Shown piece by piece: positions 1-64,000 of a stretch of DNA of 64,000 nt. The notes beneath the pieces are model-generated. The model saw only the letters and a list, made by a program, of their open reading frames with translations, did not search any database and was not told the origin of the DNA. Both the position numbers and the translations under genes were made by a program. Position 1 is the first letter of the stretch. The number at the start of each line of letters is the position of its first letter. The stretch is from Salipiger bermudensis HTCC2601. Its GTDB lineage: Bacteria; Pseudomonadota; Alphaproteobacteria; Rhodobacterales; Rhodobacteraceae. The stretch spans positions 1,727,687 to 1,791,686 of the forward strand of contig NZ_DS022276.1 of assembly GCF_000153725.1 (NCBI RefSeq), in the 5' to 3' direction.

Positions 1-71
1 CGCGAGGATTCGATGCATTCGAGGTCAGCCGCGACAAGCTCGAGCAGTGGCGGCGGCTGGGCGAGATCTGA
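1..71 (+). CDS. C-terminal end of an unidentified protein (5-prime end outside window)
   Basis: The third forward frame stays open from the left edge and stops with TGA at 69-71. Only about 22 residues are visible (RGFDAFEVSRDKLEQWRRLG and then EI). The GFDAFE string recalls proteins of the DUF934 type found in sulfite-assimilation operons, but the fragment is too short to name the family. It is followed at once by an inverted repeat, which fits the end of a transcription unit converging on the T6SS operon. Confidence 0.45.
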   Translation, partial: RGFDAFEVSRDKLEQWRRLGEI

Positions 72-96
72 GCGCGACTCTCCGAGTTTTTGCAAG

Positions 97-129
97 ACCG
101 GGCCCGCCTTCCGCCAAGGCGGGCCCGGT
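97..129. terminator. GC-rich hairpin between convergent genes
   Basis: A perfect 14-base stem (97-110 with 116-129) encloses a 5-base loop. It lies between the end of the forward gene at 71 and the stop of the minus-strand operon at 159. Neither side has a good run of T residues, so it may work as a weak bidirectional terminator or an RNA-end stabiliser. Confidence 0.6.
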
Positions 130-158
130 TCGTTCGTGTGAGATGACGCCGACCTCGA

Positions 159-1181
159 TCAGCAGGGGCAGAGCGAGCACATGTCGAACGGCTCCATGTC
201 GAGCGCCATCTGCAGCGAGCCATGCAGCGCCAGCGCTACGTTGAGGAAGGGCGCGATGGCTAGCCGCGGCGGCGAGAACGAGGCCAGCCCGGCCAGCGCG
301 GTGCTGCTCGCCGCCGACTCGCCGAGCTTCAGGTCCTCGAAGGTGGGCAGCATCGCCAGCTTGTTGGCCAGCGTCAGCGCGCCGAGCGGCAGCCCCATCT
401 TGAAGCTCGCCCAGAGCCGCAGCATCGCCTGGATGCGCGACAGCGTGTTGGGCGAGAACCCGTCGGGGCCGAAAGCCTCCTCGATGGTGGCGAGCGCCTC
501 GAGCACCATGGCGAGCTTTTGCAGCAGCGGCATCGGGATGATCAGGCTCGGCGGCGTCAGGGTGGCGAGCCCGTGCAGCCGGTTCTGCAGCCCCGAGATC
601 GAGCCCGGTTCGCCCAGCGGCGGCAGGTCGAAGGCCGCGTTCATCGCCAGGATCTGCGGCAGTCCGCCCATCAGCTGCGCCATGCGGAATTGGGGGCGCG
701 TCAGGGCGAGGCTGAAGCTGTCGAAATAGGGGGTGGGGGGCGGCTCCATCGCATGGAAGGGGTCAAGCCCCATCTCGCGCAGGTCGATCACCAACCGGGC
801 CACGATGGAATAGGCAATCAGTGGCTGGATCTTGAGCTGGGTGAGCCAGCCGAGCCGGGGCCAGACGTTGCGGGTGATGCTCTCGCCCGCCTGCTGCATC
901 TGCAGCTCGAGCTGCGGCAGGTCGTCGAGGGCGAAGGTGCCGGTCATCAGCGACAGCATCATCGCGATATTGGCCAGCCCGCCGCCGCCGATGTCGAGAT
1001 TGGGCATCACCATCGGATCGAGCGTGGCGGCGATCTGCAGGTCGAGCCGGTTCTCCGGGTCGAGCGCCGGCAGCGCCGCGGCCAGCTTCAGCGACAGCGG
1101 GATCGGCGGCAGGATCGGGATCGCGCCGACCTGAAAGCGGTTGCGGGCGGCGCTGGCGGGGATCTCGCAGAAACACGGCAT
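159..1181 (-). CDS. unknown 340-residue protein, last gene of the T6SS operon
   Basis: I do not recognise a named family. The protein is very rich in Leu, Ala, Pro and Met. It repeats a loose pattern in which a PP pair is followed by a hydrophobic helix (LPPIPLSLKLAAALPAL near residue 24, TPPSLIIPMPLLQKLAMVL near 208, SPPRLAIAPFLNVALAL near 303). Cysteines cluster only at the two ends: MPCFC at the N-terminus and CSLCPC at the C-terminus. There is no signal peptide and no clear single membrane span. The gene starts 3 bases after the pppA stop, so it belongs to the operon. It could be an effector, a chaperone-like accessory or a membrane-inserting toxin; nothing in the sequence decides. Confidence 0.75.
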   Translation of the reverse strand: MPCFCEIPASAARNRFQVGAIPILPPIPLSLKLAAALPALDPENRLDLQIAATLDPMVMPNLDIGGGGLANIAMMLSLMTGTFALDDLPQLELQMQQAGESITRNVWPRLGWLTQLKIQPLIAYSIVARLVIDLREMGLDPFHAMEPPPTPYFDSFSLALTRPQFRMAQLMGGLPQILAMNAAFDLPPLGEPGSISGLQNRLHGLATLTPPSLIIPMPLLQKLAMVLEALATIEEAFGPDGFSPNTLSRIQAMLRLWASFKMGLPLGALTLANKLAMLPTFEDLKLGESAASSTALAGLASFSPPRLAIAPFLNVALALHGSLQMALDMEPFDMCSLCPC

Positions 1182-1184
1182 GGC

Positions 1185-1913
1185 TCAGGCCTCCACCACG
1201 ATCAGCGACACGTTGTCGGCGCCGCCGCCATCGAGCGCGGTCTGCATCAGGGTCTCGCCGGCACACTCGAGCGGCACGCCGTCGACCTGCTGGCGCAGGG
1301 TCTCGGCGCGGGCGTATTTGGTCAGCCCGTCCGAGCACAGCAGGAAGCGGTCGCCGGGCCGAACCTCGCCGCGGCGCTTGTCGATCTCGAGCGTCTCGCC
1401 CACGCCCACGGCGCGGGTGATCTGGTTGGCATGGGGGTGATGCTCGGCCTCGTCCCAGTCAAGATAGCCCTGCTCGACCAGCTCGCCCACGACCGAGTGA
1501 TCGGCGCTGATCATCTCGATCTGGCCGTCGCGCACGCGGTAGAGCCGGCTGTCCCCGGCCCAGAGGCACATGAAATGGCCCTCGGCGATCACCAGAAGCA
1601 CCACGGTCGCGCCGATGGTGCCCTGACCGAGCCGCTCCCCCTCGGCGCGGATCCGGGCATGGGCGTGCTGCAAAGCATCTCGGGCGGCGCGGGGGATCTG
1701 TGCCGGGGGAAGATCGGCGGGCAGCGCTTCGAGCATGGCGATCACGGTGCGGCTGGCAAAGTCGCCGGCGGCGTGGCCGCCCATGCCGTCCGAGACGACC
1801 CAGAGGCCAAGCTCGGGGCGGGCGAGAATGGCATCCTCGTTGATCTTGCGCACGTGGCCGGTGTGGGTCATCGCGAAATGGGGCAGGGCGGGGGCCTCGG
1901 TGGTTCGGGTCAT
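1185..1913 (-). CDS. pppA: PP2C-type Ser/Thr phosphatase, T6SS threonine-phosphorylation switch
   Basis: This is a 242-residue PP2C/Stp1-type metal-dependent phosphatase. Family motifs are visible: NED near residue 25, the metal-binding SDGMGGHAAGD at 41-51, AGDSRLYRVR, SADHS, CSDGLTK and the C-terminal GADNVSLIVV. In known T6SSs PppA reverses PpkA phosphorylation of the FHA protein and so turns secretion off. Both partners are present here (kinase at 27162-28499, FHA protein at 9432-10793). The ATG at 1913 overlaps the tagF stop by 4 bases (ATGA), which indicates translational coupling and decides against the longer upstream reading. Confidence 0.93.
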   Translation of the reverse strand: MTRTTEAPALPHFAMTHTGHVRKINEDAILARPELGLWVVSDGMGGHAAGDFASRTVIAMLEALPADLPPAQIPRAARDALQHAHARIRAEGERLGQGTIGATVVLLVIAEGHFMCLWAGDSRLYRVRDGQIEMISADHSVVGELVEQGYLDWDEAEHHPHANQITRAVGVGETLEIDKRRGEVRPGDRFLLCSDGLTKYARAETLRQQVDGVPLECAGETLMQTALDGGGADNVSLIVVEA

Positions 1914-2608
1914 CTCTCGGCCCTTTCTGGTGTGGTACTTTGCAAGGCGCGACGTCCCCAGACCGGGGCGTCGATGTCGAAGATGGCGGCGGCCTGTTCC
2001 TGGCAGCCGGGCAGGTCCGGCAGGACCAGAAGCCGGGAGGCTCCGGCGTGCTCGGTCTGCCAGATGCCCACCGGATCGCCGGCGGCGAGGGCGGCGAGCG
2101 CCGCGTCCGGGCCGCCGTGGCTGACCAGCGCGGTGGCGTCGCCGACCCGCGCCTGGCAGGCCGGGCGCTTTGGCGCGGGCGGCGGCAAGGCGGCCAGCGC
2201 GGTATCGAGCGCGTCGGGCGTGGCGTCGTCCTCCAGCATCGCCAGCGCCGCCGCTTCCAGCCGCTCGAACAGGGGGGACAGGGCACAGAACGCCTCCCAG
2301 CCGCTGCTGTCCAGCTCGCAGGCGAGGCAGAGCGGGAACTGGCGTCCGACCTTGTCGACGCTGGGCATCATGATCCCGGCACAGGCGCGCGGGCCGAGCA
2401 CCCCGGGCGAGATCGCGAAACGCCAGATTGGCGCACCGAGATAGCAGCTCTGCCAGCGGTCCCCGAGCGCCTCGCGCCCGGCCACCATGAGCGCCTGCAT
2501 CGCCGCATCCCACGCGCTGACAAGACCCGGCGACAGGCCGGAGCGCAGGAAATCGCCCCGGCACGGCGCCTTGCCGTAATAGCCATATGCCCCCGTCTCT
2601 CCCGTCAC
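1910..2608 (-). CDS. tagF: T6SS-associated protein TagF
   Basis: The 232-residue protein has the TagF (DUF2094/ImpM) pattern: the N-terminal YGYYGKAPCRGDFLR, a central GDRWQSCYLGAPIWRFAISPG, and a PSVDKVGRQFPL segment. TagF is a cytoplasmic post-translational repressor of T6SS in Pseudomonas and Agrobacterium, where it may be fused to PppA. Here tagF and pppA are separate but overlap by 4 bases, consistent with a joint role. It overlaps tssM by 4 bases on its other side. Confidence 0.93.
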   Translation of the reverse strand: MTGETGAYGYYGKAPCRGDFLRSGLSPGLVSAWDAAMQALMVAGREALGDRWQSCYLGAPIWRFAISPGVLGPRACAGIMMPSVDKVGRQFPLCLACELDSSGWEAFCALSPLFERLEAAALAMLEDDATPDALDTALAALPPPAPKRPACQARVGDATALVSHGGPDAALAALAAGDPVGIWQTEHAGASRLLVLPDLPGCQEQAAAIFDIDAPVWGRRALQSTTPERAER

Positions 2609-5600
2609 AGCGAGGCCGGGCAGGAGAAGCTCGACAGCGCCGAGACGGTGAACGGGTTGAGCGCCGAGCCCGCGCGCAGCTGGAAGATCGCGATGCGGCC
2701 GCCGAGGTTGAAGATCACCCGGTTGCGATCAGAGACATTGGTGCGGCGCAGCTCGGCGGTGTCGAGCAACCGGAACCACGCCCACGGGCCGTCGCGCTGG
2801 ATGGCGTTCTCGCGGTCGGGGCTGTTGGGGGCAAAGCTCACGCGGGTGCGGCCGCCCTGGCCGGGCCATGTCATCGGGGTGACCTGCGGGGGGCCATGGG
2901 CATAGATCAGGCTCTCGCCCTCGACCTCGAGCGTCACCCGCTCGACATTGGGATCTAGCGCCACCGGCGTCACGTCGAAGGTGATCGAGGGGCGGCCCGG
3001 GGCGAGGAAGAAGCTGTCCTGTATCTCGGAGGCGCGCTGGAACTGCGCCACCACCGCATCCGAGATGCCGATATCGACGCCGTTCACCCGCTTCAGCCGC
3101 CACGGGTTGCTGGTCTGGTCGACGAAGGGGGCGAGGTTCTCCCTGAAGAACGTGTCGATCAGCCCCTGCGGCGCGAAGAGCCGGGAGAAATCCTGCAGCG
3201 TCACATCGGCCTGCGCCTGCCGGGCGAAGGGATAGCGCCCGTCGATGGTTTGCCGGCAGACCGGCAGCACCTGCGCCTGCCACTTGGCGTTGAGCTCGGC
3301 CCGCGCGCCGCCCACCGCAGCGCCGGAGGAGCCCTCGACCACCTGTGAGGCCCAGCGTTGCAGCGGGTTCGGCAGCCGCGCCAGCCCGGCCTGCAGCTCG
3401 GCCGCCGCGCCGGCGCCCTGTCCCGCGATGGCGGTGCCGGTGCTCTGGCCCAGCGACAGGCGGTTGAGATCGCCGAACACCGCGTTCATCGTGCCGATGA
3501 CATCATCAAGTTGCGACGGCGCACCGTCGAACCGGGCGGTCAGATCGTGCAGCGGGCGGAAGCGGTCCTCGACGAACTGGCCGGGGCGGCGTTCCTCGCC
3601 CTCTGCATCCTGCGGCGCCACCGAGGCCAGCGCTTCGGCGATGGCCGAGCCCTGCGAATTGAGCGCCGAGAGCACTTCGCCCTGCACCAAACCGACCGCC
3701 GCGCCGGCGGCGTCTTCGGCAAGCTGGGCGCTTTCGGGCAGCTCGGTGAGCCGGGTCTCGTCGGACACCGCCTCGAGGATGTTGCGGATCGGCGAGGTCG
3801 GGCCGGAAAGGATGTTGATGACCTCCGTCGCCTGCCCGAGGCTCTCCATGGGGATCACGTCGAGATCGCCCAGAAGCTGGTCGTAGCGGGTGACGTAATC
3901 GTTCTCGTAAAGCGCCAGCACGTCGCGGCCCAGACGGTCGAGCACGGCCGGCGTGACCTCCTCGGCGCGGTCACCGAGCACGAGGTTCTCGAACCGGGCG
4001 CGCTCGGACACCTGCGTCAGCTCGGGCAGGATGTAGCCGTAGAAGCCGTCGCGTGTGAACACCCCCTCGACCCCGGCGCTGAGCGGCTTGCCCGAGGGGC
4101 GCAGGATCACGCGCGACACCGCTGGCCCGCCGATATCGGTGATGCGGAACTGGTCGAGCTCGCGCGCTGCCGGGGCGGTGATGATGCTCTGGTAGATGCG
4201 CTCGGCCAGCGGCGTTTCGGCCAGCAGGCCCTGGATCTGCTCGACAAGGGGGCCGTTGAGGGCAATCTCCTGCATCGGCTGGGTCAGCATCGCGCCAAGG
4301 TGGTCCATCAGGTCGTCCTGCAGCGCCGGATCGTTCGGGAAGGCCAGGCCCCAGTCGATCTGCATCCACTGTTTCACGCTCTGCTCGTCCATCTGCCCCT
4401 GCAGCCCCAGCATCAGGTAGACCTTGAGCGCCTCGAAGAGCAGGTCGGGGTCGTTGAGGCTGGCCTGCATCTGCTCTTCGAGCCGGAACAGCAGGCGCGG
4501 CAGCAGCAGGGTGTTGAGCGCGCCGCGATAGCTCTGGGCGCTTTCGGTGCCGATGGCGTCGCCCTGGTAGAGCCCGAAGGTCAGTTCGACCGGCGGCTCG
4601 GGATCGCTGGCCGAGGGGTTGCCCGGCAACTCGCGCAGGATGTTGAGCGCCGGCACCACGGACGGCAGGTCGGCGTCGGCCACGGTGTCGCGCGGGATGT
4701 CGGCGGTGATGGTGCGGAAACTGCCAAGCTGGGCGCTGGCATCCGAGATGAGCTGGCGGTTGCCGAGGAAGCTGTTCGACAGCACCGCCGCGGTGCCGCC
4801 GAAGAGCAGCACGCTGGCCGCCACCGCGCCACCGCGCACCCAGCGATAGCGCCGCTCGACCTTGTCATCGGCCGAAACCAGCCCCGACTCGGGGAAGATC
4901 ACGCCGTTCAGCAGACGGGTGAGGAAGTAGCTCCGCCCCTGTCCCTTGCCGCTGCCGATGGCCTGCCGGCCGATGCCGAAGGTGCGCGCCATGCCCATCA
5001 TCAGGCGGTCGATCGGCGTGCCCTCCTGCGTGCCGGAGGTGAAATAGACCCCGCGCAGGAGCTGGCCGTCCTCGAAACGGCTCTCCTGGAAAATGTCGCC
5101 GAGAAAGCTCTCGGCCACGCCGCGCAGCGAGGCGACCTGCGAGGGGAAGCCCGCGATCAGGCTGCGGCGCTGGTAATCGGTCTCGGTCTGCATCCGCTCG
5201 AGGCTGCGGTTTGAGAGCTGCGCCAGAAGCGCGTCGAACTCGGGGCCGAAGCCCGCCATCGGGTCGCCCGCGGCGCCCTTTTGATGCGGCAGGGTGAAGC
5301 CCCAGACCTGCTCGCGCTCCTCGCTGCCGAGCGTGTCGAAATACTCCTGAAAGCCGGCGATCAGGTCGGCCTTGGTGAACAGCACGTAGACCGGAAAGCG
5401 CACGCCCAGCCGCTCGCGCAGCTCGCGCAGGCGGGTGCGGACCGCCTTGGCATGGGCGCGGCGCTCGGCCTCGTCCTGCAGCGACAGGTCCGAGAGGCTG
5501 ATCGCCACCACCGCGCCGTTGATCGGCTGCCGCCGACGGTGCTTCTTGAGCATCTCGAGAAAGCCGCCCCAGGCGCGGGCGTCGGCCTCGGCATCGCTGT

Positions 5601-6186
5601 CCTGCGTCGTGTAGCGCCCGGCCGTGTCGAGCAGCACCGCCTCGTTGGTGAACCACCAGTCGCAGTTGCGCGTGCCGCCGATGCCGCCGATGGCACCCTT
5701 GCCGAGATGGTCGGCGAGCGGGAATTTGAGCCCGGAATTGACGATGGCCGTGGTCTTGCCGGCGCCCGGGGGGCCGATCACGATATACCACGGCAGCTGG
5801 TAGAGATGGCGCGAGCCGAAGCGCCCGCCGAGCTTCGACTTGCGCAGCATCCCCAGCGCGTCGCTCATGCGTCCGCGCAGCTCGGAGAGCTCGGCCTCGA
5901 CGGCGGCGTCGCGGGCGTCGGTCCCCGCAGTGCCGGCGTCGGTGATCGCCTCGGTCATCGCCTGCTCGCGCGCGCGGCGGCGCAGCAGCATGATCAGGAT
6001 CGCGATGATGGTGGCGGCTGTGATGCCGGCCAAGGCGATCAGCCGGTTCGACTGCCGGTCGAAGGGCCGCGCGTTGCCGATCGAGACCAGCGGGCCGAGA
6101 TACCAGGTGGCCGCGGCGAGGGCGAGGCTGAACAGGATCAGCACGCCGATCGGGCTGAAGAGCTTGGAAAGGATCTTGCGGGTCAT
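2605..6186 (-). CDS. tssM: T6SS inner-membrane complex protein TssM (IcmF)
   Basis: At 1193 residues this is a full-length IcmF/VasK protein. It has two N-terminal membrane spans (about 8-33 and 49-68) and a cytoplasmic domain with Walker A GPPGAGKTT at 138-146. A third span lies after the RYRWVRG segment (about 440-460), and a long periplasmic part ends in the conserved ITFDVTPVALDPNVERVTLE and WPGQGGRTRVSF motifs. TssM links TssJ and TssL in the membrane core. The start ATG lies 3 bases downstream of the tssL stop. The intact Walker A suggests NTP binding, which is not conserved in every TssM. Confidence 0.97.
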   Translation of the reverse strand: MTRKILSKLFSPIGVLILFSLALAAATWYLGPLVSIGNARPFDRQSNRLIALAGITAATIIAILIMLLRRRAREQAMTEAITDAGTAGTDARDAAVEAELSELRGRMSDALGMLRKSKLGGRFGSRHLYQLPWYIVIGPPGAGKTTAIVNSGLKFPLADHLGKGAIGGIGGTRNCDWWFTNEAVLLDTAGRYTTQDSDAEADARAWGGFLEMLKKHRRRQPINGAVVAISLSDLSLQDEAERRAHAKAVRTRLRELRERLGVRFPVYVLFTKADLIAGFQEYFDTLGSEEREQVWGFTLPHQKGAAGDPMAGFGPEFDALLAQLSNRSLERMQTETDYQRRSLIAGFPSQVASLRGVAESFLGDIFQESRFEDGQLLRGVYFTSGTQEGTPIDRLMMGMARTFGIGRQAIGSGKGQGRSYFLTRLLNGVIFPESGLVSADDKVERRYRWVRGGAVAASVLLFGGTAAVLSNSFLGNRQLISDASAQLGSFRTITADIPRDTVADADLPSVVPALNILRELPGNPSASDPEPPVELTFGLYQGDAIGTESAQSYRGALNTLLLPRLLFRLEEQMQASLNDPDLLFEALKVYLMLGLQGQMDEQSVKQWMQIDWGLAFPNDPALQDDLMDHLGAMLTQPMQEIALNGPLVEQIQGLLAETPLAERIYQSIITAPAARELDQFRITDIGGPAVSRVILRPSGKPLSAGVEGVFTRDGFYGYILPELTQVSERARFENLVLGDRAEEVTPAVLDRLGRDVLALYENDYVTRYDQLLGDLDVIPMESLGQATEVINILSGPTSPIRNILEAVSDETRLTELPESAQLAEDAAGAAVGLVQGEVLSALNSQGSAIAEALASVAPQDAEGEERRPGQFVEDRFRPLHDLTARFDGAPSQLDDVIGTMNAVFGDLNRLSLGQSTGTAIAGQGAGAAAELQAGLARLPNPLQRWASQVVEGSSGAAVGGARAELNAKWQAQVLPVCRQTIDGRYPFARQAQADVTLQDFSRLFAPQGLIDTFFRENLAPFVDQTSNPWRLKRVNGVDIGISDAVVAQFQRASEIQDSFFLAPGRPSITFDVTPVALDPNVERVTLEVEGESLIYAHGPPQVTPMTWPGQGGRTRVSFAPNSPDRENAIQRDGPWAWFRLLDTAELRRTNVSDRNRVIFNLGGRIAIFQLRAGSALNPFTVSALSSFSCPASL

Positions 6187-6189
6187 GGG

Positions 6190-7587
6190 TCAGCCTGCCT
6201 TCACGAGAATGACTTCGATGCGACGGTTCTTGGCGCGCCCCTCGGGCGTGTCGTTCGATGCGATGGGTTCGCGGTCGGCGCGGCCCTCGGCGCTGATCCG
6301 CGAGCTGTCGACCAGCGTCTGCGAAATCCGCTCCATCACGAACTTGGCCCGCGCCAGCGACAGCGCGAGGTTCGAGGGAAAGCGCGCGGTGTTGATCGGG
6401 ATGTTGTCGGAATGGCCGGCGACAATGATCTGCCCGCCTTCCTCGTTCAGGGCGCCTGCGACGCGGTCCACCACCTCGGCAAAGCGCGGCTCGAGCGTGT
6501 CGGAGGCGGGGGCGAACATGTTGGCCCCCGAGATCTGAACGGTGAGCGTGTTGCCCGAGCTTTCCACCGTCACCAGCCCCTCGTCGATCTCGGGCTGGAG
6601 GAAGGCCGTGACGCTCTCGGCGGTCTCGACTTCGCGCGGCGCGGGGGGCGCGGGCGGCGGCGGCGGGGCCGGGCGGTCGAGCGTCACCGGCCCCGCGACG
6701 TCGAGCGCGGCGATCTGGCCGCGCAGCGCCTCGGTCGAGCCATTGAGCGCGAAGGAGAAGCCGGCGAAGGCGGCGCAGACCCCCAGCAGCGTGAGCCCGC
6801 CCGCCAGCCAGACCGGGGTCCAGGCAGAAAGCAGCCGGTGCGCCACGGAAACGCCCCTCCAGCGCGGCGAGAGATCGCGCTCGACCTGGCCGCGATGGGT
6901 GCGGATGAGCCGGGCCAGCCCGTCGCGGATGGCGAGGTGCTTCTCGGCGCCGCGCGGCTCGACCCGCAGCCGGCCCTCGAAGCCGAGGCTGAGGCACATA
7001 TAGAGGAACTCCAGCAGGTCGAGATTGGCGGCGGGCGCCGCCTCGAGCCGCGACAGCAGGTCGTAGACGCGATCGCCGCCGTGGGTCTCCTTGTGGAAGG
7101 TGCCGACCATGCTGCGCTGGGCCCAGATGCTGCGCCCGCCCCAGGGCGTGTTGAGCACAACGTCGTCGAGCGTGGCGCAAATCGCATAGCGCGCCACCCG
7201 CACGGTCTGGGCCGGGACACCGGCCTTGAGGGCCGAGTCCTCGAAGCTGCGGATCTCGGCGATGACGCTCTCGCGCAGCGCCGCCGGGTCGGAATGCTGC
7301 GCCCGGTTGCGGATACGGGCGACCAGCGAGAACAGCGTCGAGGCGGCGGCGTTGAGCGGGTTCATCCCGGTCGCCGCGGCACCCACCGGCGTGGCTGGGG
7401 CTTCCTGGGACGGCCTAGGTGCCGGGGCCGGGGCCGGCATCGGCTGCGGGGCGGGCTGCGGCTGTGGCTGCGCGCCCTGCGGCGGTGGCATGTGCGGCGG
7501 CACCGCAGGCCGGCGTCCGCCGGGATTGGGGCGCACGATGGTCTTCTCGGTGTCCGAGGGTTCTGCGAAAGGGTCGTCGCGGGTCAT
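6190..7587 (-). CDS. tssL: T6SS membrane protein TssL with C-terminal OmpA domain
   Basis: The 465-residue protein has a Pro/Gln-rich N-terminal linker (about 20-65), a cytoplasmic DotU/IcmH domain (about 80-250), one membrane span (about 257-281), a second Pro-rich linker (307-317) and a periplasmic OmpA-like domain (about 340-460) with the peptidoglycan-binding AGHSDNIPIN signature. It is therefore a TssL with its own cell-wall anchor, needing no separate TagL. The ATG at 7587 is preceded by a GAGGAG ribosome binding site, which decides for this start over a longer frame reading through the end of tssK. Confidence 0.96.
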   Translation of the reverse strand: MTRDDPFAEPSDTEKTIVRPNPGGRRPAVPPHMPPPQGAQPQPQPAPQPMPAPAPAPRPSQEAPATPVGAAATGMNPLNAAASTLFSLVARIRNRAQHSDPAALRESVIAEIRSFEDSALKAGVPAQTVRVARYAICATLDDVVLNTPWGGRSIWAQRSMVGTFHKETHGGDRVYDLLSRLEAAPAANLDLLEFLYMCLSLGFEGRLRVEPRGAEKHLAIRDGLARLIRTHRGQVERDLSPRWRGVSVAHRLLSAWTPVWLAGGLTLLGVCAAFAGFSFALNGSTEALRGQIAALDVAGPVTLDRPAPPPPPAPPAPREVETAESVTAFLQPEIDEGLVTVESSGNTLTVQISGANMFAPASDTLEPRFAEVVDRVAGALNEEGGQIIVAGHSDNIPINTARFPSNLALSLARAKFVMERISQTLVDSSRISAEGRADREPIASNDTPEGRAKNRRIEVILVKAG

Positions 7588-7612
7588 GGCATCGCTCCTC
7601 AAGGGGGCCGCG

Positions 7613-8947
7613 TCAGCGGATCGCCCACAGCTCCATTTCAAGGTCGGGGAAGTCGCCGGAGACATGCACGGCGAGGCCGCCGGAGCGCGCCATCTGCTTC
7701 CAGTGGGCGCTGTCGCGGTCGAGTTCGAAATAGACCACGCCGGCGTGGTAGGGCACTTGGCGCGGGGCCACCGGCAGGGGCCGCAGCCCGATCCCCGGCA
7801 GGGCCGAGTTGACCAGCTGCCGGATCTCTTCGACCGGGCCCATCTTGGCCTGGGTCGGGAAATGACGGCGCACGCTCTCGGGTGGCACCGCGGCCTTGGC
7901 GGCAAGCACGAAATTGGCCGAGCCGAGCAGCCGCTTGTCCGAGATCATCGCCACCGAGACGCCGTACTTGCGTGGCTCGATGGGGATCGCCACGGCGTTC
8001 TGCTCGAGCACCGCGCTGAGATACTGGCGCAGGGCGCGGAACACCGGCTGGAACACGTTGGTCAGGTCGTCATGGGCGTAGGCCGGAAACTCCGGCGCGC
8101 GCTTTTCCGGCGTCATCAGTGTCGCCAGCTCTCCGGCAAGCGCGGTGAGGCTCTGGAAGATCGCCTGCGGGTGGGCGTTGCGCAGGGTCACCAGGTGGCG
8201 GATCTGCGGCAGGGTGCGGTTCACGCACATCAGCAGCAGGAAATCCGAGATCTCGGCCACGCCCTTGGCCGCGCCGGTCTGGTTCAGACGCCCCGCCAGC
8301 GCCTCGGCGCGGTGGCTCAGAAGGCCCTCGAGCTCACGCAGGAAATCGTGCAGCGGGCCGGCGGAGCGGGCATCCAGCGCCGAGGGGATGAAGGCCCGGT
8401 CGAGCACCACCTCGCGGTCGGGGCGCACCTCGATGATGCGCGCCACCGGGATCACCAGCTGGTCCGACAGGTCGTCGAGATCGAGCGCCAGAGTCATGCG
8501 CAGCTTGCCCACCGCCATCTGCACCGCGCGGGCATCGCGGCCCATGCTGTCGGTGACCTCGATCTCCTCGGGTCGATAGCGCGCCGCCGATTGCGCCGCG
8601 CCGCTCAGGTCGACCTCCGTGGCGCCATGCCGGCGCGCCGGGATCGCGAGGTAGACCACCGTGTTCTTGGCGCTCTCCGGCACGTCGAGCGCCGGCGGCT
8701 GGGCATCGGCCTCGGGCACCCGGAAGGCGGCGCCATCGGGGGTGAGGCCAGAGCAGGATTTCACCGCCAGCTTGCCGAGCTTGAGCAGCTCCTGGTCGAG
8801 CGACAGCTCGGTCACGCCCCAGCCATAGGGGGTGAGCGCTCCTGCCACCCCGGAGACCAGCGCTTCGACATAGCGGTCGTGCTGCTGGAAGTGATGGGGC
8901 TGGAGGAACATCCCCTCCTGCCAGACGACCTTGTTATCCCAGGACAC
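7613..8947 (-). CDS. tssK: T6SS baseplate protein TssK
   Basis: This 444-residue TssK (ImpJ/VasE) opens with the family signature VSWDNKVVWQEGMFLQPHHFQQHDRY, reading from a GTG start at 8947. An AAGGA ribosome binding site lies about 11 bases upstream, and no in-frame ATG sits nearer the conserved N-terminus. The C-terminal VVYFELDR and HVSGDFPDLEMELWAIR segments are also typical. TssK is the trimeric connector between the baseplate (TssE/F/G) and the membrane complex (TssL/M). The gap to tssL is 25 bases. Confidence 0.95.
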   Translation of the reverse strand: MSWDNKVVWQEGMFLQPHHFQQHDRYVEALVSGVAGALTPYGWGVTELSLDQELLKLGKLAVKSCSGLTPDGAAFRVPEADAQPPALDVPESAKNTVVYLAIPARRHGATEVDLSGAAQSAARYRPEEIEVTDSMGRDARAVQMAVGKLRMTLALDLDDLSDQLVIPVARIIEVRPDREVVLDRAFIPSALDARSAGPLHDFLRELEGLLSHRAEALAGRLNQTGAAKGVAEISDFLLLMCVNRTLPQIRHLVTLRNAHPQAIFQSLTALAGELATLMTPEKRAPEFPAYAHDDLTNVFQPVFRALRQYLSAVLEQNAVAIPIEPRKYGVSVAMISDKRLLGSANFVLAAKAAVPPESVRRHFPTQAKMGPVEEIRQLVNSALPGIGLRPLPVAPRQVPYHAGVVYFELDRDSAHWKQMARSGGLAVHVSGDFPDLEMELWAIR

Positions 8948-8982
8948 GGTGGCGATCCTTCCTTGTGCTTCGTGGGTCGCGA

Positions 8983-9420
8983 TCAGCGGATCGAGACGGT
9001 GTTGGCGCCGACGGTGATGGTGACGGCATTGGGGCTGTCGGGGATCAGTGCGCGGCTCGCGAGGAAGCGGCTGCCGTCGATGTCGCGGAACGCCGCGACC
9101 ACGCCGATGGCGCCCGGTGCCTGCGCGAAGCTGCGGCTGTCGCCGACGCTGCGGCCCGGCACGAGCTGGAAGTCGTCGACCGCGACGAGATCGGAGCCCA
9201 GCGTTGCCTCGGGCTCGTTGAACAGCGCGAAGAAGTCGCCCGAGCGGAAGCTGGCGTCGGAGGCGAGGTAATAGACCTTCACCTGCGTCGGCAGGCCACC
9301 ATTCATGTCTGCGGCCCCGGTGATGTTGAGCTGCACGCCGGTGCTGGCGGGCTCGGGGGTGGTGACGCAGGCCGAGAGCGCGAGGCAGAGCGCGGCGAAG
9401 AGGGAGAAGAGCTTGAACAT
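8983..9420 (-). CDS. tssJ: T6SS outer-membrane lipoprotein TssJ
   Basis: The 145-residue protein has a lipoprotein signal with the lipobox LSAC, placing the lipidated cysteine at residue 18. The mature part is beta-rich and contains VQLNITGAADMNGG and QVKVYYLAS, features of the SciN/TssJ transthyretin-like fold that contacts periplasmic TssM. It lies between tagH and tssK. Confidence 0.92.
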   Translation of the reverse strand: MFKLFSLFAALCLALSACVTTPEPASTGVQLNITGAADMNGGLPTQVKVYYLASDASFRSGDFFALFNEPEATLGSDLVAVDDFQLVPGRSVGDSRSFAQAPGAIGVVAAFRDIDGSRFLASRALIPDSPNAVTITVGANTVSIR

Positions 9421-9431
9421 GGTCTGTCCTT

Positions 9432-10793
9432 TCAGAGTTTGCGGAGTTGATCCTGGTAGGCGCGGGCGAATTCGCGGCCGAAGGTCGACTGGAAGTCGTC
9501 CTCGGTCTCGCGGGCGATCTGGGCGTACATCCTCTCGTAGGCCTCCCAGTAGCGGGCCTTCTTGCCGCCCAGCAGGCCGCCGAGCGAGCTGCCCTGCTCG
9601 ATCCGCGAGGCAAGCTGGTCGGGGCCGAGCCGGGCCAGCAGCGCCTTCAGCGCCGCTTCCATGCCCGCCATCATCGCGACCTCGTGGGCGCGGATGTCGC
9701 CCAACGCCTCCTGCGTGGCCGCCTCGGCGTCGAGATAGCCGCGCACGGTGGGGCGGATCATCGCCTCGACCGCCTGCTCGGGCGAGATCGAGAACTTCAG
9801 GGGGTTGTTGCCGCCGTTGTTGATCATCGTGCGGTCCATCCGCATCTCGCTCTTGATCGCGGCACGGGTCATCAGGATCTCGCGCATGCCGCTGGTCATG
9901 GCGGCGAAGACGCGGCCCAGACGGGCCATGGTCTCGGTCATCTCGGCCTCGGGGATGGCGAGATGCGCGGCGCCGGCACCGTTGAGGAAGGCGCGCAGCG
10001 CGGCGTCCGGAGTGCCGGTTGCCGGGCTTGGCTGGACGGGCGCCGAAGCGGCCTGATCGGGAGACGGCATCGGGGCCGGCTGCGGCGCGGGTGCGGGCTC
10101 GGGCTCCTGCAGGGGGGCTGAGGGCGGTTCGGGGGCGAAGAGGTCGTCCCAATCGTCGGGGATCTGGCCGGAGAGAACCTCGGGCGCGGTGTAGTGATCC
10201 TGCGCCGCGGGGCTGTGATCGGGCGCGCTGGCGCCCGGAGCGGGCCATGCCTCGGGCGGGGTGTCGCCCGTGGGCATCGGCTCTGCGGCAAAGGGATCCT
10301 CGGGGATTGCCGGGCGCTGGGCGTCCGGCTCGGCCGGAGCGCCGAGCAGCGCGTCGAGGAAATCGTCATCCGAGCCGCCGAGCGGATCGTGCGAGACGTC
10401 CTCGGCCTGACCGGGCTGGGGCGGCATCAGCAGGCTGTCCTCTGCGGGCGGCAGCGGGGTCTCGGGCGCGCTGGCAGCGCCTGCGAGCTCCACCACCAGC
10501 TCGAAGCCGCCGATCTGGATCACGTCGCCATGGCTCAGCGGCGCCGGGATCTCGCCGATGCGCTCGCCGCCGTAGTTGAGGAAGGTGCCGTTGGTGCTCA
10601 GGTCGCGCAGCACGTAGTCGCCGCCACGCTCTTCGAGGACGCAATGGCGCTTCGACAGAGTCCGATCGGGATCGGGCAGCGAGAGGTCGTTCTCCTCGCC
10701 GCGCCCGATTGTGAGTGCGCCTTCGCGCATCTCGACGCGGTCGCGCCCGTCGGGCAGCGTGCCGGAGCTTGTCAGTCGCAGACACAGGGACAT
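9432..10793 (-). CDS. tagH: T6SS FHA-domain protein TagH (Fha/ImpI)
   Basis: The 453-residue protein has an N-terminal FHA domain (about 1-105) with the phosphothreonine-binding IGRGEENDLSL, LSKRHC and STNGTFLN motifs. A long Pro/Ala/Glu-rich linker (about 110-265) follows. The C-terminal domain (about 270-453) contains a segment matching type VI FHA proteins (MTETMARLGRVFAAMTSGMREILMTRAAIKSEMR). It is the expected reader of PpkA phosphorylation, with kinase and phosphatase genes in the same locus. Confidence 0.94.
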   Translation of the reverse strand: MSLCLRLTSSGTLPDGRDRVEMREGALTIGRGEENDLSLPDPDRTLSKRHCVLEERGGDYVLRDLSTNGTFLNYGGERIGEIPAPLSHGDVIQIGGFELVVELAGAASAPETPLPPAEDSLLMPPQPGQAEDVSHDPLGGSDDDFLDALLGAPAEPDAQRPAIPEDPFAAEPMPTGDTPPEAWPAPGASAPDHSPAAQDHYTAPEVLSGQIPDDWDDLFAPEPPSAPLQEPEPAPAPQPAPMPSPDQAASAPVQPSPATGTPDAALRAFLNGAGAAHLAIPEAEMTETMARLGRVFAAMTSGMREILMTRAAIKSEMRMDRTMINNGGNNPLKFSISPEQAVEAMIRPTVRGYLDAEAATQEALGDIRAHEVAMMAGMEAALKALLARLGPDQLASRIEQGSSLGGLLGGKKARYWEAYERMYAQIARETEDDFQSTFGREFARAYQDQLRKL

Positions 10794-10796
10794 CGC

Positions 10797-11087
10797 TTAT
10801 CTTCCCACCAGAACCGTCGGGCAGCCCATCACCACCGCGCCGCCATGGGCGCAGGTGTCCGACAGCCGCGCCTGAGGCTTCTTGCCGGTGAGCACCTTGG
10901 TCGAGCCCTTGGCGATCATGTCCGGCGGGCCGATGCAGACCGCCATCGCGGTCGCCGTGGCAGCGGGCAGCTTGCCGATCAGCACCGTCGGGCAGGGCAC
11001 CACGATGGGCCCGCCCACATGAGGGATGATGCCGGTGACCATCGGGCAGACATGGGTGTCGGTGACGCGGGCGGCGGGCAGGGTCAT
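10797..11087 (-). CDS. PAAR-domain spike-tip protein
   Basis: This 96-residue protein is a minimal PAAR domain. It begins with PAARVTDTHVCP and carries regularly spaced His/Cys (H12, C14, H23, C32 and the late DTCAHGG, VVMGCPTVLVG) suited to binding the zinc at the tip. There is no C-terminal toxin extension. It probably caps the VgrG encoded by the next-but-one upstream gene. It overlaps the 204-residue unknown by 4 bases. Confidence 0.93.
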   Translation of the reverse strand: MTLPAARVTDTHVCPMVTGIIPHVGGPIVVPCPTVLIGKLPAATATAMAVCIGPPDMIAKGSTKVLTGKKPQARLSDTCAHGGAVVMGCPTVLVGR

Positions 11088-11698
11088 GGCGTGATCTCCT
11101 CGGTCGCGGCGGGTGTGCCGTTGCCGCCGCGGGCGATGTCGAGCGCCCGCGCGAGCAGCTCGGGCCCGCGGGTCTCGACCTTGTCCTCGTCGTGAAACAT
11201 CGCCGTCAGCAGCATGCCGAAGGCGGCCCCGCCCACCGCGCCCGGCGGGGCGGCGTAATCCTCGAGCTCGCCGGGTCCGAGCGTACCGTCGGCCATCGAG
11301 GCGGCCATGGCGCAGAGCGCGGTGTCGTCCTCGTTTCCGGCCGCATCGAGCGCGGCGCGGGCAGCGGCGCGGGTCTCGGGGCCGGGCTTGAACACCCAGG
11401 CCTCGGCGGCACGCAGCGGTGCGGGCATCAGAGCCCCCTCGGCCACCGTCTCGCGCGCCGCGAGGCAGGCGAGCCAGGTGGCTTCGCGCGCGGGCAGGGC
11501 GTGGGCCAGCACCTGCAACATGTCGATCAGCGCGCCTTCGGTCTCGAGCGCGGCGAGCGTTTCGGGCACCGAGGCGGAGGCCGGAAGGTCGAGCGGCGTC
11601 TGCAGCACCGCGTTGCCGGCGGCGAGGATGCGGGCGGCAGGCGCGTCGGGCAGCTTGCGCAGACCGGTGAAGCGGTCGGTATGGGCGGGGGCTGTCAT
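11084..11698 (-). CDS. T6SS-linked unknown (DUF6931-like) between VgrG and PAAR
   Basis: The 204-residue, Ala-rich, acidic protein is predicted soluble and mostly helical (for example EAALETEGALIDMLQVLAHALP-type segments and a central WLACLAARE). The size and position between vgrG and PAAR resemble the DUF6931 group of T6SS-associated proteins, but I assign this only by resemblance. Its place suggests an adaptor that loads PAAR or an effector on the spike. The start lies 1 base after the vgrG stop and the stop overlaps the PAAR start, so it is translated with both. Confidence 0.75.
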   Translation of the reverse strand: MTAPAHTDRFTGLRKLPDAPAARILAAGNAVLQTPLDLPASASVPETLAALETEGALIDMLQVLAHALPAREATWLACLAARETVAEGALMPAPLRAAEAWVFKPGPETRAAARAALDAAGNEDDTALCAMAASMADGTLGPGELEDYAAPPGAVGGAAFGMLLTAMFHDEDKVETRGPELLARALDIARGGNGTPAATEEITP

Positions 11699-11699
11699 G

Positions 11700-13826
11700 T
11701 CAGTTGATCATCGTGAGGGCGCCCTTGGCGAGGAGCAGCCCGGAGGATTTCAGTTGCGTCATGCCGCCGCCCTCGAGCTTCAGCATCCCGGCGCCCTTCA
11801 GCGCCGCCTGTCCCTTGGCCTCCATCTTGAGCTGGCCGCCGGCGGTGAACTTGCCGGTCGCGCTGGCCTTCACCTCGACCTGAGCCGAGGAGACGGTGAC
11901 CTTGGAGGGCGTCATCTCGATCTTCGAGCCGCCGCATTTCAGCACGATCTTCGACTTGGCCGAGATCTCGAGCGCGGCACCCACGTCGATCTCGTAGCCC
12001 TGCCCGATGGCGTCTTTCCTGCCGCCGGTCACGTCGAGCGACTGGTCGCCATCGACCTTGAGGCTGTCATCGGCGCCCACCTTGGTGGCGCGTGCCTTGG
12101 CGATCTCGACGGTTTCCTTGCCCTTGGCGACGGTGAAGGCGTGGTCGCCCTCGCGGATGGTCTCGGTCTTGTCGCCGTGGATGGTCTGGGTGAAGGTGCC
12201 GCCCGTCTTGTGCTCGAGCCCGACGGTGATCTCGGCGTTGTTCTTGACGATCTGCTTGAAGTCGCGCTCGGACTGGAGGCGGACGAACTCGGCGTCCTTC
12301 TTGTCCTCGAAGATCAGCTCGCTGAAGCCGCCGCCGCCCTTGGAGCTATTGGTCTTCAGCCCGGTCTGCGTCTGGTTGCCGGGCAGGGCATAGGGCGGAT
12401 CGGTGTCGCCGTTGTAGACCATGCCGGTGATCAGCGGACGGTCGAGATCGCCCTCCTCGAACTGCACCACGACTTCCTGGCCGATGCGCGGCACCGCGAC
12501 CATGCCCCAGCCCTTGCCGCTCCACGGCACCGAGGTGCGGATCCAGCACGAGGCGCTGTCGTCGCGGCGGCCTTCGCGGTCCCAGTGGAACTGTACCTTC
12601 ACGCGGCCATGGCGGTCGGTCCAGATCTCCTCGCCCTTCTTGCCGACGACCACGGCGGTCTGCACGCCGGGATGCTCGGGGCGCGGCGTCAGCTGCGGCG
12701 CGCGGTAGGGCACCGAGACCGGCTGCACCTCGAACAGGCAGCGATAGGTGTCGGGGCTGGTCGTTCGGTCGAAATCGAGCAGCGGGCCGAGGATGGCCTC
12801 GACCATCTCGCGATCCTCGATATCGGCGTCGATCTGCATCTGGTGACGGGCCGAGATCACCAGGTACTCGGCGTTCTCGGACTTGCGCGGATGCTGCTTG
12901 AGCTTGAACTTGGCCCCGGCGCTCATCTGGCGCACGTTGCACGCGCCGGTCGAGCGCTGGGCCTGTGCAGCAAGCCCCTCGATGCGGACGCGGGCGTGAT
13001 GCTCGCCGGTGCGGGTGTCGCCGTGGCGGCCGGGATAGTCGTAGATCTCGTAGGACCGGAAGGCGTGCTTGCCATGCGGCAGCGCCTTGACGGTCCTGAG
13101 GTCCGACTTGGGCTTTTCGAAATCGTAGTCCTGCAGCGTGACGCGGCCGGTCTGGATGCTTTCTCCGCCACGCCAGTCGAAGACGTGGTCGTCGCGGCGC
13201 CGGTAATCGGGGGCGCGGAAGTAGAAATCGATCTCGGCGTGATCCTCGATGGCGCGGTGGGCGCTGGCCTCGTCGGCAAGGATCAGGACCTCCTTCGATT
13301 TCTCGTGATCGTGGTAGAAATAGATCCCTTCCTCCTCCATCAGCCGGCACAGGAAGGCGTAGTCGCTTTCGCGGTACTGCACGCAGTAACCACGCTTGGG
13401 ATAGGCGTGCTTGGTGCGGTCGCGGAAATCCGAGAACCCGTGCTGCGAGAACACTTCCTTGATCACGTCGATCACGGATTTGTCCTGGAAGATCCGGCAA
13501 TTGGCGCTGCGGGTCAGGAACCACAGCCAGGGCTGCACGGTGGCGCGGAAATAGCCGCGACCGGCATGGGAGCCAAGGTATTCGGCGGCGGTGCAGCGGC
13601 CCTGGAAATAGCGGGTCTTGTCCTTCGGGGCGTCGATCTCGAGCGGCAGGCGCTCGCCCACCAGCTTCTGCAGGTCGAGGTCGATGTCGGGCGACATGAA
13701 CTCGATGGTGGTCTCTGTCAGGCGGCTCAGCCCCTCGTCGACCTGGGCGCGCATCAGGAAGCCCTTGAGCTTGCCCGGGAGCTTGAGACGGACCTGCCGG
13801 CCCTCGAGAACGGTGTCCTGTGCCAT
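11700..13826 (-). CDS. vgrG: T6SS spike protein VgrG (TssI)
   Basis: At 708 residues this is a VgrG with the gp27-like base (about 1-380, including SDYAFLCRLMEEEGIYFYHDHE), the gp5 OB region (RHGRVKVQFHWDREG, WIRTSVPWSGKGWGMVAVPRIGQEVVV, GDLDRPLITGMVYN) and a C-terminal DUF2345 needle made of short beta repeats ending in LAKGALTMIN. There is no extra C-terminal enzymatic domain, so any effector must ride as a separate protein. Confidence 0.96.
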   Translation of the reverse strand: MAQDTVLEGRQVRLKLPGKLKGFLMRAQVDEGLSRLTETTIEFMSPDIDLDLQKLVGERLPLEIDAPKDKTRYFQGRCTAAEYLGSHAGRGYFRATVQPWLWFLTRSANCRIFQDKSVIDVIKEVFSQHGFSDFRDRTKHAYPKRGYCVQYRESDYAFLCRLMEEEGIYFYHDHEKSKEVLILADEASAHRAIEDHAEIDFYFRAPDYRRRDDHVFDWRGGESIQTGRVTLQDYDFEKPKSDLRTVKALPHGKHAFRSYEIYDYPGRHGDTRTGEHHARVRIEGLAAQAQRSTGACNVRQMSAGAKFKLKQHPRKSENAEYLVISARHQMQIDADIEDREMVEAILGPLLDFDRTTSPDTYRCLFEVQPVSVPYRAPQLTPRPEHPGVQTAVVVGKKGEEIWTDRHGRVKVQFHWDREGRRDDSASCWIRTSVPWSGKGWGMVAVPRIGQEVVVQFEEGDLDRPLITGMVYNGDTDPPYALPGNQTQTGLKTNSSKGGGGFSELIFEDKKDAEFVRLQSERDFKQIVKNNAEITVGLEHKTGGTFTQTIHGDKTETIREGDHAFTVAKGKETVEIAKARATKVGADDSLKVDGDQSLDVTGGRKDAIGQGYEIDVGAALEISAKSKIVLKCGGSKIEMTPSKVTVSSAQVEVKASATGKFTAGGQLKMEAKGQAALKGAGMLKLEGGGMTQLKSSGLLLAKGALTMIN

Positions 13827-13831
13827 GCCGC

Positions 13832-14128
13832 TCAGCCCTCGTCCGGCAGCGGCGTCACGACGATCTGGCCGTCGCGCTCGAGCCGCGCCACGATGGCGGG
13901 GTGGATGGCCCAGAGCGCGCCGGTCTCGATGCCCTCGGGCAGAAGCGCGCCGAGCGCCTCCATCGAGGCCAGCGGGATGCAGCGCACCGGGGTCGGGTAG
14001 CTGTCGGTGGTGGTGAGCATGGCGTCGAGATACGCCTCGCCCTCAAGCAGCCAGCAGGCGTCGCCGATCCGGGCGAGCACGATGCCGTCGCCGCCGCCCT
14101 GTCCGTCGTCGGGTTGGTAATCGCGCAT
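13832..14128 (-). CDS. small unknown protein between the TssB-TssC fusion and VgrG
   Basis: About 98 residues (MRDYQPDD start), with no family recognised. It contains a short beta-rich core (GIVLARIGDACWLLEGEAYLDAML) and a C-terminal VARLERDGQIVV. I chose ATG at 14128 because it stands 7 bases from a GGAGG motif and overlaps the preceding stop codon by one base (TGATG). A GTG one codon earlier is possible. The coupling on one side and a 5-base gap to vgrG on the other place it in the spike operon. Confidence 0.7.
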   Translation of the reverse strand: MRDYQPDDGQGGGDGIVLARIGDACWLLEGEAYLDAMLTTTDSYPTPVRCIPLASMEALGALLPEGIETGALWAIHPAIVARLERDGQIVVTPLPDEG

Positions 14129-16158
14129 CACATGTCCTCCAGCATCGCGGCGAGAGCGGGGTCCATCTCGGTGTCGTCGCCGTTGTCATCCGCGCCATCG
14201 GTGTCGTCGCCGAAGGCCGCGAGCATGTCGTCGAGATCGCTGTCGTCGAAGGCGGGGAGCTCGTCCGCGCCGCACTCTGCGCTGGCCTCCATGTCGGGCA
14301 TCTCGGCGTCGAAGTCGCCCGTGTCGGAGCTGTCGTCGCTGCCGAAGTCCGGCATGTCGGGGCTGTCGAAATCGGGAAGCCCGCTGTCGCTGTCGAAATC
14401 GACCGGCCCCGCGTCCGCGCCGAAGTCGGGGAAATCCGCATCCCCGCCCATGTCGGGCAGATCCTCGTCGCTGCGGAAGGCGGCCATCTCGTCGTCGCCC
14501 GCGCTCTCGTCCGAGGGGGCTGCGCTGGTCTTGGCAGGGGTCGCCCCGGCCAGCGCGGCGCCGAAGCCGACGCTGGTCTCGTGGCCGCCTCTGCCCTTGC
14601 CCGGCGTCAGCGCCCAGGGCCCGGCGAGCATGTCGCCGCCAAGCGCCTGGAACGAGCCCTGTCGGACCTCGTTTCGGCCCTTGATCGACAAGAGCGGCAT
14701 GAAACCACGGGTCACGACCTCGGCCATGGTCCGGGTGGTGAGCAGGCGCTCGGTGCAGGGCAGCGCGACCTGATCGCCATGGGAGTCGGTCATCACGTGC
14801 ACCGGCATGTCGCCCAGCGACATGATCTCGCCAAGGCGCATGTCCTTGCCGGATTTTGTCACGCTGGCCGCCATCAGCACCGCCGAGAGCACCGCCGGGT
14901 TGGCCCAGAGCATGCCGTGCAGCCCCTCGCGCAGGCTGAACTCCTCGAAGTCGAACGGATCGACCGGGTCGGTGCGGCGGCCATAGGGATGGCGCAGCAG
15001 GAAGCGCGGCGCGGCGATGCCGAGATGGCGCGCCTCGGGCAGGGCGCGCAGGGCGTCCCAGCTCTCGGCCACCAGCGGATGGCGGTCCTGCTTCGGCGTG
15101 TCGAGGAAGCGCGGCGAGATCGCGGTCACGAAGGGTGCGTTCATCCACGCGGAGATCTTGGCCATCCGGGCGAGCAGCGCGGCGTGGGGCGGGGTTTCCT
15201 CGAGCGTGTAGAGCCCGAACACCGCCGAGATCGGCCCGTGCTGGGCGTCGAGCCGGGGCGCTTCGGCGAGCATCCGGAACAGGCCGCTCTCGGCCAGATC
15301 CTCCTGCGCCGAAAGGTCGGCGGCCCATTCCTCGGCCGAGACGTCGTAAAGTACGACCTCGAGCGTCGGACCCGTCTCGATGCGGCGGGCGAGGAAGTCG
15401 AGTGCGCGCCAGGTCGCCTCGACCGACTGGAAATCGGGATGATGCAGGACGGTGCGCATCGCGTCCGAGAGCGCCGCGTCGATGGCGGCGATCATGCTGT
15501 CCTGCGCCGGATCGGGGGCGGCCTGCACGTGCGGGCCGACGATGCGGGCGATGAGCGCGTCCGCGGCGTCGGTGTCATGGCGGATCGCCTGCATGTCGCC
15601 AATCAGCGTCTGGAAGTCGCTCAGGCGGCGGTCGGCGGGCACGGCGCTGCCCTTGGCGCGGGCGCGGTTGGCAGGCATCGGGCGGCCATGCTCCTCGGCC
15701 CAGTCCCGAAGCTCGGCCATGGCGCGGCTGTCGCCGCGGGCGACGCGTTGGCGCAGCGAGTCCAGCTCCTCGAACAGCTCGACACTGTCGTAGAGCTCAT
15801 CGGGATGCAGGTCGTCGATTTCGCGCAGGGGCACCTCGACGGCGCCGCCGTCGCGCGCGATGGGCAGGGTGAGGGTGGTGGCGAAGCCGGCGATCACGTC
15901 GTCGAGTCGATCTACATCGAAGCGGATTGCCCGGCGGGATGCGAGGTCATCGCCGATCGCCAGCTCGCCGCGGCTGGCGCGAGCGGAGAAGTCGCCGAGG
16001 ATGGCGATGCGGAAGCGCTCGCGGGGCTGATCGAGATCCTCGGGCCGCTCGGCGCTCAGGGTGCCGAAGGGCAGCGCCGCATCCTGCGCGCTCTCCGTCT
16101 CGACCTGTGCCTGAGACGCAAGGTCCGGCTCGAAGACTGTCTGATCGCTGTTGGGCAT
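14128..16158 (-). CDS. second sheath-like protein: TssB-like plus TssC-like fusion with acidic tail
   Basis: The 676-residue protein contains both sheath subunits in one chain. Residues about 45-150 resemble TssB (FRIAILGDFSARA, RRAIRFDVDRLDDVIAGF). Residues about 180-540 resemble TssC/EvpB (VLHHPDFQSVEATWRALDFL, LEVVLYDVS, FLLRHPYGRRTDPVDPF, GMLWANPAVLSAVLM). Residues 563-676 form an Asp-rich tail repeating LPDFDS/MPDFGS-like units and ending DPALAAMLEDM. Canonical tssB and tssC exist at 25504-26013 and 23989-25500. Rhizobia and Agrobacterium have an extra TssC (ImpD/TssC40); this could be a counterpart, but the fusion and tail are unusual. It starts its own transcription unit. Confidence 0.88.
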   Translation of the reverse strand: MPNSDQTVFEPDLASQAQVETESAQDAALPFGTLSAERPEDLDQPRERFRIAILGDFSARASRGELAIGDDLASRRAIRFDVDRLDDVIAGFATTLTLPIARDGGAVEVPLREIDDLHPDELYDSVELFEELDSLRQRVARGDSRAMAELRDWAEEHGRPMPANRARAKGSAVPADRRLSDFQTLIGDMQAIRHDTDAADALIARIVGPHVQAAPDPAQDSMIAAIDAALSDAMRTVLHHPDFQSVEATWRALDFLARRIETGPTLEVVLYDVSAEEWAADLSAQEDLAESGLFRMLAEAPRLDAQHGPISAVFGLYTLEETPPHAALLARMAKISAWMNAPFVTAISPRFLDTPKQDRHPLVAESWDALRALPEARHLGIAAPRFLLRHPYGRRTDPVDPFDFEEFSLREGLHGMLWANPAVLSAVLMAASVTKSGKDMRLGEIMSLGDMPVHVMTDSHGDQVALPCTERLLTTRTMAEVVTRGFMPLLSIKGRNEVRQGSFQALGGDMLAGPWALTPGKGRGGHETSVGFGAALAGATPAKTSAAPSDESAGDDEMAAFRSDEDLPDMGGDADFPDFGADAGPVDFDSDSGLPDFDSPDMPDFGSDDSSDTGDFDAEMPDMEASAECGADELPAFDDSDLDDMLAAFGDDTDGADDNGDDTEMDPALAAMLEDM

Positions 16159-16220
16159 ATGGGCGCTCCCTCGGTCTTTTTGCGGCTGGTCGGGCGGGCT
16201 GCCGCGACCGTTGTCACCCC

Positions 16221-16249
16221 GTTAGTGCCGGGGGAGCGCCGGAGGGTTC
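16221..16249 (-). promoter_or_regulatory. ECF-type promoter P4 before the TssB-TssC fusion operon
   Basis: On the minus strand the sequence reads GAACC, 17 bases, CACTAAC. The -10-like element ends 63 bases upstream of the ATG at 16158. It matches four other sites in the window with identical spacing, including one in front of the ECF sigma gene itself. It lies just downstream of the clpV terminator, as expected for the start of a new unit. Confidence 0.72.
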
Positions 16250-16261
16250 GCGCGTTGGAAG

Positions 16262-16347
16262 AAAAAACACCCCCAAAGCCCGTCGCCGGACATGACGGGA
16301 CCGCCCCGCGCGTTACGCAGGGCGGTCTGGCAGGCGTTTGGGGGTGT
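16262..16347 (-). terminator. strong intrinsic terminator after clpV with nested stems
   Basis: An outer 11-base stem (about 16267-16277 with 16337-16347) encloses an inner 8-base stem (about 16299-16306 with 16320-16327). On the minus strand the outer stem is followed by six T residues (16262-16267). The stem begins at the clpV stop codon, so termination follows translation closely. It separates the sheath/baseplate operon from the spike/membrane operon. Confidence 0.85.
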
Positions 16348-19016
16348 CAGCCGAAGGCGTAGGTAAACTGGCTCCCCTCCACGTCGACCGAGACGTGGCC
16401 GACCTTGCCGCCCTCCATCATCCGGGTGAGGAACTCGGTCGAGATCTCGGGCAGCATGGTGTTGGTGACGATGGCGTCGATCATCCGCCCGCCACTCTCG
16501 AGCTCCTGACAGCGCGAGACGATGGTCTCGACAACTGCATCGGAATAGCTGAACGGCACGGAATAGGTGGCGGCGACTCGTTTCTCGATGCGGCCAAGCT
16601 GCAACCGGGTGATCGCGCCGATCATGTCGGGGCTGAGCGGGTAGTAGGGGATCGTCACCATCCGACCCAGAAGCGCCGCCGGGAACACCTTGAGCAGCGG
16701 CTCGCGCAGCGCCTTGGCGATGCCCTCGGGTGCCGGCATGAGCTCGGGATCGGCGCAGAGGTCCATGATCACCTCGGAGCCGACATTCGAGGTCAGCAGG
16801 ATCAGCGTGTTGCGGAAGTCGATCATCCGCCCCTCGCCATCCTCCATCATCCCCTTGTCGAAGACCTGAAAGAACATCTCGTGCACGTCCGGATGCGCCT
16901 TCTCGACCTCGTCGAGCAGCACCACCGAGTACGGCCGGCGCCGCACCGCCTCGGTCAGCACGCCGCCCTCACCGTAGCCGACATAGCCCGGAGGCGCGCC
17001 CTTGAGGCTCGAGACGGTGTGGGCCTCCTGGTACTCGCTCATGTTGATGGTGATGACGTTCTGCTCGCCGCCATAGAGGGTCTCGGCCAGCGCCAGCGCG
17101 GTCTCGGTCTTGCCGACACCCGACGTGCCGGCGAGCAGGAACACCCCCACCGGCTTCGACGGGTTGTCGAGCCCGGCACGCGAGGCCTTCACGCGCTTGG
17201 CGATCATCTCCATGGCGTGATCCTGCCCGATCACCCGGCTGGAGAGGTGCGTGGCGAGGTTGAGCACGGTGCGGATCTCGTCCTTGACCATGCGGCCTAC
17301 CGGGATGCCGGTCCAGTCGGCCACCACCGAGCCCACCGCCTGTGCATCGACGATCGGCAGCATCAGCGGCGCCTCGCCCTGTAGCGCAGCCAGTTCGGCC
17401 TGCCTGGCGTGCAGCTCGGAGAGCACCGCGTCGCGCTCTGCGCCGGCGAGCGGCGCATCGGCTTCGGCCTCGGCGGGGGCGTCGACCGGCTGGGCACCCT
17501 CGCGCAGCCGGGCGCGCAGCTCGAGGATCGCGGCCACCAGCGCCTTTTCTTCCGCCCAGCGTTCCGTGAGCTCATCCAAACGAGCGGTCTCATCGGCGAG
17601 GGCGGCACGGGCACGCACTTCGCGCTCGGCGACTTGGGCCCCGGCGCTCGCGTCGCGGGCGATGATCGCCAGCTCGGTCTCGAGCGCGTCGATGCGGCGC
17701 CGGGCATCGTCCACCGGCGCCGGCACGGCATGCAGGCTGATCGCCACGCGGGCGCAGGCGGTGTCGAGCACGCTGACCGACTTGTCGGGCAGCTGCCGCG
17801 CGGGGATGTAGCGCGCCGAGAGGCTTACCGCCGCCTCGAGCGCTTCGTCGAGGATCTGCACGCCGTGGTGCCGTTCCAGCGTCGAGGCAACACCGCGCAT
17901 CATCAACACGGCCCTGGCCGCGTCGGGCTCGGCCACCTGCACCACCTGGAAGCGGCGGGTGAGGGCCGGGTCGGTCTCGATATGCTTCTTGTATTCCGCC
18001 CACGTCGTCGCGCCGATGGTGCGCAGCGTGCCGCGCGCCAGCGCCGGCTTGAGCAGGTTGGCGGCATCGCCGGTGCCCGCGGCCCCTCCGGCGCCGACCA
18101 GCGTGTGGGTCTCGTCGACGAACATCACGATGGGCACGGGGCTGGCCTGCACCTCATCGATCACCCCGCGCAGGCGATTTTCGAACTCGCCCTTCATCGA
18201 GGCTCCGGCCTGCAGCAGGCCGACGTCGAGCGACAGCAGCCGCGCCTCGCGCAGCGCCGGGGGCACGTCGCCACGGGCGATGCGCAGGGCGAAGCCCTCG
18301 ACCACGGCGGTCTTGCCGACGCCCGCCTCGCCGGTGAGGATCGGGTTGTTCTGGCGGCGGCGCATGAGCACGTCGACGATCTGGCGGATCTCCTCGTCGC
18401 GGCCGACGATCGGATCGATCTCGCCGCTGCGGGCCTTGTCGGTCAGGTCGGTGCAGAACCGCGCGAGCGCCTCGCCGCCACCCAGCGATGCCGGCGCGCC
18501 CTCGTCGGACCGCTCCGGGGAGGGCGCTGTCGTCGCCTCCTCGGGAGAGCCGTCGAGCAGCGCGTGGAACCGTTCGGAGAGCGCCTCGGCACCGATCTTG
18601 CGGAACTCGGGCGAGATCGACTGCAACACGTTGCGCAGGCGCGGCGTCTTGACGATGCCCAGAACGAGGTGGCCGGTGCGCACCTGCGCCGCGTTGAATA
18701 GCAGCGAGGCATAGACCCAGGCGCGCTCCACCGTCTCCTCGAGATGCGGCGACAGGTCCGACACGGCGGTCGCGCCGCGCGGCAGCGCGTCGAGCGCGCG
18801 CACCAGATCGGCGGCGACGCGGCCGGGGTCAAGGTCGAACCCGTCGATCAGGCGGTGCAGGTCGCTGTCCTGCCCCTGCAGGATCTGGTGCAGCCAATGC
18901 GCCAGCTCGACATAAGGATTGCCCCGCATCTTGCAGAACACGGTGGCGCTTTCGATGCTCTGATAGGCCAGCTTGTTGAGCTTGCCGAACAGGGCCACGC
19001 GGCTGATCTCAGTCAT
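16347..19016 (-). CDS. clpV: T6SS sheath-recycling AAA+ ATPase ClpV (TssH)
   Basis: The 889-residue ClpB-like ATPase has an N-terminal double Clp-N domain (about 1-155), AAA1 with Walker A GEAGVGKT at 229-236, a middle coiled-coil (about 410-520) and AAA2 with Walker A GTSGVGKTE followed by INMSEYQE and LLDEVEKAHPDV. The N-terminal helix and the C-terminal D2 typical of TssH identify it as ClpV rather than general ClpB. It unfolds contracted TssB/TssC sheath for reuse. It is the last gene before the terminator. Confidence 0.96.
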   Translation of the reverse strand: MTEISRVALFGKLNKLAYQSIESATVFCKMRGNPYVELAHWLHQILQGQDSDLHRLIDGFDLDPGRVAADLVRALDALPRGATAVSDLSPHLEETVERAWVYASLLFNAAQVRTGHLVLGIVKTPRLRNVLQSISPEFRKIGAEALSERFHALLDGSPEEATTAPSPERSDEGAPASLGGGEALARFCTDLTDKARSGEIDPIVGRDEEIRQIVDVLMRRRQNNPILTGEAGVGKTAVVEGFALRIARGDVPPALREARLLSLDVGLLQAGASMKGEFENRLRGVIDEVQASPVPIVMFVDETHTLVGAGGAAGTGDAANLLKPALARGTLRTIGATTWAEYKKHIETDPALTRRFQVVQVAEPDAARAVLMMRGVASTLERHHGVQILDEALEAAVSLSARYIPARQLPDKSVSVLDTACARVAISLHAVPAPVDDARRRIDALETELAIIARDASAGAQVAEREVRARAALADETARLDELTERWAEEKALVAAILELRARLREGAQPVDAPAEAEADAPLAGAERDAVLSELHARQAELAALQGEAPLMLPIVDAQAVGSVVADWTGIPVGRMVKDEIRTVLNLATHLSSRVIGQDHAMEMIAKRVKASRAGLDNPSKPVGVFLLAGTSGVGKTETALALAETLYGGEQNVITINMSEYQEAHTVSSLKGAPPGYVGYGEGGVLTEAVRRRPYSVVLLDEVEKAHPDVHEMFFQVFDKGMMEDGEGRMIDFRNTLILLTSNVGSEVIMDLCADPELMPAPEGIAKALREPLLKVFPAALLGRMVTIPYYPLSPDMIGAITRLQLGRIEKRVAATYSVPFSYSDAVVETIVSRCQELESGGRMIDAIVTNTMLPEISTEFLTRMMEGGKVGHVSVDVEGSQFTYAFG

Positions 19017-19059
19017 GGGGCGGTCCTTCTTGATATCTTGCGACGTGTCGCGGCGCGGC

Positions 19060-20079
19060 TCAGGGCTGCGTCTGTTGCGGTGCGGTGAGAGAGAGGTCGT
19101 CGGCGTCGTTGGCGGGGCGCTGGCCGATCCAGCTGGTCAGGCCGAGCCGGGCGCTGCCGCCAAGCTGCGAGGGCGGCACCTCGGGCGCGCGCAGCACCAG
19201 CTTGGCCTCCCAGTCGAGCGTGTCGCCGGCATAGGTGCGGATCAGGGCCGCGAGCCGCTTGAGGCTCTGACCGCCGGGCAGCAGGCGGCGGTACTCCTCG
19301 AGCGAGAGCGGTCCGATGCGGATGCGGAACCGGGCCTCGCGCGACCAGACCTTCTCGCCGAGGCTGGCGCTCTGGCCCAGAACAGCGCCACCGAGCGTGC
19401 CGCGATCCTGCGGCTCGAGATGCAGCCACGCGCCCACGAAGCTCTCGATCTCGACCTCGGCACCAAGGAACCGGCGCAGGATCGCGGTCAGCCCGGCCTC
19501 GCTGCGCGGCGCGGCCCCGAGCAGTCCGGCAAAATGGCGCCGGGCGCTGTCGGGCATGGCATCGCGGCAGTCGAAGGCGTCCCCCGCGACCCCGGCCAGC
19601 GCGTCGAGCTTCTCGCCGAAGGGATCGTCATCGGGGCGGTCGAAGCAGGGCGCGGGCTCGGCGCTGGCCCAGGCGCGGTAGAACAGCGACAGCATGCGGT
19701 GGTGCAGCATGTCGGCAAAGCCCACCAGCGCGCCGTCGCCATTGTTGCGCTGCCGGTCGCGGGCGTATTCCGTCAGGTGCAGCGGCAGCGCCCCGTGCGG
19801 GCCGAACAGGCCAAAGGCCTGCTGGGTGAGCCGGTCGCGCCCGGTGCGCGGATCGGGGCCGAAGCCGCTGACCGTCGAACGCGGGAAGGCCAGCTCCGGC
19901 GCCTGTCCGAGGCGCACCGGATCCTGCGCCGGCCTGCGCGAGCGGCCGAGTCTCGGGCGGTCGGGATGCGCCGCCTCGATGACGCGCAGCGCCTGGAACA
20001 GGTGATGGGCCTGGGGCTGCTGCCTGAGCGCGTCGAGACGGCTCAGATCAGCATCCGGCGGCCGCTTCTCGGCATCCAT
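19060..20079 (-). CDS. tssG: T6SS baseplate protein TssG
   Basis: The 339-residue protein matches TssG (ImpH/VasB). It shows HLFQALRVIEAAHPDRPRLG, FPRSTVSGF, QQAFGLFGPHGALPLHLTEYARDR, FYRAW and the C-terminal GPLSLEEYRRLLPGG. It forms the baseplate wedge with TssF and TssE. I chose the ATG at 20079 because the family begins just before the LFQALRVIE motif; this overlaps the tssF end by 37 bases. A slightly different start is possible. Confidence 0.93.
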   Translation of the reverse strand: MDAEKRPPDADLSRLDALRQQPQAHHLFQALRVIEAAHPDRPRLGRSRRPAQDPVRLGQAPELAFPRSTVSGFGPDPRTGRDRLTQQAFGLFGPHGALPLHLTEYARDRQRNNGDGALVGFADMLHHRMLSLFYRAWASAEPAPCFDRPDDDPFGEKLDALAGVAGDAFDCRDAMPDSARRHFAGLLGAAPRSEAGLTAILRRFLGAEVEIESFVGAWLHLEPQDRGTLGGAVLGQSASLGEKVWSREARFRIRIGPLSLEEYRRLLPGGQSLKRLAALIRTYAGDTLDWEAKLVLRAPEVPPSQLGGSARLGLTSWIGQRPANDADDLSLTAPQQTQP

Positions 20080-21917
20080 CGCGCGATCTCTCCCCGTTGC
20101 TGTGAGTGAATGACGGTCTCGGTGAAGCTGTTGAGCGAGACGTACTTGGCGAAGAACGCCTCGAGCACCGCGCCCAGCAGGTAGCATCCGGTGCCCTCGA
20201 AGAAGCTCTCGTCAAAGCCCACCCGCAACTCGAGCCCGCGCACCGCGGTCGACAGCACGCCATCGGCCATGCGCCGCACGATGGGTCGCGAGGCGACCGA
20301 GACCAGCCCCTCCATTTGGGCCGCCATCGACGGATCGCCGAGCGGCGCGTAAAGCCCCACGAGCTCGCGCAGGGCGGCGGCGCCCGTGCCGCGATCGGCG
20401 TCGGCGATGGACAGGTAGTTGAGGCTCAGGTGGCTGATCAGCTGCCACGCGCGCTGCCCCTCGGCGAGGCTCTGGCGCGGACGGGTCGGCGGCACGATGG
20501 CGCGGATCTCGGTCACCGGGCCGCCGTCGGGCAGGAAGAAATCGGTGCTGCCCGCGCCGATCGGCGTCAGAAGCGGCAGGTCGCGGTTGGTACACAGAGC
20601 GGTGACCGCCAGCTGCTCGATGCGTCCCGGGTAGGGGGCCTGCGACCGGTCGGCGAGCGAGAGGTAGAGATCGCTGCCGAGATACGAGGTGCGCTGGCCC
20701 TTCAGCCGCTGCTTCTCGGAGCGCTGCCGCATGCGGCGGCGGATGCTGTAATAGGCGTTCTGCTGGTCTCCGAAGGGGGTGAAATCCTCGGCGCTGTAGA
20801 ACGGTCGGAAGGGCACGTCGTCGGCATCGTCGCCGGCGATCCCGGTGACGCTGTCGAGGCGGTAGATCTCGTAGTCGAGCGGCGCGGTGCGGTCGGGAAT
20901 GACGTGGTGGTCGATCTCGCGGCCCGAGACCGGCACCCGGTCGCAGCGCTTGGGAAAGAGGTTGATCGCCGGCACCGCATGCAGATCGAAGCTCGCCGGC
21001 GTGATCGATTTCAGCGCCGGGTTGCCCTCGGCGAGCAGGATGTAGAGATCGAGATCGTTGCCCTCGGCGCGTTGCACCGCCGGGCGCAGACCACAGAGGT
21101 CGATGAAGAAGAAGCGCTGCGGCATGGCGAAATATTCCTGCAGCAGCCGGTAGCCCTCGAAGGACTGTCCGGGCACCGGCAGCAGCGCCTCTTTGGGATC
21201 GAAACCGCGGGGAATGATGTCGCACCCGAGCGGCACCGACCAGTCGGCACGACGGTCGGTGGAACGCCCGGCCAGCGCCACGCCCTGACCGAGGATCGCC
21301 TCGTAGAGCCGCCACGGTTCGGCCCCGGTGCCCGAGAGGAATAGCGTGAGCCGGTCGAGCGGCAGCGCCGAGATCGGCGCCCCACCGCTGCGTGCCAGCC
21401 GCAGGCGCAACGCCGCCTTGGCCTGATTGCCGGTGCCCAGACCCGCCGCAACCAGCTCGGAGCGGCCGTCAACATACTCGGCCTGGGTGATCTCCAGCGG
21501 CCAGAGGGTCGTGTCCTGCGCGGTGGTGAAGCGGCAGGCAGTCTGCTCGCCCTCGAGCACCTGTCCGCGCATCTGCGTGCCACGCGGCAGGGTGAAGCCC
21601 TCGGCAAGCCCGCCCTGCGCGGTGTCGGGTTGCAGCCGTGCCACCATCATCGACGGCGTCGGCGCGAGGAAATGCGGGTAGACGATCTCGAGCAGGTTCT
21701 GGGTGAAGGCCGGGTACTGCTGCTCGAGCTCGAGCTGCACCCGCGCGGCCATGAAGGCGCTGCCCTCGAGCAGCCGCTCGACATAAGGATCCATGACCTC
21801 GAGCTGGTCCATACCGAGCCGCGAGGCGATCTTGGGATAGGCCTCGGCGAACTCGGCACCCATCTCGCGGAGATAGCCGAGTTCGGCCTCGTAATGGCGC
21901 AGAAGGCGGGAATCCAT
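20043..21917 (-). CDS. tssF: T6SS baseplate protein TssF
   Basis: The 624-residue protein has the TssF (ImpG/VasA) start MDSRLLRHYEAELGYLREMGAEFA, then YPKIASRLGM, DPYVERLLEGSAFMAARVQLELE and IVYPHFLAPTPSMMV. It is of standard length and forms the baseplate wedge with TssG. It begins 5 bases after the tssE stop. Confidence 0.96.
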   Translation of the reverse strand: MDSRLLRHYEAELGYLREMGAEFAEAYPKIASRLGMDQLEVMDPYVERLLEGSAFMAARVQLELEQQYPAFTQNLLEIVYPHFLAPTPSMMVARLQPDTAQGGLAEGFTLPRGTQMRGQVLEGEQTACRFTTAQDTTLWPLEITQAEYVDGRSELVAAGLGTGNQAKAALRLRLARSGGAPISALPLDRLTLFLSGTGAEPWRLYEAILGQGVALAGRSTDRRADWSVPLGCDIIPRGFDPKEALLPVPGQSFEGYRLLQEYFAMPQRFFFIDLCGLRPAVQRAEGNDLDLYILLAEGNPALKSITPASFDLHAVPAINLFPKRCDRVPVSGREIDHHVIPDRTAPLDYEIYRLDSVTGIAGDDADDVPFRPFYSAEDFTPFGDQQNAYYSIRRRMRQRSEKQRLKGQRTSYLGSDLYLSLADRSQAPYPGRIEQLAVTALCTNRDLPLLTPIGAGSTDFFLPDGGPVTEIRAIVPPTRPRQSLAEGQRAWQLISHLSLNYLSIADADRGTGAAALRELVGLYAPLGDPSMAAQMEGLVSVASRPIVRRMADGVLSTAVRGLELRVGFDESFFEGTGCYLLGAVLEAFFAKYVSLNSFTETVIHSQQRGEIARWMPRSGRRMLI

Positions 21918-21922
21918 GTGCG

Positions 21923-22420
21923 TTACCCCTGCCGGCTGACGAAGACTTCACCGGTCGACATGTCGAGCGCGGTGCGCAGGTAGAGATCGACCGGCAGCGG
22001 CTCGGCCCAGAGCTCTCCGCGGATGTCGAACGAGACGATGGCGCCGGAGTTCGCGCGTTCCTGCCGCACGACGATCTCGAGGCTCTGGGGCAGGATGCGC
22101 GGCTCGAAGCGCTCGATGGCGCCGCGGATCGCCTGGCGCAGCGCCTCGGCACGGCGGCGGGTCTCGCTGCGGCCCGAGACGGCGGGCAGCCCGTAGTTCA
22201 GCACCGATCCGGCGACATGCGGGAACGCCTCGAGATCGTGCTCGGCCTCGAGATTGGCGCAGTTCAGCAGCCAGGCGAGATCGCGCTGGATGATCTGGCG
22301 CAGGCGGCTGACGTCGATCACCCGCGTCGAGGCGGTGTCGGTGGCGCGGTCCGGCGCCTCGTCGGTGAGCCGGTCGAGCAGCGAGGGCTGCAGGCGTTCG
22401 GCCAGCATGCGGTCAGCCAT
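21923..22420 (-). CDS. tssE: T6SS baseplate gp25-like protein TssE
   Basis: The 165-residue protein belongs to the GPW/gp25 lysozyme-like family (LLDRLTDE, RVIDVSRLRQIIQRDLAWLLNC, SVLNYGLP, IERFEPRIL, DIRGELWAEPLPVDLYLRTALD). It nucleates sheath polymerisation on the baseplate. The ATG at 22420 lies inside the tagJ stop region (8-base overlap, ATGGCTGA) with a GAGG motif upstream. The longer frame beginning 10 residues earlier has no such site. Confidence 0.94.
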   Translation of the reverse strand: MADRMLAERLQPSLLDRLTDEAPDRATDTASTRVIDVSRLRQIIQRDLAWLLNCANLEAEHDLEAFPHVAGSVLNYGLPAVSGRSETRRRAEALRQAIRGAIERFEPRILPQSLEIVVRQERANSGAIVSFDIRGELWAEPLPVDLYLRTALDMSTGEVFVSRQG

Positions 22421-23249
22421 GGCGGGCCTCGTCGCTCTGCGAGACCTCAAGGGTGGCCGGGGCCGGACCGATGGTCAGCTCGCGCAAATCCATGAGGGCA
22501 CACTCGCCGGTGTCGGTGGCCAGAAGGCGCTGGCCGAGGCCACCGAGCACGCGGTCGCCCTCCATCTGCCAGCCGGTGGCGGCGGAGAGCCTGTGGCGCG
22601 GGTCGGGGCTGGTGGCCGAGCCGGGGTAGCGGGTGGGGATCAGGGCGAGATCGCTGCCGCCGTTGCCCCACTGCACGGTGGCGGGCATCCAGACCCGGTC
22701 GCGCAGGTCGGCGGGCTGCTCGAGGGTGATGCGGTGGATGGCCGAAAACGGGGCCCAGTAGTAGCGCCCGTTGACGATCAGCTCGCAGACCGGGCCGAGC
22801 CGCGGATCGGCATCGGCGATCCAGCCGAAGGGCGCACCGTCGAGCGTGCCGGGCAGGGCGGGGGCAGCCTCGAAGGCGCGGCCGCGCAGCTCCTCGGCGG
22901 CGGCGTATTCCTTGTGGGCGTGCAGCTTCAGCGCCTCGATCAGCGCGGCGATCCAGTCGTCGGGCTCGCCCAGCACCATCGGCGCGCGCTGGCCGGCGAA
23001 GACCTCTTCGCGCTGGCGCTCGCAGATGATCGCGGCGCGGTACATCTGCGCCATTGTGCCGGCCTTGGGATCGAGCGTGGCGGCGGTGCGCAGTTGCTGG
23101 ATGGCGCGGGGCCAGTCGCCCTGCACGCAGAGCAGCTGGAAGAGGAACACGCGCAGGCGTGCCTCCTGCGGGGCGTCGCGGACCGCCTCGCTGAGCGCCG
23201 CCAGCGCGGCATCGGGGTCGCCGTCTCTGAGAAGCGTTTCGGCACGCAT
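22413..23249 (-). CDS. tagJ: T6SS accessory protein TagJ (ImpE)
   Basis: The 278-residue ImpE-type protein has TPR-like N-terminal helices (MRAETLLRDGDPDAALAALSEAVRDAP) and a C-terminal SciE-type domain (GWIADADPRLGPVCELIVNGRYYWAPFSAI, DRVWMPATVQW, IPTRYPGS). TagJ binds TssB N-termini in some systems and is thought to help ClpV act on sheath. A hairpin separates it from hcp upstream. Confidence 0.92.
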   Translation of the reverse strand: MRAETLLRDGDPDAALAALSEAVRDAPQEARLRVFLFQLLCVQGDWPRAIQQLRTAATLDPKAGTMAQMYRAAIICERQREEVFAGQRAPMVLGEPDDWIAALIEALKLHAHKEYAAAEELRGRAFEAAPALPGTLDGAPFGWIADADPRLGPVCELIVNGRYYWAPFSAIHRITLEQPADLRDRVWMPATVQWGNGGSDLALIPTRYPGSATSPDPRHRLSAATGWQMEGDRVLGGLGQRLLATDTGECALMDLRELTIGPAPATLEVSQSDEARHG

Positions 23250-23292
23250 GAAAGAACCTTTCGGGCAGGAGGGGGCGGTGGGGAGATGGGAT

Positions 23293-23320
23293 CGTCCGGG
23301 CGCAGCACCGCGCCCGGACG
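23293..23320 (-). other. hairpin downstream of hcp
   Basis: A perfect 10-base stem (23293-23302 with 23311-23320) has an 8-base loop and lies between the hcp stop and the tagJ start. No T-run follows on the minus strand. It is therefore more likely an attenuator or a 3-prime stabiliser of an abundant hcp message than a full terminator. Confidence 0.55.
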
Positions 23321-23329
23321 GTGGAGGGC

Positions 23330-23863
23330 TCAGACGATATAGTCGGCCTTGTTCTTGACCTGGCTGAACTTGGTCTCGCCCTGGTCGCCGGAGGCCTTGG
23401 AGAGCTTGCCGGTCTTGTCCTGCTTGTAATACTCGACCTTGATTGCGCCGTAGTTGAAGATGACGGTCTCGTTGCAGTTGTCGTCGCCGTCCGAGCCTTC
23501 CCAGGTCATGTCCTTGACCATGACGAGCTTGAAGTGGAACTTCATGAAGGTGGAACCCGAGGCGCTGGCGCTGCCGCCGGAGCGGCGCAGCTCGATGATG
23601 GCCTCGTCGAAATGGGTGCCGTTGCACAGCGTGCTGAACAGGCCGCAGGAGGCGGTGTCGGTCGATTTTGCGACCTCGAAGTCCTTGAACCAGGCCTTGC
23701 CCGCGCCGCCGCCGCCGGTGGCCGAGCCGATGTTGATGTTGTTCTCGGCACCGAAGTTGAACGAGACGATCTCGAAGGCCTTCTTTGCGGCCATCGCCTC
23801 GTCGTGGGTTTCGCCCTGCACCCGGGACTGGCCGGGGAAGTACATGTAAGCGTCGAACGCCAT
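23330..23863 (-). CDS. hcp: T6SS tube protein Hcp (TssD)
   Basis: The 177-residue Hcp1-family protein begins MAFDAYMYFPG and contains QGETHDEAMAAKKAFEIVSFNFG, AKSTDTASCGLFSTLCNGTHF, FHFKLVMVKDM and YGAIKVEYYKQD. It forms the hexameric tube rings inside the sheath. It is the only hcp in the window and sits between two hairpins, which suggests separate control of its mRNA amount. Confidence 0.96.
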   Translation of the reverse strand: MAFDAYMYFPGQSRVQGETHDEAMAAKKAFEIVSFNFGAENNINIGSATGGGGAGKAWFKDFEVAKSTDTASCGLFSTLCNGTHFDEAIIELRRSGGSASASGSTFMKFHFKLVMVKDMTWEGSDGDDNCNETVIFNYGAIKVEYYKQDKTGKLSKASGDQGETKFSQVKNKADYIV

Positions 23864-23910
23864 TGGAGTGTCCTTTCGTCAGAATGGTTGGGTCTTGGTG
23901 GGGGGAGAGC

Positions 23911-23933
23911 GGCCCGGGAACATGCCCCGGGCC
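23911..23933 (-). other. hairpin between tssC and hcp
   Basis: An 8-base stem, ggcccggg with cccgggcc, has a loop of 7 bases. It lies 47 bases 5-prime of the hcp start and downstream of the tssC stop on the minus strand. With the matching hairpin after hcp it brackets the hcp message. No T-run is visible. Confidence 0.5.
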
Positions 23934-23988
23934 CGGGGGGATCAGTGAAGCTCGATCGGTGATGCCGGATCCGTGAGCGGCGAGCGGG

Positions 23989-25500
23989 TCATTCGCCCTT
24001 CTGAGAGGGCAGCTTCGACACCAGCCGGAGCGAGACCGAGAGCCCTTCGAGCTGGTAATGCGGCCGCAGGAAGAAGCGCGACGCGTAGTAGCCTGGATTG
24101 CCCTCGACCTCGTCGACCAGCACCTCGGCGGCGGCCAGCGGATGGCGCGCCTTGACGTCCTCGGGCGAGGTCTCGGCGTTGTAGTCGACGTAGTTGTTGA
24201 TCCAGTTCTGCAGCCATTCCTGCATCTCGTCGCGCTCGCGGAACGAGCCGACCTTGTCGCGCACGATGCATTTCAGGTAGTGCGCGAAGCGGCAGGTCGC
24301 GAAGAGATAGGGCAGCCGCGCCGCGAGGTTGGCGTTGGCCGAGGCATCGGGATCGTCGTATTCCGCCGGTTTCTGCAGCGACTGGGCGCCGATGAAGGCG
24401 GCCATGTCGGTGTTCTTGCGGTGCACCAGCGGCATCATGCCGTTCTTCGCCAGCTCCGCCTCGCGGCGGTCCGAGATGGCGATCTCGGTCGGGCATTTCA
24501 TGTCCACGCCGCCATCGTCGGTGGGGAAGCTGTGGGTCGGCAGGTTGTCCACCGTGCCGCCGGATTCCACCCCGCGGATGCGCGTGCACCAGCCGTATTC
24601 CTTGAACGAACGGGTGATGTTGCGCGCCATGCCGTAGGCGGCATTGACCCAGCAGTAATTCTCCGAGCCGGCGCCCTCGGTGTCTTCCTCGAAGGCGAAG
24701 GCCTCGACCGGCTCGGTCTTGTCGCCATAGGGCTGACGGCCGAGGAAGCGCGGCATGGCAAGGCCGAGATAGCGGCTGTCCTCGCTTTCGCGCAGCGAGC
24801 GCCAGGCGGCGTATTCCGGGGTCTGGAAGATCTTCGACAGGTCGCGCGGGTTGGCAAGCTCGGACCAGCTGTCCATCTGGAACAGCGACGGATCGGCGCC
24901 GGCGATGAACGGCGCGTGCGCCGATGCGGCGACCTTCGACATCTCGCCCAGAAGCTCGACATCCTTGGGGCTGTGGTCGAAGTGGTAATCGCCCACGAGG
25001 CAGCCATAGGGCTCGCCGCCGAACTGGCCGTATTCCTCTTCGTAGAGCTTCTTGAAGATCGGCGACTGGTCCCAGGCGGTGCCCTTGAACTTGCGCAGGG
25101 TCTTCGAGAGGTCCTTCTTCGAGACGTTGAGCACCCGGATCTTCAGCTGCTCGTCGGTCTCGGTGTTGTTGACGAGGTAGTGCAGCCCGCGCCACGCGCT
25201 TTCGAGCTGCTGGAAATCCTTGTGGTGCAGCACGAGGTTGACCTGTTCGGTGAGCTTGCGGTCGATCTCGGCGATGATGCCCTCGATCGAGCGCAGGGCG
25301 TCGTCCGAGACCAGCGTCTCGTTCACCAGCACCTGCTCGGCCAGCGTGCGGACCGCCTCTTCCACGGCACTGCGGGCCTGGTCGGATTTCGGGCGGAATT
25401 CCTTTTCCAGCAGGGCGGCGAACTCGCCATCGCTGAACAGGGTCTCGGAGGCGGTCTCTGCGGCGGCGTCGCGGGCCGCGTTGGTCTGCATCTCGGTCAT
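23989..25500 (-). CDS. tssC: T6SS sheath large subunit TssC
   Basis: The 503-residue protein is a canonical EvpB/VipB/TssC. It contains VNLVLHHKDFQQLESAWRGLHYLVNNTETDEQLKIRVLNVSK, LVGDYHFDHSPKDVELLGEMSKVAASAHAPFIAGADP, FLGRQPYGDKTEPVEAFAFEED, the conserved NAAYGMARNITRSFKEYGWCTRIRGVE, and the C-terminal LEGLSVSLRLVSKLP. It pairs with TssB to form the contractile sheath. It lies 3 bases downstream of tssB. Confidence 0.97.
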   Translation of the reverse strand: MTEMQTNAARDAAAETASETLFSDGEFAALLEKEFRPKSDQARSAVEEAVRTLAEQVLVNETLVSDDALRSIEGIIAEIDRKLTEQVNLVLHHKDFQQLESAWRGLHYLVNNTETDEQLKIRVLNVSKKDLSKTLRKFKGTAWDQSPIFKKLYEEEYGQFGGEPYGCLVGDYHFDHSPKDVELLGEMSKVAASAHAPFIAGADPSLFQMDSWSELANPRDLSKIFQTPEYAAWRSLRESEDSRYLGLAMPRFLGRQPYGDKTEPVEAFAFEEDTEGAGSENYCWVNAAYGMARNITRSFKEYGWCTRIRGVESGGTVDNLPTHSFPTDDGGVDMKCPTEIAISDRREAELAKNGMMPLVHRKNTDMAAFIGAQSLQKPAEYDDPDASANANLAARLPYLFATCRFAHYLKCIVRDKVGSFRERDEMQEWLQNWINNYVDYNAETSPEDVKARHPLAAAEVLVDEVEGNPGYYASRFFLRPHYQLEGLSVSLRLVSKLPSQKGE

Positions 25501-25503
25501 GGC

Positions 25504-26013
25504 CTAGTCCTCGGTCTCGGAGGACGGTGCCGGGGTCGAGGCCAGGGCCTTGAGCAGGCCCGGATCCTGCAGGAGCTTCGTGACGAGCTCCTCTGCGCCG
25601 GTCTTGCCGTCCATGTAGGTGGTCAGGTTGGAAAGCTGGGTGCGCGCCTCGAGCAGCTTGCGCAGCGGCTCGACCTTGCGGGCGATGGCGTCGGGCGCGA
25701 AATCGTCGAGGCTCTCGAAGGTGATGTCGACGGCGAGATTGCCCTCGCCGGTCAGCGAGTTGGGCACGTTGAAGGCGGCGCGCGGCTTCATCGACGACAT
25801 CCGGTCGTCGAAGTTGTCGACATCGATCTCGAGGAACTTGCGGTCGGCCACCGCCGGAAGCGGCTCTGCCGACTTGCCCGAGAGGTCCGACATCACGCCC
25901 ATGACGAAGGGCAGCTGGACGGATTTCTCGGCGCCGTAGAGTTCGACGTCATATTCGATCTGGACGCGTGGCGCGCGATTTCGGGCCACGAATTTCTGAC
26001 TGCTGTCGGCCAT
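25504..26013 (-). CDS. tssB: T6SS sheath small subunit TssB
   Basis: The 169-residue TssB (ImpB/VipA) begins MADSSQKFVARNRAPRVQIEYDVELYGAEKSVQLPFVMGVMSDLSG and includes FLEIDVDNFDDRM, the family core. The ATG at 26013 stands 8 bases after GGGAG. An upstream TTG would add nine residues (MQTNTGAQS) but falls at the predicted transcription start. An ECF-type promoter lies directly upstream. Confidence 0.96.
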   Translation of the reverse strand: MADSSQKFVARNRAPRVQIEYDVELYGAEKSVQLPFVMGVMSDLSGKSAEPLPAVADRKFLEIDVDNFDDRMSSMKPRAAFNVPNSLTGEGNLAVDITFESLDDFAPDAIARKVEPLRKLLEARTQLSNLTTYMDGKTGAEELVTKLLQDPGLLKALASTPAPSSETED

Positions 26014-26040
26014 GCTCTGGGCTCCCGTGTTGGTCTGCAA

Positions 26041-26070
26041 ATGAGTGCCCGCGCAAACCGGAAAGGTTCA
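26041..26070 (-). promoter_or_regulatory. ECF-type promoter P3 before tssB
   Basis: The minus strand reads TGAACC, 17 bases, CACTCAT, with the -10-like element ending 28 bases before the tssB ATG. The -10 differs by two bases from the CACTAAC form. It lies in the only intergenic gap between tssA and tssB and would give the sheath, hcp and baseplate operon its own start. Confidence 0.65.
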
Positions 26071-26082
26071 CGCGGGCTCGGA

Positions 26083-27138
26083 TTAATCTTCGTCTTCGTC
26101 CTCGAGCCCGCCGATCAGCGCGACGTTCTCCACGCCGAGCGGGGCCATGTCCTTCATGATCGCGAGGAAATCCGCCGAGACGAGCCGGCGCGCGCGGGTC
26201 AGCAGCAGCGGCACGGGGCTCGAGGGTTCGGTGCGTGCGTAGTAGTCGATGATCCGGTCGATGGCGCGTTTCACATCCTCGGGCGAGGCGATGGCGCCGG
26301 ACGCGCTTGCCATTGGCGCGACCCGAGGCGCGGGGGCGGTCGGGGCGGTATCGAAAGCCTCGCCGATCTCCATCTCCGGGATCTCCTCGCCCGCGTCGTC
26401 CGCCGGCGGGGCCACATGCTCCGAGAAGCGCCGGACAATTTCGCGCAAGACACGCTCGAGGGGCTCGAGGTCCGGCCCGTCGCTGCCGATATGGCCGTCG
26501 AAGGCGGCAGAGATGGCGCGCACGTGCCCGAGACTGGTCTCGGCCGCCTCGGCGCGGGCGGCGAGTGCTGCGGCGTCGCTGTCCATGAAGGCCGCGGCGA
26601 TGGTCTGCGGGGTCGGCACCTCGCCCTCGCCGGGTGCCGGCAGCTCGCCCTCGGCGATCTTCACGTCGCGCAGAGAGACCTGCCCGAAGGCGCGGCTCTC
26701 GGCCAGGGGCGCGGCGCGCAGGGCGGCCAGAACCGTGGCGCGGTCGGTGAGCCCAAGCACCGCGTTGACCCGCATCGTGGGGTCGTCGTCATCCTCGGCG
26801 TCGAGCTGCGGGTGCACGCTGTCCCAGTGGTCCTCGAGCCCGTTGCGGATGTAGCCCAGCACCGTCTCGAAGCCTGTGAGCCCTTCGGTGCGCAGCGTGG
26901 CATTGGCAAGGATCACCGCCACCCGCAGGTCGCGACTGCGGCCCAGAAGCGTGGTCGCGGCGCGGGCGACCTCGGCAAAGTCCGGGTCTTCGGCGGGGAT
27001 CACCGCATCGCCGATGACGCGTTCCTCGCCCGGCGCGTTGGCCAGTTCCAGGGCGGTGAACTCGGGGTCGTATTCGAGATCCGGGCCGCTCGGCGCGTCG
27101 GCGTCGAGGGCGGCGAGGCAGGGATCGAGATCAAGCAT
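26083..27138 (-). CDS. tssA: T6SS cap/baseplate protein TssA
   Basis: The 351-residue protein carries the ImpA N-terminal domain: GPDLEYDPEFTALE, GDAVIPAEDPDFAEVARAATTLLGRSRDLRVAVILANATLRTEGLTGF, and HWDSVHPQLDAEDDDDPTMRVNAVLGL. The C-terminal region has ASPEDVKRAIDRIIDYYARTEPSSPVPLLLTRARRLV. TssA starts sheath assembly at the membrane complex. It follows the kinase gene by 23 bases and ends before the tssB promoter. Confidence 0.94.
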   Translation of the reverse strand: MLDLDPCLAALDADAPSGPDLEYDPEFTALELANAPGEERVIGDAVIPAEDPDFAEVARAATTLLGRSRDLRVAVILANATLRTEGLTGFETVLGYIRNGLEDHWDSVHPQLDAEDDDDPTMRVNAVLGLTDRATVLAALRAAPLAESRAFGQVSLRDVKIAEGELPAPGEGEVPTPQTIAAAFMDSDAAALAARAEAAETSLGHVRAISAAFDGHIGSDGPDLEPLERVLREIVRRFSEHVAPPADDAGEEIPEMEIGEAFDTAPTAPAPRVAPMASASGAIASPEDVKRAIDRIIDYYARTEPSSPVPLLLTRARRLVSADFLAIMKDMAPLGVENVALIGGLEDEDED

Positions 27139-27161
27139 GGCGGAGCCTTTCGCAGGTCAGG

Positions 27162-28499
27162 TCAGGTCAGGGCGGCGCGCAGGAAGAGCGCGCGCTCGTC
27201 GGGGTCGGAGATCGCCTCGGAGAGCGTCTGCGCCAGCGCCTCGAGGCTTGCGGCCTTGCGGGCGCTCTTGCGCACCAGCACCGGGGCGATGGGGCCGAGA
27301 TGCGGCTTCAGCAGATCGGTGAGGCGGGTGAGCGCGGCGTCGGGAAGGCCCGGTGCGGTGCCGAGTCCCGTGGCGTCCTGCGACAGCGCGCTTTCGATGG
27401 CGCGTCGCAGGGTCATGCGTTCGGCCTCGTCTTCGAACTCGGCCAGAACGGCGGCAATGAGCTGTTCCGTGGTCGCGGCCTTGGCGGCGGCGCGGCGGGC
27501 GATCACCCGGCCCATCGGGCCGAGGCTGCCGGTGAGGTGCTGCTCGAGCCGCGCCAGCGTGCCGCCGCTCATCCGGGTGAGCATGGTTTCGGTCAGCGTG
27601 GCGTCGGGGGCGCGCGCGCTGGGCGCGGCCTCGATCAGGCCGGTGCGGTCGGCGGCGGGCAGGATTGCCGCCAGCGCCGCGCGCATGCCCTCGGCGCTGG
27701 CATAGCGCTTTTCCGGATCGACATGCATCGCGGTCATCACCACGTGGTCGACCTCGGCGGGCAGGCTCTCGACGATCTCGCCGGGGCGCGGTGCCTGGCC
27801 GCTGCGCACCGCCGCGAACAGCGCCTCGACGCCGCCGCCCTTGTAGGGCTTGCGCCCGGTCAGCAGCTCGTAAAGCACCACGCCGCAGGCATAGATGTCG
27901 GCGCGGGCATCGACCTCGGCGCCGCTCAGCTGCTCGGGCGCCATGTAGGAGGGCGTGCCGATCATACCGGCGCTGGTGGCCTCCATCGCGGTCAGGCGGG
28001 CGATGCCGAAATCGGTGAGCTTCACGGTGCCGTCATCGGTCAGCATGACGTTGGCGGGCTTGAGATCGCGGTGCACGATCCCGGCGGCGTGGATGCCCGA
28101 GAGACCGGCGAGGATCTGGGCAAAGATCGCGTGGATCTCCTCGAGCGGCAGGCGCGTGCCCTCGGTCAGCCGATCCTCGAGGGTCACCGAGCGCACCCGC
28201 TCCATCACCAGGTAGGGCAGGCCGTCCTGCTGCAGGAAGTCGAACACGGTGACGAGGTTGGCGTGCTGCACCCGGCCCGCGGCGCGGGCCTCGCGGCCGA
28301 AGCGGTCGAGCCAGTCCTGGCTGCCCTCGCTGCCGATCAGGTGCTGGTGGATGGTCTTGATGGCGACGGGGCGGTCGATGTCCGGATCCTGCCCGGCATA
28401 GACCACGCCCATGGCGCCCTCGCCCAGCACCCCGTCGATGCGGTACTTGCCGACCATGCGGCGCCCGCCGCCGGGCACGATGACGGTCGCATCAGACAT
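27162..28499 (-). CDS. soluble Ser/Thr protein kinase (PpkA-like) of the T6SS
   Basis: The 445-residue protein has a Hanks kinase domain (about 16-285) with glycine loop GEGAMGVVY (26-34), catalytic lysine K48 in VAIK, HRDLKPANV (143-151) and DFG (163-165). There is no membrane span, unlike classical PpkA. The C-terminus contains two similar copies of an about 54-residue helical unit (315-368 and 390-443; both have LGP, V-x2-R-x-A-x-KAA and ER). The gene overlaps the preceding heme-sensor gene by 8 bases, so the two may form one signalling pair. Likely target: the FHA protein TagH. Confidence 0.93.
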   Translation of the reverse strand: MSDATVIVPGGGRRMVGKYRIDGVLGEGAMGVVYAGQDPDIDRPVAIKTIHQHLIGSEGSQDWLDRFGREARAAGRVQHANLVTVFDFLQQDGLPYLVMERVRSVTLEDRLTEGTRLPLEEIHAIFAQILAGLSGIHAAGIVHRDLKPANVMLTDDGTVKLTDFGIARLTAMEATSAGMIGTPSYMAPEQLSGAEVDARADIYACGVVLYELLTGRKPYKGGGVEALFAAVRSGQAPRPGEIVESLPAEVDHVVMTAMHVDPEKRYASAEGMRAALAAILPAADRTGLIEAAPSARAPDATLTETMLTRMSGGTLARLEQHLTGSLGPMGRVIARRAAAKAATTEQLIAAVLAEFEDEAERMTLRRAIESALSQDATGLGTAPGLPDAALTRLTDLLKPHLGPIAPVLVRKSARKAASLEALAQTLSEAISDPDERALFLRAALT

Positions 28500-29364
28500 C
28501 GATCATGCTCATCGCGCGTTCGAGGCTGCGGCGCATCCGGTTGAACGAGACCGAGAGCGAGCTGATCTCGTCGCGGCCCGGCTTCTTGTACTCCTCGACC
28601 GAGAAATCGCCCATGCTGACCTTCTCGGCGACCTCGGACATGCGCCGCACCGGGCGCAGCACGATCCGTCCGAGCATCAGGTTGGTGAGAACGAAGACCA
28701 GCAGAAACACCCCGGCGAGGCCCACGATCAGGATGATCCCGGTCTCGAGCGCGCGCTTGTCGGCGATCGACATCGGCGCCGAGATGATCTGCGCGCCCAC
28801 GGTCTCGCCCAGCTCCCAGCCGAAGCCGTGATCGGGGCCGTAGAGATCGACCATGGCGGGCGGCGCGGCCTCGGGGGTCGAATGGCAGCGCAGGCAGCCC
28901 TCCTGGTAGATGGTCAGCGGGAAGGCCACGGTGAGGAAGCGCCCGTCCTCGCGGTCGACCACGGTCGAGAGCTGCTCGAGCGAGGGATCGGCGCGGAACT
29001 GGTCGATCAGGTCCTTCTCGAGCGGCGTCGGCAGGTCGGCGGGGTTGGTCGGATCGAGCGCGGCTTCCTTGTAGCTGAACTCGGGGAAGTGCTCCTGCAC
29101 GTTGGCAAAGACCGAGCGCGCCGCGAAGGAGGTGACGGTCTCGGGCAGGAACAGGATGTCGTTGTCGTCCGAGAGCAGCGGGTCGATATTGGTGAGCGTG
29201 TAGGAGCGCACCGCCAGCGCGTTGGCACGCAGCAGCCGGATGGAGTCCTCGATCTCGTCCACCGCCGAGTCCTGCACGAAGCGGTAGGAAAGGCCGGCGG
29301 CGGCACCGATGCCGATGATACAGGCCAGAAGCAGGACGATGTTGTATTTGAAACGCAGGCCCAT
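28492..29364 (-). CDS. membrane heme-c sensor (Tll0287/DUF3365-like) with HAMP domain
   Basis: The 290-residue protein has a membrane span (about 8-28), a periplasmic domain (about 30-205), a second span (about 208-231) and a HAMP domain (about 232-285). The periplasmic part contains EGCLRCHS, a CxxCH heme-c attachment motif at 157-161, plus PLYGPDHGFGWELG-like and SAPMSIADKRA segments of the Tll0287-like sensor fold. No kinase or cyclase output is attached; the next gene, overlapping by 8 bases, is a soluble Ser/Thr kinase that may act as its output. Plausible inputs are redox state, NO or CO. Confidence 0.85.
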   Translation of the reverse strand: MGLRFKYNIVLLLACIIGIGAAAGLSYRFVQDSAVDEIEDSIRLLRANALAVRSYTLTNIDPLLSDDNDILFLPETVTSFAARSVFANVQEHFPEFSYKEAALDPTNPADLPTPLEKDLIDQFRADPSLEQLSTVVDREDGRFLTVAFPLTIYQEGCLRCHSTPEAAPPAMVDLYGPDHGFGWELGETVGAQIISAPMSIADKRALETGIILIVGLAGVFLLVFVLTNLMLGRIVLRPVRRMSEVAEKVSMGDFSVEEYKKPGRDEISSLSVSFNRMRRSLERAMSMIDV

Positions 29365-29433
29365 TGGGTGACTCCTTGGGGTTTGCGCGTCCTCGCGCGG
29401 GGTGGGAACAGGCGGGCCGAAGCCCGCGCGGGA

Positions 29434-30435
29434 TCAGGAACTGAGGTCGAGAAGCTGGCGGCGGTTGAGCACGCCGGTGGTGTCTTCGGAGCGGCTCTGC
29501 TGGAACGCGGTGATCGCCTCGCGGGTCTGCGGGCCGAAGATCCCGTCCACGAGGCCACGGTAGAAGCCCTCGGCGCGCAGCTCGCGCTGGATGGTGCGCT
29601 TGGCCGAGCGCGAGAGCGACTGCTCGAGGATGCGCAGCTCCTCGACGGTCTCGGCGGGGGCCTGGGGTTCGGGCGTCGCCGCGATCACCGGTGCGGGCTG
29701 CGACGCGGGGGCCGGGGCGGGTACAGCGGCGGCTTCGGGTGTTTCGGGCTCCGGTGCCGGCTCTGGCTCAGGGGCGGCGCGCAGCAGGATGCGGTTCGAG
29801 GGCAGGTCGGACAGCGTCACGCCGTCCTTGGTGAACATGCCGCGCAGGATGGTGCCGAGATCGACCTCCTCCTGCCTGGCGGCGTCTTCGAGCACCGTCA
29901 GCACCGGACCGAATGCGCCGATCTCGGCCACCACCACGGCCCCTGCGCCGGGGACCGCATCGGGCGCGCGCACGACCTTGCTGATGCCGCCCGGAAGGCC
30001 CGTGGGCGGGGCGGTCACGGTCAGCACCACGGCGCCGCCCTGCTCGGAGAGCGCAGCGGAGCGGGCGAAGGCCAGCGTCGGAATCGCCTGGGTGAAGAGG
30101 TCGGTCGAGCGGGCCAGCGTGGCCTCGGCAGGCAGCACGTAGTCGCGCCCCTCGAAGGTCACCGCGGGCGCGTCGAGATAGACGAAGGTGGCGCGGGAAT
30201 CCTCGGCCTCTCGGGCGAAGCGCTGCAGGATCGAGCGCAGTTCGGCATTGTTGGGATCGGCGGCGCGCAGGGTCTCGGCGCCCATCAGCTGGAGCTGGGT
30301 CTGCACCGCGTCGGCCCGGGCCCCGCCATCGCCCACGGAGACCACGAGAGCGACGGTGCGGTCGCTGCCCTGCGCGTGTAGCGGCAGGGCGGTGATCATC
30401 AGGCTCAGGATCGTCAGAACTGCGCGGGCAAACAT
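29434..30435 (-). CDS. secreted degenerate caspase-like protein with peptidoglycan-binding domain
   Basis: The 333-residue protein has a signal peptide (1-22, ending LHAQ) and an N-terminal domain with the layout of bacterial caspase-like (C14) proteins. It begins RTVALVVSVGDG. The segment YLDAPAVTFEGRDYVLP (86-102) occupies the place of the usual YYAGHGVQVDGRNYLIP, so the catalytic histidine is lost. No DACR-type cysteine follows either. A Pro/Ala-rich linker (about 228-270) leads to a PG_binding_1 domain (about 280-331, EGFYRGLVDGIFGPQTREAI). It is probably a cell-wall-tethered pseudo-enzyme acting as sensor or scaffold. It starts its own ECF-type unit. Confidence 0.75.
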   Translation of the reverse strand: MFARAVLTILSLMITALPLHAQGSDRTVALVVSVGDGGARADAVQTQLQLMGAETLRAADPNNAELRSILQRFAREAEDSRATFVYLDAPAVTFEGRDYVLPAEATLARSTDLFTQAIPTLAFARSAALSEQGGAVVLTVTAPPTGLPGGISKVVRAPDAVPGAGAVVVAEIGAFGPVLTVLEDAARQEEVDLGTILRGMFTKDGVTLSDLPSNRILLRAAPEPEPAPEPETPEAAAVPAPAPASQPAPVIAATPEPQAPAETVEELRILEQSLSRSAKRTIQRELRAEGFYRGLVDGIFGPQTREAITAFQQSRSEDTTGVLNRRQLLDLSS

Positions 30436-30507
30436 GGCAGGGCCTCTCTCGGTTGGCGTCGTTGCGCCGGAGCGGAGAGGCGGGGGCGGGGGAGAGCGCC
30501 CGGCCTG

Positions 30508-30546
30508 TCTCTGCTCCGGTCATCCCGTAGGTGCCCGGAGCAGAGA
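30508..30546. repeat. 12-base perfect inverted repeat around the P2 promoter -10 element
   Basis: Arms 30508-30519 and 30535-30546 are perfectly complementary and leave a 15-base loop that contains the -10-like element of promoter P2. It could be an operator for a dimeric regulator, or an end-of-message hairpin for the protease operon that stops at 30593. It has no T-run. Confidence 0.6.
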
Positions 30547-30556
30547 GCGAGGTTCA
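30527..30556 (-). promoter_or_regulatory. ECF-type promoter P2 before the caspase-like/sensor/kinase/tssA operon
   Basis: The minus strand reads TGAACC, 17 bases, CACCTAC, 92 bases upstream of the ATG at 30435. Its spacing is identical to the sites before the ECF gene, tssB, the TssB-TssC fusion and the gene at 33580-33942. Confidence 0.72.
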
Positions 30557-30592
30557 TTTCATGGGGAAATTATTTCGCCGAGGCGGCGCGGC

Positions 30593-31762
30593 TCAGTCGT
30601 GACAGGCCGGGGCAGAGGCCTCGACCGCGCGCAGCGCCTCGCAGGCGTCGACCATCGGCACATCGCCATGCATTACCACCGCGCCATGCAGGGCGTGGGC
30701 GATGTCGGGGGCGGCGAGGTCGTGGTGCCGGGCGCGCAGAAGCGCCACGACGCCGCTCACATGGGCGGCGGCGACGGAAGAGCCGGAGACGTAGCGGTAA
30801 TCGTTATGCGGGGCGGCGCTGATCACGTCGACCGCCGGGGCGGGGATCTGCCGCTCGGTGCCGTGCCCTGCGGCGATCACCCCCGGCAGCGAGGCGGGGA
30901 AGGTGGGCTCGGGGCTCTCGCCCCAGGCGGCCACGACGATCATCCCGGCAGCCTCCGCCGCCTCGACCAGCTCCTGCAAGAGCGGGTCCGGCGGGCCGCC
31001 GAGGCTCATGTTCAGCACGTGCACGTCGTTGAGGATGGCGAAGTTCAGCGCCCGCGCCAGCGAGAAACTGTTGCAGCGACCGCCCATCCCCTGCGGCTGC
31101 CAGCAGGCGCGCAACCCGATCAACTGCGCCTGCGGAGCGACGCCGATCATGCCGATCTCGTTGTCGGCATCGGCGGCGATGATGCCGGCAATGGCGGTGC
31201 CATGCGGCTCGGCGGCGCTTCCCTGCGCATTGCCGACGAAATCGCGCAGGTCGGCGAGCCGGTTCGCAAGGTCCGGGTGATCGCTGTCGATGGCGCTGTC
31301 GATGACGCCGACGCGCACCCCCGCGCCGGTGCTGAGCCGGTGGGCCGCAGCGGCGTTGATCTGTTTGAGCGCGCTCTGCATCGGCAGCAGCGGGTCGCGG
31401 TAGAGCACCTCGAACACCTGGAAGTCGTTCATCCGCTGCACCGTGCGGATCTGCGCATCGGCCTGCATCCGGGCGATCAGAGCATCGAGATCCGGCGTGC
31501 CGGCGGTGTCGACCACGAGGCAATGCACGGACAGAGATTGCAACGGCCATTCGGCGGTAAGGGTGACGTCGAAGCGCGCCTCGATCTCGGCGGCGACGGC
31601 GCTCAGCGCGTCGGGCTCCGCCAGCGGCACGGTGAGGATGAGGTGGGTCTGCGTGGCGATGCCATCGGCCGGAACCAGCCGCCAGGGCGGCGCCTGCTGC
31701 GCCCGCAAGGGGGTGGCAAGCAGGAGCGTGGCGAGGAGAAGCGAGACGATGACACGCAGCAT
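30593..31762 (-). CDS. secreted subtilisin-like (S8) serine protease
   Basis: The 389-residue protein has a signal peptide (1-21), an N-terminal prodomain-like region (about 35-120) and an S8 domain. The triad is visible: D155 in VGVIDSAID, H187 in PHGTAIAG, S329 in SGSSVAAAHVSG. The position of the usual oxyanion asparagine (AAGN) reads AAWGE, which could lower or alter activity. The start ATG lies 5 bases after the anti-sigma stop and the gene is in the ECF operon. It could degrade the anti-sigma outer domain or process the downstream secreted proteins; this is inference. Confidence 0.88.
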   Translation of the reverse strand: MLRVIVSLLLATLLLATPLRAQQAPPWRLVPADGIATQTHLILTVPLAEPDALSAVAAEIEARFDVTLTAEWPLQSLSVHCLVVDTAGTPDLDALIARMQADAQIRTVQRMNDFQVFEVLYRDPLLPMQSALKQINAAAAHRLSTGAGVRVGVIDSAIDSDHPDLANRLADLRDFVGNAQGSAAEPHGTAIAGIIAADADNEIGMIGVAPQAQLIGLRACWQPQGMGGRCNSFSLARALNFAILNDVHVLNMSLGGPPDPLLQELVEAAEAAGMIVVAAWGESPEPTFPASLPGVIAAGHGTERQIPAPAVDVISAAPHNDYRYVSGSSVAAAHVSGVVALLRARHHDLAAPDIAHALHGAVVMHGDVPMVDACEALRAVEASAPACHD

Positions 31763-31767
31763 GGGGA

Positions 31768-32391
31768 TCACTCGTTGGGGGCGGCGAACAGGACCTCGGA
31801 GGTGGCCATCAGCGCCTGCGCGGCGGTTGCGAGATCGGCTTCCGGGGCGGCGGCGGCGGTGTAGACGCCGGTCTCGGAGGGGCCATCGAGCAGCGTCAGA
31901 CCATGCGCGGCGAGCAGCTGCGTCAGGTCGTCCTCGGCCAGATCGCTGGCAAGCTGGAACTTGACCGCATGGTCGGCATCGGCGCCGCTTGTCAGGGTCT
32001 GGTAGTCGTCGCCGACCGGCTGGAACAGGATCACCGCGAGCAGCACGCAGGCGGCGACGCCAAGCCCTCCGAGCGCGTAGCCCCCGCGCAGACCGGCGAA
32101 CCAGCCCTTGGACTGCGGCACCGGCGCGCGCGCCGCCGCCTCGGCGTCGATCTGGGCGCGCAGCTTTTCCCAACTGCGGTCGACGGGGGCTTCAGAAGGG
32201 TCGACGGTGGCGACCTGCTGGGCGAGGTCGTGCTGTCGGGCGACTTCGGCGGCGAATTGCGGAGAGACACGGGCCTGGTGTCTGACCAGCTCTGCCTCGT
32301 CCTCGGGCAGGCTGCCGTTGACGTACCACGGGATCAGCTCCCAAGCGGTCTCGTAGGCGTCTGACCTCGGGATGTGGTTGGAATCATGCAA
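31768..32391 (-). CDS. membrane anti-sigma factor
   Basis: The 207-residue protein has a cytoplasmic anti-sigma-like part (ETAWELIPWYVNGSLPEDEAELVRHQ, about 14-39, without zinc-binding Cys), one membrane span (about 104-124) and a periplasmic domain (about 130-207). The periplasmic part (DLTQLLAAHGLTLLDGPSETGVYTA, ALMATSEVLFAAP) resembles protease prodomains that read as a beta-alpha-beta-beta unit. It overlaps the ECF gene by 8 bases, the usual arrangement for a cognate pair, and precedes the protease. Confidence 0.88.
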   Translation of the reverse strand: MHDSNHIPRSDAYETAWELIPWYVNGSLPEDEAELVRHQARVSPQFAAEVARQHDLAQQVATVDPSEAPVDRSWEKLRAQIDAEAAARAPVPQSKGWFAGLRGGYALGGLGVAACVLLAVILFQPVGDDYQTLTSGADADHAVKFQLASDLAEDDLTQLLAAHGLTLLDGPSETGVYTAAAAPEADLATAAQALMATSEVLFAAPNE

Positions 32392-32983
32392 CTGCGTTCT
32401 CCGAACTCTGGTGCGCCTCGTCCGACAGCATCTCGCGCAGGCGTTTGCGTGCCGTCATCATGCGCGTCTTCACGGTGCCCACCGGGCACTCGAGGATTTC
32501 CGCGATCTCCGTATAGAGATAGCCATTATAATAGGTGAGCTCCACAACCGCGCGCAATTCCGGTGTCAGTTGCTGGAGCGCGGCAGCGAGATCCTTCTTG
32601 TGCATCACCGCAGTTTCGGTGTCGCTGCCGTCGGCCACAAGCCCTTCGTCCAATTCCACGTCTCCTTTGCGCTTGCCGAGCTTCTGGCGCTGCTTGAGCG
32701 ACATCCGGTAGGCGATCCCGAAGATCCACGACGAGGGCTTCGACAGCCCCTGAAAGCGGTCGGCGGTGCGCCACACGGTCATCAACGCATCGTTGGCGAC
32801 CTCCTCGGCGGACTCGGCGTTGTCGGTGATGCGCCTCGCGAAATGCATCAGTTTGGGAAAGTACTTCCGATGCAGTTCCTCGAACGCTGTGACGTCGCCT
32901 TCGGCGACGGCAGCCAGCAAGGCCTCGTCGGTTCTGGGCTTTGGGCCGGTACGGGCGGCCCGGAGGGAATTGAATATGCGCAT
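32384..32983 (-). CDS. ECF-type RNA polymerase sigma factor, likely master regulator of this T6SS
   Basis: The 199-residue ECF sigma factor has region 2 (about 20-88; FEELHRKYFPKLMHFARRITDNAESAEEVANDALMTVWR and PSSWIFGIAYR) and region 4 (about 135-188; LTPELRAVVELTYYNGYLYTEIAEILECPVGTVKTRMMTARKRLREML). It heads the operon with its anti-sigma and a protease. A promoter identical in layout to those of the T6SS units lies 30 bases upstream, so it likely activates itself. I cannot assign it to a named ECF group. Confidence 0.95.
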   Translation of the reverse strand: MRIFNSLRAARTGPKPRTDEALLAAVAEGDVTAFEELHRKYFPKLMHFARRITDNAESAEEVANDALMTVWRTADRFQGLSKPSSWIFGIAYRMSLKQRQKLGKRKGDVELDEGLVADGSDTETAVMHKKDLAAALQQLTPELRAVVELTYYNGYLYTEIAEILECPVGTVKTRMMTARKRLREMLSDEAHQSSENAVA

Positions 32984-33012
32984 GCCAAATCATCGCTTTG
33001 CTGTCTGCGGTG

Positions 33013-33042
33013 ATAGGTGCCCCGACGATTGAAAATGGTTCA
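33013..33042 (-). promoter_or_regulatory. ECF-type promoter P1 before the sigma gene (autoregulatory)
   Basis: The minus strand reads TGAACC, 17 bases, CACCTAT. The -10-like element ends 30 bases before the ATG at 32983, an ordinary promoter-to-start distance. It is the reference site for the shared motif. Confidence 0.75.
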
Positions 33043-33513
33043 TCGGATCAACAGAAATTTTGGGCACCCGGAAACCGGAGTGGAAATGTGCATCCGGACG
33101 AGACCTGCCCGGGCCGCGATGGCATCGCTTCGCGCGCCGCTCGGGCGGTCCACCGCGAAGGTGAAAGATGAGCGCCGTCACAGCCCCGGCGTGGCGGGAT
33201 CGCGTCTGGCCTGGCGATCCACCCGCGCTTTCGCGGAGCTGGTCAGAGACTTCATCTTCCGGTTGATGCCGCGCCGCCGAGGTGAGACGCCGGTTCGGTC
33301 TTGAGCGCAAGTTCTAAGTGGCTCGTTTATATACATACATCATTCGCCTCTCACGAAGCGTTGTCGCCACCGTTGTAATCGCCGTTGTAATCGACGCGAT
33401 ATTCGATTTTTTCGAAAATCAATCCGTGGTTGCGGCTTGATTGCCTGAAAAGCAGGCGGTTTGAGAACAAAGGCCGTGTCCCGAAGCGAAATGCGCCTCC
33501 GGGCGCAGAGCGC
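33043..33513. other. gene-free stretch with an AT-rich island and a 12-base tandem repeat
   Basis: No convincing gene is present; short open frames here lack family patterns and ribosome binding sites. The part at 33305-33420 is clearly richer in A/T than the surroundings. It contains a perfect tandem duplication of a 12-base unit (33370-33381 and 33382-33393, core cgttgtaatcg) followed by a short inverted repeat gatttt/aaaatc at 33405-33420. A regulatory or transferred remnant is possible. Confidence 0.5.
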
Positions 33514-33549
33514 AAAACGGCCCGGCAGCCTCTTGGGCGACCGGGCCGT
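33514..33549 (-). terminator. intrinsic terminator after the small secreted protein gene
   Basis: A 9-base stem (33517-33525 with 33541-33549) is followed on the minus strand by TTTT. It lies 31 bases downstream of the stop of the gene at 33580-33942. Confidence 0.8.
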
Positions 33550-33579
33550 GCGCGGGGAGCATGGGGACAGGTGAACGGC

Positions 33580-33942
33580 TTACTTGAGCACGTGCCAGAC
33601 GCCGCCGACGCCGTCGCCATTGACGTCGCCCGGTGCGCTGTCGCCGGCCCAGTAGTACAGCGGCATACCCTTGAACGCCCACTGCTCGGCACCGTCCTTG
33701 CGGGTCACGAGGCTGAAGTTGCCCTCGGCGCTGGCGCCCGACTTGGCGACGAACGGCGGCCAGCTTGCGGCGCAGCCGTCGTAGCAGTTGCTGGTGCCCG
33801 GCGCGTCCTTGTCGAAGATGTAGAGGGTCATGCCCTCGCCATCGACGAGAACGCCGCCGCCGGACATGCCGGCCGGGGCCGCGATGGCGGTGGTTGCGGC
33901 GACGGACAGGGCGGCGCCGGCGATCAGGGTGAGAAGTTTCAT
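33580..33942 (-). CDS. small secreted protein with YxFxxD motif (lipoprotein_15-like)
   Basis: The 120-residue protein has a signal peptide (1-21, ending AIA) and the pattern of the COG4315/PF03640 family: LYIFDKDAPGTSNCYDGCAASWPPF and LYYWAGDSAPGDVNGDGVGGVWHV. The signal has no lipobox cysteine, so it is probably soluble in the periplasm or secreted. Family members are linked to stress but have no firm function. It has its own terminator and an ECF-type promoter of the T6SS motif, so it is a likely member of that regulon and not part of the apparatus. Confidence 0.87.
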   Translation of the reverse strand: MKLLTLIAGAALSVAATTAIAAPAGMSGGGVLVDGEGMTLYIFDKDAPGTSNCYDGCAASWPPFVAKSGASAEGNFSLVTRKDGAEQWAFKGMPLYYWAGDSAPGDVNGDGVGGVWHVLK

Positions 33943-33996
33943 GCAAAGGTCTCCTGTGGTGGTGTCTGGCCCAGACCATCTCGTTCTGGATACCGG

Positions 33997-34026
33997 GTTA
34001 GTGCCGGTGCCCCACCACAGGGTTCA
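33997..34026 (-). promoter_or_regulatory. ECF-type promoter P5 before the small secreted protein gene
   Basis: The minus strand reads TGAACC, 17 bases, CACTAAC, 55 bases upstream of the ATG at 33942. Both elements are identical to P4 (CACTAAC) with the same spacing. Confidence 0.75.
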
Positions 34027-34064
34027 TTCGTGCGGGATATATTCCAAGGCTTCGGGCGCCAAGC

Positions 34065-35048
34065 TCAGCCAAGCGCGATGATCGGCCCGTCGAGCAGCCC
34101 CATCAGGTCGCCGAAATAGCCGCCCGAGCGGGCCGGACGCGTCGGGTCCGACGTGATGGCGACGGCGAGATCGCGCTCCGGGTGGGCGGCGATCACCTGC
34201 CCGCCATAGCCGCGCCCGAGGATCCAGCCGCTGTCGCTCAGGAACCAGCCGTAGCCATAGCCGAGACCGGACCAGCGCGAGCGGGTGCGGGCCTCTTGCG
34301 AGGCGTCGACCCAGTCGGCGGGCAGCACCTGCGCGCCGTCGTAGCGTCCGCCGTCGCGCATGGCGACGGCCACGCGCAGCATCGCCTGGGGCGTCAGCGC
34401 CATCTCGTTGCCGCCAAAGTAGAAGCCCTGCGGATCGCGGGTCCAGGGCGGGATCTCGATGCCGAGCGGGGTGCCGAGGTGGCGCCGCGCAAGTGTCAGC
34501 AGGCTGTCGCCGGTGGCAGTGGCGATCGCGGCCCCCAGAAGATGCGTGGTGCCGGTGGAATAGATCATCTGGCCGCCATTCTCGGCCACGCGCGGCTGGC
34601 GCAGCACGTAGGCGACCCAGTTCGAGGAACTGACCCAGGCACCGTAATTCGCCCCCGAGGTGCGCTCGAGCCCGGCGCGCAGGGTGACGAGATCACGCAT
34701 GGTGAGGTCTTCGACGCCCTCGGTGGCCCCCGACGGGATCAGGCTCGGGGCGACATCGCCGAGCCGCGCCTCGACGCTCTCGATGCCGCCCTCGTCGATC
34801 ACCGCGCCGAGGATCAGCGCAAGCACGCTCTTTGAACAGGACTTGATATTGGCGACCCGGGTCAGACCGGGGCCGCGCGGGGCCTCGGCCAGCAGCGTCT
34901 CGTCGCCGCGGCGGATCTGGATCGAGTGCAACTGGTCGAGATCGACCGCGAGGTCGCGGATCTCGTCTGTGCTTTGCTGGGCGCGCAGCAGCGACGGCGC
35001 GGCGAGGCTGCCGGCGAGGGCGAGAGAGAAGTGTCGGCGCGACAGCAT
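34065..35048 (-). CDS. Tat-exported serine hydrolase of the beta-lactamase (class C) family
   Basis: From the ATG at 35048 the product has 327 residues and begins MLSRRHFSLALAG, a twin-arginine signal ending near LRAQ. The SxxK motif appears as SCSKS, followed by DLVTLRAGLERTSG; the second motif is YSTGTTHLLG. These are hallmarks of class C beta-lactamase/esterase-like hydrolases, a family of mixed functions (esterases, DD-peptidases, amidases). A longer reading from 35141 adds 31 residues with no signal features. It stands alone; its substrate cannot be told. Confidence 0.87.
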   Translation of the reverse strand: MLSRRHFSLALAGSLAAPSLLRAQQSTDEIRDLAVDLDQLHSIQIRRGDETLLAEAPRGPGLTRVANIKSCSKSVLALILGAVIDEGGIESVEARLGDVAPSLIPSGATEGVEDLTMRDLVTLRAGLERTSGANYGAWVSSSNWVAYVLRQPRVAENGGQMIYSTGTTHLLGAAIATATGDSLLTLARRHLGTPLGIEIPPWTRDPQGFYFGGNEMALTPQAMLRVAVAMRDGGRYDGAQVLPADWVDASQEARTRSRWSGLGYGYGWFLSDSGWILGRGYGGQVIAAHPERDLAVAITSDPTRPARSGGYFGDLMGLLDGPIIALG

Positions 35049-35104
35049 GGCGGACTCCTGCGATTTGCGTGTCACAAGATTTGGCAGGCGTTCCGGGAAA
35101 GGAA

Positions 35105-35128
35105 ACCCGCGCGGCGGGGCGCGCGGGT
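35105..35128 (-). terminator. terminator after the glutamine-synthetase-like gene
   Basis: An 8-base stem, acccgcgc with gcgcgggt, is followed on the minus strand by TTTCC. It lies 31 bases past the stop at 35160 and before the hydrolase gene. Confidence 0.65.
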
Positions 35129-35159
35129 CACGCCGCATCAACAGCCGGTGAGGCGGCGC

Positions 35160-36476
35160 TCAGAACAGCTCGATATAGCGCTCGATCTCCCACTGGGTCA
35201 CGTGGCGCAGGTAATCCTGCACCTCGAAGCGGCGCGAGCGCACGAAGTGATCGACGAAGCTGTCGCCAAAGAGCGAGCGCGCTGCCTCGCTGGCCTCGAG
35301 CCGGTCGGTGGCCTCGACGAGATCGCGCGGGAACCGTGCGCTGGCGGCGGGCTGCACTTCGTAGGCGCTGCCCTTGACCGGGGCGGGCGGCTCGGCCCCG
35401 GTCTCGATCCCGCGCAGACCGGCGGCGAGGCAGAGCGCCATCACCGCGTGCGGGTTGGAGTCTGCCGCGGGCACGCGGAACTCGATGCGCGTCGCCTCGG
35501 GGCTGTCGTTGATGATGCGCACCGCGGCGGTGCGGTTTTGCACGCCCCAGCTTGCCCATGTCGGCGCCCAGGCCCCGGGCACCAGTCGCTTGTAGGCGTT
35601 GACCGTCTGCGCCGTCAGCACCAGCATCTCGGGCATCAGCTCGAGCACCCCGCCGAGGAAATGCCGTGCCGTCTGCGACAGCCCGTCCGGCGCGTCGGGA
35701 TCGGAGAACGCCGGTGCGCCGTCCTTCTGCAGTGAGATGTGGAAATGCCCGGACTGGCCCGAAAGCTCGGGCGAGAGCTTGGACATGAACACGGTGGTCA
35801 GCGCGTTGCGGGCGAAATAGGCTCGCGCGAAATTGCGAAACAGCGCCGCGTCATCCGCCGCCTTGACGCCCGAAGCCACCGTGAGCGGGGCCTCGAAGCA
35901 GCCCGGCCCAAGCTCGGTATGCAGGCTGTCGAGGCCGATATCCATCAGGCTCATGCATTGCCGCAGCCCGTCGAACAGGTCGCCATAGGCGGCCGCCGAT
36001 TGCAGCGAGTAGGTGCGGTTGGCCTTGGCAAAATGCTGCAGGTCGCGATAGCGCTTCTCGCGCAGGCTGTCGGCAGTCTCGTCGAGCAGGAAGAACTCGT
36101 ATTCGAAAGCGGCGGTGACGTCGAAGCCCATCGCCTCGGCCTTGGCAAGATGCTTGAGCAGCTGGTTGCGGGGGGATTTCTTGCCGAACTCGCCGGTGAA
36201 GTCCGCGACCATCACCTCGGCATCGGCGCCGAAGGGCCAGTGCCGGCGGGTCTCGGGGAAGATCTGTGCCGGGCGGTCGATATAGGTCTCGCTGTCGTCC
36301 CATGTCTTCTCGGCGCTGTCCCAGGCGTGCAGCACGTCGCAGAAGCTGTAGCCCTTCTCGATCAGCTTGTCGGCCTTGCTGCTGTCCATCAGCTTGTGGC
36401 GGAACAGCCCGTCGAGGTCGAAGATGCCCACATGGACGTCGCGAGAGACGTGTTCGGGGATGCCGTTGCTGTCCAT
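35160..36476 (-). CDS. glutamine-synthetase-like ligase
   Basis: The 438-residue protein has the GS fold motifs: beta-grasp DLDGLFRHKLM, metal/Glu site AFEYEFFLLDE, LGPGCFEAPLT, the SGHFHISL histidine motif, NRTAAVRI and EFRVPAADSNPHAVMA. The DSNPHAVMALCLAAGLRGI end is typical of GlnA-like ligases such as GlnT or gamma-glutamylpolyamine synthetases rather than housekeeping GlnA, whose adenylylation site is not apparent. The ATG at 36476 follows a GGAG motif; upstream reading frames lack family sequence. No neighbouring polyamine genes help to fix the substrate. Confidence 0.85.
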   Translation of the reverse strand: MDSNGIPEHVSRDVHVGIFDLDGLFRHKLMDSSKADKLIEKGYSFCDVLHAWDSAEKTWDDSETYIDRPAQIFPETRRHWPFGADAEVMVADFTGEFGKKSPRNQLLKHLAKAEAMGFDVTAAFEYEFFLLDETADSLREKRYRDLQHFAKANRTYSLQSAAAYGDLFDGLRQCMSLMDIGLDSLHTELGPGCFEAPLTVASGVKAADDAALFRNFARAYFARNALTTVFMSKLSPELSGQSGHFHISLQKDGAPAFSDPDAPDGLSQTARHFLGGVLELMPEMLVLTAQTVNAYKRLVPGAWAPTWASWGVQNRTAAVRIINDSPEATRIEFRVPAADSNPHAVMALCLAAGLRGIETGAEPPAPVKGSAYEVQPAASARFPRDLVEATDRLEASEAARSLFGDSFVDHFVRSRRFEVQDYLRHVTQWEIERYIELF

Positions 36477-36702
36477 GAGGGGCTGCTCCTTGCTGATCTT
36501 TTTGTCCGCCCTGGGCGGGTTCGGGCGGAGTTTGACCGGCACAAGGGGGCTGTCAAGGAACCGCGCGCCATTGCTGCCGTCGAGAGGAAGCATCTGGCGA
36601 AAATGGATAAATTCTGCGCAGGTCCTGTGGCCGGTCACGTTGTGATCAGGGGTGGCGCGCGCCGATTGCCACGCCGCTTGTGCCGCGCATAGTATCGCCG
36701 TC

Positions 36703-38034
36703 ATGGAAGGGCCCGACGCGCTGACCCAGGACGACCCCAATGCCATGACCGACGAGGCATGGCAGTCGGTGCTGCGCGCCGTCGACCAGACCTATTCCGA
36801 GCTGGTGGCGCATCAGGAACAGCTCGAGCACCAGAATGCCGAGCTGACCGCCGCCAAGCATCTCATTGAAGGCGTGCTGCATTCGGTGAGCGACGTGCTC
36901 ATCGTGATCGACCGCGACGGCAGCGTCGCCGAGGCCAGCGAGTCGCTCTTCGCGCTGGTCAGTGGCGGGGCGCCTGAGGTGCTCGGCCGCCCGGTGGCCG
37001 AGATCTTCGATGCCGAGGGCGCGGCGCAGATCGGCGCGGCGCTGAACCAGCTGCGCATGAACCACGCGGTGGCGGATTTCGAGGCCAGCATCCCCACCGA
37101 GACCGGCGCGCAGCCGTTCCACATCGTGCTGTCGCCCCGGCTCGACGCGCGCGACCGCTTCGGCGGCGCGGTGCTCAGCGGGCGCCCGCTGGGCGAGCTG
37201 CGCCGCGCCTATGCCGAGCTCGAGCTGAGCCACGAGCAGCTCAAGCAGGCGCAGAGCCAGATCGTGCGCAACGAGAAGCTGGCCTCGCTGGGGCGGCTGC
37301 TGGCGGGGGTGGCGCACGAGCTCAACAACCCGATCAGCTTCGTCTATGCCAGCACCCATGCGCTGGAGAAATATGTCGGCCAGTTCGAGACCTATTTCCA
37401 ACAGGTCCAGTCCGGTGCCAGCCGCGACGAGCTGGTGCGGCTGCGCAGCGAGCTCAAGCTCGAGCGCGCGCTGGGCAATCTCTCGACCGCGATCCACGGC
37501 GCACGCGAGGGTGCCGAGCGGGTGCGCGACATCGTCGCCGACCTGCGCCGCCTGTCCTCGGAAGGCAGCGGCGAGAAGGTGGTCTTCGACTTGGCCGAGA
37601 CCGCGCGCGTCGGCGCCCGCTGGGTCGAGCGCGGTGCCAAGTCCGGCGTCACGGTGGCGTTTACTGGCGAAGACAGCCTGCGCGTGCTTGGCGTGCCGGG
37701 CCATATCCAGCAGATCGTGATGAACCTCGTGCAGAACGCGCTCGACGCGGTGGACGGGGGCGCGGCACCGGAGGTCCGCATTGATCTCGCCGTGCAGGGC
37801 GGACGGGCACGGATGACCGTGTCGGACAACGGTCCCGGCATTCCGGACGAACAGCGCGCGGCGGTGTTCGACCCGTTCTTCACCACCAAGCCGGTGGGCA
37901 AGGGCACCGGGCTTGGGCTTTCCATCAGCGCCAAGATCGCCGATGAACATGGCGGGCAGCTTTCGCTGCTGCCAGGGCCGGGGGCGGTCTTCGTGCTCGA
38001 CCTGCCGCTGGCGGACACACCGGGAGAGGCCTGA
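36703..38034 (+). CDS. hupT: hydrogenase regulatory histidine kinase HupT
   Basis: The 443-residue soluble kinase has an N-terminal coiled-coil (about 30-55), a PAS-like region (about 56-165), a phosphoacceptor motif LLAGVAHELNNP with H205, and an ATPase domain (VMNLVQNALDAVDGG, SDNGPGIPDEQR, GTGLGLSI). In R. capsulatus HupT phosphorylates HupR when H2 is absent and is silenced by the HupUV sensor. It stops immediately before hupU. The start is uncertain: a GTG at 36652 would add 17 residues, but the ATG at 36703 begins the family-like part. Confidence 0.92.
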   Translation: MEGPDALTQDDPNAMTDEAWQSVLRAVDQTYSELVAHQEQLEHQNAELTAAKHLIEGVLHSVSDVLIVIDRDGSVAEASESLFALVSGGAPEVLGRPVAEIFDAEGAAQIGAALNQLRMNHAVADFEASIPTETGAQPFHIVLSPRLDARDRFGGAVLSGRPLGELRRAYAELELSHEQLKQAQSQIVRNEKLASLGRLLAGVAHELNNPISFVYASTHALEKYVGQFETYFQQVQSGASRDELVRLRSELKLERALGNLSTAIHGAREGAERVRDIVADLRRLSSEGSGEKVVFDLAETARVGARWVERGAKSGVTVAFTGEDSLRVLGVPGHIQQIVMNLVQNALDAVDGGAAPEVRIDLAVQGGRARMTVSDNGPGIPDEQRAAVFDPFFTTKPVGKGTGLGLSISAKIADEHGGQLSLLPGPGAVFVLDLPLADTPGEA

Positions 38035-39024
38035 ATGAATATCCTCTGGCTGCAATCGGCCGGCTGCGGCGGCTGCACCATGTCGCTGCTCTGCGCCGAG
38101 AACCCCAACGTGCTCGACACGCTGGGCGATGCCGGCATCGAGTTCCTCTGGCACCCGTCGCTCTCGGTCGAGACCGGCTGCGAGGTGCAGGCGCTGCTGC
38201 GCGCGGTGGAGCGCGGCGAGATCGCGCTCGACGTGCTGTGCTTCGAGGGCTCGGTCGTCACAGGCCCGCGCGGCACGGGCAAGTTCCACATGCTGGCCGG
38301 CACCGGGCGCTCGATGCTCGACTGGGTGCGGGCGCTGGCGCCGATGGCCGAGCACGTGGTGGCGGTGGGCACCTGCGCGGCGTTTGGCGGCATCACCGCG
38401 GCGGGCGGCAACCCGGCGGGCGCGGTGGGGCTGCAATATGACGGCCGCCAGAAGGGCGCGGCGCTCGACGAGGGCTTCACCAGCCGCTCCGGCCTGCCGG
38501 TGATCAACGTGGCGGGCTGCCCGACGCATCCCGCCTGGGTCACCGAGACGCTGCTGATGCTGGCGGGCGGGGCGCTGGGCGCGGGCGATCTCGACGTGCT
38601 CGCCCGGCCGCGCTTCTACGCCGATCACCTGGTGCATCACGGCTGCACCAAGAACGAGTTCTACGAGTACAAGGCCAGCGCCCGGACGCTTTGCGAGATG
38701 GGCTGCATGATGGAGCATCTGGGCTGCGTCGGCACGCAGGCGGTTGGCGATTGCAACATCCGCCCGTGGAATGGCGAGGGATCGTGCACGCGCGGGAATT
38801 ACCCCTGCATCGCCTGCACGGCGCCGGAATTCGAAGAACCCGGTCACCCGTTCACCGAGACGCCGACCATCGCGGGCATCCCGGTAGGGCTGCCCTCGGA
38901 CATGCCGAAGGCGTGGTTCATGGCGTTGGCCTCGCTGTCCAAAGCCGCGACACCGCAGCGCATCGAGCGCAACGCCCATTCCGACCGCCTCGTACAGGCG
39001 CCAAGCGTGAAGGCCCGCAAATGA
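38035..39024 (+). CDS. hupU: H2-sensing regulatory hydrogenase small subunit HupU
   Basis: The 329-residue small subunit binds the proximal cluster through SAGCGGCTMS (C11, C14), GTCAAFGG and GCPTHPAW, with further cluster cysteines in HGCTKNEFYEY, MGCMMEHLGC and NIRPWNGEGSC. There is no Tat signal, so it stays in the cytoplasm as expected for HupU/HoxB sensors. It begins at the base after the hupT stop and overlaps hupV by 4 bases. Confidence 0.96.
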   Translation: MNILWLQSAGCGGCTMSLLCAENPNVLDTLGDAGIEFLWHPSLSVETGCEVQALLRAVERGEIALDVLCFEGSVVTGPRGTGKFHMLAGTGRSMLDWVRALAPMAEHVVAVGTCAAFGGITAAGGNPAGAVGLQYDGRQKGAALDEGFTSRSGLPVINVAGCPTHPAWVTETLLMLAGGALGAGDLDVLARPRFYADHLVHHGCTKNEFYEYKASARTLCEMGCMMEHLGCVGTQAVGDCNIRPWNGEGSCTRGNYPCIACTAPEFEEPGHPFTETPTIAGIPVGLPSDMPKAWFMALASLSKAATPQRIERNAHSDRLVQAPSVKARK

Positions 39025-40451
39025 GCGACAGGCAGCTGCTGGTCGGCCCGTTCAACCGTGTCGAGGGCGATCTCGAGATCCGCCTCGACGTGACCGACGG
39101 CCGGGTCTCGGAGGCGCGGGCCAACTCGCCTCTGTTCCGGGGTTTCGAGATGATGTTGCAGGGCAAGGCGCCAAGCGACGCGCTGACCCTGACGCCGCGG
39201 ATCTGCGGCATCTGCTCGATCAGCCAGTCGGCGGCGGCCGCGCTGGCGCTGGCCGATGCCGGCGGGGTGACGATGCCGCCACAGGGGCGGCTGGCGGCGG
39301 CGATCCTGCACGGGGTGGAGAACCTCTGCGATCACATCAGCCATTTCGCGCTGTTCTTCATGCCGGACTTTGCCCGGCCCGTCTATGCCGGGCGCACGTG
39401 GCACGACCGCGCGGTGGCGCGCTACACCGCGCAGCAGGGTTCGGCGGTGCGGCCGCTGATCGAGGCGCGGGCGCAGCTCTTCCACATCGTGGGGCTTCTG
39501 GGCGGCAAGTGGCCGCACACGCTGGCGATCCAGCCCGGCGGGGTCACCCGCGCGCCCGATGCGCGCGACCGCATCCGCATCCAGACCACCCTGCGCGCCG
39601 CTAGGCGCGTGCTCGAGCGCGAGCTCTTCGGCGGGTCGTTGGAGGCCTTCGCGGCGCTGGGCTCGGTGTCTGGGTACGAGGGCTGGGCCGGCGGCGACGT
39701 GGCGCTGTTCTCGGAGATCTCGGCGGATCTGGGGCTGGACGGGATCGGCGTGGGGCCGAAGCGGTATCTCTCCTGCGGGGCCTATCCGCTGGCCGAGGGC
39801 CGCGTGACCGGGGCCGGCGTCTGGGAGGACGGGTCGGTCTCCGCCTTCGATCCGGGCGAGATCGTCGAGGATGTGAGCCACGCCTGGATGCTGGGCGAGG
39901 CGGCGCATCCGGCGCAGGGCGCGACGCTGCCCGACGAGGACATGGCCGAGCCGAGCTACAGCTGGTGCAAGGCGCCGCGTCTGGGCGGGCGCACGGTCGA
40001 GGTCGGCGCGCTGGCGCGGCAGGTGCTCGACGGGCACCCGCTGGCGCTGGCGCTGGCCGGGGAGGGCTCGGTGCGGGCGCGCATCGCGGGGCGGCTGCTC
40101 GAGATCGCCCGCACGGTGCTCTGGCTCGAGGACTGGGCGGCGGCGCTGGATCCTGGGGCGGTGTTCATGGACCCGGCGCCGGCGCTGCGCGAGGGCTCGG
40201 GTGTGGGGCTCGTCGAGGCGGCGCGCGGCGCGCTGGGGCACTGGATCACGGTCGAGAAGGGGCGGATAACGCGCTACCAGATCGTGGCGCCGACGACGTG
40301 GAATTTCTCGCCGCGCGATGCCGGCGGCGTGCCGGGGCCGGTCGAGGCGGCGCTGGTGGGGGCGCCGGTGGGCGAGGGCGAGACCACGCCGGTGATGGTG
40401 CAGCACGTGGTGCGGAGTTTCGATCCATGCATGGTTTGCACGGTGCATTGA
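39021..40451 (+). CDS. hupV: H2-sensing regulatory hydrogenase large subunit HupV
   Basis: The 476-residue large subunit has the N-terminal nickel motif RICGICSISQ and the C-terminal DPCMVCTVH, where the protein stops directly at the histidine. The lack of a C-terminal extension means no protease step, a mark of the HupV/HoxC regulatory type. The ATG at 39021 overlaps the hupU stop (ATGA). Confidence 0.96.
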   Translation: MSDRQLLVGPFNRVEGDLEIRLDVTDGRVSEARANSPLFRGFEMMLQGKAPSDALTLTPRICGICSISQSAAAALALADAGGVTMPPQGRLAAAILHGVENLCDHISHFALFFMPDFARPVYAGRTWHDRAVARYTAQQGSAVRPLIEARAQLFHIVGLLGGKWPHTLAIQPGGVTRAPDARDRIRIQTTLRAARRVLERELFGGSLEAFAALGSVSGYEGWAGGDVALFSEISADLGLDGIGVGPKRYLSCGAYPLAEGRVTGAGVWEDGSVSAFDPGEIVEDVSHAWMLGEAAHPAQGATLPDEDMAEPSYSWCKAPRLGGRTVEVGALARQVLDGHPLALALAGEGSVRARIAGRLLEIARTVLWLEDWAAALDPGAVFMDPAPALREGSGVGLVEAARGALGHWITVEKGRITRYQIVAPTTWNFSPRDAGGVPGPVEAALVGAPVGEGETTPVMVQHVVRSFDPCMVCTVH

Positions 40452-40460
40452 CCTCGAAGG

Positions 40461-40528
40461 AGGAGGGGGGCGCTGCCCCCGTCCGCGCGGGGCGCGGACT
40501 CCCCCGGGATATTTTTGGCCAGAAGAAG
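40461..40528 (+). repeat. GC-rich double-hairpin intergenic repeat of Rhodobacterales type
   Basis: Two adjacent hairpins (gggggc/gccccc at 40466-40480 and gtccgcgc/gcgcggac at 40481-40499) are followed by CCCCCGGGATATTTTTGG and AGAAGAAG. I recall near-identical elements between genes in many Rhodobacterales genomes. Here the T-run after the hairpins could terminate hupTUV transcription, and the AGAAG end lies just upstream of the hypF start. Confidence 0.65.
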
Positions 40529-40536
40529 ATGCGGGC

Positions 40537-42765
40537 GTGGTGAGCGGGCGGCGCATCAGGGTGCGCGGGCAGGTGCAGGGGGTGGGGTTTCGTCCCTTCG
40601 TCTGGTCGCTGGCGCAGCGCTTCGGGGTGTCCGGAGAGGTGTCAAACGATGCCGAGGGGGTGCTGATCCTCTGTGCCGGGGGCGATCTCGACGGGTTCGA
40701 GGCCGCGTTGCGGGGCGAAGCGCCGCCGCTGGCGCGGGTCGACGCGGTGGAGAGCTGTGCGGCGGAGGTGCCTGTGGGAGAGGGCTTTGCCATCGTGGCC
40801 TCCGGCGGGCCGGGGGCGGAGACGCGGGTGACGCCGGATGCGGCGAGCTGCGGTGACTGCGTGGCGGAGATCTTCGACGTGGGGCGGCGACGGGGCTACG
40901 CCTTCACCAACTGCACCAATTGCGGGCCGCGCTTCACCATCCTCACCGGGCTGCCCTATGACCGGGCGCAGACCACCATGGCGGGTTTCGTGCTGTGTGA
41001 TGCGTGCCGGACTGAATACGAGGACCCGGGCGACCGGCGTTTCCATGCCCAGCCGGTGGCCTGCCCGGATTGCGGGCCGCGACTGTGGTTCGAACGTGAG
41101 GGGCGCGAGGTCGCGGGGGATGCGGTGGCGCGCGCCGCGGAGGCGCTGGGGCGCGGCGCGATCCTCGCGGTGAAGGGCCTCGGCGGATTTCATCTGTGCT
41201 GTGATGCGACGGATGCTGGCGCGGTGGCGGAGCTTCGGCGGCGCAAGCGGCGCCCGGCGAAGCCGCTGGCGCTGATGGCGTCTTTCGAAGTGCTGAAGGG
41301 CTATGCGGCTCCGGGTGTGGCCGAGCGGGCGTTGCTTGAGGAGCCGGCGGCGCCGATCGTTCTGTTGCCGAAGCAGGAGGGCGGCCTGCCCGAGGCGCTG
41401 GCGCCGGGACAGGGGGCGCTGGGCTGGATGCTGCCCTACACGCCGCTGCATCATCTGCTCTGTTCCGCTGTGGGGCGGCCCTTGGTGATGACCAGCGGCA
41501 ATCTCTCGGGCGAGCCGCAGGCCATCGGCAATGCCGAGGCGCGCGAGACGCTCGGTGGCCTCGTTGACGCCTTCCTCATGCATGACCGCGACATCGCCCG
41601 GCGGCTCGACGACAGCGTCGAGCGGATCACGCCGCAGGGGCCGATGGTGCTGCGCCGGGCGCGCGGGCGGGTGCCGGGTACGCTGGCGCTGCCCGATGGC
41701 TTCCCGACGCGACAGGTGGTGGCCTATGGCGGACAGATGAAGGCGGCGATTTGCCTGGTGAAGAACGGACAGGCGCTGCTTGGACATCACCTTGGCGAGC
41801 TCGACGAGGCGCTGACATGGGAGGCCTTCCTGCAGGCGGATCGCGACTATGCGGCGCTGTTCGATCATCGTCCCGAGGCGGTGGCCTGCGACCTGCACCC
41901 GGGCTACCGCGCGAGCCAGCATGCGCAGGGGCTGGGGCTTCCTGTGGTCGAGGTGCAGCATCATCACGCCCATCTCGCGGCCTGCCTTGGCGAGAACCGC
42001 TGGCCGCTCGACGCAGGACAGGTGGCGGGGATCGTGCTCGATGGCACCGGGCTGGGCGCGGACGGAACGCTCTGGGGCGGCGAGCTGCTGCTCGGTGATT
42101 ACCGGGGGGTCGAGCGGCTGGGATGGCTGCGCCCGGCGCCGCTGGTCGGTGGCGACCGGGCGGCGAGGGAGCCGTGGCGCAACGCGCTGGTGCGGCTCGA
42201 TCAGGCCGGGCTGGGGGACGAGGCCGAGGCGTTTTTCGCGGCGCACCCGCTGGCGCCGCTGCGCATGGCGGCCGCGAAAGGGTTGAACGCGCCGCTCTCC
42301 TCCAGCGCCGGGCGGCTTTTTGATGCGGTGGCGGCCTGTCTCGGGATCTGCCCGGCGGTGCAGAGCTATGAGGGCGAGGCGGCAACGCGGCTCGAGGCGC
42401 TGGCCGGGGGTGCGGGCGAGGGCTATAACCTGCCCTTCGCAAAGGGCGTCTTCGACACCGCGCCGCTGTTCCGGCAGCTGGTGCAGGACGGGCGCGCTGG
42501 CGTGCCGGTGGCGCAGCGGTCGTGGCGCTTTCATGCCGGGCTGGCGGAGGCCTTCGCGGCGCAGGCGCGGGCGCTGGTCGAGAGCGGGCGGGCAGAGGCG
42601 GTGGCGCTCTCGGGGGGCTGCTTCCAGAACGCGCTGCTGCTCGATCTCACGGTCAAGGCGCTGGGCGACGTGCCGGTGCTGATTCACCGCAAGACCCCTG
42701 CCAACGATGGCAGTTTGGCGCTGGGGCAGGCGCTGGTGGCGCTCGCAAGGCTGGAAAGCCGCTGA
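40537..42765 (+). CDS. hypF: hydrogenase maturation carbamoyltransferase HypF
   Basis: The 742-residue HypF has an N-terminal acylphosphatase domain (VRGQVQGVGFRPFVW), two zinc fingers (CGDC at 105-108 with CTNC; CDAC with CPDC), a YrdC-like domain (AVKGLGGFHLCCDA, RRRKRRPAKPLALM, SGNLSGEPQ) and a Kae1-like domain (HHHAHLAACLGE, GIVLDGTGLG, ALSGGCFQNALLL). It turns carbamoyl phosphate into the thiocarbamate on HypE that becomes cyanide at the active site. The start is GTG at 40537 or the next codon, also GTG; no ATG is in frame. Confidence 0.96.
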   Translation: MVSGRRIRVRGQVQGVGFRPFVWSLAQRFGVSGEVSNDAEGVLILCAGGDLDGFEAALRGEAPPLARVDAVESCAAEVPVGEGFAIVASGGPGAETRVTPDAASCGDCVAEIFDVGRRRGYAFTNCTNCGPRFTILTGLPYDRAQTTMAGFVLCDACRTEYEDPGDRRFHAQPVACPDCGPRLWFEREGREVAGDAVARAAEALGRGAILAVKGLGGFHLCCDATDAGAVAELRRRKRRPAKPLALMASFEVLKGYAAPGVAERALLEEPAAPIVLLPKQEGGLPEALAPGQGALGWMLPYTPLHHLLCSAVGRPLVMTSGNLSGEPQAIGNAEARETLGGLVDAFLMHDRDIARRLDDSVERITPQGPMVLRRARGRVPGTLALPDGFPTRQVVAYGGQMKAAICLVKNGQALLGHHLGELDEALTWEAFLQADRDYAALFDHRPEAVACDLHPGYRASQHAQGLGLPVVEVQHHHAHLAACLGENRWPLDAGQVAGIVLDGTGLGADGTLWGGELLLGDYRGVERLGWLRPAPLVGGDRAAREPWRNALVRLDQAGLGDEAEAFFAAHPLAPLRMAAAKGLNAPLSSSAGRLFDAVAACLGICPAVQSYEGEAATRLEALAGGAGEGYNLPFAKGVFDTAPLFRQLVQDGRAGVPVAQRSWRFHAGLAEAFAAQARALVESGRAEAVALSGGCFQNALLLDLTVKALGDVPVLIHRKTPANDGSLALGQALVALARLESR

Positions 42766-42971
42766 CCGGAGCCCGGCGCGGCCCGGAAAGCCCCTGACCG
42801 TGCCGTGCCCCCTCCTCTCCATCTAACATACTGTCGAGGTTCATCTTTTCGAAGCGCCCGCGAAACGGGCATCGGGCTTCCGCACACGGCGGCATACCGC
42901 GATGCTCGGTGAATGCTGCGCGACAGGGAGCGTCGGCGCAGGGATTTCGCGAATTGGAGGAGGGCGCCAGC

Positions 42972-44060
42972 TTGAGCCAGATCGAAACCTTCTACGAGGT
43001 CATGCGCAGCCAGGGCATCACCCGGCGCAGTTTCATGAAATACTGCTCGCTGACCGCCGCAGCGCTGGGCCTCGGCCCGGCCTTCGTCCCCAAGATCGCG
43101 CATGCGATGGAGACCAAGCCGCGCACCCCGGTGATCTGGGTGCACGGGCTGGAATGCACCTGCTGCTCCGAGAGTTTCATCCGCAGCGCGCACCCGCTCG
43201 CCAAGGATGTCGTGCTGTCGATGATCAGCCTCGATTACGACGACACTCTGATGGCGGCGGCCGGCCACCAGGCCGAGGCGGCGCTGCAGGACACCATCGA
43301 CAAGTACAAGGGCAACTACATCCTCGCGGTCGAGGGCAACCCGCCGCTCAACGAGGACGGCATGTATTGCATCGTCGGTGGCAAGCCCTTCGTTGATCAG
43401 CTCAAGCACGCTGCCGAGCACGCCAAGGCGATCATCTCCTGGGGCGCCTGCGCCTCCTATGGCTGCGTGCAGGCCGCCAAGCCCAACCCGACCCGTGCCA
43501 CCCCCGTTCACAAGGTCATTACCGACAAGCCGATCATCAAGGTGCCGGGCTGCCCGCCCATCGCCGAGGTGATGACCGGGGTGATCACCTACATGCTCAC
43601 CTTTGACCGTCTGCCGGAACTTGATCGGCAGGGGCGGCCGGCGATGTTTTACTCTCAGCGTATCCATGACAAGTGCTATCGCCGGCCGCATTTCGATGCC
43701 GGTCAGTTCGTCGAGGCCTGGGACGACGAGAACGCGCGCAAGGGCTATTGCCTCTACAAGATGGGCTGCAAGGGGCCGACCACCTACAACGCCTGCTCGA
43801 CCGTGCGCTGGAACGAGGGCGTCTCGTTCCCGATCCAGTCGGGCCATGGCTGCATCGGCTGCTCGGAAGACGGCTTCTGGGACCAGGGCAGCTTCTACAA
43901 CCGCGTCACCGACCTGACTCAGTTCGGGGTCGAGGCCAATGCCGACAAGATCGGCATGGCGGCGGCCGGCGTGGTCGGCGGCGGCATTGCGCTGCACGCC
44001 GCCGTCTCGGCTCTGAAATCGGCACAGAAGAAGACCCAGTCTTCGAAAGAGGAGGTGTAA
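42972..44060 (+). CDS. hupS: uptake [NiFe]-hydrogenase small subunit HupS (oxygen-tolerant type)
   Basis: From a TTG start at 42972, behind GGAGGAGGG, the product has 362 residues and opens [25 protein letters not shown], a Tat signal cleaved near IAHA. The proximal-cluster cysteines include two extra ones: [10 protein letters not shown] (C62, C64, C65) and GACASYGC. This six-cysteine pattern is known from oxygen-tolerant group 1d enzymes with a 4Fe-3S cluster. The medial/distal motifs and a C-terminal membrane helix ([21 protein letters not shown]) follow. A GTG at 42909 would extend the protein by 21 residues not typical of the family. Confidence 0.95.
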
Positions 44061-44063
44061 CCG

Positions 44064-45857
44064 ATGGTTATCCAGACCCCCAATGGCTACACGCTCGACA
44101 ATGGCGGCCAGCGCGTGGTGATCGACCCGGTGACCCGGATCGAGGGCCACATGCGCTGCGAGGTCAACGTCAACGATGACAACATCATCACCAACGCGGT
44201 TTCGACCGGCACCATGTGGCGCGGGCTCGAGGTCATTCTCAAGGGCCGCGACCCGCGTGATGCCTGGGCCTTCACCGAGCGCATCTGCGGCGTCTGCACC
44301 GGCACCCACGCGCTGACCTCCGTGCGCGCGGTAGAGGATGCGCTCAGCATCTCGATCCCCGACAACGCCAACTCGATCCGCAACATGATGCAGCTGGCGC
44401 TGGAGATCCACGACCACGTGGTGCATTTCTACCACCTGCACGCGCTCGACTGGGTGAACCCGATCAACGCGCTCAAGGCCGACCCAAAGGCGACCTCGGA
44501 GCTGCAGCAGACCGTGGGCCCGAACCATCCGCTGTCGTCGCCGGGCTATTTCCGCGACGTGCAGAACCGGCTGAAGAAATTCGTGGAATCCGGTCAGCTG
44601 GGTCTCTTCAAGAACGGCTACTGGGACAACCCCGCCTACAAGCTGCCGCCCGAGGCGGACCTGATGGCGACGACCCACTATCTCGAGGCGCTGGATCTCC
44701 AGAAGGAGATCGTCAAGGTCCACACCATCTTCGGGGGCAAGAACCCGCATCCGAACTGGCTGGTGGGCGGCGTACCGTGCCCGATCAACATGGATGGCGT
44801 GGGCTCGGTCGGCGCGATCAACATGGAGCGGCTCAACATGGTCTCGTCGATCATCGACCAGACCCAGGAGTTCAACCGCAACGTCTATATCCCCGACGTG
44901 AAGGCGATCGGCGGCTTCTACCGCAACTGGCTCTACGGTGGCGGCCTGTCGTCGCAGGCCTGCCTCGCCTATGGCGACATCCCCGAGCATCCCAACGATT
45001 TCTCGCCCGAGCAGCTGCACCTGCCGCGCGGCGCGATCGTCAACGGCAACCTCAACGAGGTGCTCGACGTCGACGTGCGCGACCCCGAGCAGGTGCAGGA
45101 GTTCGTCGACCACTCTTGGTACACCTATGGCGAGGCCGGCAAGGGTCTGCACCCGTGGGACGGTGTCACCGAGCCGAAATACGAGCTCGGCCCCAACGCC
45201 AAGGGCACCCGGACCGACATCAAGGAGCTCGACGAGGCGGCGAAATACTCGTGGATCAAGGCGCCGCGCTGGCGCGGGCACGCGATGGAGGTGGGCCCGC
45301 TGGCGCGCTACATCGTCGGCTACGCCAAGGGTCACGAGGACATCCGCGACCAGGTCGACCGGCTGCTGTCGGACATGGACCTGCCGATGGAGGCGCTGTT
45401 CTCGACGCTGGGCCGCACCGCGGCGCGGGCGCTCGAGTCGGAGTATTGCGGCCGTCTGCAACGGCACTTCTTCGACAAGATGATGACCAACATCCGCAAC
45501 GGCGACGAGTCGACCGCGAATGTCGAGAAATGGGATCCCTCGACCTGGCCCTCCGAGGCCAAGGGCGTGGGCATGACCGAGGCGCCGCGCGGCGCGCTGG
45601 GGCACTGGATCAAGATCAAGGACGGGCGCATCGAGAACTACCAATGCGTCGTGCCGACCACGTGGAACGGCTCGCCCCGCGACACCGCCGGCAATATCGG
45701 CGCCTTCGAGGCCTCGCTGATGAACACCAAGGTCGAGCGCCCCGAAGAGCCGGTCGAGATCCTGCGCACGCTGCATAGTTTCGACCCGTGCCTCGCGTGT
45801 TCGACGCACGTGATGTCGCCAGACGGCGACGAACTGGCAAACGTCAAGGTCCGCTGA
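44064..45857 (+). CDS. hupL: uptake [NiFe]-hydrogenase large subunit HupL
   Basis: The 597-residue large subunit starts [34 protein letters not shown] and carries the nickel ligands in [15 protein letters not shown] and DPCLACSTH. Fifteen residues ([15 protein letters not shown]) follow the histidine and should be removed by HupD. It starts 3 bases after hupS, behind GGAGG, and transfers with HupS through the Tat route. Confidence 0.97.
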
Positions 45858-45871
45858 GGAGGAGAGGACAC

Positions 45872-46054
45872 ATGAAAAAGGCACTCGCATTCTGGCTGGC
45901 CTCCGCCTCGGCGGCCTTCGCCCATGCCGGTCACGACGCGGCCCTGCCCGCCGACGGAGCGGCGCACTGGCTGCTCTCGCCCCTGCACGGGCTGGGCGTC
46001 CTGGCGCTGGCCGGCATCCTGTGGATGGTGCTGCGCGCCCGCCGCAAGGAGTGA
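45872..46054 (+). CDS. 60-residue single-span protein between hupL and hupC
   Basis: The ATG at 45872 follows a strong GAGGAGGAGAGG site 14 bases after the hupL stop, so it is almost certainly translated. It has a signal-like N-terminus (MKKALAFWLASASAAFAHAG), a His-bearing segment (AHAGHDAALP, AAHWLLSPLHGL) and one membrane span (LGVLALAGILWMVL) ending RARRKE. The AHAGHD start recalls the N-terminus of HupE-type metal permeases, but the rest is missing. R. capsulatus has no known gene here. It may be a small subunit or assembly helper of the membrane-bound enzyme. Confidence 0.82.
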   Translation: MKKALAFWLASASAAFAHAGHDAALPADGAAHWLLSPLHGLGVLALAGILWMVLRARRKE

Positions 46055-46058
46055 GCCG

Positions 46059-46835
46059 ATGGAGCAGAAAACCGTTCCGCCCCGCGACCCGGAGGCCGAC
46101 CCGCTCTCGACCTCCCGTCTGACCGGAGACGCCACCGACCAGGACATCGAGTCGATCCGCCGGCGCACCTCGGTCTTCGTCTACGAATGGCCAGTGCGGC
46201 TGTGGCACTGGATCAACGCGGCGCTGATCATGATCCTGATCGGCACCGGCTGGCTGATCGCCTCGCCGCTGCCGTCGATGAACTTCGCCGAAGCGACGTT
46301 CCAGTTCGTCATGGGCTACAACCGTTTCATCCACTTCGCCGCCGGGCAGTTGCTGACCGTGGCCTTCGCGGCCCGGGTCTACTGGGCGCTGGTGGGCAAC
46401 CATCATTCCAAGCAGCTGTTCTACGTTCCGGTGTGGAAGAAATCGTGGTGGAAAGAGGTCGTCCACGAACTGCGCTGGTATGCCTTCCTCGAGGACGTTC
46501 CGAAGAAATACGTGGGTCACAATCCGCTGGCGCAGGTGGCGATGTTCTTCTTCATGACCGTCGGCATCACCTTCATGCTTCTGACCGGCTGGGCGCTCTA
46601 CGCCGAGGGCGCGGGGCAGGGCTCGCTGCCGGATCTGGCGATGGGCTGGCTCATCGCCTGGGTGCAGAACACGCAGGTGCTGCACTCGCTGCATCACCTC
46701 GGCATGTGGTTCATCATCATCTTCATGATGATCCATATCTACGCCGCGATCCGCGAGGATATCATGTCGCGCCAGTCGATGGTCTCGACGATGATCTCCG
46801 GTCACCGCACCTTCAAGGACGACCTGCCGGACTGA
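46059..46835 (+). CDS. hupC: hydrogenase cytochrome b subunit HupC
   Basis: The 258-residue Ni/Fe-hydrogenase b-type cytochrome starts after a cytosolic stretch (MEQKTVPPRDPEAD). It contains YEWPVRLWHWINAALIMILIGTGWLI, FIHFAAGQLLTVAFAARVYWALVGN, an AMFFFMTVGITFMLLTGWAL helix, and HSLHHLGMWFIIIFMMIHIYAAIRED, with the histidines that hold two hemes. It passes electrons from HupSL to quinone. A terminator follows. Confidence 0.96.
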   Translation: MEQKTVPPRDPEADPLSTSRLTGDATDQDIESIRRRTSVFVYEWPVRLWHWINAALIMILIGTGWLIASPLPSMNFAEATFQFVMGYNRFIHFAAGQLLTVAFAARVYWALVGNHHSKQLFYVPVWKKSWWKEVVHELRWYAFLEDVPKKYVGHNPLAQVAMFFFMTVGITFMLLTGWALYAEGAGQGSLPDLAMGWLIAWVQNTQVLHSLHHLGMWFIIIFMMIHIYAAIREDIMSRQSMVSTMISGHRTFKDDLPD

Positions 46836-46861
46836 GGTTTCCGGTTTTGGACGACACGTGG

Positions 46862-46888
46862 AACGGGCCCTTGCAGGGCCCGTTTTTC
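46862..46888 (+). terminator. intrinsic terminator after hupC
   Basis: A 9-base stem (46862-46870 with 46876-46884) with a 5-base loop runs into TTTTT. It ends the hupS-hupC unit; downstream hup genes then need read-through or their own promoter. Confidence 0.88.
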
Positions 46889-47116
46889 TTTCTGGCATTT
46901 GTCCTTGCGGATTGTCCTATTAGTGGAAAGTATCCTTCCATAACGGAAACCGTTAGTCGCATCGATTTCAGGCTTTATGTGTTTATTTTCATAAGGATAG
47001 GTAAAGGTGACTGGCAGATGCAGAATCCCTGCCAGGCGCGGGCGGACACGATAATCTCGTTCGGGCCAGCAGGCGGAAACACGTCTTTCGCCGGGCAAGC
47101 AAGGGGAGGGGACGGC
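46889..47116 (+). promoter_or_regulatory. 228-base AT-richer gap upstream of hupD, probable promoter region
   Basis: No gene is apparent. The segment is markedly less GC-rich than its surroundings (for example 46910-47010, with ATTAGTGG, CATAACGG, TTTATGTGTTTATTTTCATAAGG). A promoter for hupDFGHJK and the hyp genes would fit here because a strong terminator precedes it. I cannot define the -35 and -10 boxes. Confidence 0.45.
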
Positions 47117-47725
47117 ATGGCGCGCAAGGCGCTCATTCTCGGCATCGGCAACGTGCTCTGGGCGGACGAGGGATTCGGCGTGCGCTGCGTCGAGCATCTC
47201 GCGGATACGCTTTCCTTCGGAGACGACGTCAGGGTGCTCGACGGTGGCACGCAGGGGCTCTATCTGCTGCCCTTCCTCGAAGAGGCCGACCTGCTCGTGG
47301 TGTTCGACGCGGTGGATTACGGCCTCCAGCCCGGCACCATGAAGGTGGTCGAGGGCGACGAGGTGCCGCGCTTCATGGGCGCCAAGAAGATGTCGCTGCA
47401 CCAGACCGGCTTCCAGGACGTGATCGCCACCGCCCAGCTGATGGATTACTGCCCCGCCGAGCTTCTGCTCGTCGGCTGCCAGCCCGAGGAGCTCGAGGAT
47501 TACGGCGGCGGCTTGCGCCCGGTCGTCGCGGCGCGCATCCCCGAGGCGGTGCAGATCGCCCGCGACTGGCTGGCGGCGCGCGGCTTTCACGCCACCGATG
47601 GCCGCACCGAGACCGACGCGCTGGCCGACAGCGCCATCCGGCATCAGGCCTACGAGGCCGGTCGCCCGACCGAGGAAGAGGCCTGCCGCACCGGCGATGC
47701 CCGCTTCTTCCCGGCGGCGGAGTAG
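47117..47725 (+). CDS. hupD: hydrogenase maturation protease HupD
   Basis: The 202-residue HyaD/HupD-type endopeptidase begins MARKALILGIGNVLWADEGFGVRCVEHLAD and has the nickel-binding acidic residues (E near 17, D in DAVDYG) and the MSLHQTGFQDV histidine region. It cuts the C-terminal peptide from HupL after nickel insertion. The ATG at 47117 follows GGGGAGGGG. Confidence 0.95.
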   Translation: MARKALILGIGNVLWADEGFGVRCVEHLADTLSFGDDVRVLDGGTQGLYLLPFLEEADLLVVFDAVDYGLQPGTMKVVEGDEVPRFMGAKKMSLHQTGFQDVIATAQLMDYCPAELLLVGCQPEELEDYGGGLRPVVAARIPEAVQIARDWLAARGFHATDGRTETDALADSAIRHQAYEAGRPTEEEACRTGDARFFPAAE

Positions 47726-47730
47726 GCCCG

Positions 47731-48051
47731 ATGTGCGTCGGCATCCCGATGCGGATCCTCTCGGTCGACGGCATCGCCGGCCGCGCCACCGGCGACGAGG
47801 GTGAGGCGCTGATCGACCTGTCGCTGGTCGGCGACGTGGCGCCTGGCACCTGGGTGCTGACCCATCTCGGCCATGCCCGCGAGGTGATCTCCGAGCAGGA
47901 GGCCGAGTTGATCGCCCGGGCCCTGCGCGGCCTGCGCAGCATCATGCAAGGGGCAGGGGCGGGTGACGCCTTTGCCGATCTCGACAACCGCAGTCCCGCC
48001 CTGCCGCCGCATCTCGAAGCGGCGCGGCTGGCGGGTAAGACAACCGCCTGA
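47731..48051 (+). CDS. hupF: HypC-family chaperone HupF
   Basis: The 106-residue protein starts MCVGIPMRI, the HypC/HupF signature whose cysteine after Met holds the Fe(CN)2CO precursor. Its position after hupD and its C-terminal extension (EAARLAGKTTA) fit HupF, which protects HupL under oxygen, rather than HypC, which is encoded at 53790-54098. Confidence 0.94.
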   Translation: MCVGIPMRILSVDGIAGRATGDEGEALIDLSLVGDVAPGTWVLTHLGHAREVISEQEAELIARALRGLRSIMQGAGAGDAFADLDNRSPALPPHLEAARLAGKTTA

Positions 48052-48112
48052 ACAAGACGGCCCGAGCAAACCGGCCCGCGTACACGGCCTGAGCCGCGCC
48101 CGAGGAGGACAC

Positions 48113-48499
48113 ATGTCACACCCCCTGATCGACCGGCTGGTGAGCGAGCTCGGCTGGCCCCGTCTGAGCACAATGGCCGATGTCGCGGCCTTCACCGAGG
48201 CGCCGGGCGCCCATTGCCTCTTCGTGCCGGGCGACCCCAAGCGCAACCTCGAGAGCGCCGACGTGGCGGTGATCCTGCCCGAGTTGCGCATCGCCTTCCA
48301 GCGCGCCTTCGACTGCGCCGTGGTCGATGACGCCATCGAGACCCAGCTGCGCGAGGCGACCGGCGTGCTGAAGACGCCATCGCTGATCTTCTTCCGCGAC
48401 GGGGCCTGCCTCGGCGGCATCCCCAAGGTGCGCGATTGGGACGACTACATGGCGCGCATCCCGCAGATCCTGAACGCAACCCCGGCCCCGGCGGCCTGA
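48113..48499 (+). CDS. hupG: hydrogenase assembly protein HupG (HyaE family)
   Basis: The 128-residue protein is of the HyaE/HupG thioredoxin-fold type without a CxxC motif (CLFVPGDPKRNLESADVAVILPEL, TPSLIFFRDGACLGGIPKVRDW). It is thought to hold the Tat-bound small subunit. The ATG at 48113 follows GAGGAGG. Confidence 0.92.
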   Translation: MSHPLIDRLVSELGWPRLSTMADVAAFTEAPGAHCLFVPGDPKRNLESADVAVILPELRIAFQRAFDCAVVDDAIETQLREATGVLKTPSLIFFRDGACLGGIPKVRDWDDYMARIPQILNATPAPAA

Positions 48500-48512
48500 C
48501 GGAGGACAGCAG

Positions 48513-49340
48513 ATGGTCAACAATTTCCACATGCCGCCCGTGGGCTACGGCCCCGGCTCGCAGCCCGAGGACGAGGCCGAGCTGGAATACATGCCGCTGC
48601 CGCAGGACATGCGCACCTTCTCGGTGCACATCCCCGATGTCGAGAATAGCGGCGGGCTGGCTCCGGCGATGGACCTGCTGGCGCGGGTCGCCAACGCTGC
48701 CGACCGGGTTGCCGCCGAAGGGGGCTCCGAACGCTTCGATCTCGCGGTGCTCGACCCGGCCAACCGCCGCCTGATCGCCGAGACCATGGGCGAGGGCGAG
48801 GTGGCGATGAAGATCCGTGGCCTGCCCTCGGTGCGGGCACAGGAATCGGTCTTTGCCGGCATCTGGGTGCTGCATGGCGCGGGGCTCGACGCCATCGAGG
48901 TGGCGAGCGTCCCGCAGGATGCCCGCGCCCGCGCCTTCGAGCCGTTCCGCCCCGGCGACGCGAATGCCCCGGGCACCGGCGTGGTCAACGCGCCCGCGTT
49001 GCTGGTCGAGCTGCAGGACAAGAGCGCCGGCTACGCGGCCAGCGGCGAGCTGCACGTGGTCAACCTCACCCTGCTGCCGCATACCGAGGGCGATCTGACC
49101 TGGCTCGACGCGCGGCTGGGCGTGGGCTCCACCGACATCCTGTCGCGCGGCTACGGCAATTGCCGGGTCACGGCGACGGCGCTGCCGCATGTCTGGCGGG
49201 TGCAGTTCTACAACTCGATGGACCAACTCATCCTCGACACGTTCGAGGTTACCGACATGCCCGAGGTCGCCATTGCCGCGGCCGAGGACCTGAGCGACAG
49301 CGCCGAGCGCCTGCGTGAAGTGCTGGAGGCGATCACATGA
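48513..49340 (+). CDS. hupH: hydrogenase assembly protein HupH (HyaF family)
   Basis: The 275-residue protein has the HupH pattern YGPGSQPEDEAELEYMPLPQDMRTF, and a C-terminal domain with ELHVVNLTLLPHTEGDL, LGVGSTDILSRGYGNCRVTAT and VWRVQFYNSMDQLILDTFEVTDMPEVAIAA. HupH acts in small-subunit maturation. It overlaps hupJ by 4 bases. Confidence 0.94.
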   Translation: MVNNFHMPPVGYGPGSQPEDEAELEYMPLPQDMRTFSVHIPDVENSGGLAPAMDLLARVANAADRVAAEGGSERFDLAVLDPANRRLIAETMGEGEVAMKIRGLPSVRAQESVFAGIWVLHGAGLDAIEVASVPQDARARAFEPFRPGDANAPGTGVVNAPALLVELQDKSAGYAASGELHVVNLTLLPHTEGDLTWLDARLGVGSTDILSRGYGNCRVTATALPHVWRVQFYNSMDQLILDTFEVTDMPEVAIAAAEDLSDSAERLREVLEAIT

Positions 49341-50167
49341 GCTTCGAGGGCAGCTATCTCGGCGCCAATGACCGGATCTCGGATCAGGCGATCATGGAAT
49401 GCAAGATCTGCTGGACGCCCTACGATCCGGCCGAGGGCGACGACACGCGGCAGGTCGAGCCCGGCACGCCATTCCACGCCCTGCCGGAGGACTGGTCCTG
49501 CCCGAACTGCTCGGGGCCCAAGGAGCAGTTCATGGTGCTCGAGGATCCTGGCGCGGCGGACCTGCTCGAGGCTACCCGCATCCGCGAGGTCACCGACCGG
49601 CTGGTGGCGGATTTCCGGGAGGTCTACAACGCCAAGATGCGCGACGTGCCGATCGTCAACAAGGCGCTGCAGGTCGAGGCGATCGATTTCCGCAAGCACG
49701 GCGACTGGCTGCTCGGCGTGCTGGTCAGCCCGTGGTTCATGAACCTCGTGGCTCTGCCTGATGCCGGGCAGGACTGGTCCGGGCTGCGTGCCGGCGACAA
49801 GGAGGTGATTTCCTTCCCGTCCGGCGACTACGAGTTCATCCACAACAGCCGCGAGCTGACGGGGGGCTACAAGGCCTGCTCTCTGTTCTCGCCGATGCAC
49901 GAATTCACCCGCCAGAAGGATGCCACCGATGTCGCCCGCGCGGTGATGGTGGCGCTGTTCCAGGAGGAGCACCGCGCCGAGACCGACCGCGCCGCCGAGA
50001 TCCGGGCCTCCCGCGAGGCCGAGCTGGCCGCGGCCGAAGAGGGCGCGCAAGAGGCTGTGCAGGAGATCGGGGAGGCGGCGCTCGACGCGGCCCCCTCGCG
50101 CCGCACGGTGATCACCGGCGGTCTGTCGCACGACGTGCAGGACACGCAGGAACAGGGCGCAGGCTGA
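49337..50167 (+). CDS. hupJ: rubredoxin-HupJ fusion, hydrogenase assembly protein
   Basis: The 276-residue protein has an N-terminal rubredoxin domain with C22-x2-C25 (CKIC) and C55-x2-C58 (CPNC), joined to a HybE/HupJ domain (RLVADFREVYNAKMRDVPIVNKALQVEAIDF, WLLGVLVSPWFMNLVALP, YEFIHNSRELTGGYKACSLFSPMHEF). In some bacteria these are separate genes hupI and hupJ. Rubredoxin is needed for the small subunit under air. The C-terminal about 60 residues are Ala/Glu-rich and helical. Confidence 0.93.
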   Translation: MSFEGSYLGANDRISDQAIMECKICWTPYDPAEGDDTRQVEPGTPFHALPEDWSCPNCSGPKEQFMVLEDPGAADLLEATRIREVTDRLVADFREVYNAKMRDVPIVNKALQVEAIDFRKHGDWLLGVLVSPWFMNLVALPDAGQDWSGLRAGDKEVISFPSGDYEFIHNSRELTGGYKACSLFSPMHEFTRQKDATDVARAVMVALFQEEHRAETDRAAEIRASREAELAAAEEGAQEAVQEIGEAALDAAPSRRTVITGGLSHDVQDTQEQGAG

Positions 50168-51060
50168 TGCTGGACACGCGCCCCGCACCCAGGCTTGTCG
50201 CCCAGCCCGCCCCCGGTCTCCCGGTCGCGCGGCTGGTGCTCGGCAAGCCGCTCGACGAGGTCGAGGCGCTTCTCCCCCGCCTCTTCAACCTCTGTCGCGG
50301 GGCGCAGGCGGCGGCGGTCTCAGCCGCTCTTGGACGGGCCGATGACGGGACCGCCGCCGCCGAAATCGCGCGGGACGTGCTGCGCGACCACCTCCTCAAG
50401 CTTCACGCCAGCTGGCCGGCGCTGCTGGGCCTTGCGCCGCGGGCGCTGCCCGACGACTGGCGCGGAGGGGGCCACGGGCTTCTCGCGGCGCTCTTCGGTC
50501 CTGACGCCGAAGCGCCCGCGACCCCGGCAGCGTTCGACGTCTTTCTCGCGAGCAACCGCCCTGCAGCGGTGCCGCTGGCCTGCATTGCGCAGCGCTTTGC
50601 CCCCGGCGAGGCGGTGTCCGAGGGCCTGCCCGCGCCGGATGGCCAGACGCTCTGGCGGCGCGGGGCCTGCGAGAACTCGGTCGCAGCGCGCCACCTTTCG
50701 CACCCGGTGATGCGGGCGCTCGAGACCAGTCACGGGCGCGGCCCGCTCTGGCGCGCCGCGGCCCGGCTCTACGATATCGAGGCGGCGGCGCTCGGCCGGC
50801 TGCCGGCGCTCGAGGTCGCGAAGGGCCGGGCGCTTGTGCCGGCGGCGCGCGGGACCTATGCCATTCACATGCAAGTGGAAAACGGCCACGTCACCGGCTT
50901 CGACCGGGTCACGCCCACCGATGCGCTGCTGGCGCAGGGCGGCATTCTCGCGCGCAGCCTCGCGACTTTGCCGGCAGAAAAGACCAGCCTTGGCGCGCTG
51001 CTGCTTGACATTCTCGACCCGTGCAGCCCGGTGCGGCTGCGGGAGGTGATCGATGCATGA
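50167..51060 (+). CDS. hupK: hydrogenase scaffold/assembly protein HupK
   Basis: The 297-residue HupK is related to the large subunit but has lost the metal site. The N-terminal LFNLCRGAQ corresponds to the first CxxC motif and the C-terminal [12 protein letters not shown] to the second, each with one cysteine left. HupK may act as a scaffold for cofactor insertion. It begins on the last base of hupJ and overlaps hypA by 8 bases. Confidence 0.92.
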
Positions 51061-51394
51061 GATGTCGCTCTGCGAAGGCATCCGCCGGGTTGTCGACCAG
51101 GCCGCCGCCGCGCCCGAGATCAATCGCGTCACCCGCGTGCGGCTCGAGATCGGCCGTTTCGCCGGGGTCGAGAAGCCGGCGCTGGAGTTCGCCTGGGAGG
51201 TCGTGATGCGCGGCTCCAAGGCCGAGGGCGCGGCGCTCGAGATGATCGACCTGCCGGGCCGCGCGCTCTGCTATGACTGCATGGAGACGGTGGAGATCGA
51301 CCACCGGCTCGATCCCTGCCCGACCTGCGGCGGCGGAAAGCTGATGCCCGACGGGGGCGACGAGATGAGAATCAAGGATATGGAGGTCATCTGA
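51053..51394 (+). CDS. hypA: nickel metallochaperone HypA
   Basis: The 113-residue protein starts [10 protein letters not shown], whose His2 binds nickel, and has two CxxC zinc motifs (CYDC, CPTC). It delivers nickel with HypB to HupL and HupV. It shares one base with hypB. Confidence 0.96.
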
Positions 51395-52290
51395 TGTGCA
51401 CGGTTTGCGGCTGCAGCGGCAGCACGGTCGAAGGGCATTCGCACGATCACGGCGCGGGGCATACGCACGACCACGGGCATGATCATGCCCATGCCCATGC
51501 CCATGGCGATGGCCACCACCATCACCACCATGACCACGGCCATCACCATCATCACGGCGCCCATGGCGACATTCATTTCGGCACAGGCGCCGCCGGCGTG
51601 GCAGTTGGCAACATGAGCCAGGAACGGCTGATCGAGATCGAGACCGGCATCCTGTCGGAAAACGACCGCTACGCCGCGGCCAATCGCGCCCGGCTCGCGG
51701 GGCAGGGCGTATTTTCCGTCAACCTCGTCTCCTCGCCGGGCTCGGGCAAGACCACGCTGCTCTGCGCCACCATCCGCGCGATGGGGGGCGATGTCGCCGT
51801 CATCGAGGGCGACCAGCAGACCAGCAACGATGCCGACCGCATCCGCGAGACCGGGGCGCCTGCGGTTCAGGTCAACACCGGCAAGGGCTGCCATCTCGAC
51901 GGCCACATGGTCGGCCACGCGCTCGACCACCTGCATCTGCATGACGATGCGACGCTGTTCATCGAGAACGTCGGCAACCTTGTCTGCCCCGCCGCCTTCG
52001 ACCTTGGCGAAGATGCCAAGGTGGCGATCCTGTCGGTCACCGAGGGCGAGGACAAGCCGCTGAAATACCCCGACATGTTCACCGCGGCGCGCATCGCGCT
52101 GCTGAACAAGGTCGATCTTGCGCCGCATTGCGATGTCGATCTCGAGCTCTACGAGGCCAATCTGCGCCGGGTGAACCCCACCATCGAGGTGATCCGGGTC
52201 TCGGCCCGCACCGGCGAGGGGCTCGAGCAGTGGATCGGCTGGCTGCGCAGCGAGGCGGCGGCCAAGCGTCTCGCGCAGGCGGCGGAGTAA
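51394..52290 (+). CDS. hypB: nickel-inserting GTPase HypB with His-rich N-terminus
   Basis: The 298-residue HypB has an N-terminal CTVCGC motif, then a histidine-rich stretch (about 15-60) holding 25 histidines. The G domain has Walker [23 protein letters not shown] and NKVDLAPH. The His-rich segment allows nickel storage as well as GTP-driven insertion. Confidence 0.97.
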
Positions 52291-52295
52291 CGCGT

Positions 52296-53786
52296 ATGTC
52301 CGACGGCACGCTTCCCACCGTTCTGGTCGTCGATGACGAGCCGTTCTCGGTCGCCTCCATGCGTATGGCGCTGGAGGACGATTTCAACGTGCTTGAAGCC
52401 ACCGACGCGGAGGCGGCGTGGCGCCTGCTCGAGGAGAACTGGGTGCAGGTGGTGGTCTCGGACCAGCGCATGCCGGGGCGCACCGGGGTCGAGCTGCTCT
52501 CGGACGTGCGCGACCGCTGGCCCGAGACGGTGCGCATTATCGTCACCGGTTATACCGAGAGCTCGGACATGATCGACGCCATCAACAAGGCGGGGATCTA
52601 CCAGTTCATCACCAAGCCGTGGCATCCCGAGCAGTTCCTGATGGCGGTGCGAAACGCCGCGCGGCTCTTCGAGCTGAGCCGCGAGCACGAGCGCATGAGC
52701 CTCGAGATGCGCTACCTCGGCAACACCGCGACGCAGAAGATGCAGGCCCGGCGTCAGCAGGCGCAGGAGGCGGCGGGGTTCGACAAGGTGCTGCGCGGCA
52801 CCGGCAGCCCTCTGAACCCGACCATCGCGCTGGCGCGGCAATATGCCAGCTTCGAGGTGCCGGTGCTGATCACCGGCGAGGCGGGCACGGGCAAGGGTGA
52901 TCTGGCCCGCGCCATGCACTACGGCTCGCTGCGCGCCGACCGGCCGTTCTACAAGCTCAATTGCGCCGGCATGTCCGACGAGGTGCTGGCCGCCGAGCTC
53001 TTCGGGGCCAAGCGCGGCGCGGTTCCGGGCGCGGTGCAGGCCCGGGCGGGACTGTTGCAGAAGGCCGACCGAGGCACGCTTTTCCTCAACGGTGTCGATG
53101 CGCTCAGCCCGGCGATGCAGCTGCAGCTCCTGCACCTCGTGACCGAGGGCAGTTTTCAGCCGGTGGGCGGGCACGAGACCCTGCAAAGCGGCGCGCGGCT
53201 GCTCTTCGGCACCCATCGCGACCTGCGGGCGATGATCCAGCGCGGCCAGTTCCGCAGCGACCTGTTCTTCGAGATGGCGGTGACCGAGCTGGCGATCCCG
53301 GCGCTGCGCAGCCGCGTCCCCGACATCCCGCTGCTGGCCGAGCGCATGTTGCACGAGGCGGCCGAGCTGCACGGCAAGCCGGTGCGCGGCATCGCCCGCC
53401 CGGCGCTGGCCTTCCTCGAGAGCTATGACTGGCCGGGCAACCTGCCCGAGCTGCGCAACGAGGTGACCCGGATGCTGATCCTCGCGCAGGACATGACGCT
53501 GGGGCCGGAGCTGATCTCGCGCCACATCCTGCAGGCGGGCAAACACGGCGAGCGCGCCGAGGGGGCCGAGCTGCCGGCGAGCGGCACCGATCTGTGCACG
53601 CTGGAAGGCACCCTGAAGGAGCGCGTCGAGCTGATGGAGATGCGCATCCTCGGCGAGACGCTGACCCGGCTGAAATGGAACAAGTCGAAGGCGGCGGCAG
53701 AGCTCGGTCTCAGCCGCGTCGGGCTTCGGGCAAAGCTGGACCGCTACGGCATCGAGCCGCACGCATCCGTATCGGAGGAGGACTGA
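52296..53786 (+). CDS. hupR: hydrogenase response regulator HupR (NtrC type)
   Basis: The 496-residue regulator has a receiver domain (VVDDEP, SDQRMP with phosphoacceptor D56, TKPW), an AAA+ domain with GEAGTGKG, and a Fis-type helix-turn-helix ([19 protein letters not shown]). The loop that in sigma-54 activators reads GAFTGA is here GAVPGA. R. capsulatus HupR is known to work with sigma-70 and to activate when unphosphorylated. The ATG at 52296 starts 5 bases past hypB. Confidence 0.95.
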
Positions 53787-53789
53787 GCC

Positions 53790-54098
53790 ATGTGTCTGGG
53801 CATTCCCGGCCAGATCACCGAGATAACCGACCCATCCCGCCTGATGGCGATGGCCGATGTCTCCGGGGTCAAGCGAGAGGTGAGCCTCGCCCCGGTCGCC
53901 GACCGCCCGCTCGAGGCGCTGGTGGGCGAGTGGGTGCTGATCCACGTGGGCTTCGCCATGGCGGTGATCGACGAACACGAGGCCGCCGAGACGCTCGAGG
54001 CGCTGCGCGGCCTCGGCGAGGCGCAGGAGGCGCTCGAAGCGATGGAAGAGGGTGCGCGGGCCTTTGATGAGCCCGCCAAGGTGGAGGCGGCGCAATGA
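53790..54098 (+). CDS. hypC: hydrogenase maturation chaperone HypC
   Basis: The 102-residue protein begins MCLGIPGQI, the HypC signature, and includes GEWVLIHVGFAMAVIDEHEA. It shuttles the Fe(CN)2CO group between HypD and the large subunit. It overlaps hypD by 4 bases. Confidence 0.96.
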   Translation: MCLGIPGQITEITDPSRLMAMADVSGVKREVSLAPVADRPLEALVGEWVLIHVGFAMAVIDEHEAAETLEALRGLGEAQEALEAMEEGARAFDEPAKVEAAQ

Positions 54099-55237
54099 GA
54101 TATGTCGAGGAATTCCGCGATCCCAAGGCCGCCAAGGGCGTGTTGGCGGCCATCGCCCGCGTCGCGGACGAGATCGGCGCCACCCGCGACGCGCCAGTGC
54201 GCATCATGGAGATCTGCGGCGGGCACACCCACGCGATCTTCCGCTACGGGCTCGACAAGCTGGTGCATGAGGGCATCGAGTTCATCCACGGCCCGGGCTG
54301 CCCGGTCTGCGTTCTGCCGATGAGCCGGGTGGATGAATGCGTCGAGATCGCCGAGCGTCCGGGCGTCATCTTCACCACCTTCGGCGATGCCATGCGGGTG
54401 CCGGGCTCGCGCAAGTCGCTGATGCAGGCCAAGGCCGATGGCTGCGACATCCGCATGGTCTATTCGCCGCTCGACGCGCTCGAGCTGGCGCGGCGCAACC
54501 CCGACCGCGAGGTGGTGTTCTTCGGTCTCGGCTTCGAGACCACGACCCCCTCGACCGCGCTGACCCTGCAGCAGGCGGCGCGCGAGGAGATCGGGAGTTT
54601 CAGCGTGTTCTGCAACCACATCACCGTGCCGCCGCCGATCAAGGCGTTGCTCGATGATCCGCACATGCAGCTCGACGGCTTCGTCGGGCCGGGCCATGTC
54701 TCGATGGTGATCGGCATCCACCCCTATGACTTCATCGCCCGCGATTACGGCAAGCCCATCGCCGTGGCCGGGTTCGAGCCGCTCGACCTGCTGCAATCGG
54801 TGCTCATGGTGCTCGAGCAGATCCGCGACGGACGGGCGGAGGTGGAAAACCAGTATGCCCGCGTGGTGCCAGAGCATGGCAACCCGGTCTCGCTCGCCGC
54901 CATTGCCGATGTCTACGAGGAGCGCCCGTCCTTCGAGTGGCGGGGCTTGGGCGAGATCGACGCCTCCGGCCTGCGCATCCGCGAGGCCTATCGCGCCTGG
55001 GATGCGGAGGAGAAATTCGGCATCGGCTACGCGGTGGGGCGGAAAAAGGTCGAGGAGCCCGAGGGCTGCGCCTGCGGCGCGGTGATGACGGGCCGGATCA
55101 AGCCGACCGCCTGCCCGCAATTCGGCCGCGGCTGCAGGCCCGACATGCCTCTGGGTGCGTTGATGGTGTCGTCCGAGGGGGCTTGCGCCGCCTACTGGAC
55201 CTATGGCGGCGCGCGCGTGGTGGAGCCGGCGGAATGA
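54095..55237 (+). CDS. hypD: hydrogenase maturation iron-sulfur protein HypD
   Basis: The 380-residue HypD has the motifs ICGGHTHAIFRYGL, GPGCPVCVLP, FTTFGDAMRVPGS, GFETTTPSTA, GPGHVS and the 4Fe-4S cysteines of EGCACGAVMTGRIKPTACPQFGRGC. It assembles the Fe(CN)2CO moiety with HypC and HypE. Confidence 0.97.
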   Translation: MRYVEEFRDPKAAKGVLAAIARVADEIGATRDAPVRIMEICGGHTHAIFRYGLDKLVHEGIEFIHGPGCPVCVLPMSRVDECVEIAERPGVIFTTFGDAMRVPGSRKSLMQAKADGCDIRMVYSPLDALELARRNPDREVVFFGLGFETTTPSTALTLQQAAREEIGSFSVFCNHITVPPPIKALLDDPHMQLDGFVGPGHVSMVIGIHPYDFIARDYGKPIAVAGFEPLDLLQSVLMVLEQIRDGRAEVENQYARVVPEHGNPVSLAAIADVYEERPSFEWRGLGEIDASGLRIREAYRAWDAEEKFGIGYAVGRKKVEEPEGCACGAVMTGRIKPTACPQFGRGCRPDMPLGALMVSSEGACAAYWTYGGARVVEPAE

Positions 55238-56277
55238 ACATGGCCTCTAAACCCTCCCGCCTGCGCGGCGACCGCGTGACGCTGGCCCATGGCGGCGGCG
55301 GGCGTGCGATGCGTGACCTGATCGAAGAGGTCTTTACGCAGGTCTTCCAGCCCGAAAGCGGCGAGGATCAGGCCCGGCTGATGCATGACGCGCTGCAGGT
55401 CAAGGGCGCGCGGCTGGCCTTCACCACCGACAGCTACGTGGTCACCCCGGTGGAGTTCCCCGGCGGCGATATCGGCAAGCTCGCCGTCTGCGGCACGGTC
55501 AATGATCTTGCGGTGGGCGGGGCGGAGCCGCTCTGGCTCTCGGCCTCTTTCATCATCGAGGAAGGCTGCGAGATCGCGCTCCTGCGCCGGATCGTTGCCA
55601 GCATGGCGCGCGAGGCCGAGGCGGCTGGGGTGCGGATCGTCACCGGAGACACCAAGGTGGTCGAGAAGGGCTCTTGCGACACGGTGTTCATCACCACGTC
55701 GGGCGTCGGCGTGATCCCGGCGGGGCGCGATCTGGGGGCGGCGCATATCCGGCCCGGCGACGTGGCCATCGTCAACGGCGTGCTGGGCGATCACGGCGCG
55801 ACCATCCTCGCGGCGCGGGGCGATCTGGCGCTCTCGGCGCCCTTGCAGTCCGACTGCCAAGCGCTCGGCCACCTGATGGCGGCGGTGGCCGAGGCCTGCC
55901 CTGACCTGCGCGCGGCGCGGGATGCCACGCGCGGCGGGCTGGCTTCGGCACTGAACGAGATGGCCGAGGCGGCGGGTGTGTCGGTGGAGCTCGACGAGGC
56001 AGCGCTGCCACTGCGCCCGGAGGTCAAGGGAATGTGCGAGATACTCGGCCTCGATCCGCTCTACCTCGCCAACGAGGGCGCGCTGGTGCTTTTCGTACCC
56101 GAGGCCGAGGCCGAGGCAGCACTGGCGGCGATGCGCTCGGTCGAGGCGGGGCGGGAGGCGGTGGTCGTCGGGCGCGCGGTGGAGAAGGGCAGCGTGCCGG
56201 TGCGGATGCGCTCGGCCTTCGGCGGCACGCGGATCGTCGACATGCTGGTCGGAGAGCAGTTGCCGCGGATCTGTTGA
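55234..56277 (+). CDS. hypE: hydrogenase maturation protein HypE
   Basis: The 347-residue HypE starts MNMASKPS at the ATG overlapping the hypD stop (ATGA). It contains LAHGGGGRAMRDLI, the PurM-like FTTDSYVVTPVEFPGGDIGKLAVCGTVNDLAVGGA, and ends with LPRIC, the C-terminal cysteine that carries the cyano group. It dehydrates the HypF-made carboxamide. It closes the hup/hyp locus. Confidence 0.97.
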   Translation: MNMASKPSRLRGDRVTLAHGGGGRAMRDLIEEVFTQVFQPESGEDQARLMHDALQVKGARLAFTTDSYVVTPVEFPGGDIGKLAVCGTVNDLAVGGAEPLWLSASFIIEEGCEIALLRRIVASMAREAEAAGVRIVTGDTKVVEKGSCDTVFITTSGVGVIPAGRDLGAAHIRPGDVAIVNGVLGDHGATILAARGDLALSAPLQSDCQALGHLMAAVAEACPDLRAARDATRGGLASALNEMAEAAGVSVELDEAALPLRPEVKGMCEILGLDPLYLANEGALVLFVPEAEAEAALAAMRSVEAGREAVVVGRAVEKGSVPVRMRSAFGGTRIVDMLVGEQLPRIC

Positions 56278-56574
56278 GCGGGCCGCCGCGCTTGGGGCCA
56301 CGCGGCATCTGAGTGGTGCCCGCGCGGAATCAAGGCCGCAGGCCGCCGCGCATCGGTCATGCCGGAGGCATGCCTTCGGCATGACCCGCCCCCTCGGGCC
56401 GGCGATTTGGTTGGGCTGGGTGCTCAGCTTTGAGGCCCGTCGGACTTGGCATCGATAGATCGAGGGATTCTTAGGGCGGATCGCCACCCCGCGGACCGGC
56501 GTTGCGCGGCGGCGTCCCGGCGTAGGGTCCATAAAGGATGCCCTAACAGGGGAAGTGAGGCCGCGGTCTTTGCC
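56278..56574. other. gene-free gap between hypE and the siderophore operon with a nested palindrome
   Basis: No gene is apparent. The segment at 56356-56385 is a nested palindrome (gtcatgccg with cggcatgac, enclosing aggcatgcct) that could fold into a hairpin on both strands between convergent genes. No T-run follows, so it is a weak terminator at best. Confidence 0.5.
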
Positions 56575-57326
<752 letters not shown>

Positions 57327-57330
<4 letters not shown>

Positions 57331-58271
57331 CGACGTCTCCGTTTCAGCACGAGGAAGAGGAACACCAGCCCGCCGAAGAACTCGACGATCACCGCCAGCG
57401 CCGACTGGCTGCCGAGCAGGCGTTCGAACAGGAACTGGCCGGCGACGAGGATCAGCGCACCGAGGATTGCCGCCGCTGGCAGCAGGACGGCGTGACGGTG
57501 GCTGCCGGTCACCTGCCGCGCAAGGCTGGCGGTGAGCAGGCCGAGGAAGGTGATCGGCCCGACCAACGCGGTCGAGACCGAGACCATCGCGGCCATCAGC
57601 AGCAGCGCCGTCATCACCACGCGGTCGTGGTTGAGCCCGAGCCCGCGCGCGGTGTCGCGCCCGAGCCCGGCGACGTCGAGCGCCGGGGCCATGCGCAGCG
57701 CCACCGCCATCGCGGCGAGCAGCACCACGGCGGAGAAGGTCAGCTGCTGCGGATCGACCCGGCCGAAGCTGGCGAACATCGCCTGTTGCACGACGGCGAA
57801 ATCCGACGGGTCCATCAACCGCTGCACCATGCTCGACAGTCCACGCAGCAGAACGCCGAGGATGATGCCCGTGAGGATCATCCGGGTGATGTCTCGCGCA
57901 TCGCGGCGCAGCAGCAGGCCGAAGAGCGCCACCGAGGCGACGCCGAGGGCGGCGACCTCCATCAGGAAGCGCGGCCCGGCGGGGATCGCGGCGGCACCGA
58001 CGCCGCCCAGCAGCAGCACCAGCAACGTCTGCATCAGCACGAAAAGGGCGTCGAAGCCCACGAGCCCCGGGGTCAGCAGCCGGTTGCCGGCGACGGTCTG
58101 GAACAGCACTGTCGCGGCTCCGGTGGCGGCGCCGACGCAGACCAGCGCCCCGAGCTTGGCGGCGCGCAGCCCGAGGATGAAGCCCACCGGCTGGCGCAGT
58201 TGCCACGCCAGGAAGGCGCCGCAGAGCACCAGCAGCGCGAGACCGAGCCAGAGGACGCGACGCTCAGCCAT
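57327..58271 (-). CDS. siderophore ABC transporter permease (FecCD family), second subunit
   Basis: The 314-residue protein has about 8-9 membrane spans and FecCD motifs (GAATGAATVLFQTVAGNRLLTPGLVGFDALFVL, GPITFLGLL). The start at 58271 (MAERRVLWL) overlaps the other permease by 8 bases; a frame extending 20 residues further upstream has no family match. The asparagine/threonine-rich TVAGNRLLTPGLVG motif is as in FatC/YclO partners. Confidence 0.92.
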
Positions 58272-59199
58272 GACGGCGCGCCGGGGCCGCGTGCAGCAGC
58301 CAGAGGAAGACGCCGGCGCCGAACACCGCAACGACGGTGGCGGCGGGGATCTCGAACGGGTAGCGGATGGCGCGGCCGATGATGTCGGCTGTCAGCAGCA
58401 GGATGCCGCCGCCCACGGCAATCAGCGGCAGGTTGGCGCGCAGGTTGTCGCCGCGCCAGCGCGCGATCAGGTTCGGCGCCACGAGCCCGACGAAGGGAAA
58501 CCCGCCCACGGTGACCAGCACCAGCGCGGTGATCACCGACACCACCACCAGTCCCAGCGCCCGGGTCTGCGCATAGTCGAGGCCGAGGCTGCGGGCCTGC
58601 GCCTCGCCGAGCCCGAGAATGGTGATGCGGTCGGCGATGACATAGAGCAGCACCGCCAGCGCCGCGATCGCCCAGAGCCATTCGTAGCGCCCGATCATCA
58701 CGCCCGAGAACTCGCCGAGCTGCCAGGCGCCGAGGAACTGCATCAGGTCGGTGGCCCAGGCGATGTAGACGCAGATCGCGCCGATGATGCCGCCATAGAC
58801 GATGCCCACGATGGGCAGCAGCATCGGATCCTCGCGGGGCAGCCGTGCCGCCAGCGCGAGGTAGCCCGCCATGCCGGCCAGAGCCGAGGCCGCGGCGATC
58901 AGCATCTTGCCGGCCACCGCCAGTCCGGGGGCGATCAGCGTCACGGCAAGCAGACCCAGCATCGAGGCCTCGGGCGCGCCGGTCAGCGACGGCTCGACCA
59001 GCCGGTTCTGCACCACCTGCTGGACCACCACCCCCGCCAGCGCGAGGCCGGCGCCGGCAAGCAGCGCCGCGGCGGTGCGCGGGATGCGGCTCACCATCAG
59101 CAGCCAGCCGGCGTCATCGCCGAACGAGGCCGCCCCGAGCGACAGGCTGACCACGACGAGCGCGGCCAGCAGGGCGAAGGTGAGGGTCCAGAGGCGCAA
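58264..59199 (-). CDS. siderophore ABC transporter permease (FecCD family), first subunit
   Basis: The 311-residue permease has RIPRTAAALLAGAGLALAGVVVQQVVQNRLVEPSLTG and the conserved GGFPFVGLVAPNLIARWRGDNLR coupling loop. It pairs with the gene at 57327-58271. It lies 6 bases downstream of the binding-protein gene. Confidence 0.93.
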   Translation of the reverse strand: MRLWTLTFALLAALVVVSLSLGAASFGDDAGWLLMVSRIPRTAAALLAGAGLALAGVVVQQVVQNRLVEPSLTGAPEASMLGLLAVTLIAPGLAVAGKMLIAAASALAGMAGYLALAARLPREDPMLLPIVGIVYGGIIGAICVYIAWATDLMQFLGAWQLGEFSGVMIGRYEWLWAIAALAVLLYVIADRITILGLGEAQARSLGLDYAQTRALGLVVVSVITALVLVTVGGFPFVGLVAPNLIARWRGDNLRANLPLIAVGGGILLLTADIIGRAIRYPFEIPAATVVAVFGAGVFLWLLHAAPARRHG

Positions 59200-59205
59200 C
59201 TTGGT

Positions 59206-60114
59206 TCAGCTCTCGCTTGCGCCGCCGAAGGCCGAGATGATCTCGTCGAGCGTGTGCATCATCGAGCTGGCACCGCCGCCCGAGACATACATCGGCGCGG
59301 CGTCGAGATAGACGATCTGGCCTTCCTGCGCGGCGGTGCTGCGCGCCACGAGCGGGTTGTCGAGGGTCGAGGCGGCGGCCTCGCCATCGGCGCCGATGGC
59401 GGCGGCGCGGTCGATCACCAGCAGCCAGTCCGGGTCGGTCTCGGCGATGAACTCGAACGAGATCGCCTGCCCGTGGGTGTCGTCCGAGAGGCCTGGATGC
59501 GCTTCGGGCAGGTCGAGCGCGCCGTGCAGCCAGCCGAAACGGCTGTTGGCGCCATAGGCCGAGATCTTGCCGCCATTGGTCAGGATGATGAGACCGTCGC
59601 CCTTGCCCTCGACGGCGGCACGCGCCTCCTCGATCTTGGCGTCGAGGGCCTCGGTCAGCGTTGTGGCCTCGTCCTGCTTGTCGAACAGCGTGCCGAAGGC
59701 GGCGATCCGGTCGCGCGCCTGCGCCACCATGTCCTCGCCCCAGATCGTCATGTCGATGGTGGGGGCGATCTGGCTCAGCGGCTCGCGTTGCGCCGAAGAG
59801 CGCCCGCCGACCACGATCAGGTCGGGCTGCATCACCGCGAGCGCCTCGAAGTCGGGCTCGAACAGCGTGCCGACCACCTCGGCCGAGGTCTTCACCTTAT
59901 CGATGCCGTCGAGGTAGAGCGGGCTGGGCAGGCCGGCAATCGGCTGGCCGAGGGATGCGATGGTGTCGATCGCGGCCGGATCGAAGACGACGACGCTTTC
60001 GGGCGCATGGGGCACTTCGGTCGCGCCCGCAGCGGTCTCGACGGTCACATCATGGGCGAGGGCGGAGGCGGCAGAGGTGCAGGCAAACAGCCCTGCAAGC
60101 AGCAGAGGACGCAT
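59206..60114 (-). CDS. periplasmic siderophore-binding protein
   Basis: The 302-residue protein has a signal peptide (cleaved near ALA-HD) and the fold of FatB/YclQ/VctP binding proteins: PESVVVFDPAAIDTIASLGQPI, LFEPDFEALAVMQPDLIVVGGRSS, WLLVIDRAAAIG. There is no lipobox, as expected in Gram-negatives. By family it would bind a catecholate-type ferric siderophore; the exact ligand is unknown. It heads the minus-strand operon, divergent from the DUF2218 gene. Confidence 0.9.
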   Translation of the reverse strand: MRPLLLAGLFACTSAASALAHDVTVETAAGATEVPHAPESVVVFDPAAIDTIASLGQPIAGLPSPLYLDGIDKVKTSAEVVGTLFEPDFEALAVMQPDLIVVGGRSSAQREPLSQIAPTIDMTIWGEDMVAQARDRIAAFGTLFDKQDEATTLTEALDAKIEEARAAVEGKGDGLIILTNGGKISAYGANSRFGWLHGALDLPEAHPGLSDDTHGQAISFEFIAETDPDWLLVIDRAAAIGADGEAAASTLDNPLVARSTAAQEGQIVYLDAAPMYVSGGGASSMMHTLDEIISAFGGASES

Positions 60115-60218
60115 GGGGAGGCTCCCGGTCGTTGATGGGCGCGTGGCGTGGCGTCAGCCGGCTTCGCAAGGATGTTGGTCTGATAACGGATTGTTCTTCC
60201 GGCCTGCAATGCGTTAAC

Positions 60219-60233
60219 TGACATAAACAATCA
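60219..60233. promoter_or_regulatory. TGA-N9-TCA iron-box-like site
   Basis: The sequence TGACATAAACAATCA fits the TGA-N9-TCA pattern described for RirA-type iron regulators in alphaproteobacteria. It lies in the divergent region of two iron-linked units, 18 bases upstream of the DUF2218 start and in an AT-rich stretch. Confidence 0.5.
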
Positions 60234-60250
60234 ACTTTTGGAGTGCAGCC

Positions 60251-60535
60251 ATGGCTCTGCAGCAATCCGGCACGTTCCAGACGCCCAATGCCTCGAAGTA
60301 CCTTCAGCAGCTCTGCAAACATTTCGAGCACAAGGTCGCGGTCGTTTTCGACGAGTCCGAAGGCCGCGCCGCGCTCCCGCCGGGGCCGGCGCTTCTGAGC
60401 GCCAGCGCCGAGGCGCTTCTGGTCGAGATCAGCGCCCGGACCGAGGCCGATCTCGCACGCGCGCGCTTCATCATCGACGACCACCTCAAGCGCTTCGCCT
60501 TCCGCGAGGGCTGCGAGGGGATGACCTGGGCCTGA
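60251..60535 (+). CDS. DUF2218 family protein
   Basis: The 94-residue protein shows the DUF2218 pattern: ASKYLQQLCKHFEHKVAVVFDE, LLVEISARTEADLARARFIIDDHLKRFAFREG and a terminal LxW-like MTWA. Members often lie beside siderophore uptake genes and have no proven role. It stands alone between the binding-protein gene (divergent) and a terminator. Confidence 0.9.
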   Translation: MALQQSGTFQTPNASKYLQQLCKHFEHKVAVVFDESEGRAALPPGPALLSASAEALLVEISARTEADLARARFIIDDHLKRFAFREGCEGMTWA

Positions 60536-60560
60536 CCGCTGACCGGTTCGTGACAGGCAG

Positions 60561-60592
60561 AAAGGGGCGGGCCTTGCGGTCCGCCCCTTTTG
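60561..60592. terminator. bidirectional terminator between DUF2218 gene and TonB receptor gene
   Basis: A 10-base stem (aaaggggcgg with ccgccccttt, 60561-60570 and 60581-60590) has T-rich arms on both strands. It serves the convergent genes ending at 60535 and 60615. Confidence 0.85.
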
Positions 60593-60614
60593 CGTCTGGT
60601 CTCGCCTCCGAGGA

Positions 60615-62540
60615 TCAGAAGCGCATCTTGGCGGTCACGAGGAACGTGCGGCCCGGCTCGGTGAGCGGGACAACGGCACCGGTCGCGTCGAGGCCATCCG
60701 AGCTGCGGCTTGCATAGGTCGCATCGAACACGTTGCGCACATCGAGGCGCAGTTCGAGCTGGTCGAAGGCAGCGGGCGTGTAGCTGGTGTAGAGGTTGAG
60801 CACCTCGTAGCCGGGCAGGTCCGGATCGGTGGCGTCGTTCTCGAACGCCACTTCGGCGGTGCCGCCGACGCGCCAGTTGTCCTGGATGTCGTAGCCGCCT
60901 TCGAGCGTCAGGATGCTGCCGACCGGGCGCCCGAGATAGTAGGACGTGGTGCCGACGGTATCGTCATCCAGTTCGACATTGGCATGGGTGTAGTTCAGCT
61001 TGGCGAAGGCGCTTTCGCCGGTATAGCTGACCGAGCCGTCGAAGCCGCGCGAGGTCAGGTCCGCCTGCGCGCCACGGTCGCCGCCCGAGGGGAGCACAGC
61101 GGTGATGTCGTTGATCTCGGTGTGGAACACCGCGCCACTGACCGCCCAGGGGCCATTTTCGTAGCGCAGGCCGATGCGGGCCGAGTTGGAGCGCGACGGG
61201 GTGAAGTCGTCATAGGTCCAGTCGTTGCGGAAGTTGACCAGCGCCGCCTCGCCAAGCGCAAAGCCGCCCCAGGTGGAGGCGATGCCGGCGTTGAGCGAGA
61301 GCGTGTCGGTCAGCACGTAGTCGAGCGCGGCATTGCCGCTGAAGCCGCCTTCCTCGAACTTCCGGCCATCGGCGCCTTCGAACCACTGGTAATCGTAGCG
61401 CGCGCCGTAGCTCACCGAGAGCCGGTCGGTCAGGTCCTGGCGGGCCTGCGCGAAAATGCCGAAATTGGTGTTGGTCTCTTCGCCGGACGCACCTTCGGTG
61501 GCCTCGGCGCTTTCGTCGAAGAAGTCGAACCCCGCGGTCAGCGTGCCGTTGTCCAGCAGGAACTCGTTCTTGGCGGTGCCGGACAGGCTGGTGTTGATGC
61601 CCGAGTTGTTGCCCACGTCGACTTCCTGCTCGTTGTAGGTAAGCTGAAGGTCGGGCGCGAGCCAGCCCTGCGGCTGCTCGTCGGTGTAGGACAGCGTGTA
61701 GGAGCTGCGGCGGGCATACCCGTCGATGATCTCGGTGGGGCGGGCGGCGCTGGTAAGCCCGGCGAAGTCGGCCCGGATGAAGCCCCCCTGCGAGGCACGC
61801 GGACCGGTGTCTTCGGTCTGCGAGGCCGAGAAGGCCAGCCGCTTGCCGGTCTCGGTGGTGTAGGCGAGCTTGAGCATGTAGTCGGACAGCTCCGCCGCGG
61901 TGCCGTCGATGGTGTCGCCGTCGCCGTCCTTGTACTCGTCGCCCTCCTGATGCGTGGTGCTCAGCAGCCACTCGAAGCCGCCCTGCGCGCCGAACAGCGT
62001 CGCGGTGCCGCGCAGGCCGGAACCGTTGCTGCCGCCGGTCACGGTGGCGAGGCCGCCGAAGTTGTCACCGGGCTCGAGCAGGTCGCGGGCATCCTTGGTG
62101 GTGTAGGCGAGCACGCCGCCAAGACCGCCGGGGCCGGCATCCGCCGGGGCGAGGCCTTCGCTGACCTCGACCGACTTGAGCAGCGACGGGTCGAGCAGCA
62201 CGTTGCCGGTGTGGTGGAACGCGCCCTTGTTCTGGCGCGCGCCGTCGATGGTGACCGAGAGCAGCGACTCCTCGATGCCGTTCACCATGACCTTCTGGGC
62301 CATCGCGGCGCCGCCGCTGACGGTGACCGAGGATTCGCCGGCGAAGACGTCTTTCACCGTGGCCGGGTTGCGGCTCTCGATCTCTTCCTCGGTGATCTGG
62401 GTGTTGCCGAGCAGGCTCTGCGCCGCGGCGCCTTCGATCCGAAGCGTGCCGAGAAACAGCGAGTCGGCGTCCTGAGCCGAGGCGGTTCCGGCGCAGAATG
62501 CCGTGGTCAGGAGCAGCAGCCCCTTGCTTTTGCTAAACAT
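60615..62540 (-). CDS. TonB-dependent outer-membrane receptor
   Basis: From the ATG at 62540 the receptor has 641 residues: signal peptide (1-22, ending ASAQ), plug domain (QITEEEIESRNPATVKDVFAGESSVTVSGG, TIDGARQNKGAFHHTGNVLLDPSLLKSVEVSEG) and a 22-strand barrel ending in the C-terminal aromatic TFLVTAKMRF. The plug sequence is close to hemoglobin/heme and related siderophore receptors; I cannot choose between them. The neighbouring siderophore ABC genes favour an iron-chelate role. Confidence 0.9.
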   Translation of the reverse strand: MFSKSKGLLLLTTAFCAGTASAQDADSLFLGTLRIEGAAAQSLLGNTQITEEEIESRNPATVKDVFAGESSVTVSGGAAMAQKVMVNGIEESLLSVTIDGARQNKGAFHHTGNVLLDPSLLKSVEVSEGLAPADAGPGGLGGVLAYTTKDARDLLEPGDNFGGLATVTGGSNGSGLRGTATLFGAQGGFEWLLSTTHQEGDEYKDGDGDTIDGTAAELSDYMLKLAYTTETGKRLAFSASQTEDTGPRASQGGFIRADFAGLTSAARPTEIIDGYARRSSYTLSYTDEQPQGWLAPDLQLTYNEQEVDVGNNSGINTSLSGTAKNEFLLDNGTLTAGFDFFDESAEATEGASGEETNTNFGIFAQARQDLTDRLSVSYGARYDYQWFEGADGRKFEEGGFSGNAALDYVLTDTLSLNAGIASTWGGFALGEAALVNFRNDWTYDDFTPSRSNSARIGLRYENGPWAVSGAVFHTEINDITAVLPSGGDRGAQADLTSRGFDGSVSYTGESAFAKLNYTHANVELDDDTVGTTSYYLGRPVGSILTLEGGYDIQDNWRVGGTAEVAFENDATDPDLPGYEVLNLYTSYTPAAFDQLELRLDVRNVFDATYASRSSDGLDATGAVVPLTEPGRTFLVTAKMRF

Positions 62541-62544
62541 TGTT

Positions 62545-62598
62545 GGGTCCCTCACGTGACAGGCGCAGCCGTCGCTGGATTGCACGGGCGAGGGACCC
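62545..62598 (-). promoter_or_regulatory. inverted repeat enclosing the ribosome binding site of the TonB receptor mRNA
   Basis: In the mRNA a perfect 9-base stem, GGGTCCCTC with GAGGGACCC, brackets a 36-base loop. The 3-prime arm contains the Shine-Dalgarno GAGGG, spaced 8 bases from the ATG at 62540. When paired, the site would be hidden, so opening of the stem may control translation. Confidence 0.6.
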
Positions 62599-62715
62599 CC
62601 CGCGCTGTCTGGCTGGCCATATTGCTGAGCGGAAGTAACTGACCGTTTTTGTCGGATCAATCTCCGGGGCGCGCGCACTGCGTGTCGGGCACGACGTTGT
62701 GCTCTTTTTGTCTCG

Positions 62716-64000
62716 CTAGCGCGCCAGCGCGAGCAGGCCCGTCACGTCGAGATGGGCTTCCATGTGATCGGCCAGCCCGTCGAGCACCGCCTCGACCGTG
62801 CTGTCGTAGCGGCCGGCGCTCTGCACCCCGAAACTGTTGAGCCACGCGGCGCGGAAGGCATCGTCGCGGAACATGCCGTGCAGGTAGCTGCCCGCGATGC
62901 GGCCATTGGGGGTCGCCGCGCCCTCCGGCTCTCCCGCGACATGGGCGAAGGGGCGGGCGCGGTCTGGGCCGTCGCTGCGGCCGATATGGATCTCGTAGCC
63001 GAGGAACGCCCGGCCTGTCGCTGCATGGGTGGCGCGGGTCTCGGTAAGGCGCTTGTCGCTGGTCATCACCGTGTCGATCTCGAGCAGGCCGAGGCCCGGC
63101 GTGGTGCCGGGCGGCCCCTCGATGCCGTCGGGATCGGCGACGCTGCGGCCCAGCATCTGGTAGCCGCCGCAGATCCCGAGCACATGACCGCCGCGTCGCA
63201 CATGCGCGGCAAGGTCCACGTCCCAGCCCTGAGCGCGCAGAAAGGCGAGGTCGCCGCGGGTCGACTTGCTGCCGGGCAGGATCACCAGATCCGCGTCGCC
63301 GGGGATGGCGCGTCCGGGTCCCAGAATGGTGAGCCGCACGCCGGGCTCCTGCGCCAGCGGGTCGAGATCGTCGAAATTGGCGATCCGTGACAGCGCGAGG
63401 CAGACCACGTGCAACCCCTCGGTGCGGCGCGGGGTGTGGATGTCGACCGCGTCTTCGGCGGGCAGTTTCCACGCCTCCGGAAACCATGGCAGGGTGCCGA
63501 AACCGGGCCAGCCGGTGCGGGCCTCGATCATTCGGTAGCCATCGTCGAAGAGCCGGAGGTCGCCGCGGAAGCGGTTGATCAGGAAGCCTTTTACCATCGC
63601 CGCGTCGCCCGGGTCGAGCACCGCCTGCGTGCCGACGATCTGCGCGATGACGCCGCCCCGATCAATGTCGCCAGCGAGCACCACCGGCACTTGCGCGGCG
63701 CAGGCAAAGCCCATGTTGGCGATGTCGCGCGGGCGGAGATTGATCTCGGCCGGGCTGCCCGCGCCCTCGACGATCACCAGATCGTGCCGGGCGCTCAGCC
63801 GGGCGAAACTGTCGAGAACCGCGTCGAGAAGGCGGGGCTTCAGCGTGCCATAGTCGCGCGCCTCGCTGGTCGCGACCCGCTTGCCCTGCACCACCACCTG
63901 CGCGCCGGTGTCGGTCTGGGGCTTCAGCAAAACCGGATTCATGTCGCTGTGCGGCGCCAGCCCGCAGGCCAGCGCCTGCAGCGCCTGGGCGCGGCCAATC
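62716..64000 (-). CDS. cobQ: cobyric acid synthase CobQ, partial (5-prime end beyond window)
   Basis: About 427 C-terminal residues are visible. The frame continues to the right edge through [19 protein letters not shown], which precedes [20 protein letters not shown], so the true start lies outside. Signatures of Cob[18 protein letters not shown], a GATase domain with nucleophile cysteine in [11 protein letters not shown], and the catalytic HGMF histidine region near the end. It amidates adenosylcobyrinic acid in cobalamin synthesis. A 175-base gap separates it from the receptor gene. Confidence 0.95.

Follow-up and report, generated by a model that had tools for sequence, protein, structure and literature searches.

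A locus-encoded ECF sigma factor as the probable switch of a type VI secretion system in Salipiger bermudensis

The T6SS locus of Salipiger bermudensis HTCC2601 carries the gene of an ECF sigma factor followed by those of a membrane anti-sigma factor and a secreted subtilase, which raises the question of whether this sigma factor controls the neighbouring secretion genes and what would set it free. The stretch of DNA analysed (the window) spans 64,000 nt (GCF_000153725.1, NZ_DS022276.1, positions 1,727,687 to 1,791,686, forward strand) and holds a complete T6SS core set, with tssA–tssM, hcp, vgrG, PAAR and clpV all matched (Table 1). The ECF protein has both sigma-70 regions 2 and 4 (PF04542, 1.9e-11; PF08281, 1.8e-15). 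Very probably, a dedicated ECF factor makes this locus a self-contained switch for a single T6SS.

Table 1. Promoter sites and genes of the locus, in window positions.
Feature	Position	Strand	Evidence
ECF-type promoter, sigma gene	33013..33041	-	matrix 26.9; present in 14/14 orthologues
ECF-type promoter upstream of caspase-like/HAMP/kinase/TssA genes	30527..30555	-	matrix 18.9; 3/11 related loci
ECF-type promoter, tssB	26041..26069	-	matrix 29.1; 3/11 related loci
ECF-type promoter, TssB-TssC fusion (TssCL) operon	16221..16249	-	matrix 15.5; score >=12 in 9/11 related loci
ECF-type promoter, small secreted Lipoprotein_15 protein	33997..34025	-	matrix 17.8; 3/3 related loci
Small secreted protein, Lipoprotein_15 repeats	33580..33942	-	profile match
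ECF sigma factor, 199 aa	32384..32983	-	Pfam sigma-70 r2 and r4; orthologues, alignment
Membrane anti-sigma: anti-sigma helices, one transmembrane helix, subtilisin-prodomain-like periplasmic domain	31768..32391	-	profile, fold comparisons
Secreted subtilase (S8), 389 aa, triad motifs present	30593..31762	-	Pfam Peptidase_S8 2.4e-32
333-aa protein, peptidoglycan-binding domain ("caspase-like" of the earlier note)	29434..30435	-	profile matches
Tll0287-like + HAMP membrane protein, CxxCH motif	28492..29364	-	profile match, sequence
Ser/Thr protein kinase	27162..28499	-	profile match
TssA (ImpA_N)	26083..27138	-	profile match
TssB small sheath subunit	25504..26013	-	profile match
TssC large sheath subunit	23989..25500	-	profile match
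Hcp	23330..23863	-	profile match
ImpE-like ORF, probably with a more internal start	22413..23627	-	profile match
TssE, TssF, TssG, ClpV	16347..22450	-	profile matches
TssB-TssC fusion sheath protein, TssCL kind (PMC9515649)	14128..16158	-	profile match
VgrG, DUF6931, PAAR, FHA, TssJ, TssK, TssL, TssM	2605..13826	-	profile matches
PP2C-type phosphatase closing T6SS gene set	1185..2564	-	profile match

The pattern GAACC-N17-CACNNAY occurs five times in the 64 kb and nowhere else there, each time on the minus strand with a 17-base spacer, exactly where the earlier note had placed its five promoter copies; shuffled versions of the window gave a mean of 0.12 matches per shuffle with a maximum of 1, and none of 100 shuffles reached at least five. 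The sites lie upstream of start codons as claimed, at distances of 27–91 bases counted from the end of the site, one less than the 28–92 given previously: (i) 29 bases for the ECF gene, (ii) 91 for the caspase-like operon, (iii) 27 for tssB, (iv) 62 for the TssB-TssC fusion, and (v) 54 for the small secreted protein. The name of the second operon is kept for convenience, the caspase label itself being unsupported, as Pfam and NCBIfam yielded peptidoglycan-binding and related models only. A matrix trained solely on the promoters upstream of ECF genes from 14 related loci, with the window sequence left out, ranked the same five sites as its top five in the window (15.5–29.1), separated by a gap of 12 units from the sixth (3.3).

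The earlier note had proposed scanning the genome for the motif against random frequency. The loose pattern alone proved unspecific (11 matches in the whole host genome versus 8 with the reversed pattern). A tighter GCACYNAY box fits eight of the 11 matches, five of them in the window and three elsewhere in the genome; each of the eight has a start codon 27–96 bases downstream. The remaining three loose matches (L002–L004) fall outside this box. When the spacer of the GCACYNAY pattern was freed to 15–18 bases, 18 matches were found versus 12 reversed, of which the 8 at 17-base spacing were the same eight sites and the other 10 were scattered over three other spacings. Plain genome-wide counting was dropped as an uninformative test, given 11 versus 8 matches and, with free spacer, 18 versus 12. 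Permitting GGAC or GAAC as well in the tighter pattern added no further site to those of the host genome, its 4 matches (versus 1 reversed) being sites already known. The three sites outside the window precede an M15-peptidase-like gene, an RGS-like gene and a 35-aa reading frame. The RGS profile PF00615 exceeded its cut-off in one of 12 proteins (L162, 30.5 bits versus 23.9) and reached E <=0.05 in five of the 12; the structure model of one RGS-like regulon protein was unusable (pLDDT 42), so the tentative RGS assignment is based on profiles only.

Comparison across related loci ties the motif to the ECF gene. GAACC stands upstream of that gene with unchanged spacing in 14 of 14 ECF orthologues with at least 68% identity, a retention that speaks for the putative autoregulation suggested previously. 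In ECF-bearing loci, sites lie upstream of T6SS operon heads and at 0 of 65 internal genes (six classes), and none was found near tssB in family genomes that lack the ECF (29 loci) or in the second T6SS of the host itself. This distribution argues strongly for the claim that the T6SS is under the ECF factor, and we infer from it that the factor probably controls this T6SS; at the level of sequence, the promoter sites, their conservation and their co-occurrence with the ECF gene are established. That another sigma factor of the genome reads the motif, the locus ECF being a chance neighbour, is extremely unlikely: the genome does contain four more ECF-like matches at E 0.001, but the absence of the motif from the 29 ECF-less loci and its presence at the ECF gene itself in every orthologue stand against it.

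The promoters of the caspase-like gene and tssB are not universal, since in other lineages a site stands upstream of the HAMP gene or within tssB. Nine of 12 ECF-linked tssB genes contain the motif internally, in a form that depends on a rare Arg codon. It was first read as a coding coincidence, against which the codon comparison argued; the rows of this comparison are kin, and the TssB tree requires just three changes. Such a codon-level trace would exemplify a sigma promoter shaping coding sequence.

The earlier note had called a T6SS under an ECF factor of the same locus rarely described, which is fair, yet there is a precedent in print. According to three papers (PMC13147305, PMC8103513, PMC8999054, citing Bayer-Santos 2018), an ECF factor of the T6SS region, EcfK with the kinase PknS, controls T6SS expression in Xanthomonas citri. 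Both loci have an ECF gene in the T6SS region and a Ser/Thr kinase gene near it; EcfK belongs to ECF43 and is activated by phosphorylation, whereas the window ECF keeps the sigma2.2 acidic residues and has the genes of a membrane-bound anti-sigma and of a secreted subtilase beside its own. It is very unlikely that the sigma factor, while controlling the T6SS, is switched on through phosphorylation by the locus kinase in the manner of EcfK/PknS, with the anti-sigma as a minor brake. Sigma and kinase genes are separated by about 4 kb, the kinase gene is kept in 11 of 16 related loci, and the window ECF has a Ser at the start of its DxxD-like motif. Against this, 10 of 15 orthologues have Ala in place of that Ser and two have Val or Ile; E60 and E61 are invariant in all 15 and the motif is without Thr, whereas ECF43 factors, according to PMC13147305, typically have the acidic DxxD replaced and a Thr phosphorylated, with exceptions reported. 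The window ECF family shares with ECF43 the nearby kinase and lacks the replaced DxxD with a phosphorylatable Thr. A ZAS-type anti-sigma gene also adjoins the sigma gene. T6SS control by a locus-encoded ECF is already known, and gene content here suggests a variant with anti-sigma and subtilase instead of kinase activation.

Control of ECF factors by membrane ZAS anti-sigma factors is a general mechanism. The window anti-sigma resembles these canonical systems in its N-terminal anti-sigma domain, single membrane helix and periplasmic domain, and its nearest solved fold is RslA/SigL; unlike them, it has a periplasmic domain resembling the subtilisin prodomain, and the next gene encodes a subtilase. 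PF13490 (zf-HC2) matched 10 of 15 anti-sigma family members at E 0.01 and did not match the window protein, which has lost the Cys ligands. PF22148 (fervidolysin prodomain-like) scored 21.5 bits with the isolated periplasmic domain (cut-off 21.0) and 19.0, below cut-off, with the whole protein.

The prodomain-like domain and the adjacent subtilase may point to activation by proteolysis. A somewhat doubtful but substantial alternative is that the subtilase is a regulon product with an accessory role in the T6SS or envelope, and that the prodomain-like part is a generic ferredoxin-like sensor binding something else. Unrelated ferredoxin-like folds score close to the prodomains, and profile comparison gave no kinship between the periplasmic domain and the N-terminal part of the subtilase itself; for this part, the Pfam matches amounted to two at chance level, each in a single member. 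The six best fold matches, on the other hand, are all subtilase-type prodomains, PF22148 matches eight of 14 anti-sigma periplasmic domains at E 0.1, and in 15 of 16 loci the subtilase gene follows that of the anti-sigma; one of these 15 is a gammaproteobacterial locus with no T6SS gene found in the 20 kb covered.

In the activation model that we prefer, the anti-sigma would act as a putative blocker, keeping the sigma factor at the membrane at rest. The secreted subtilase may, with a likelihood just short of even, dock on the prodomain-like domain and cut it, whereupon intramembrane and cytoplasmic proteases would release the sigma factor. Once free, the factor would direct RNA polymerase to TGAACCTTT...GCACYNAY promoters (GAACC-N17-CACNNAY in the earlier note's form). 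Predicted targets in the window are its own gene with anti-sigma and subtilase, the accessory/kinase/TssA unit, the tssB-to-clpV unit, the TssBC-fusion-to-TssM unit and the small secreted protein; those outside would be the M15-peptidase-like protein, the RGS-like protein and the 35-aa microprotein. Positive autoregulation would steepen the response. In Pseudomonas-type T6SS control, kinase, FHA protein and PP2C act on firing post-translationally, and for their counterparts in this gene set T6SS firing after translation is a likelier target than the sigma factor. An extended version is improbable: that a captured subtilisin prodomain on the anti-sigma is read and cleaved by the co-encoded subtilase to free the sigma factor, and that RGS-fold proteins, made under the same sigma factor, are delivered by the T6SS into eukaryotic predators, dampening their G-protein signalling.

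Roseobacter T6SS1 with TssCL (PMC9515649) shares the TssB-TssC fusion, impE, PAAR and FHA genes with the window; the main text of that paper has no word starting with "sigma", and the TssB tree places the ECF-linked T6SS on a separate branch. According to PMC9993120, the ECF and anti-sigma genes of a CSS system adjoin the K1-T6SS of Pseudomonas putida, as here, and overproduction of that sigma factor left T6SS expression unchanged. Among the literature matches listed, titles and abstract openings mentioned no ECF-controlled T6SS in Rhodobacterales or Rhizobiales, no prodomain-bearing anti-sigma and no RGS proteins linked to T6SS. The prodomain step, if true, would couple a secreted protease to transcription by a route not found in print among these titles and openings.

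According to PMC9515649, the T6SSs of the squid-gland symbionts studied there and of reference roseobacter genomes had been without any described function. A dedicated sigma factor offers a handle, in that loss of one anti-sigma gene should turn the whole T6SS on, and its promoter flags genes dispersed in the genome as probable T6SS parts or cargo that would be hard to find otherwise.

The pattern GAACC-N17-CACNNAY, read in an earlier note as five copies of one ECF-type promoter, matches the window 5 times against 0.12 expected, always on the minus strand and at the places proposed there. These sites indeed lie upstream of start codons, at distances of 27–91 bases rather than 28–92. Across the host genome, the loose pattern has 11 matches versus 8 for the reversed pattern; counting alone is thus no proof of a nonrandom motif. 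A tighter box, GCACYNAY, is fitted by 8 of the 11, each with a start codon 27–96 bases downstream, namely the 5 window sites and 1 site each at the host loci L012, L013, and L014. With a variable spacer, the host genome has 18 matches versus 12 reversed: 8 at the 17-base spacing, which are the same 8 sites, and 10 distributed over 3 other spacings. The stretch upstream of the 5 window sites is AT-rich (mean 0.56 versus 0.31 for the whole window, genic and intergenic DNA together), as it is at the L014 site; the L012 and L013 sites have no such stretch (0.17 each).

Comparison of the related ECF-bearing loci L062–L075 revealed that, upstream of the ECF gene, a constant distance separates GAACC from an AC box in 14/14, with GGAC, AAAC, or GAAC replacing GCAC in some and a deviating final NAY in 2 (L066 and L069). 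A matrix built from these 14 sites only scored 29.1, 26.9, 18.9, 17.8, and 15.5 at the 5 window sites and 3.3 at the next place, whereas 60 Markov sequences gave a mean of 0.017 matches of at least 15.5 (highest 23.5). In the whole genomes of the 14 relatives, GAACCTT-N16-ACYNAY has 46 matches versus 9 reversed, and 10 versus 18 when the spacer is one base longer. Gene assignment covers part of the 46 (matches in L123, L125, and L128 are left out); those in L163 and L164 score below 13 on the matrix, and that in L160 lies upstream of a reading frame.

Matrix scores of at least 12 within 260 bases upstream were then assigned to gene classes in 13 loci, L066 being excluded because the neighbor genes are absent there. 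Such sites precede (i) the ECF gene in 13/13 loci, these being the matrix training set; (ii) the Lipoprotein_15 gene in 3/3; (iii) the M15 peptidase gene in 5/7; (iv) the HAMP gene in 4/11; (v) the 333-aa gene and TssB in 3/11 each; and (vi) TssC in 2/11, both within tssB. None was found for anti-sigma (0/13), subtilase (0/13), kinase (0/11), TssA (0/11), ImpE (0/9), or TssE (0/8). For the TssB-TssC fusion, 11 loci have a long homologue, and 9 of these score at least 12 directly before its reading frame; of the other 2, one scores 8.9 and one has its site (21.2) ahead of the gene that precedes the fusion. The L151 relative combines 2 VipA stretches with a VipB domain and lacks VipB_2, and the window copy is shorter.

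Inside 9 of the 12 ECF-linked tssB genes, GAACC-N17-CAC(C/T)TAC lies 100–126 bases before tssC, within the codons for ARTxLxNLxTY, and requires CGA as the Arg codon. CGA is present there in these 9/12, compared with 6/91 of the other Arg codons in these genes (Fisher 3.7e-7) and 0/21 of the ECF-less loci with the stretch read (of 29; 0/23 on a looser reading). The difference between ECF-linked and ECF-less tssB gives Fisher 5.7e-6 for related rows uncorrected for kinship; on the TssB tree, 3 changes suffice. In open frames of at least 250 aa, spurious ones included, CGA ranges from 4% to 23%. Met occurs in 18/21 ECF-less proteins where 12/12 ECF-linked proteins have Thr, Ser, or Gly, which makes CAC possible. 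The window, L062, and L064 lack the CGA; a strong promoter precedes tssB in these three and in L075, which has both types of site. The codon pattern indicates that the tssB-internal site is likely a real internal promoter.

Genes under the motif extend beyond the T6SS machine. M15-type peptidases recur, exceeding the Pfam cut-off in L065, L068, L071, L072, L073, L156, and L158 (the host M15-like copy in L012 is below it, 18 versus 25 bits), as do Lipoprotein_15 proteins (L062, L063, and L065). Single cases are a PAAR protein in L153 and an RTX-repeat protein in L074. Diverse helical proteins also recur: among 12 aligned, 5 give an RGS match with E no higher than 0.05, with one above the Pfam cut-off and the host member below it, and each of the 15 matches listed against PDB profiles is to RGS or axin, with a best E of 0.0015 and two values below 0.01. 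The L014 frame and its promoter are kept in S. bermudensis (L154). The Tll0287-like/HAMP protein of the T6SS operon is possibly a redox sensor.

Coordinates of features in the window, host, and related loci
Feature	Location	Remark
TssB-TssC fusion sheath protein	window 14128-16158	relative at L151:588-3596
Tll0287-like + HAMP membrane protein	window 28492-29364	CxxCH haem-binding-like motif
310-aa gene	L012, just left of window	one GCACYNAY-type site before gene
205-aa gene	L013	one GCACYNAY-type site before gene
35-aa reading frame	L014:5446-5553	one GCACYNAY-type site before frame; ~500 kb from T6SS
RGS-like helical proteins under the sigma promoter (examples)	L013:4419-5036; L068:8988-9647; L162:1537-2445	
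tssB of host's second T6SS	G000:C6:3005270-3005743	promoter absent; best matrix score -4.9
Second ECF copy (72%), Loktanella sp. D2R18	L066:10001-10597	same promoter; no anti-sigma match in locus; FHA match close to locus end
Two further Cohaesibacter sites	L148 (G174:C34:44000-53500)	before cytochrome b561 and GTP cyclohydrolase II-like genes; ~42-47 kb from ECF gene; candidate T6SS link only
Cupredoxin-like exported protein, SP161 genome	L149:2567-2911	under sigma site; adjoins helical-set gene

In the portions of the literature consulted, the closest system is Xanthomonas citri EcfK/PknS, whose kinase-activated ECF is encoded in a T6SS region (PMC8103513, PMC8999054, PMC13147305); unlike EcfK, the ECF here has no ECF43 hallmark. 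A Pseudomonas putida case shows that a T6SS is not necessarily controlled by an adjoining ECF (PMC9993120), and the promoter evidence therefore matters here. The TssB-TssC fusion has been published as TssCL (PMC9515649). Titles and abstract openings from part of the result lists yielded no report of this ECF-linked T6SS.

Among 149 sampled family genomes, the ECF gene has no close relative (38% identity, E 1.7e-29, for the best other match); within the genus, 2/20 genomes have the gene, host counted. A species-genome scan gave 16 loci: one of S. bermudensis (96%), thirteen at 68–89% (Sulfitobacter, Rhizobium, Loktanella with two copies, Tateyamaria, Roseobacter, Roseivivax, Cohaesibacter, Albimonas, and a MAG), the gammaproteobacterial L076 (44%), and L077 of Rhodovulum kholense. 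The last has anti-sigma and subtilase matches with an ECF matching only in pieces, and its genome lacks both a match to GAACCTT-N16-ACYNAY and a close TssB-TssC fusion. In 11/16 loci (L062, L064, L065, L067–L073, and L075), the genes follow one another as ECF, anti-sigma, subtilase, 333-aa protein, HAMP protein, kinase, TssA, TssB, TssC.

TssB occurs at E 1e-20 or better in 35/149 family genomes, host counted. Of 30 tssB loci scanned with the matrix, the host scored 29.1; among the other 29 (of 34; 21 at 70–84% TssB identity, the rest 48–56%), the highest score was 12.4, located ~380 bases past the tssB match. In a TssB tree of 37 rows from 41 loci, a branch with an SH-aLRT of 89, below the program's mark of 95, separates the 12 ECF-linked rows from all others, although their sources are Rhizobiaceae, Cohaesibacteraceae, Roseobacteraceae, and Paracoccaceae. 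This grouping suggests that the ECF-linked T6SS had a single origin and was then transferred.
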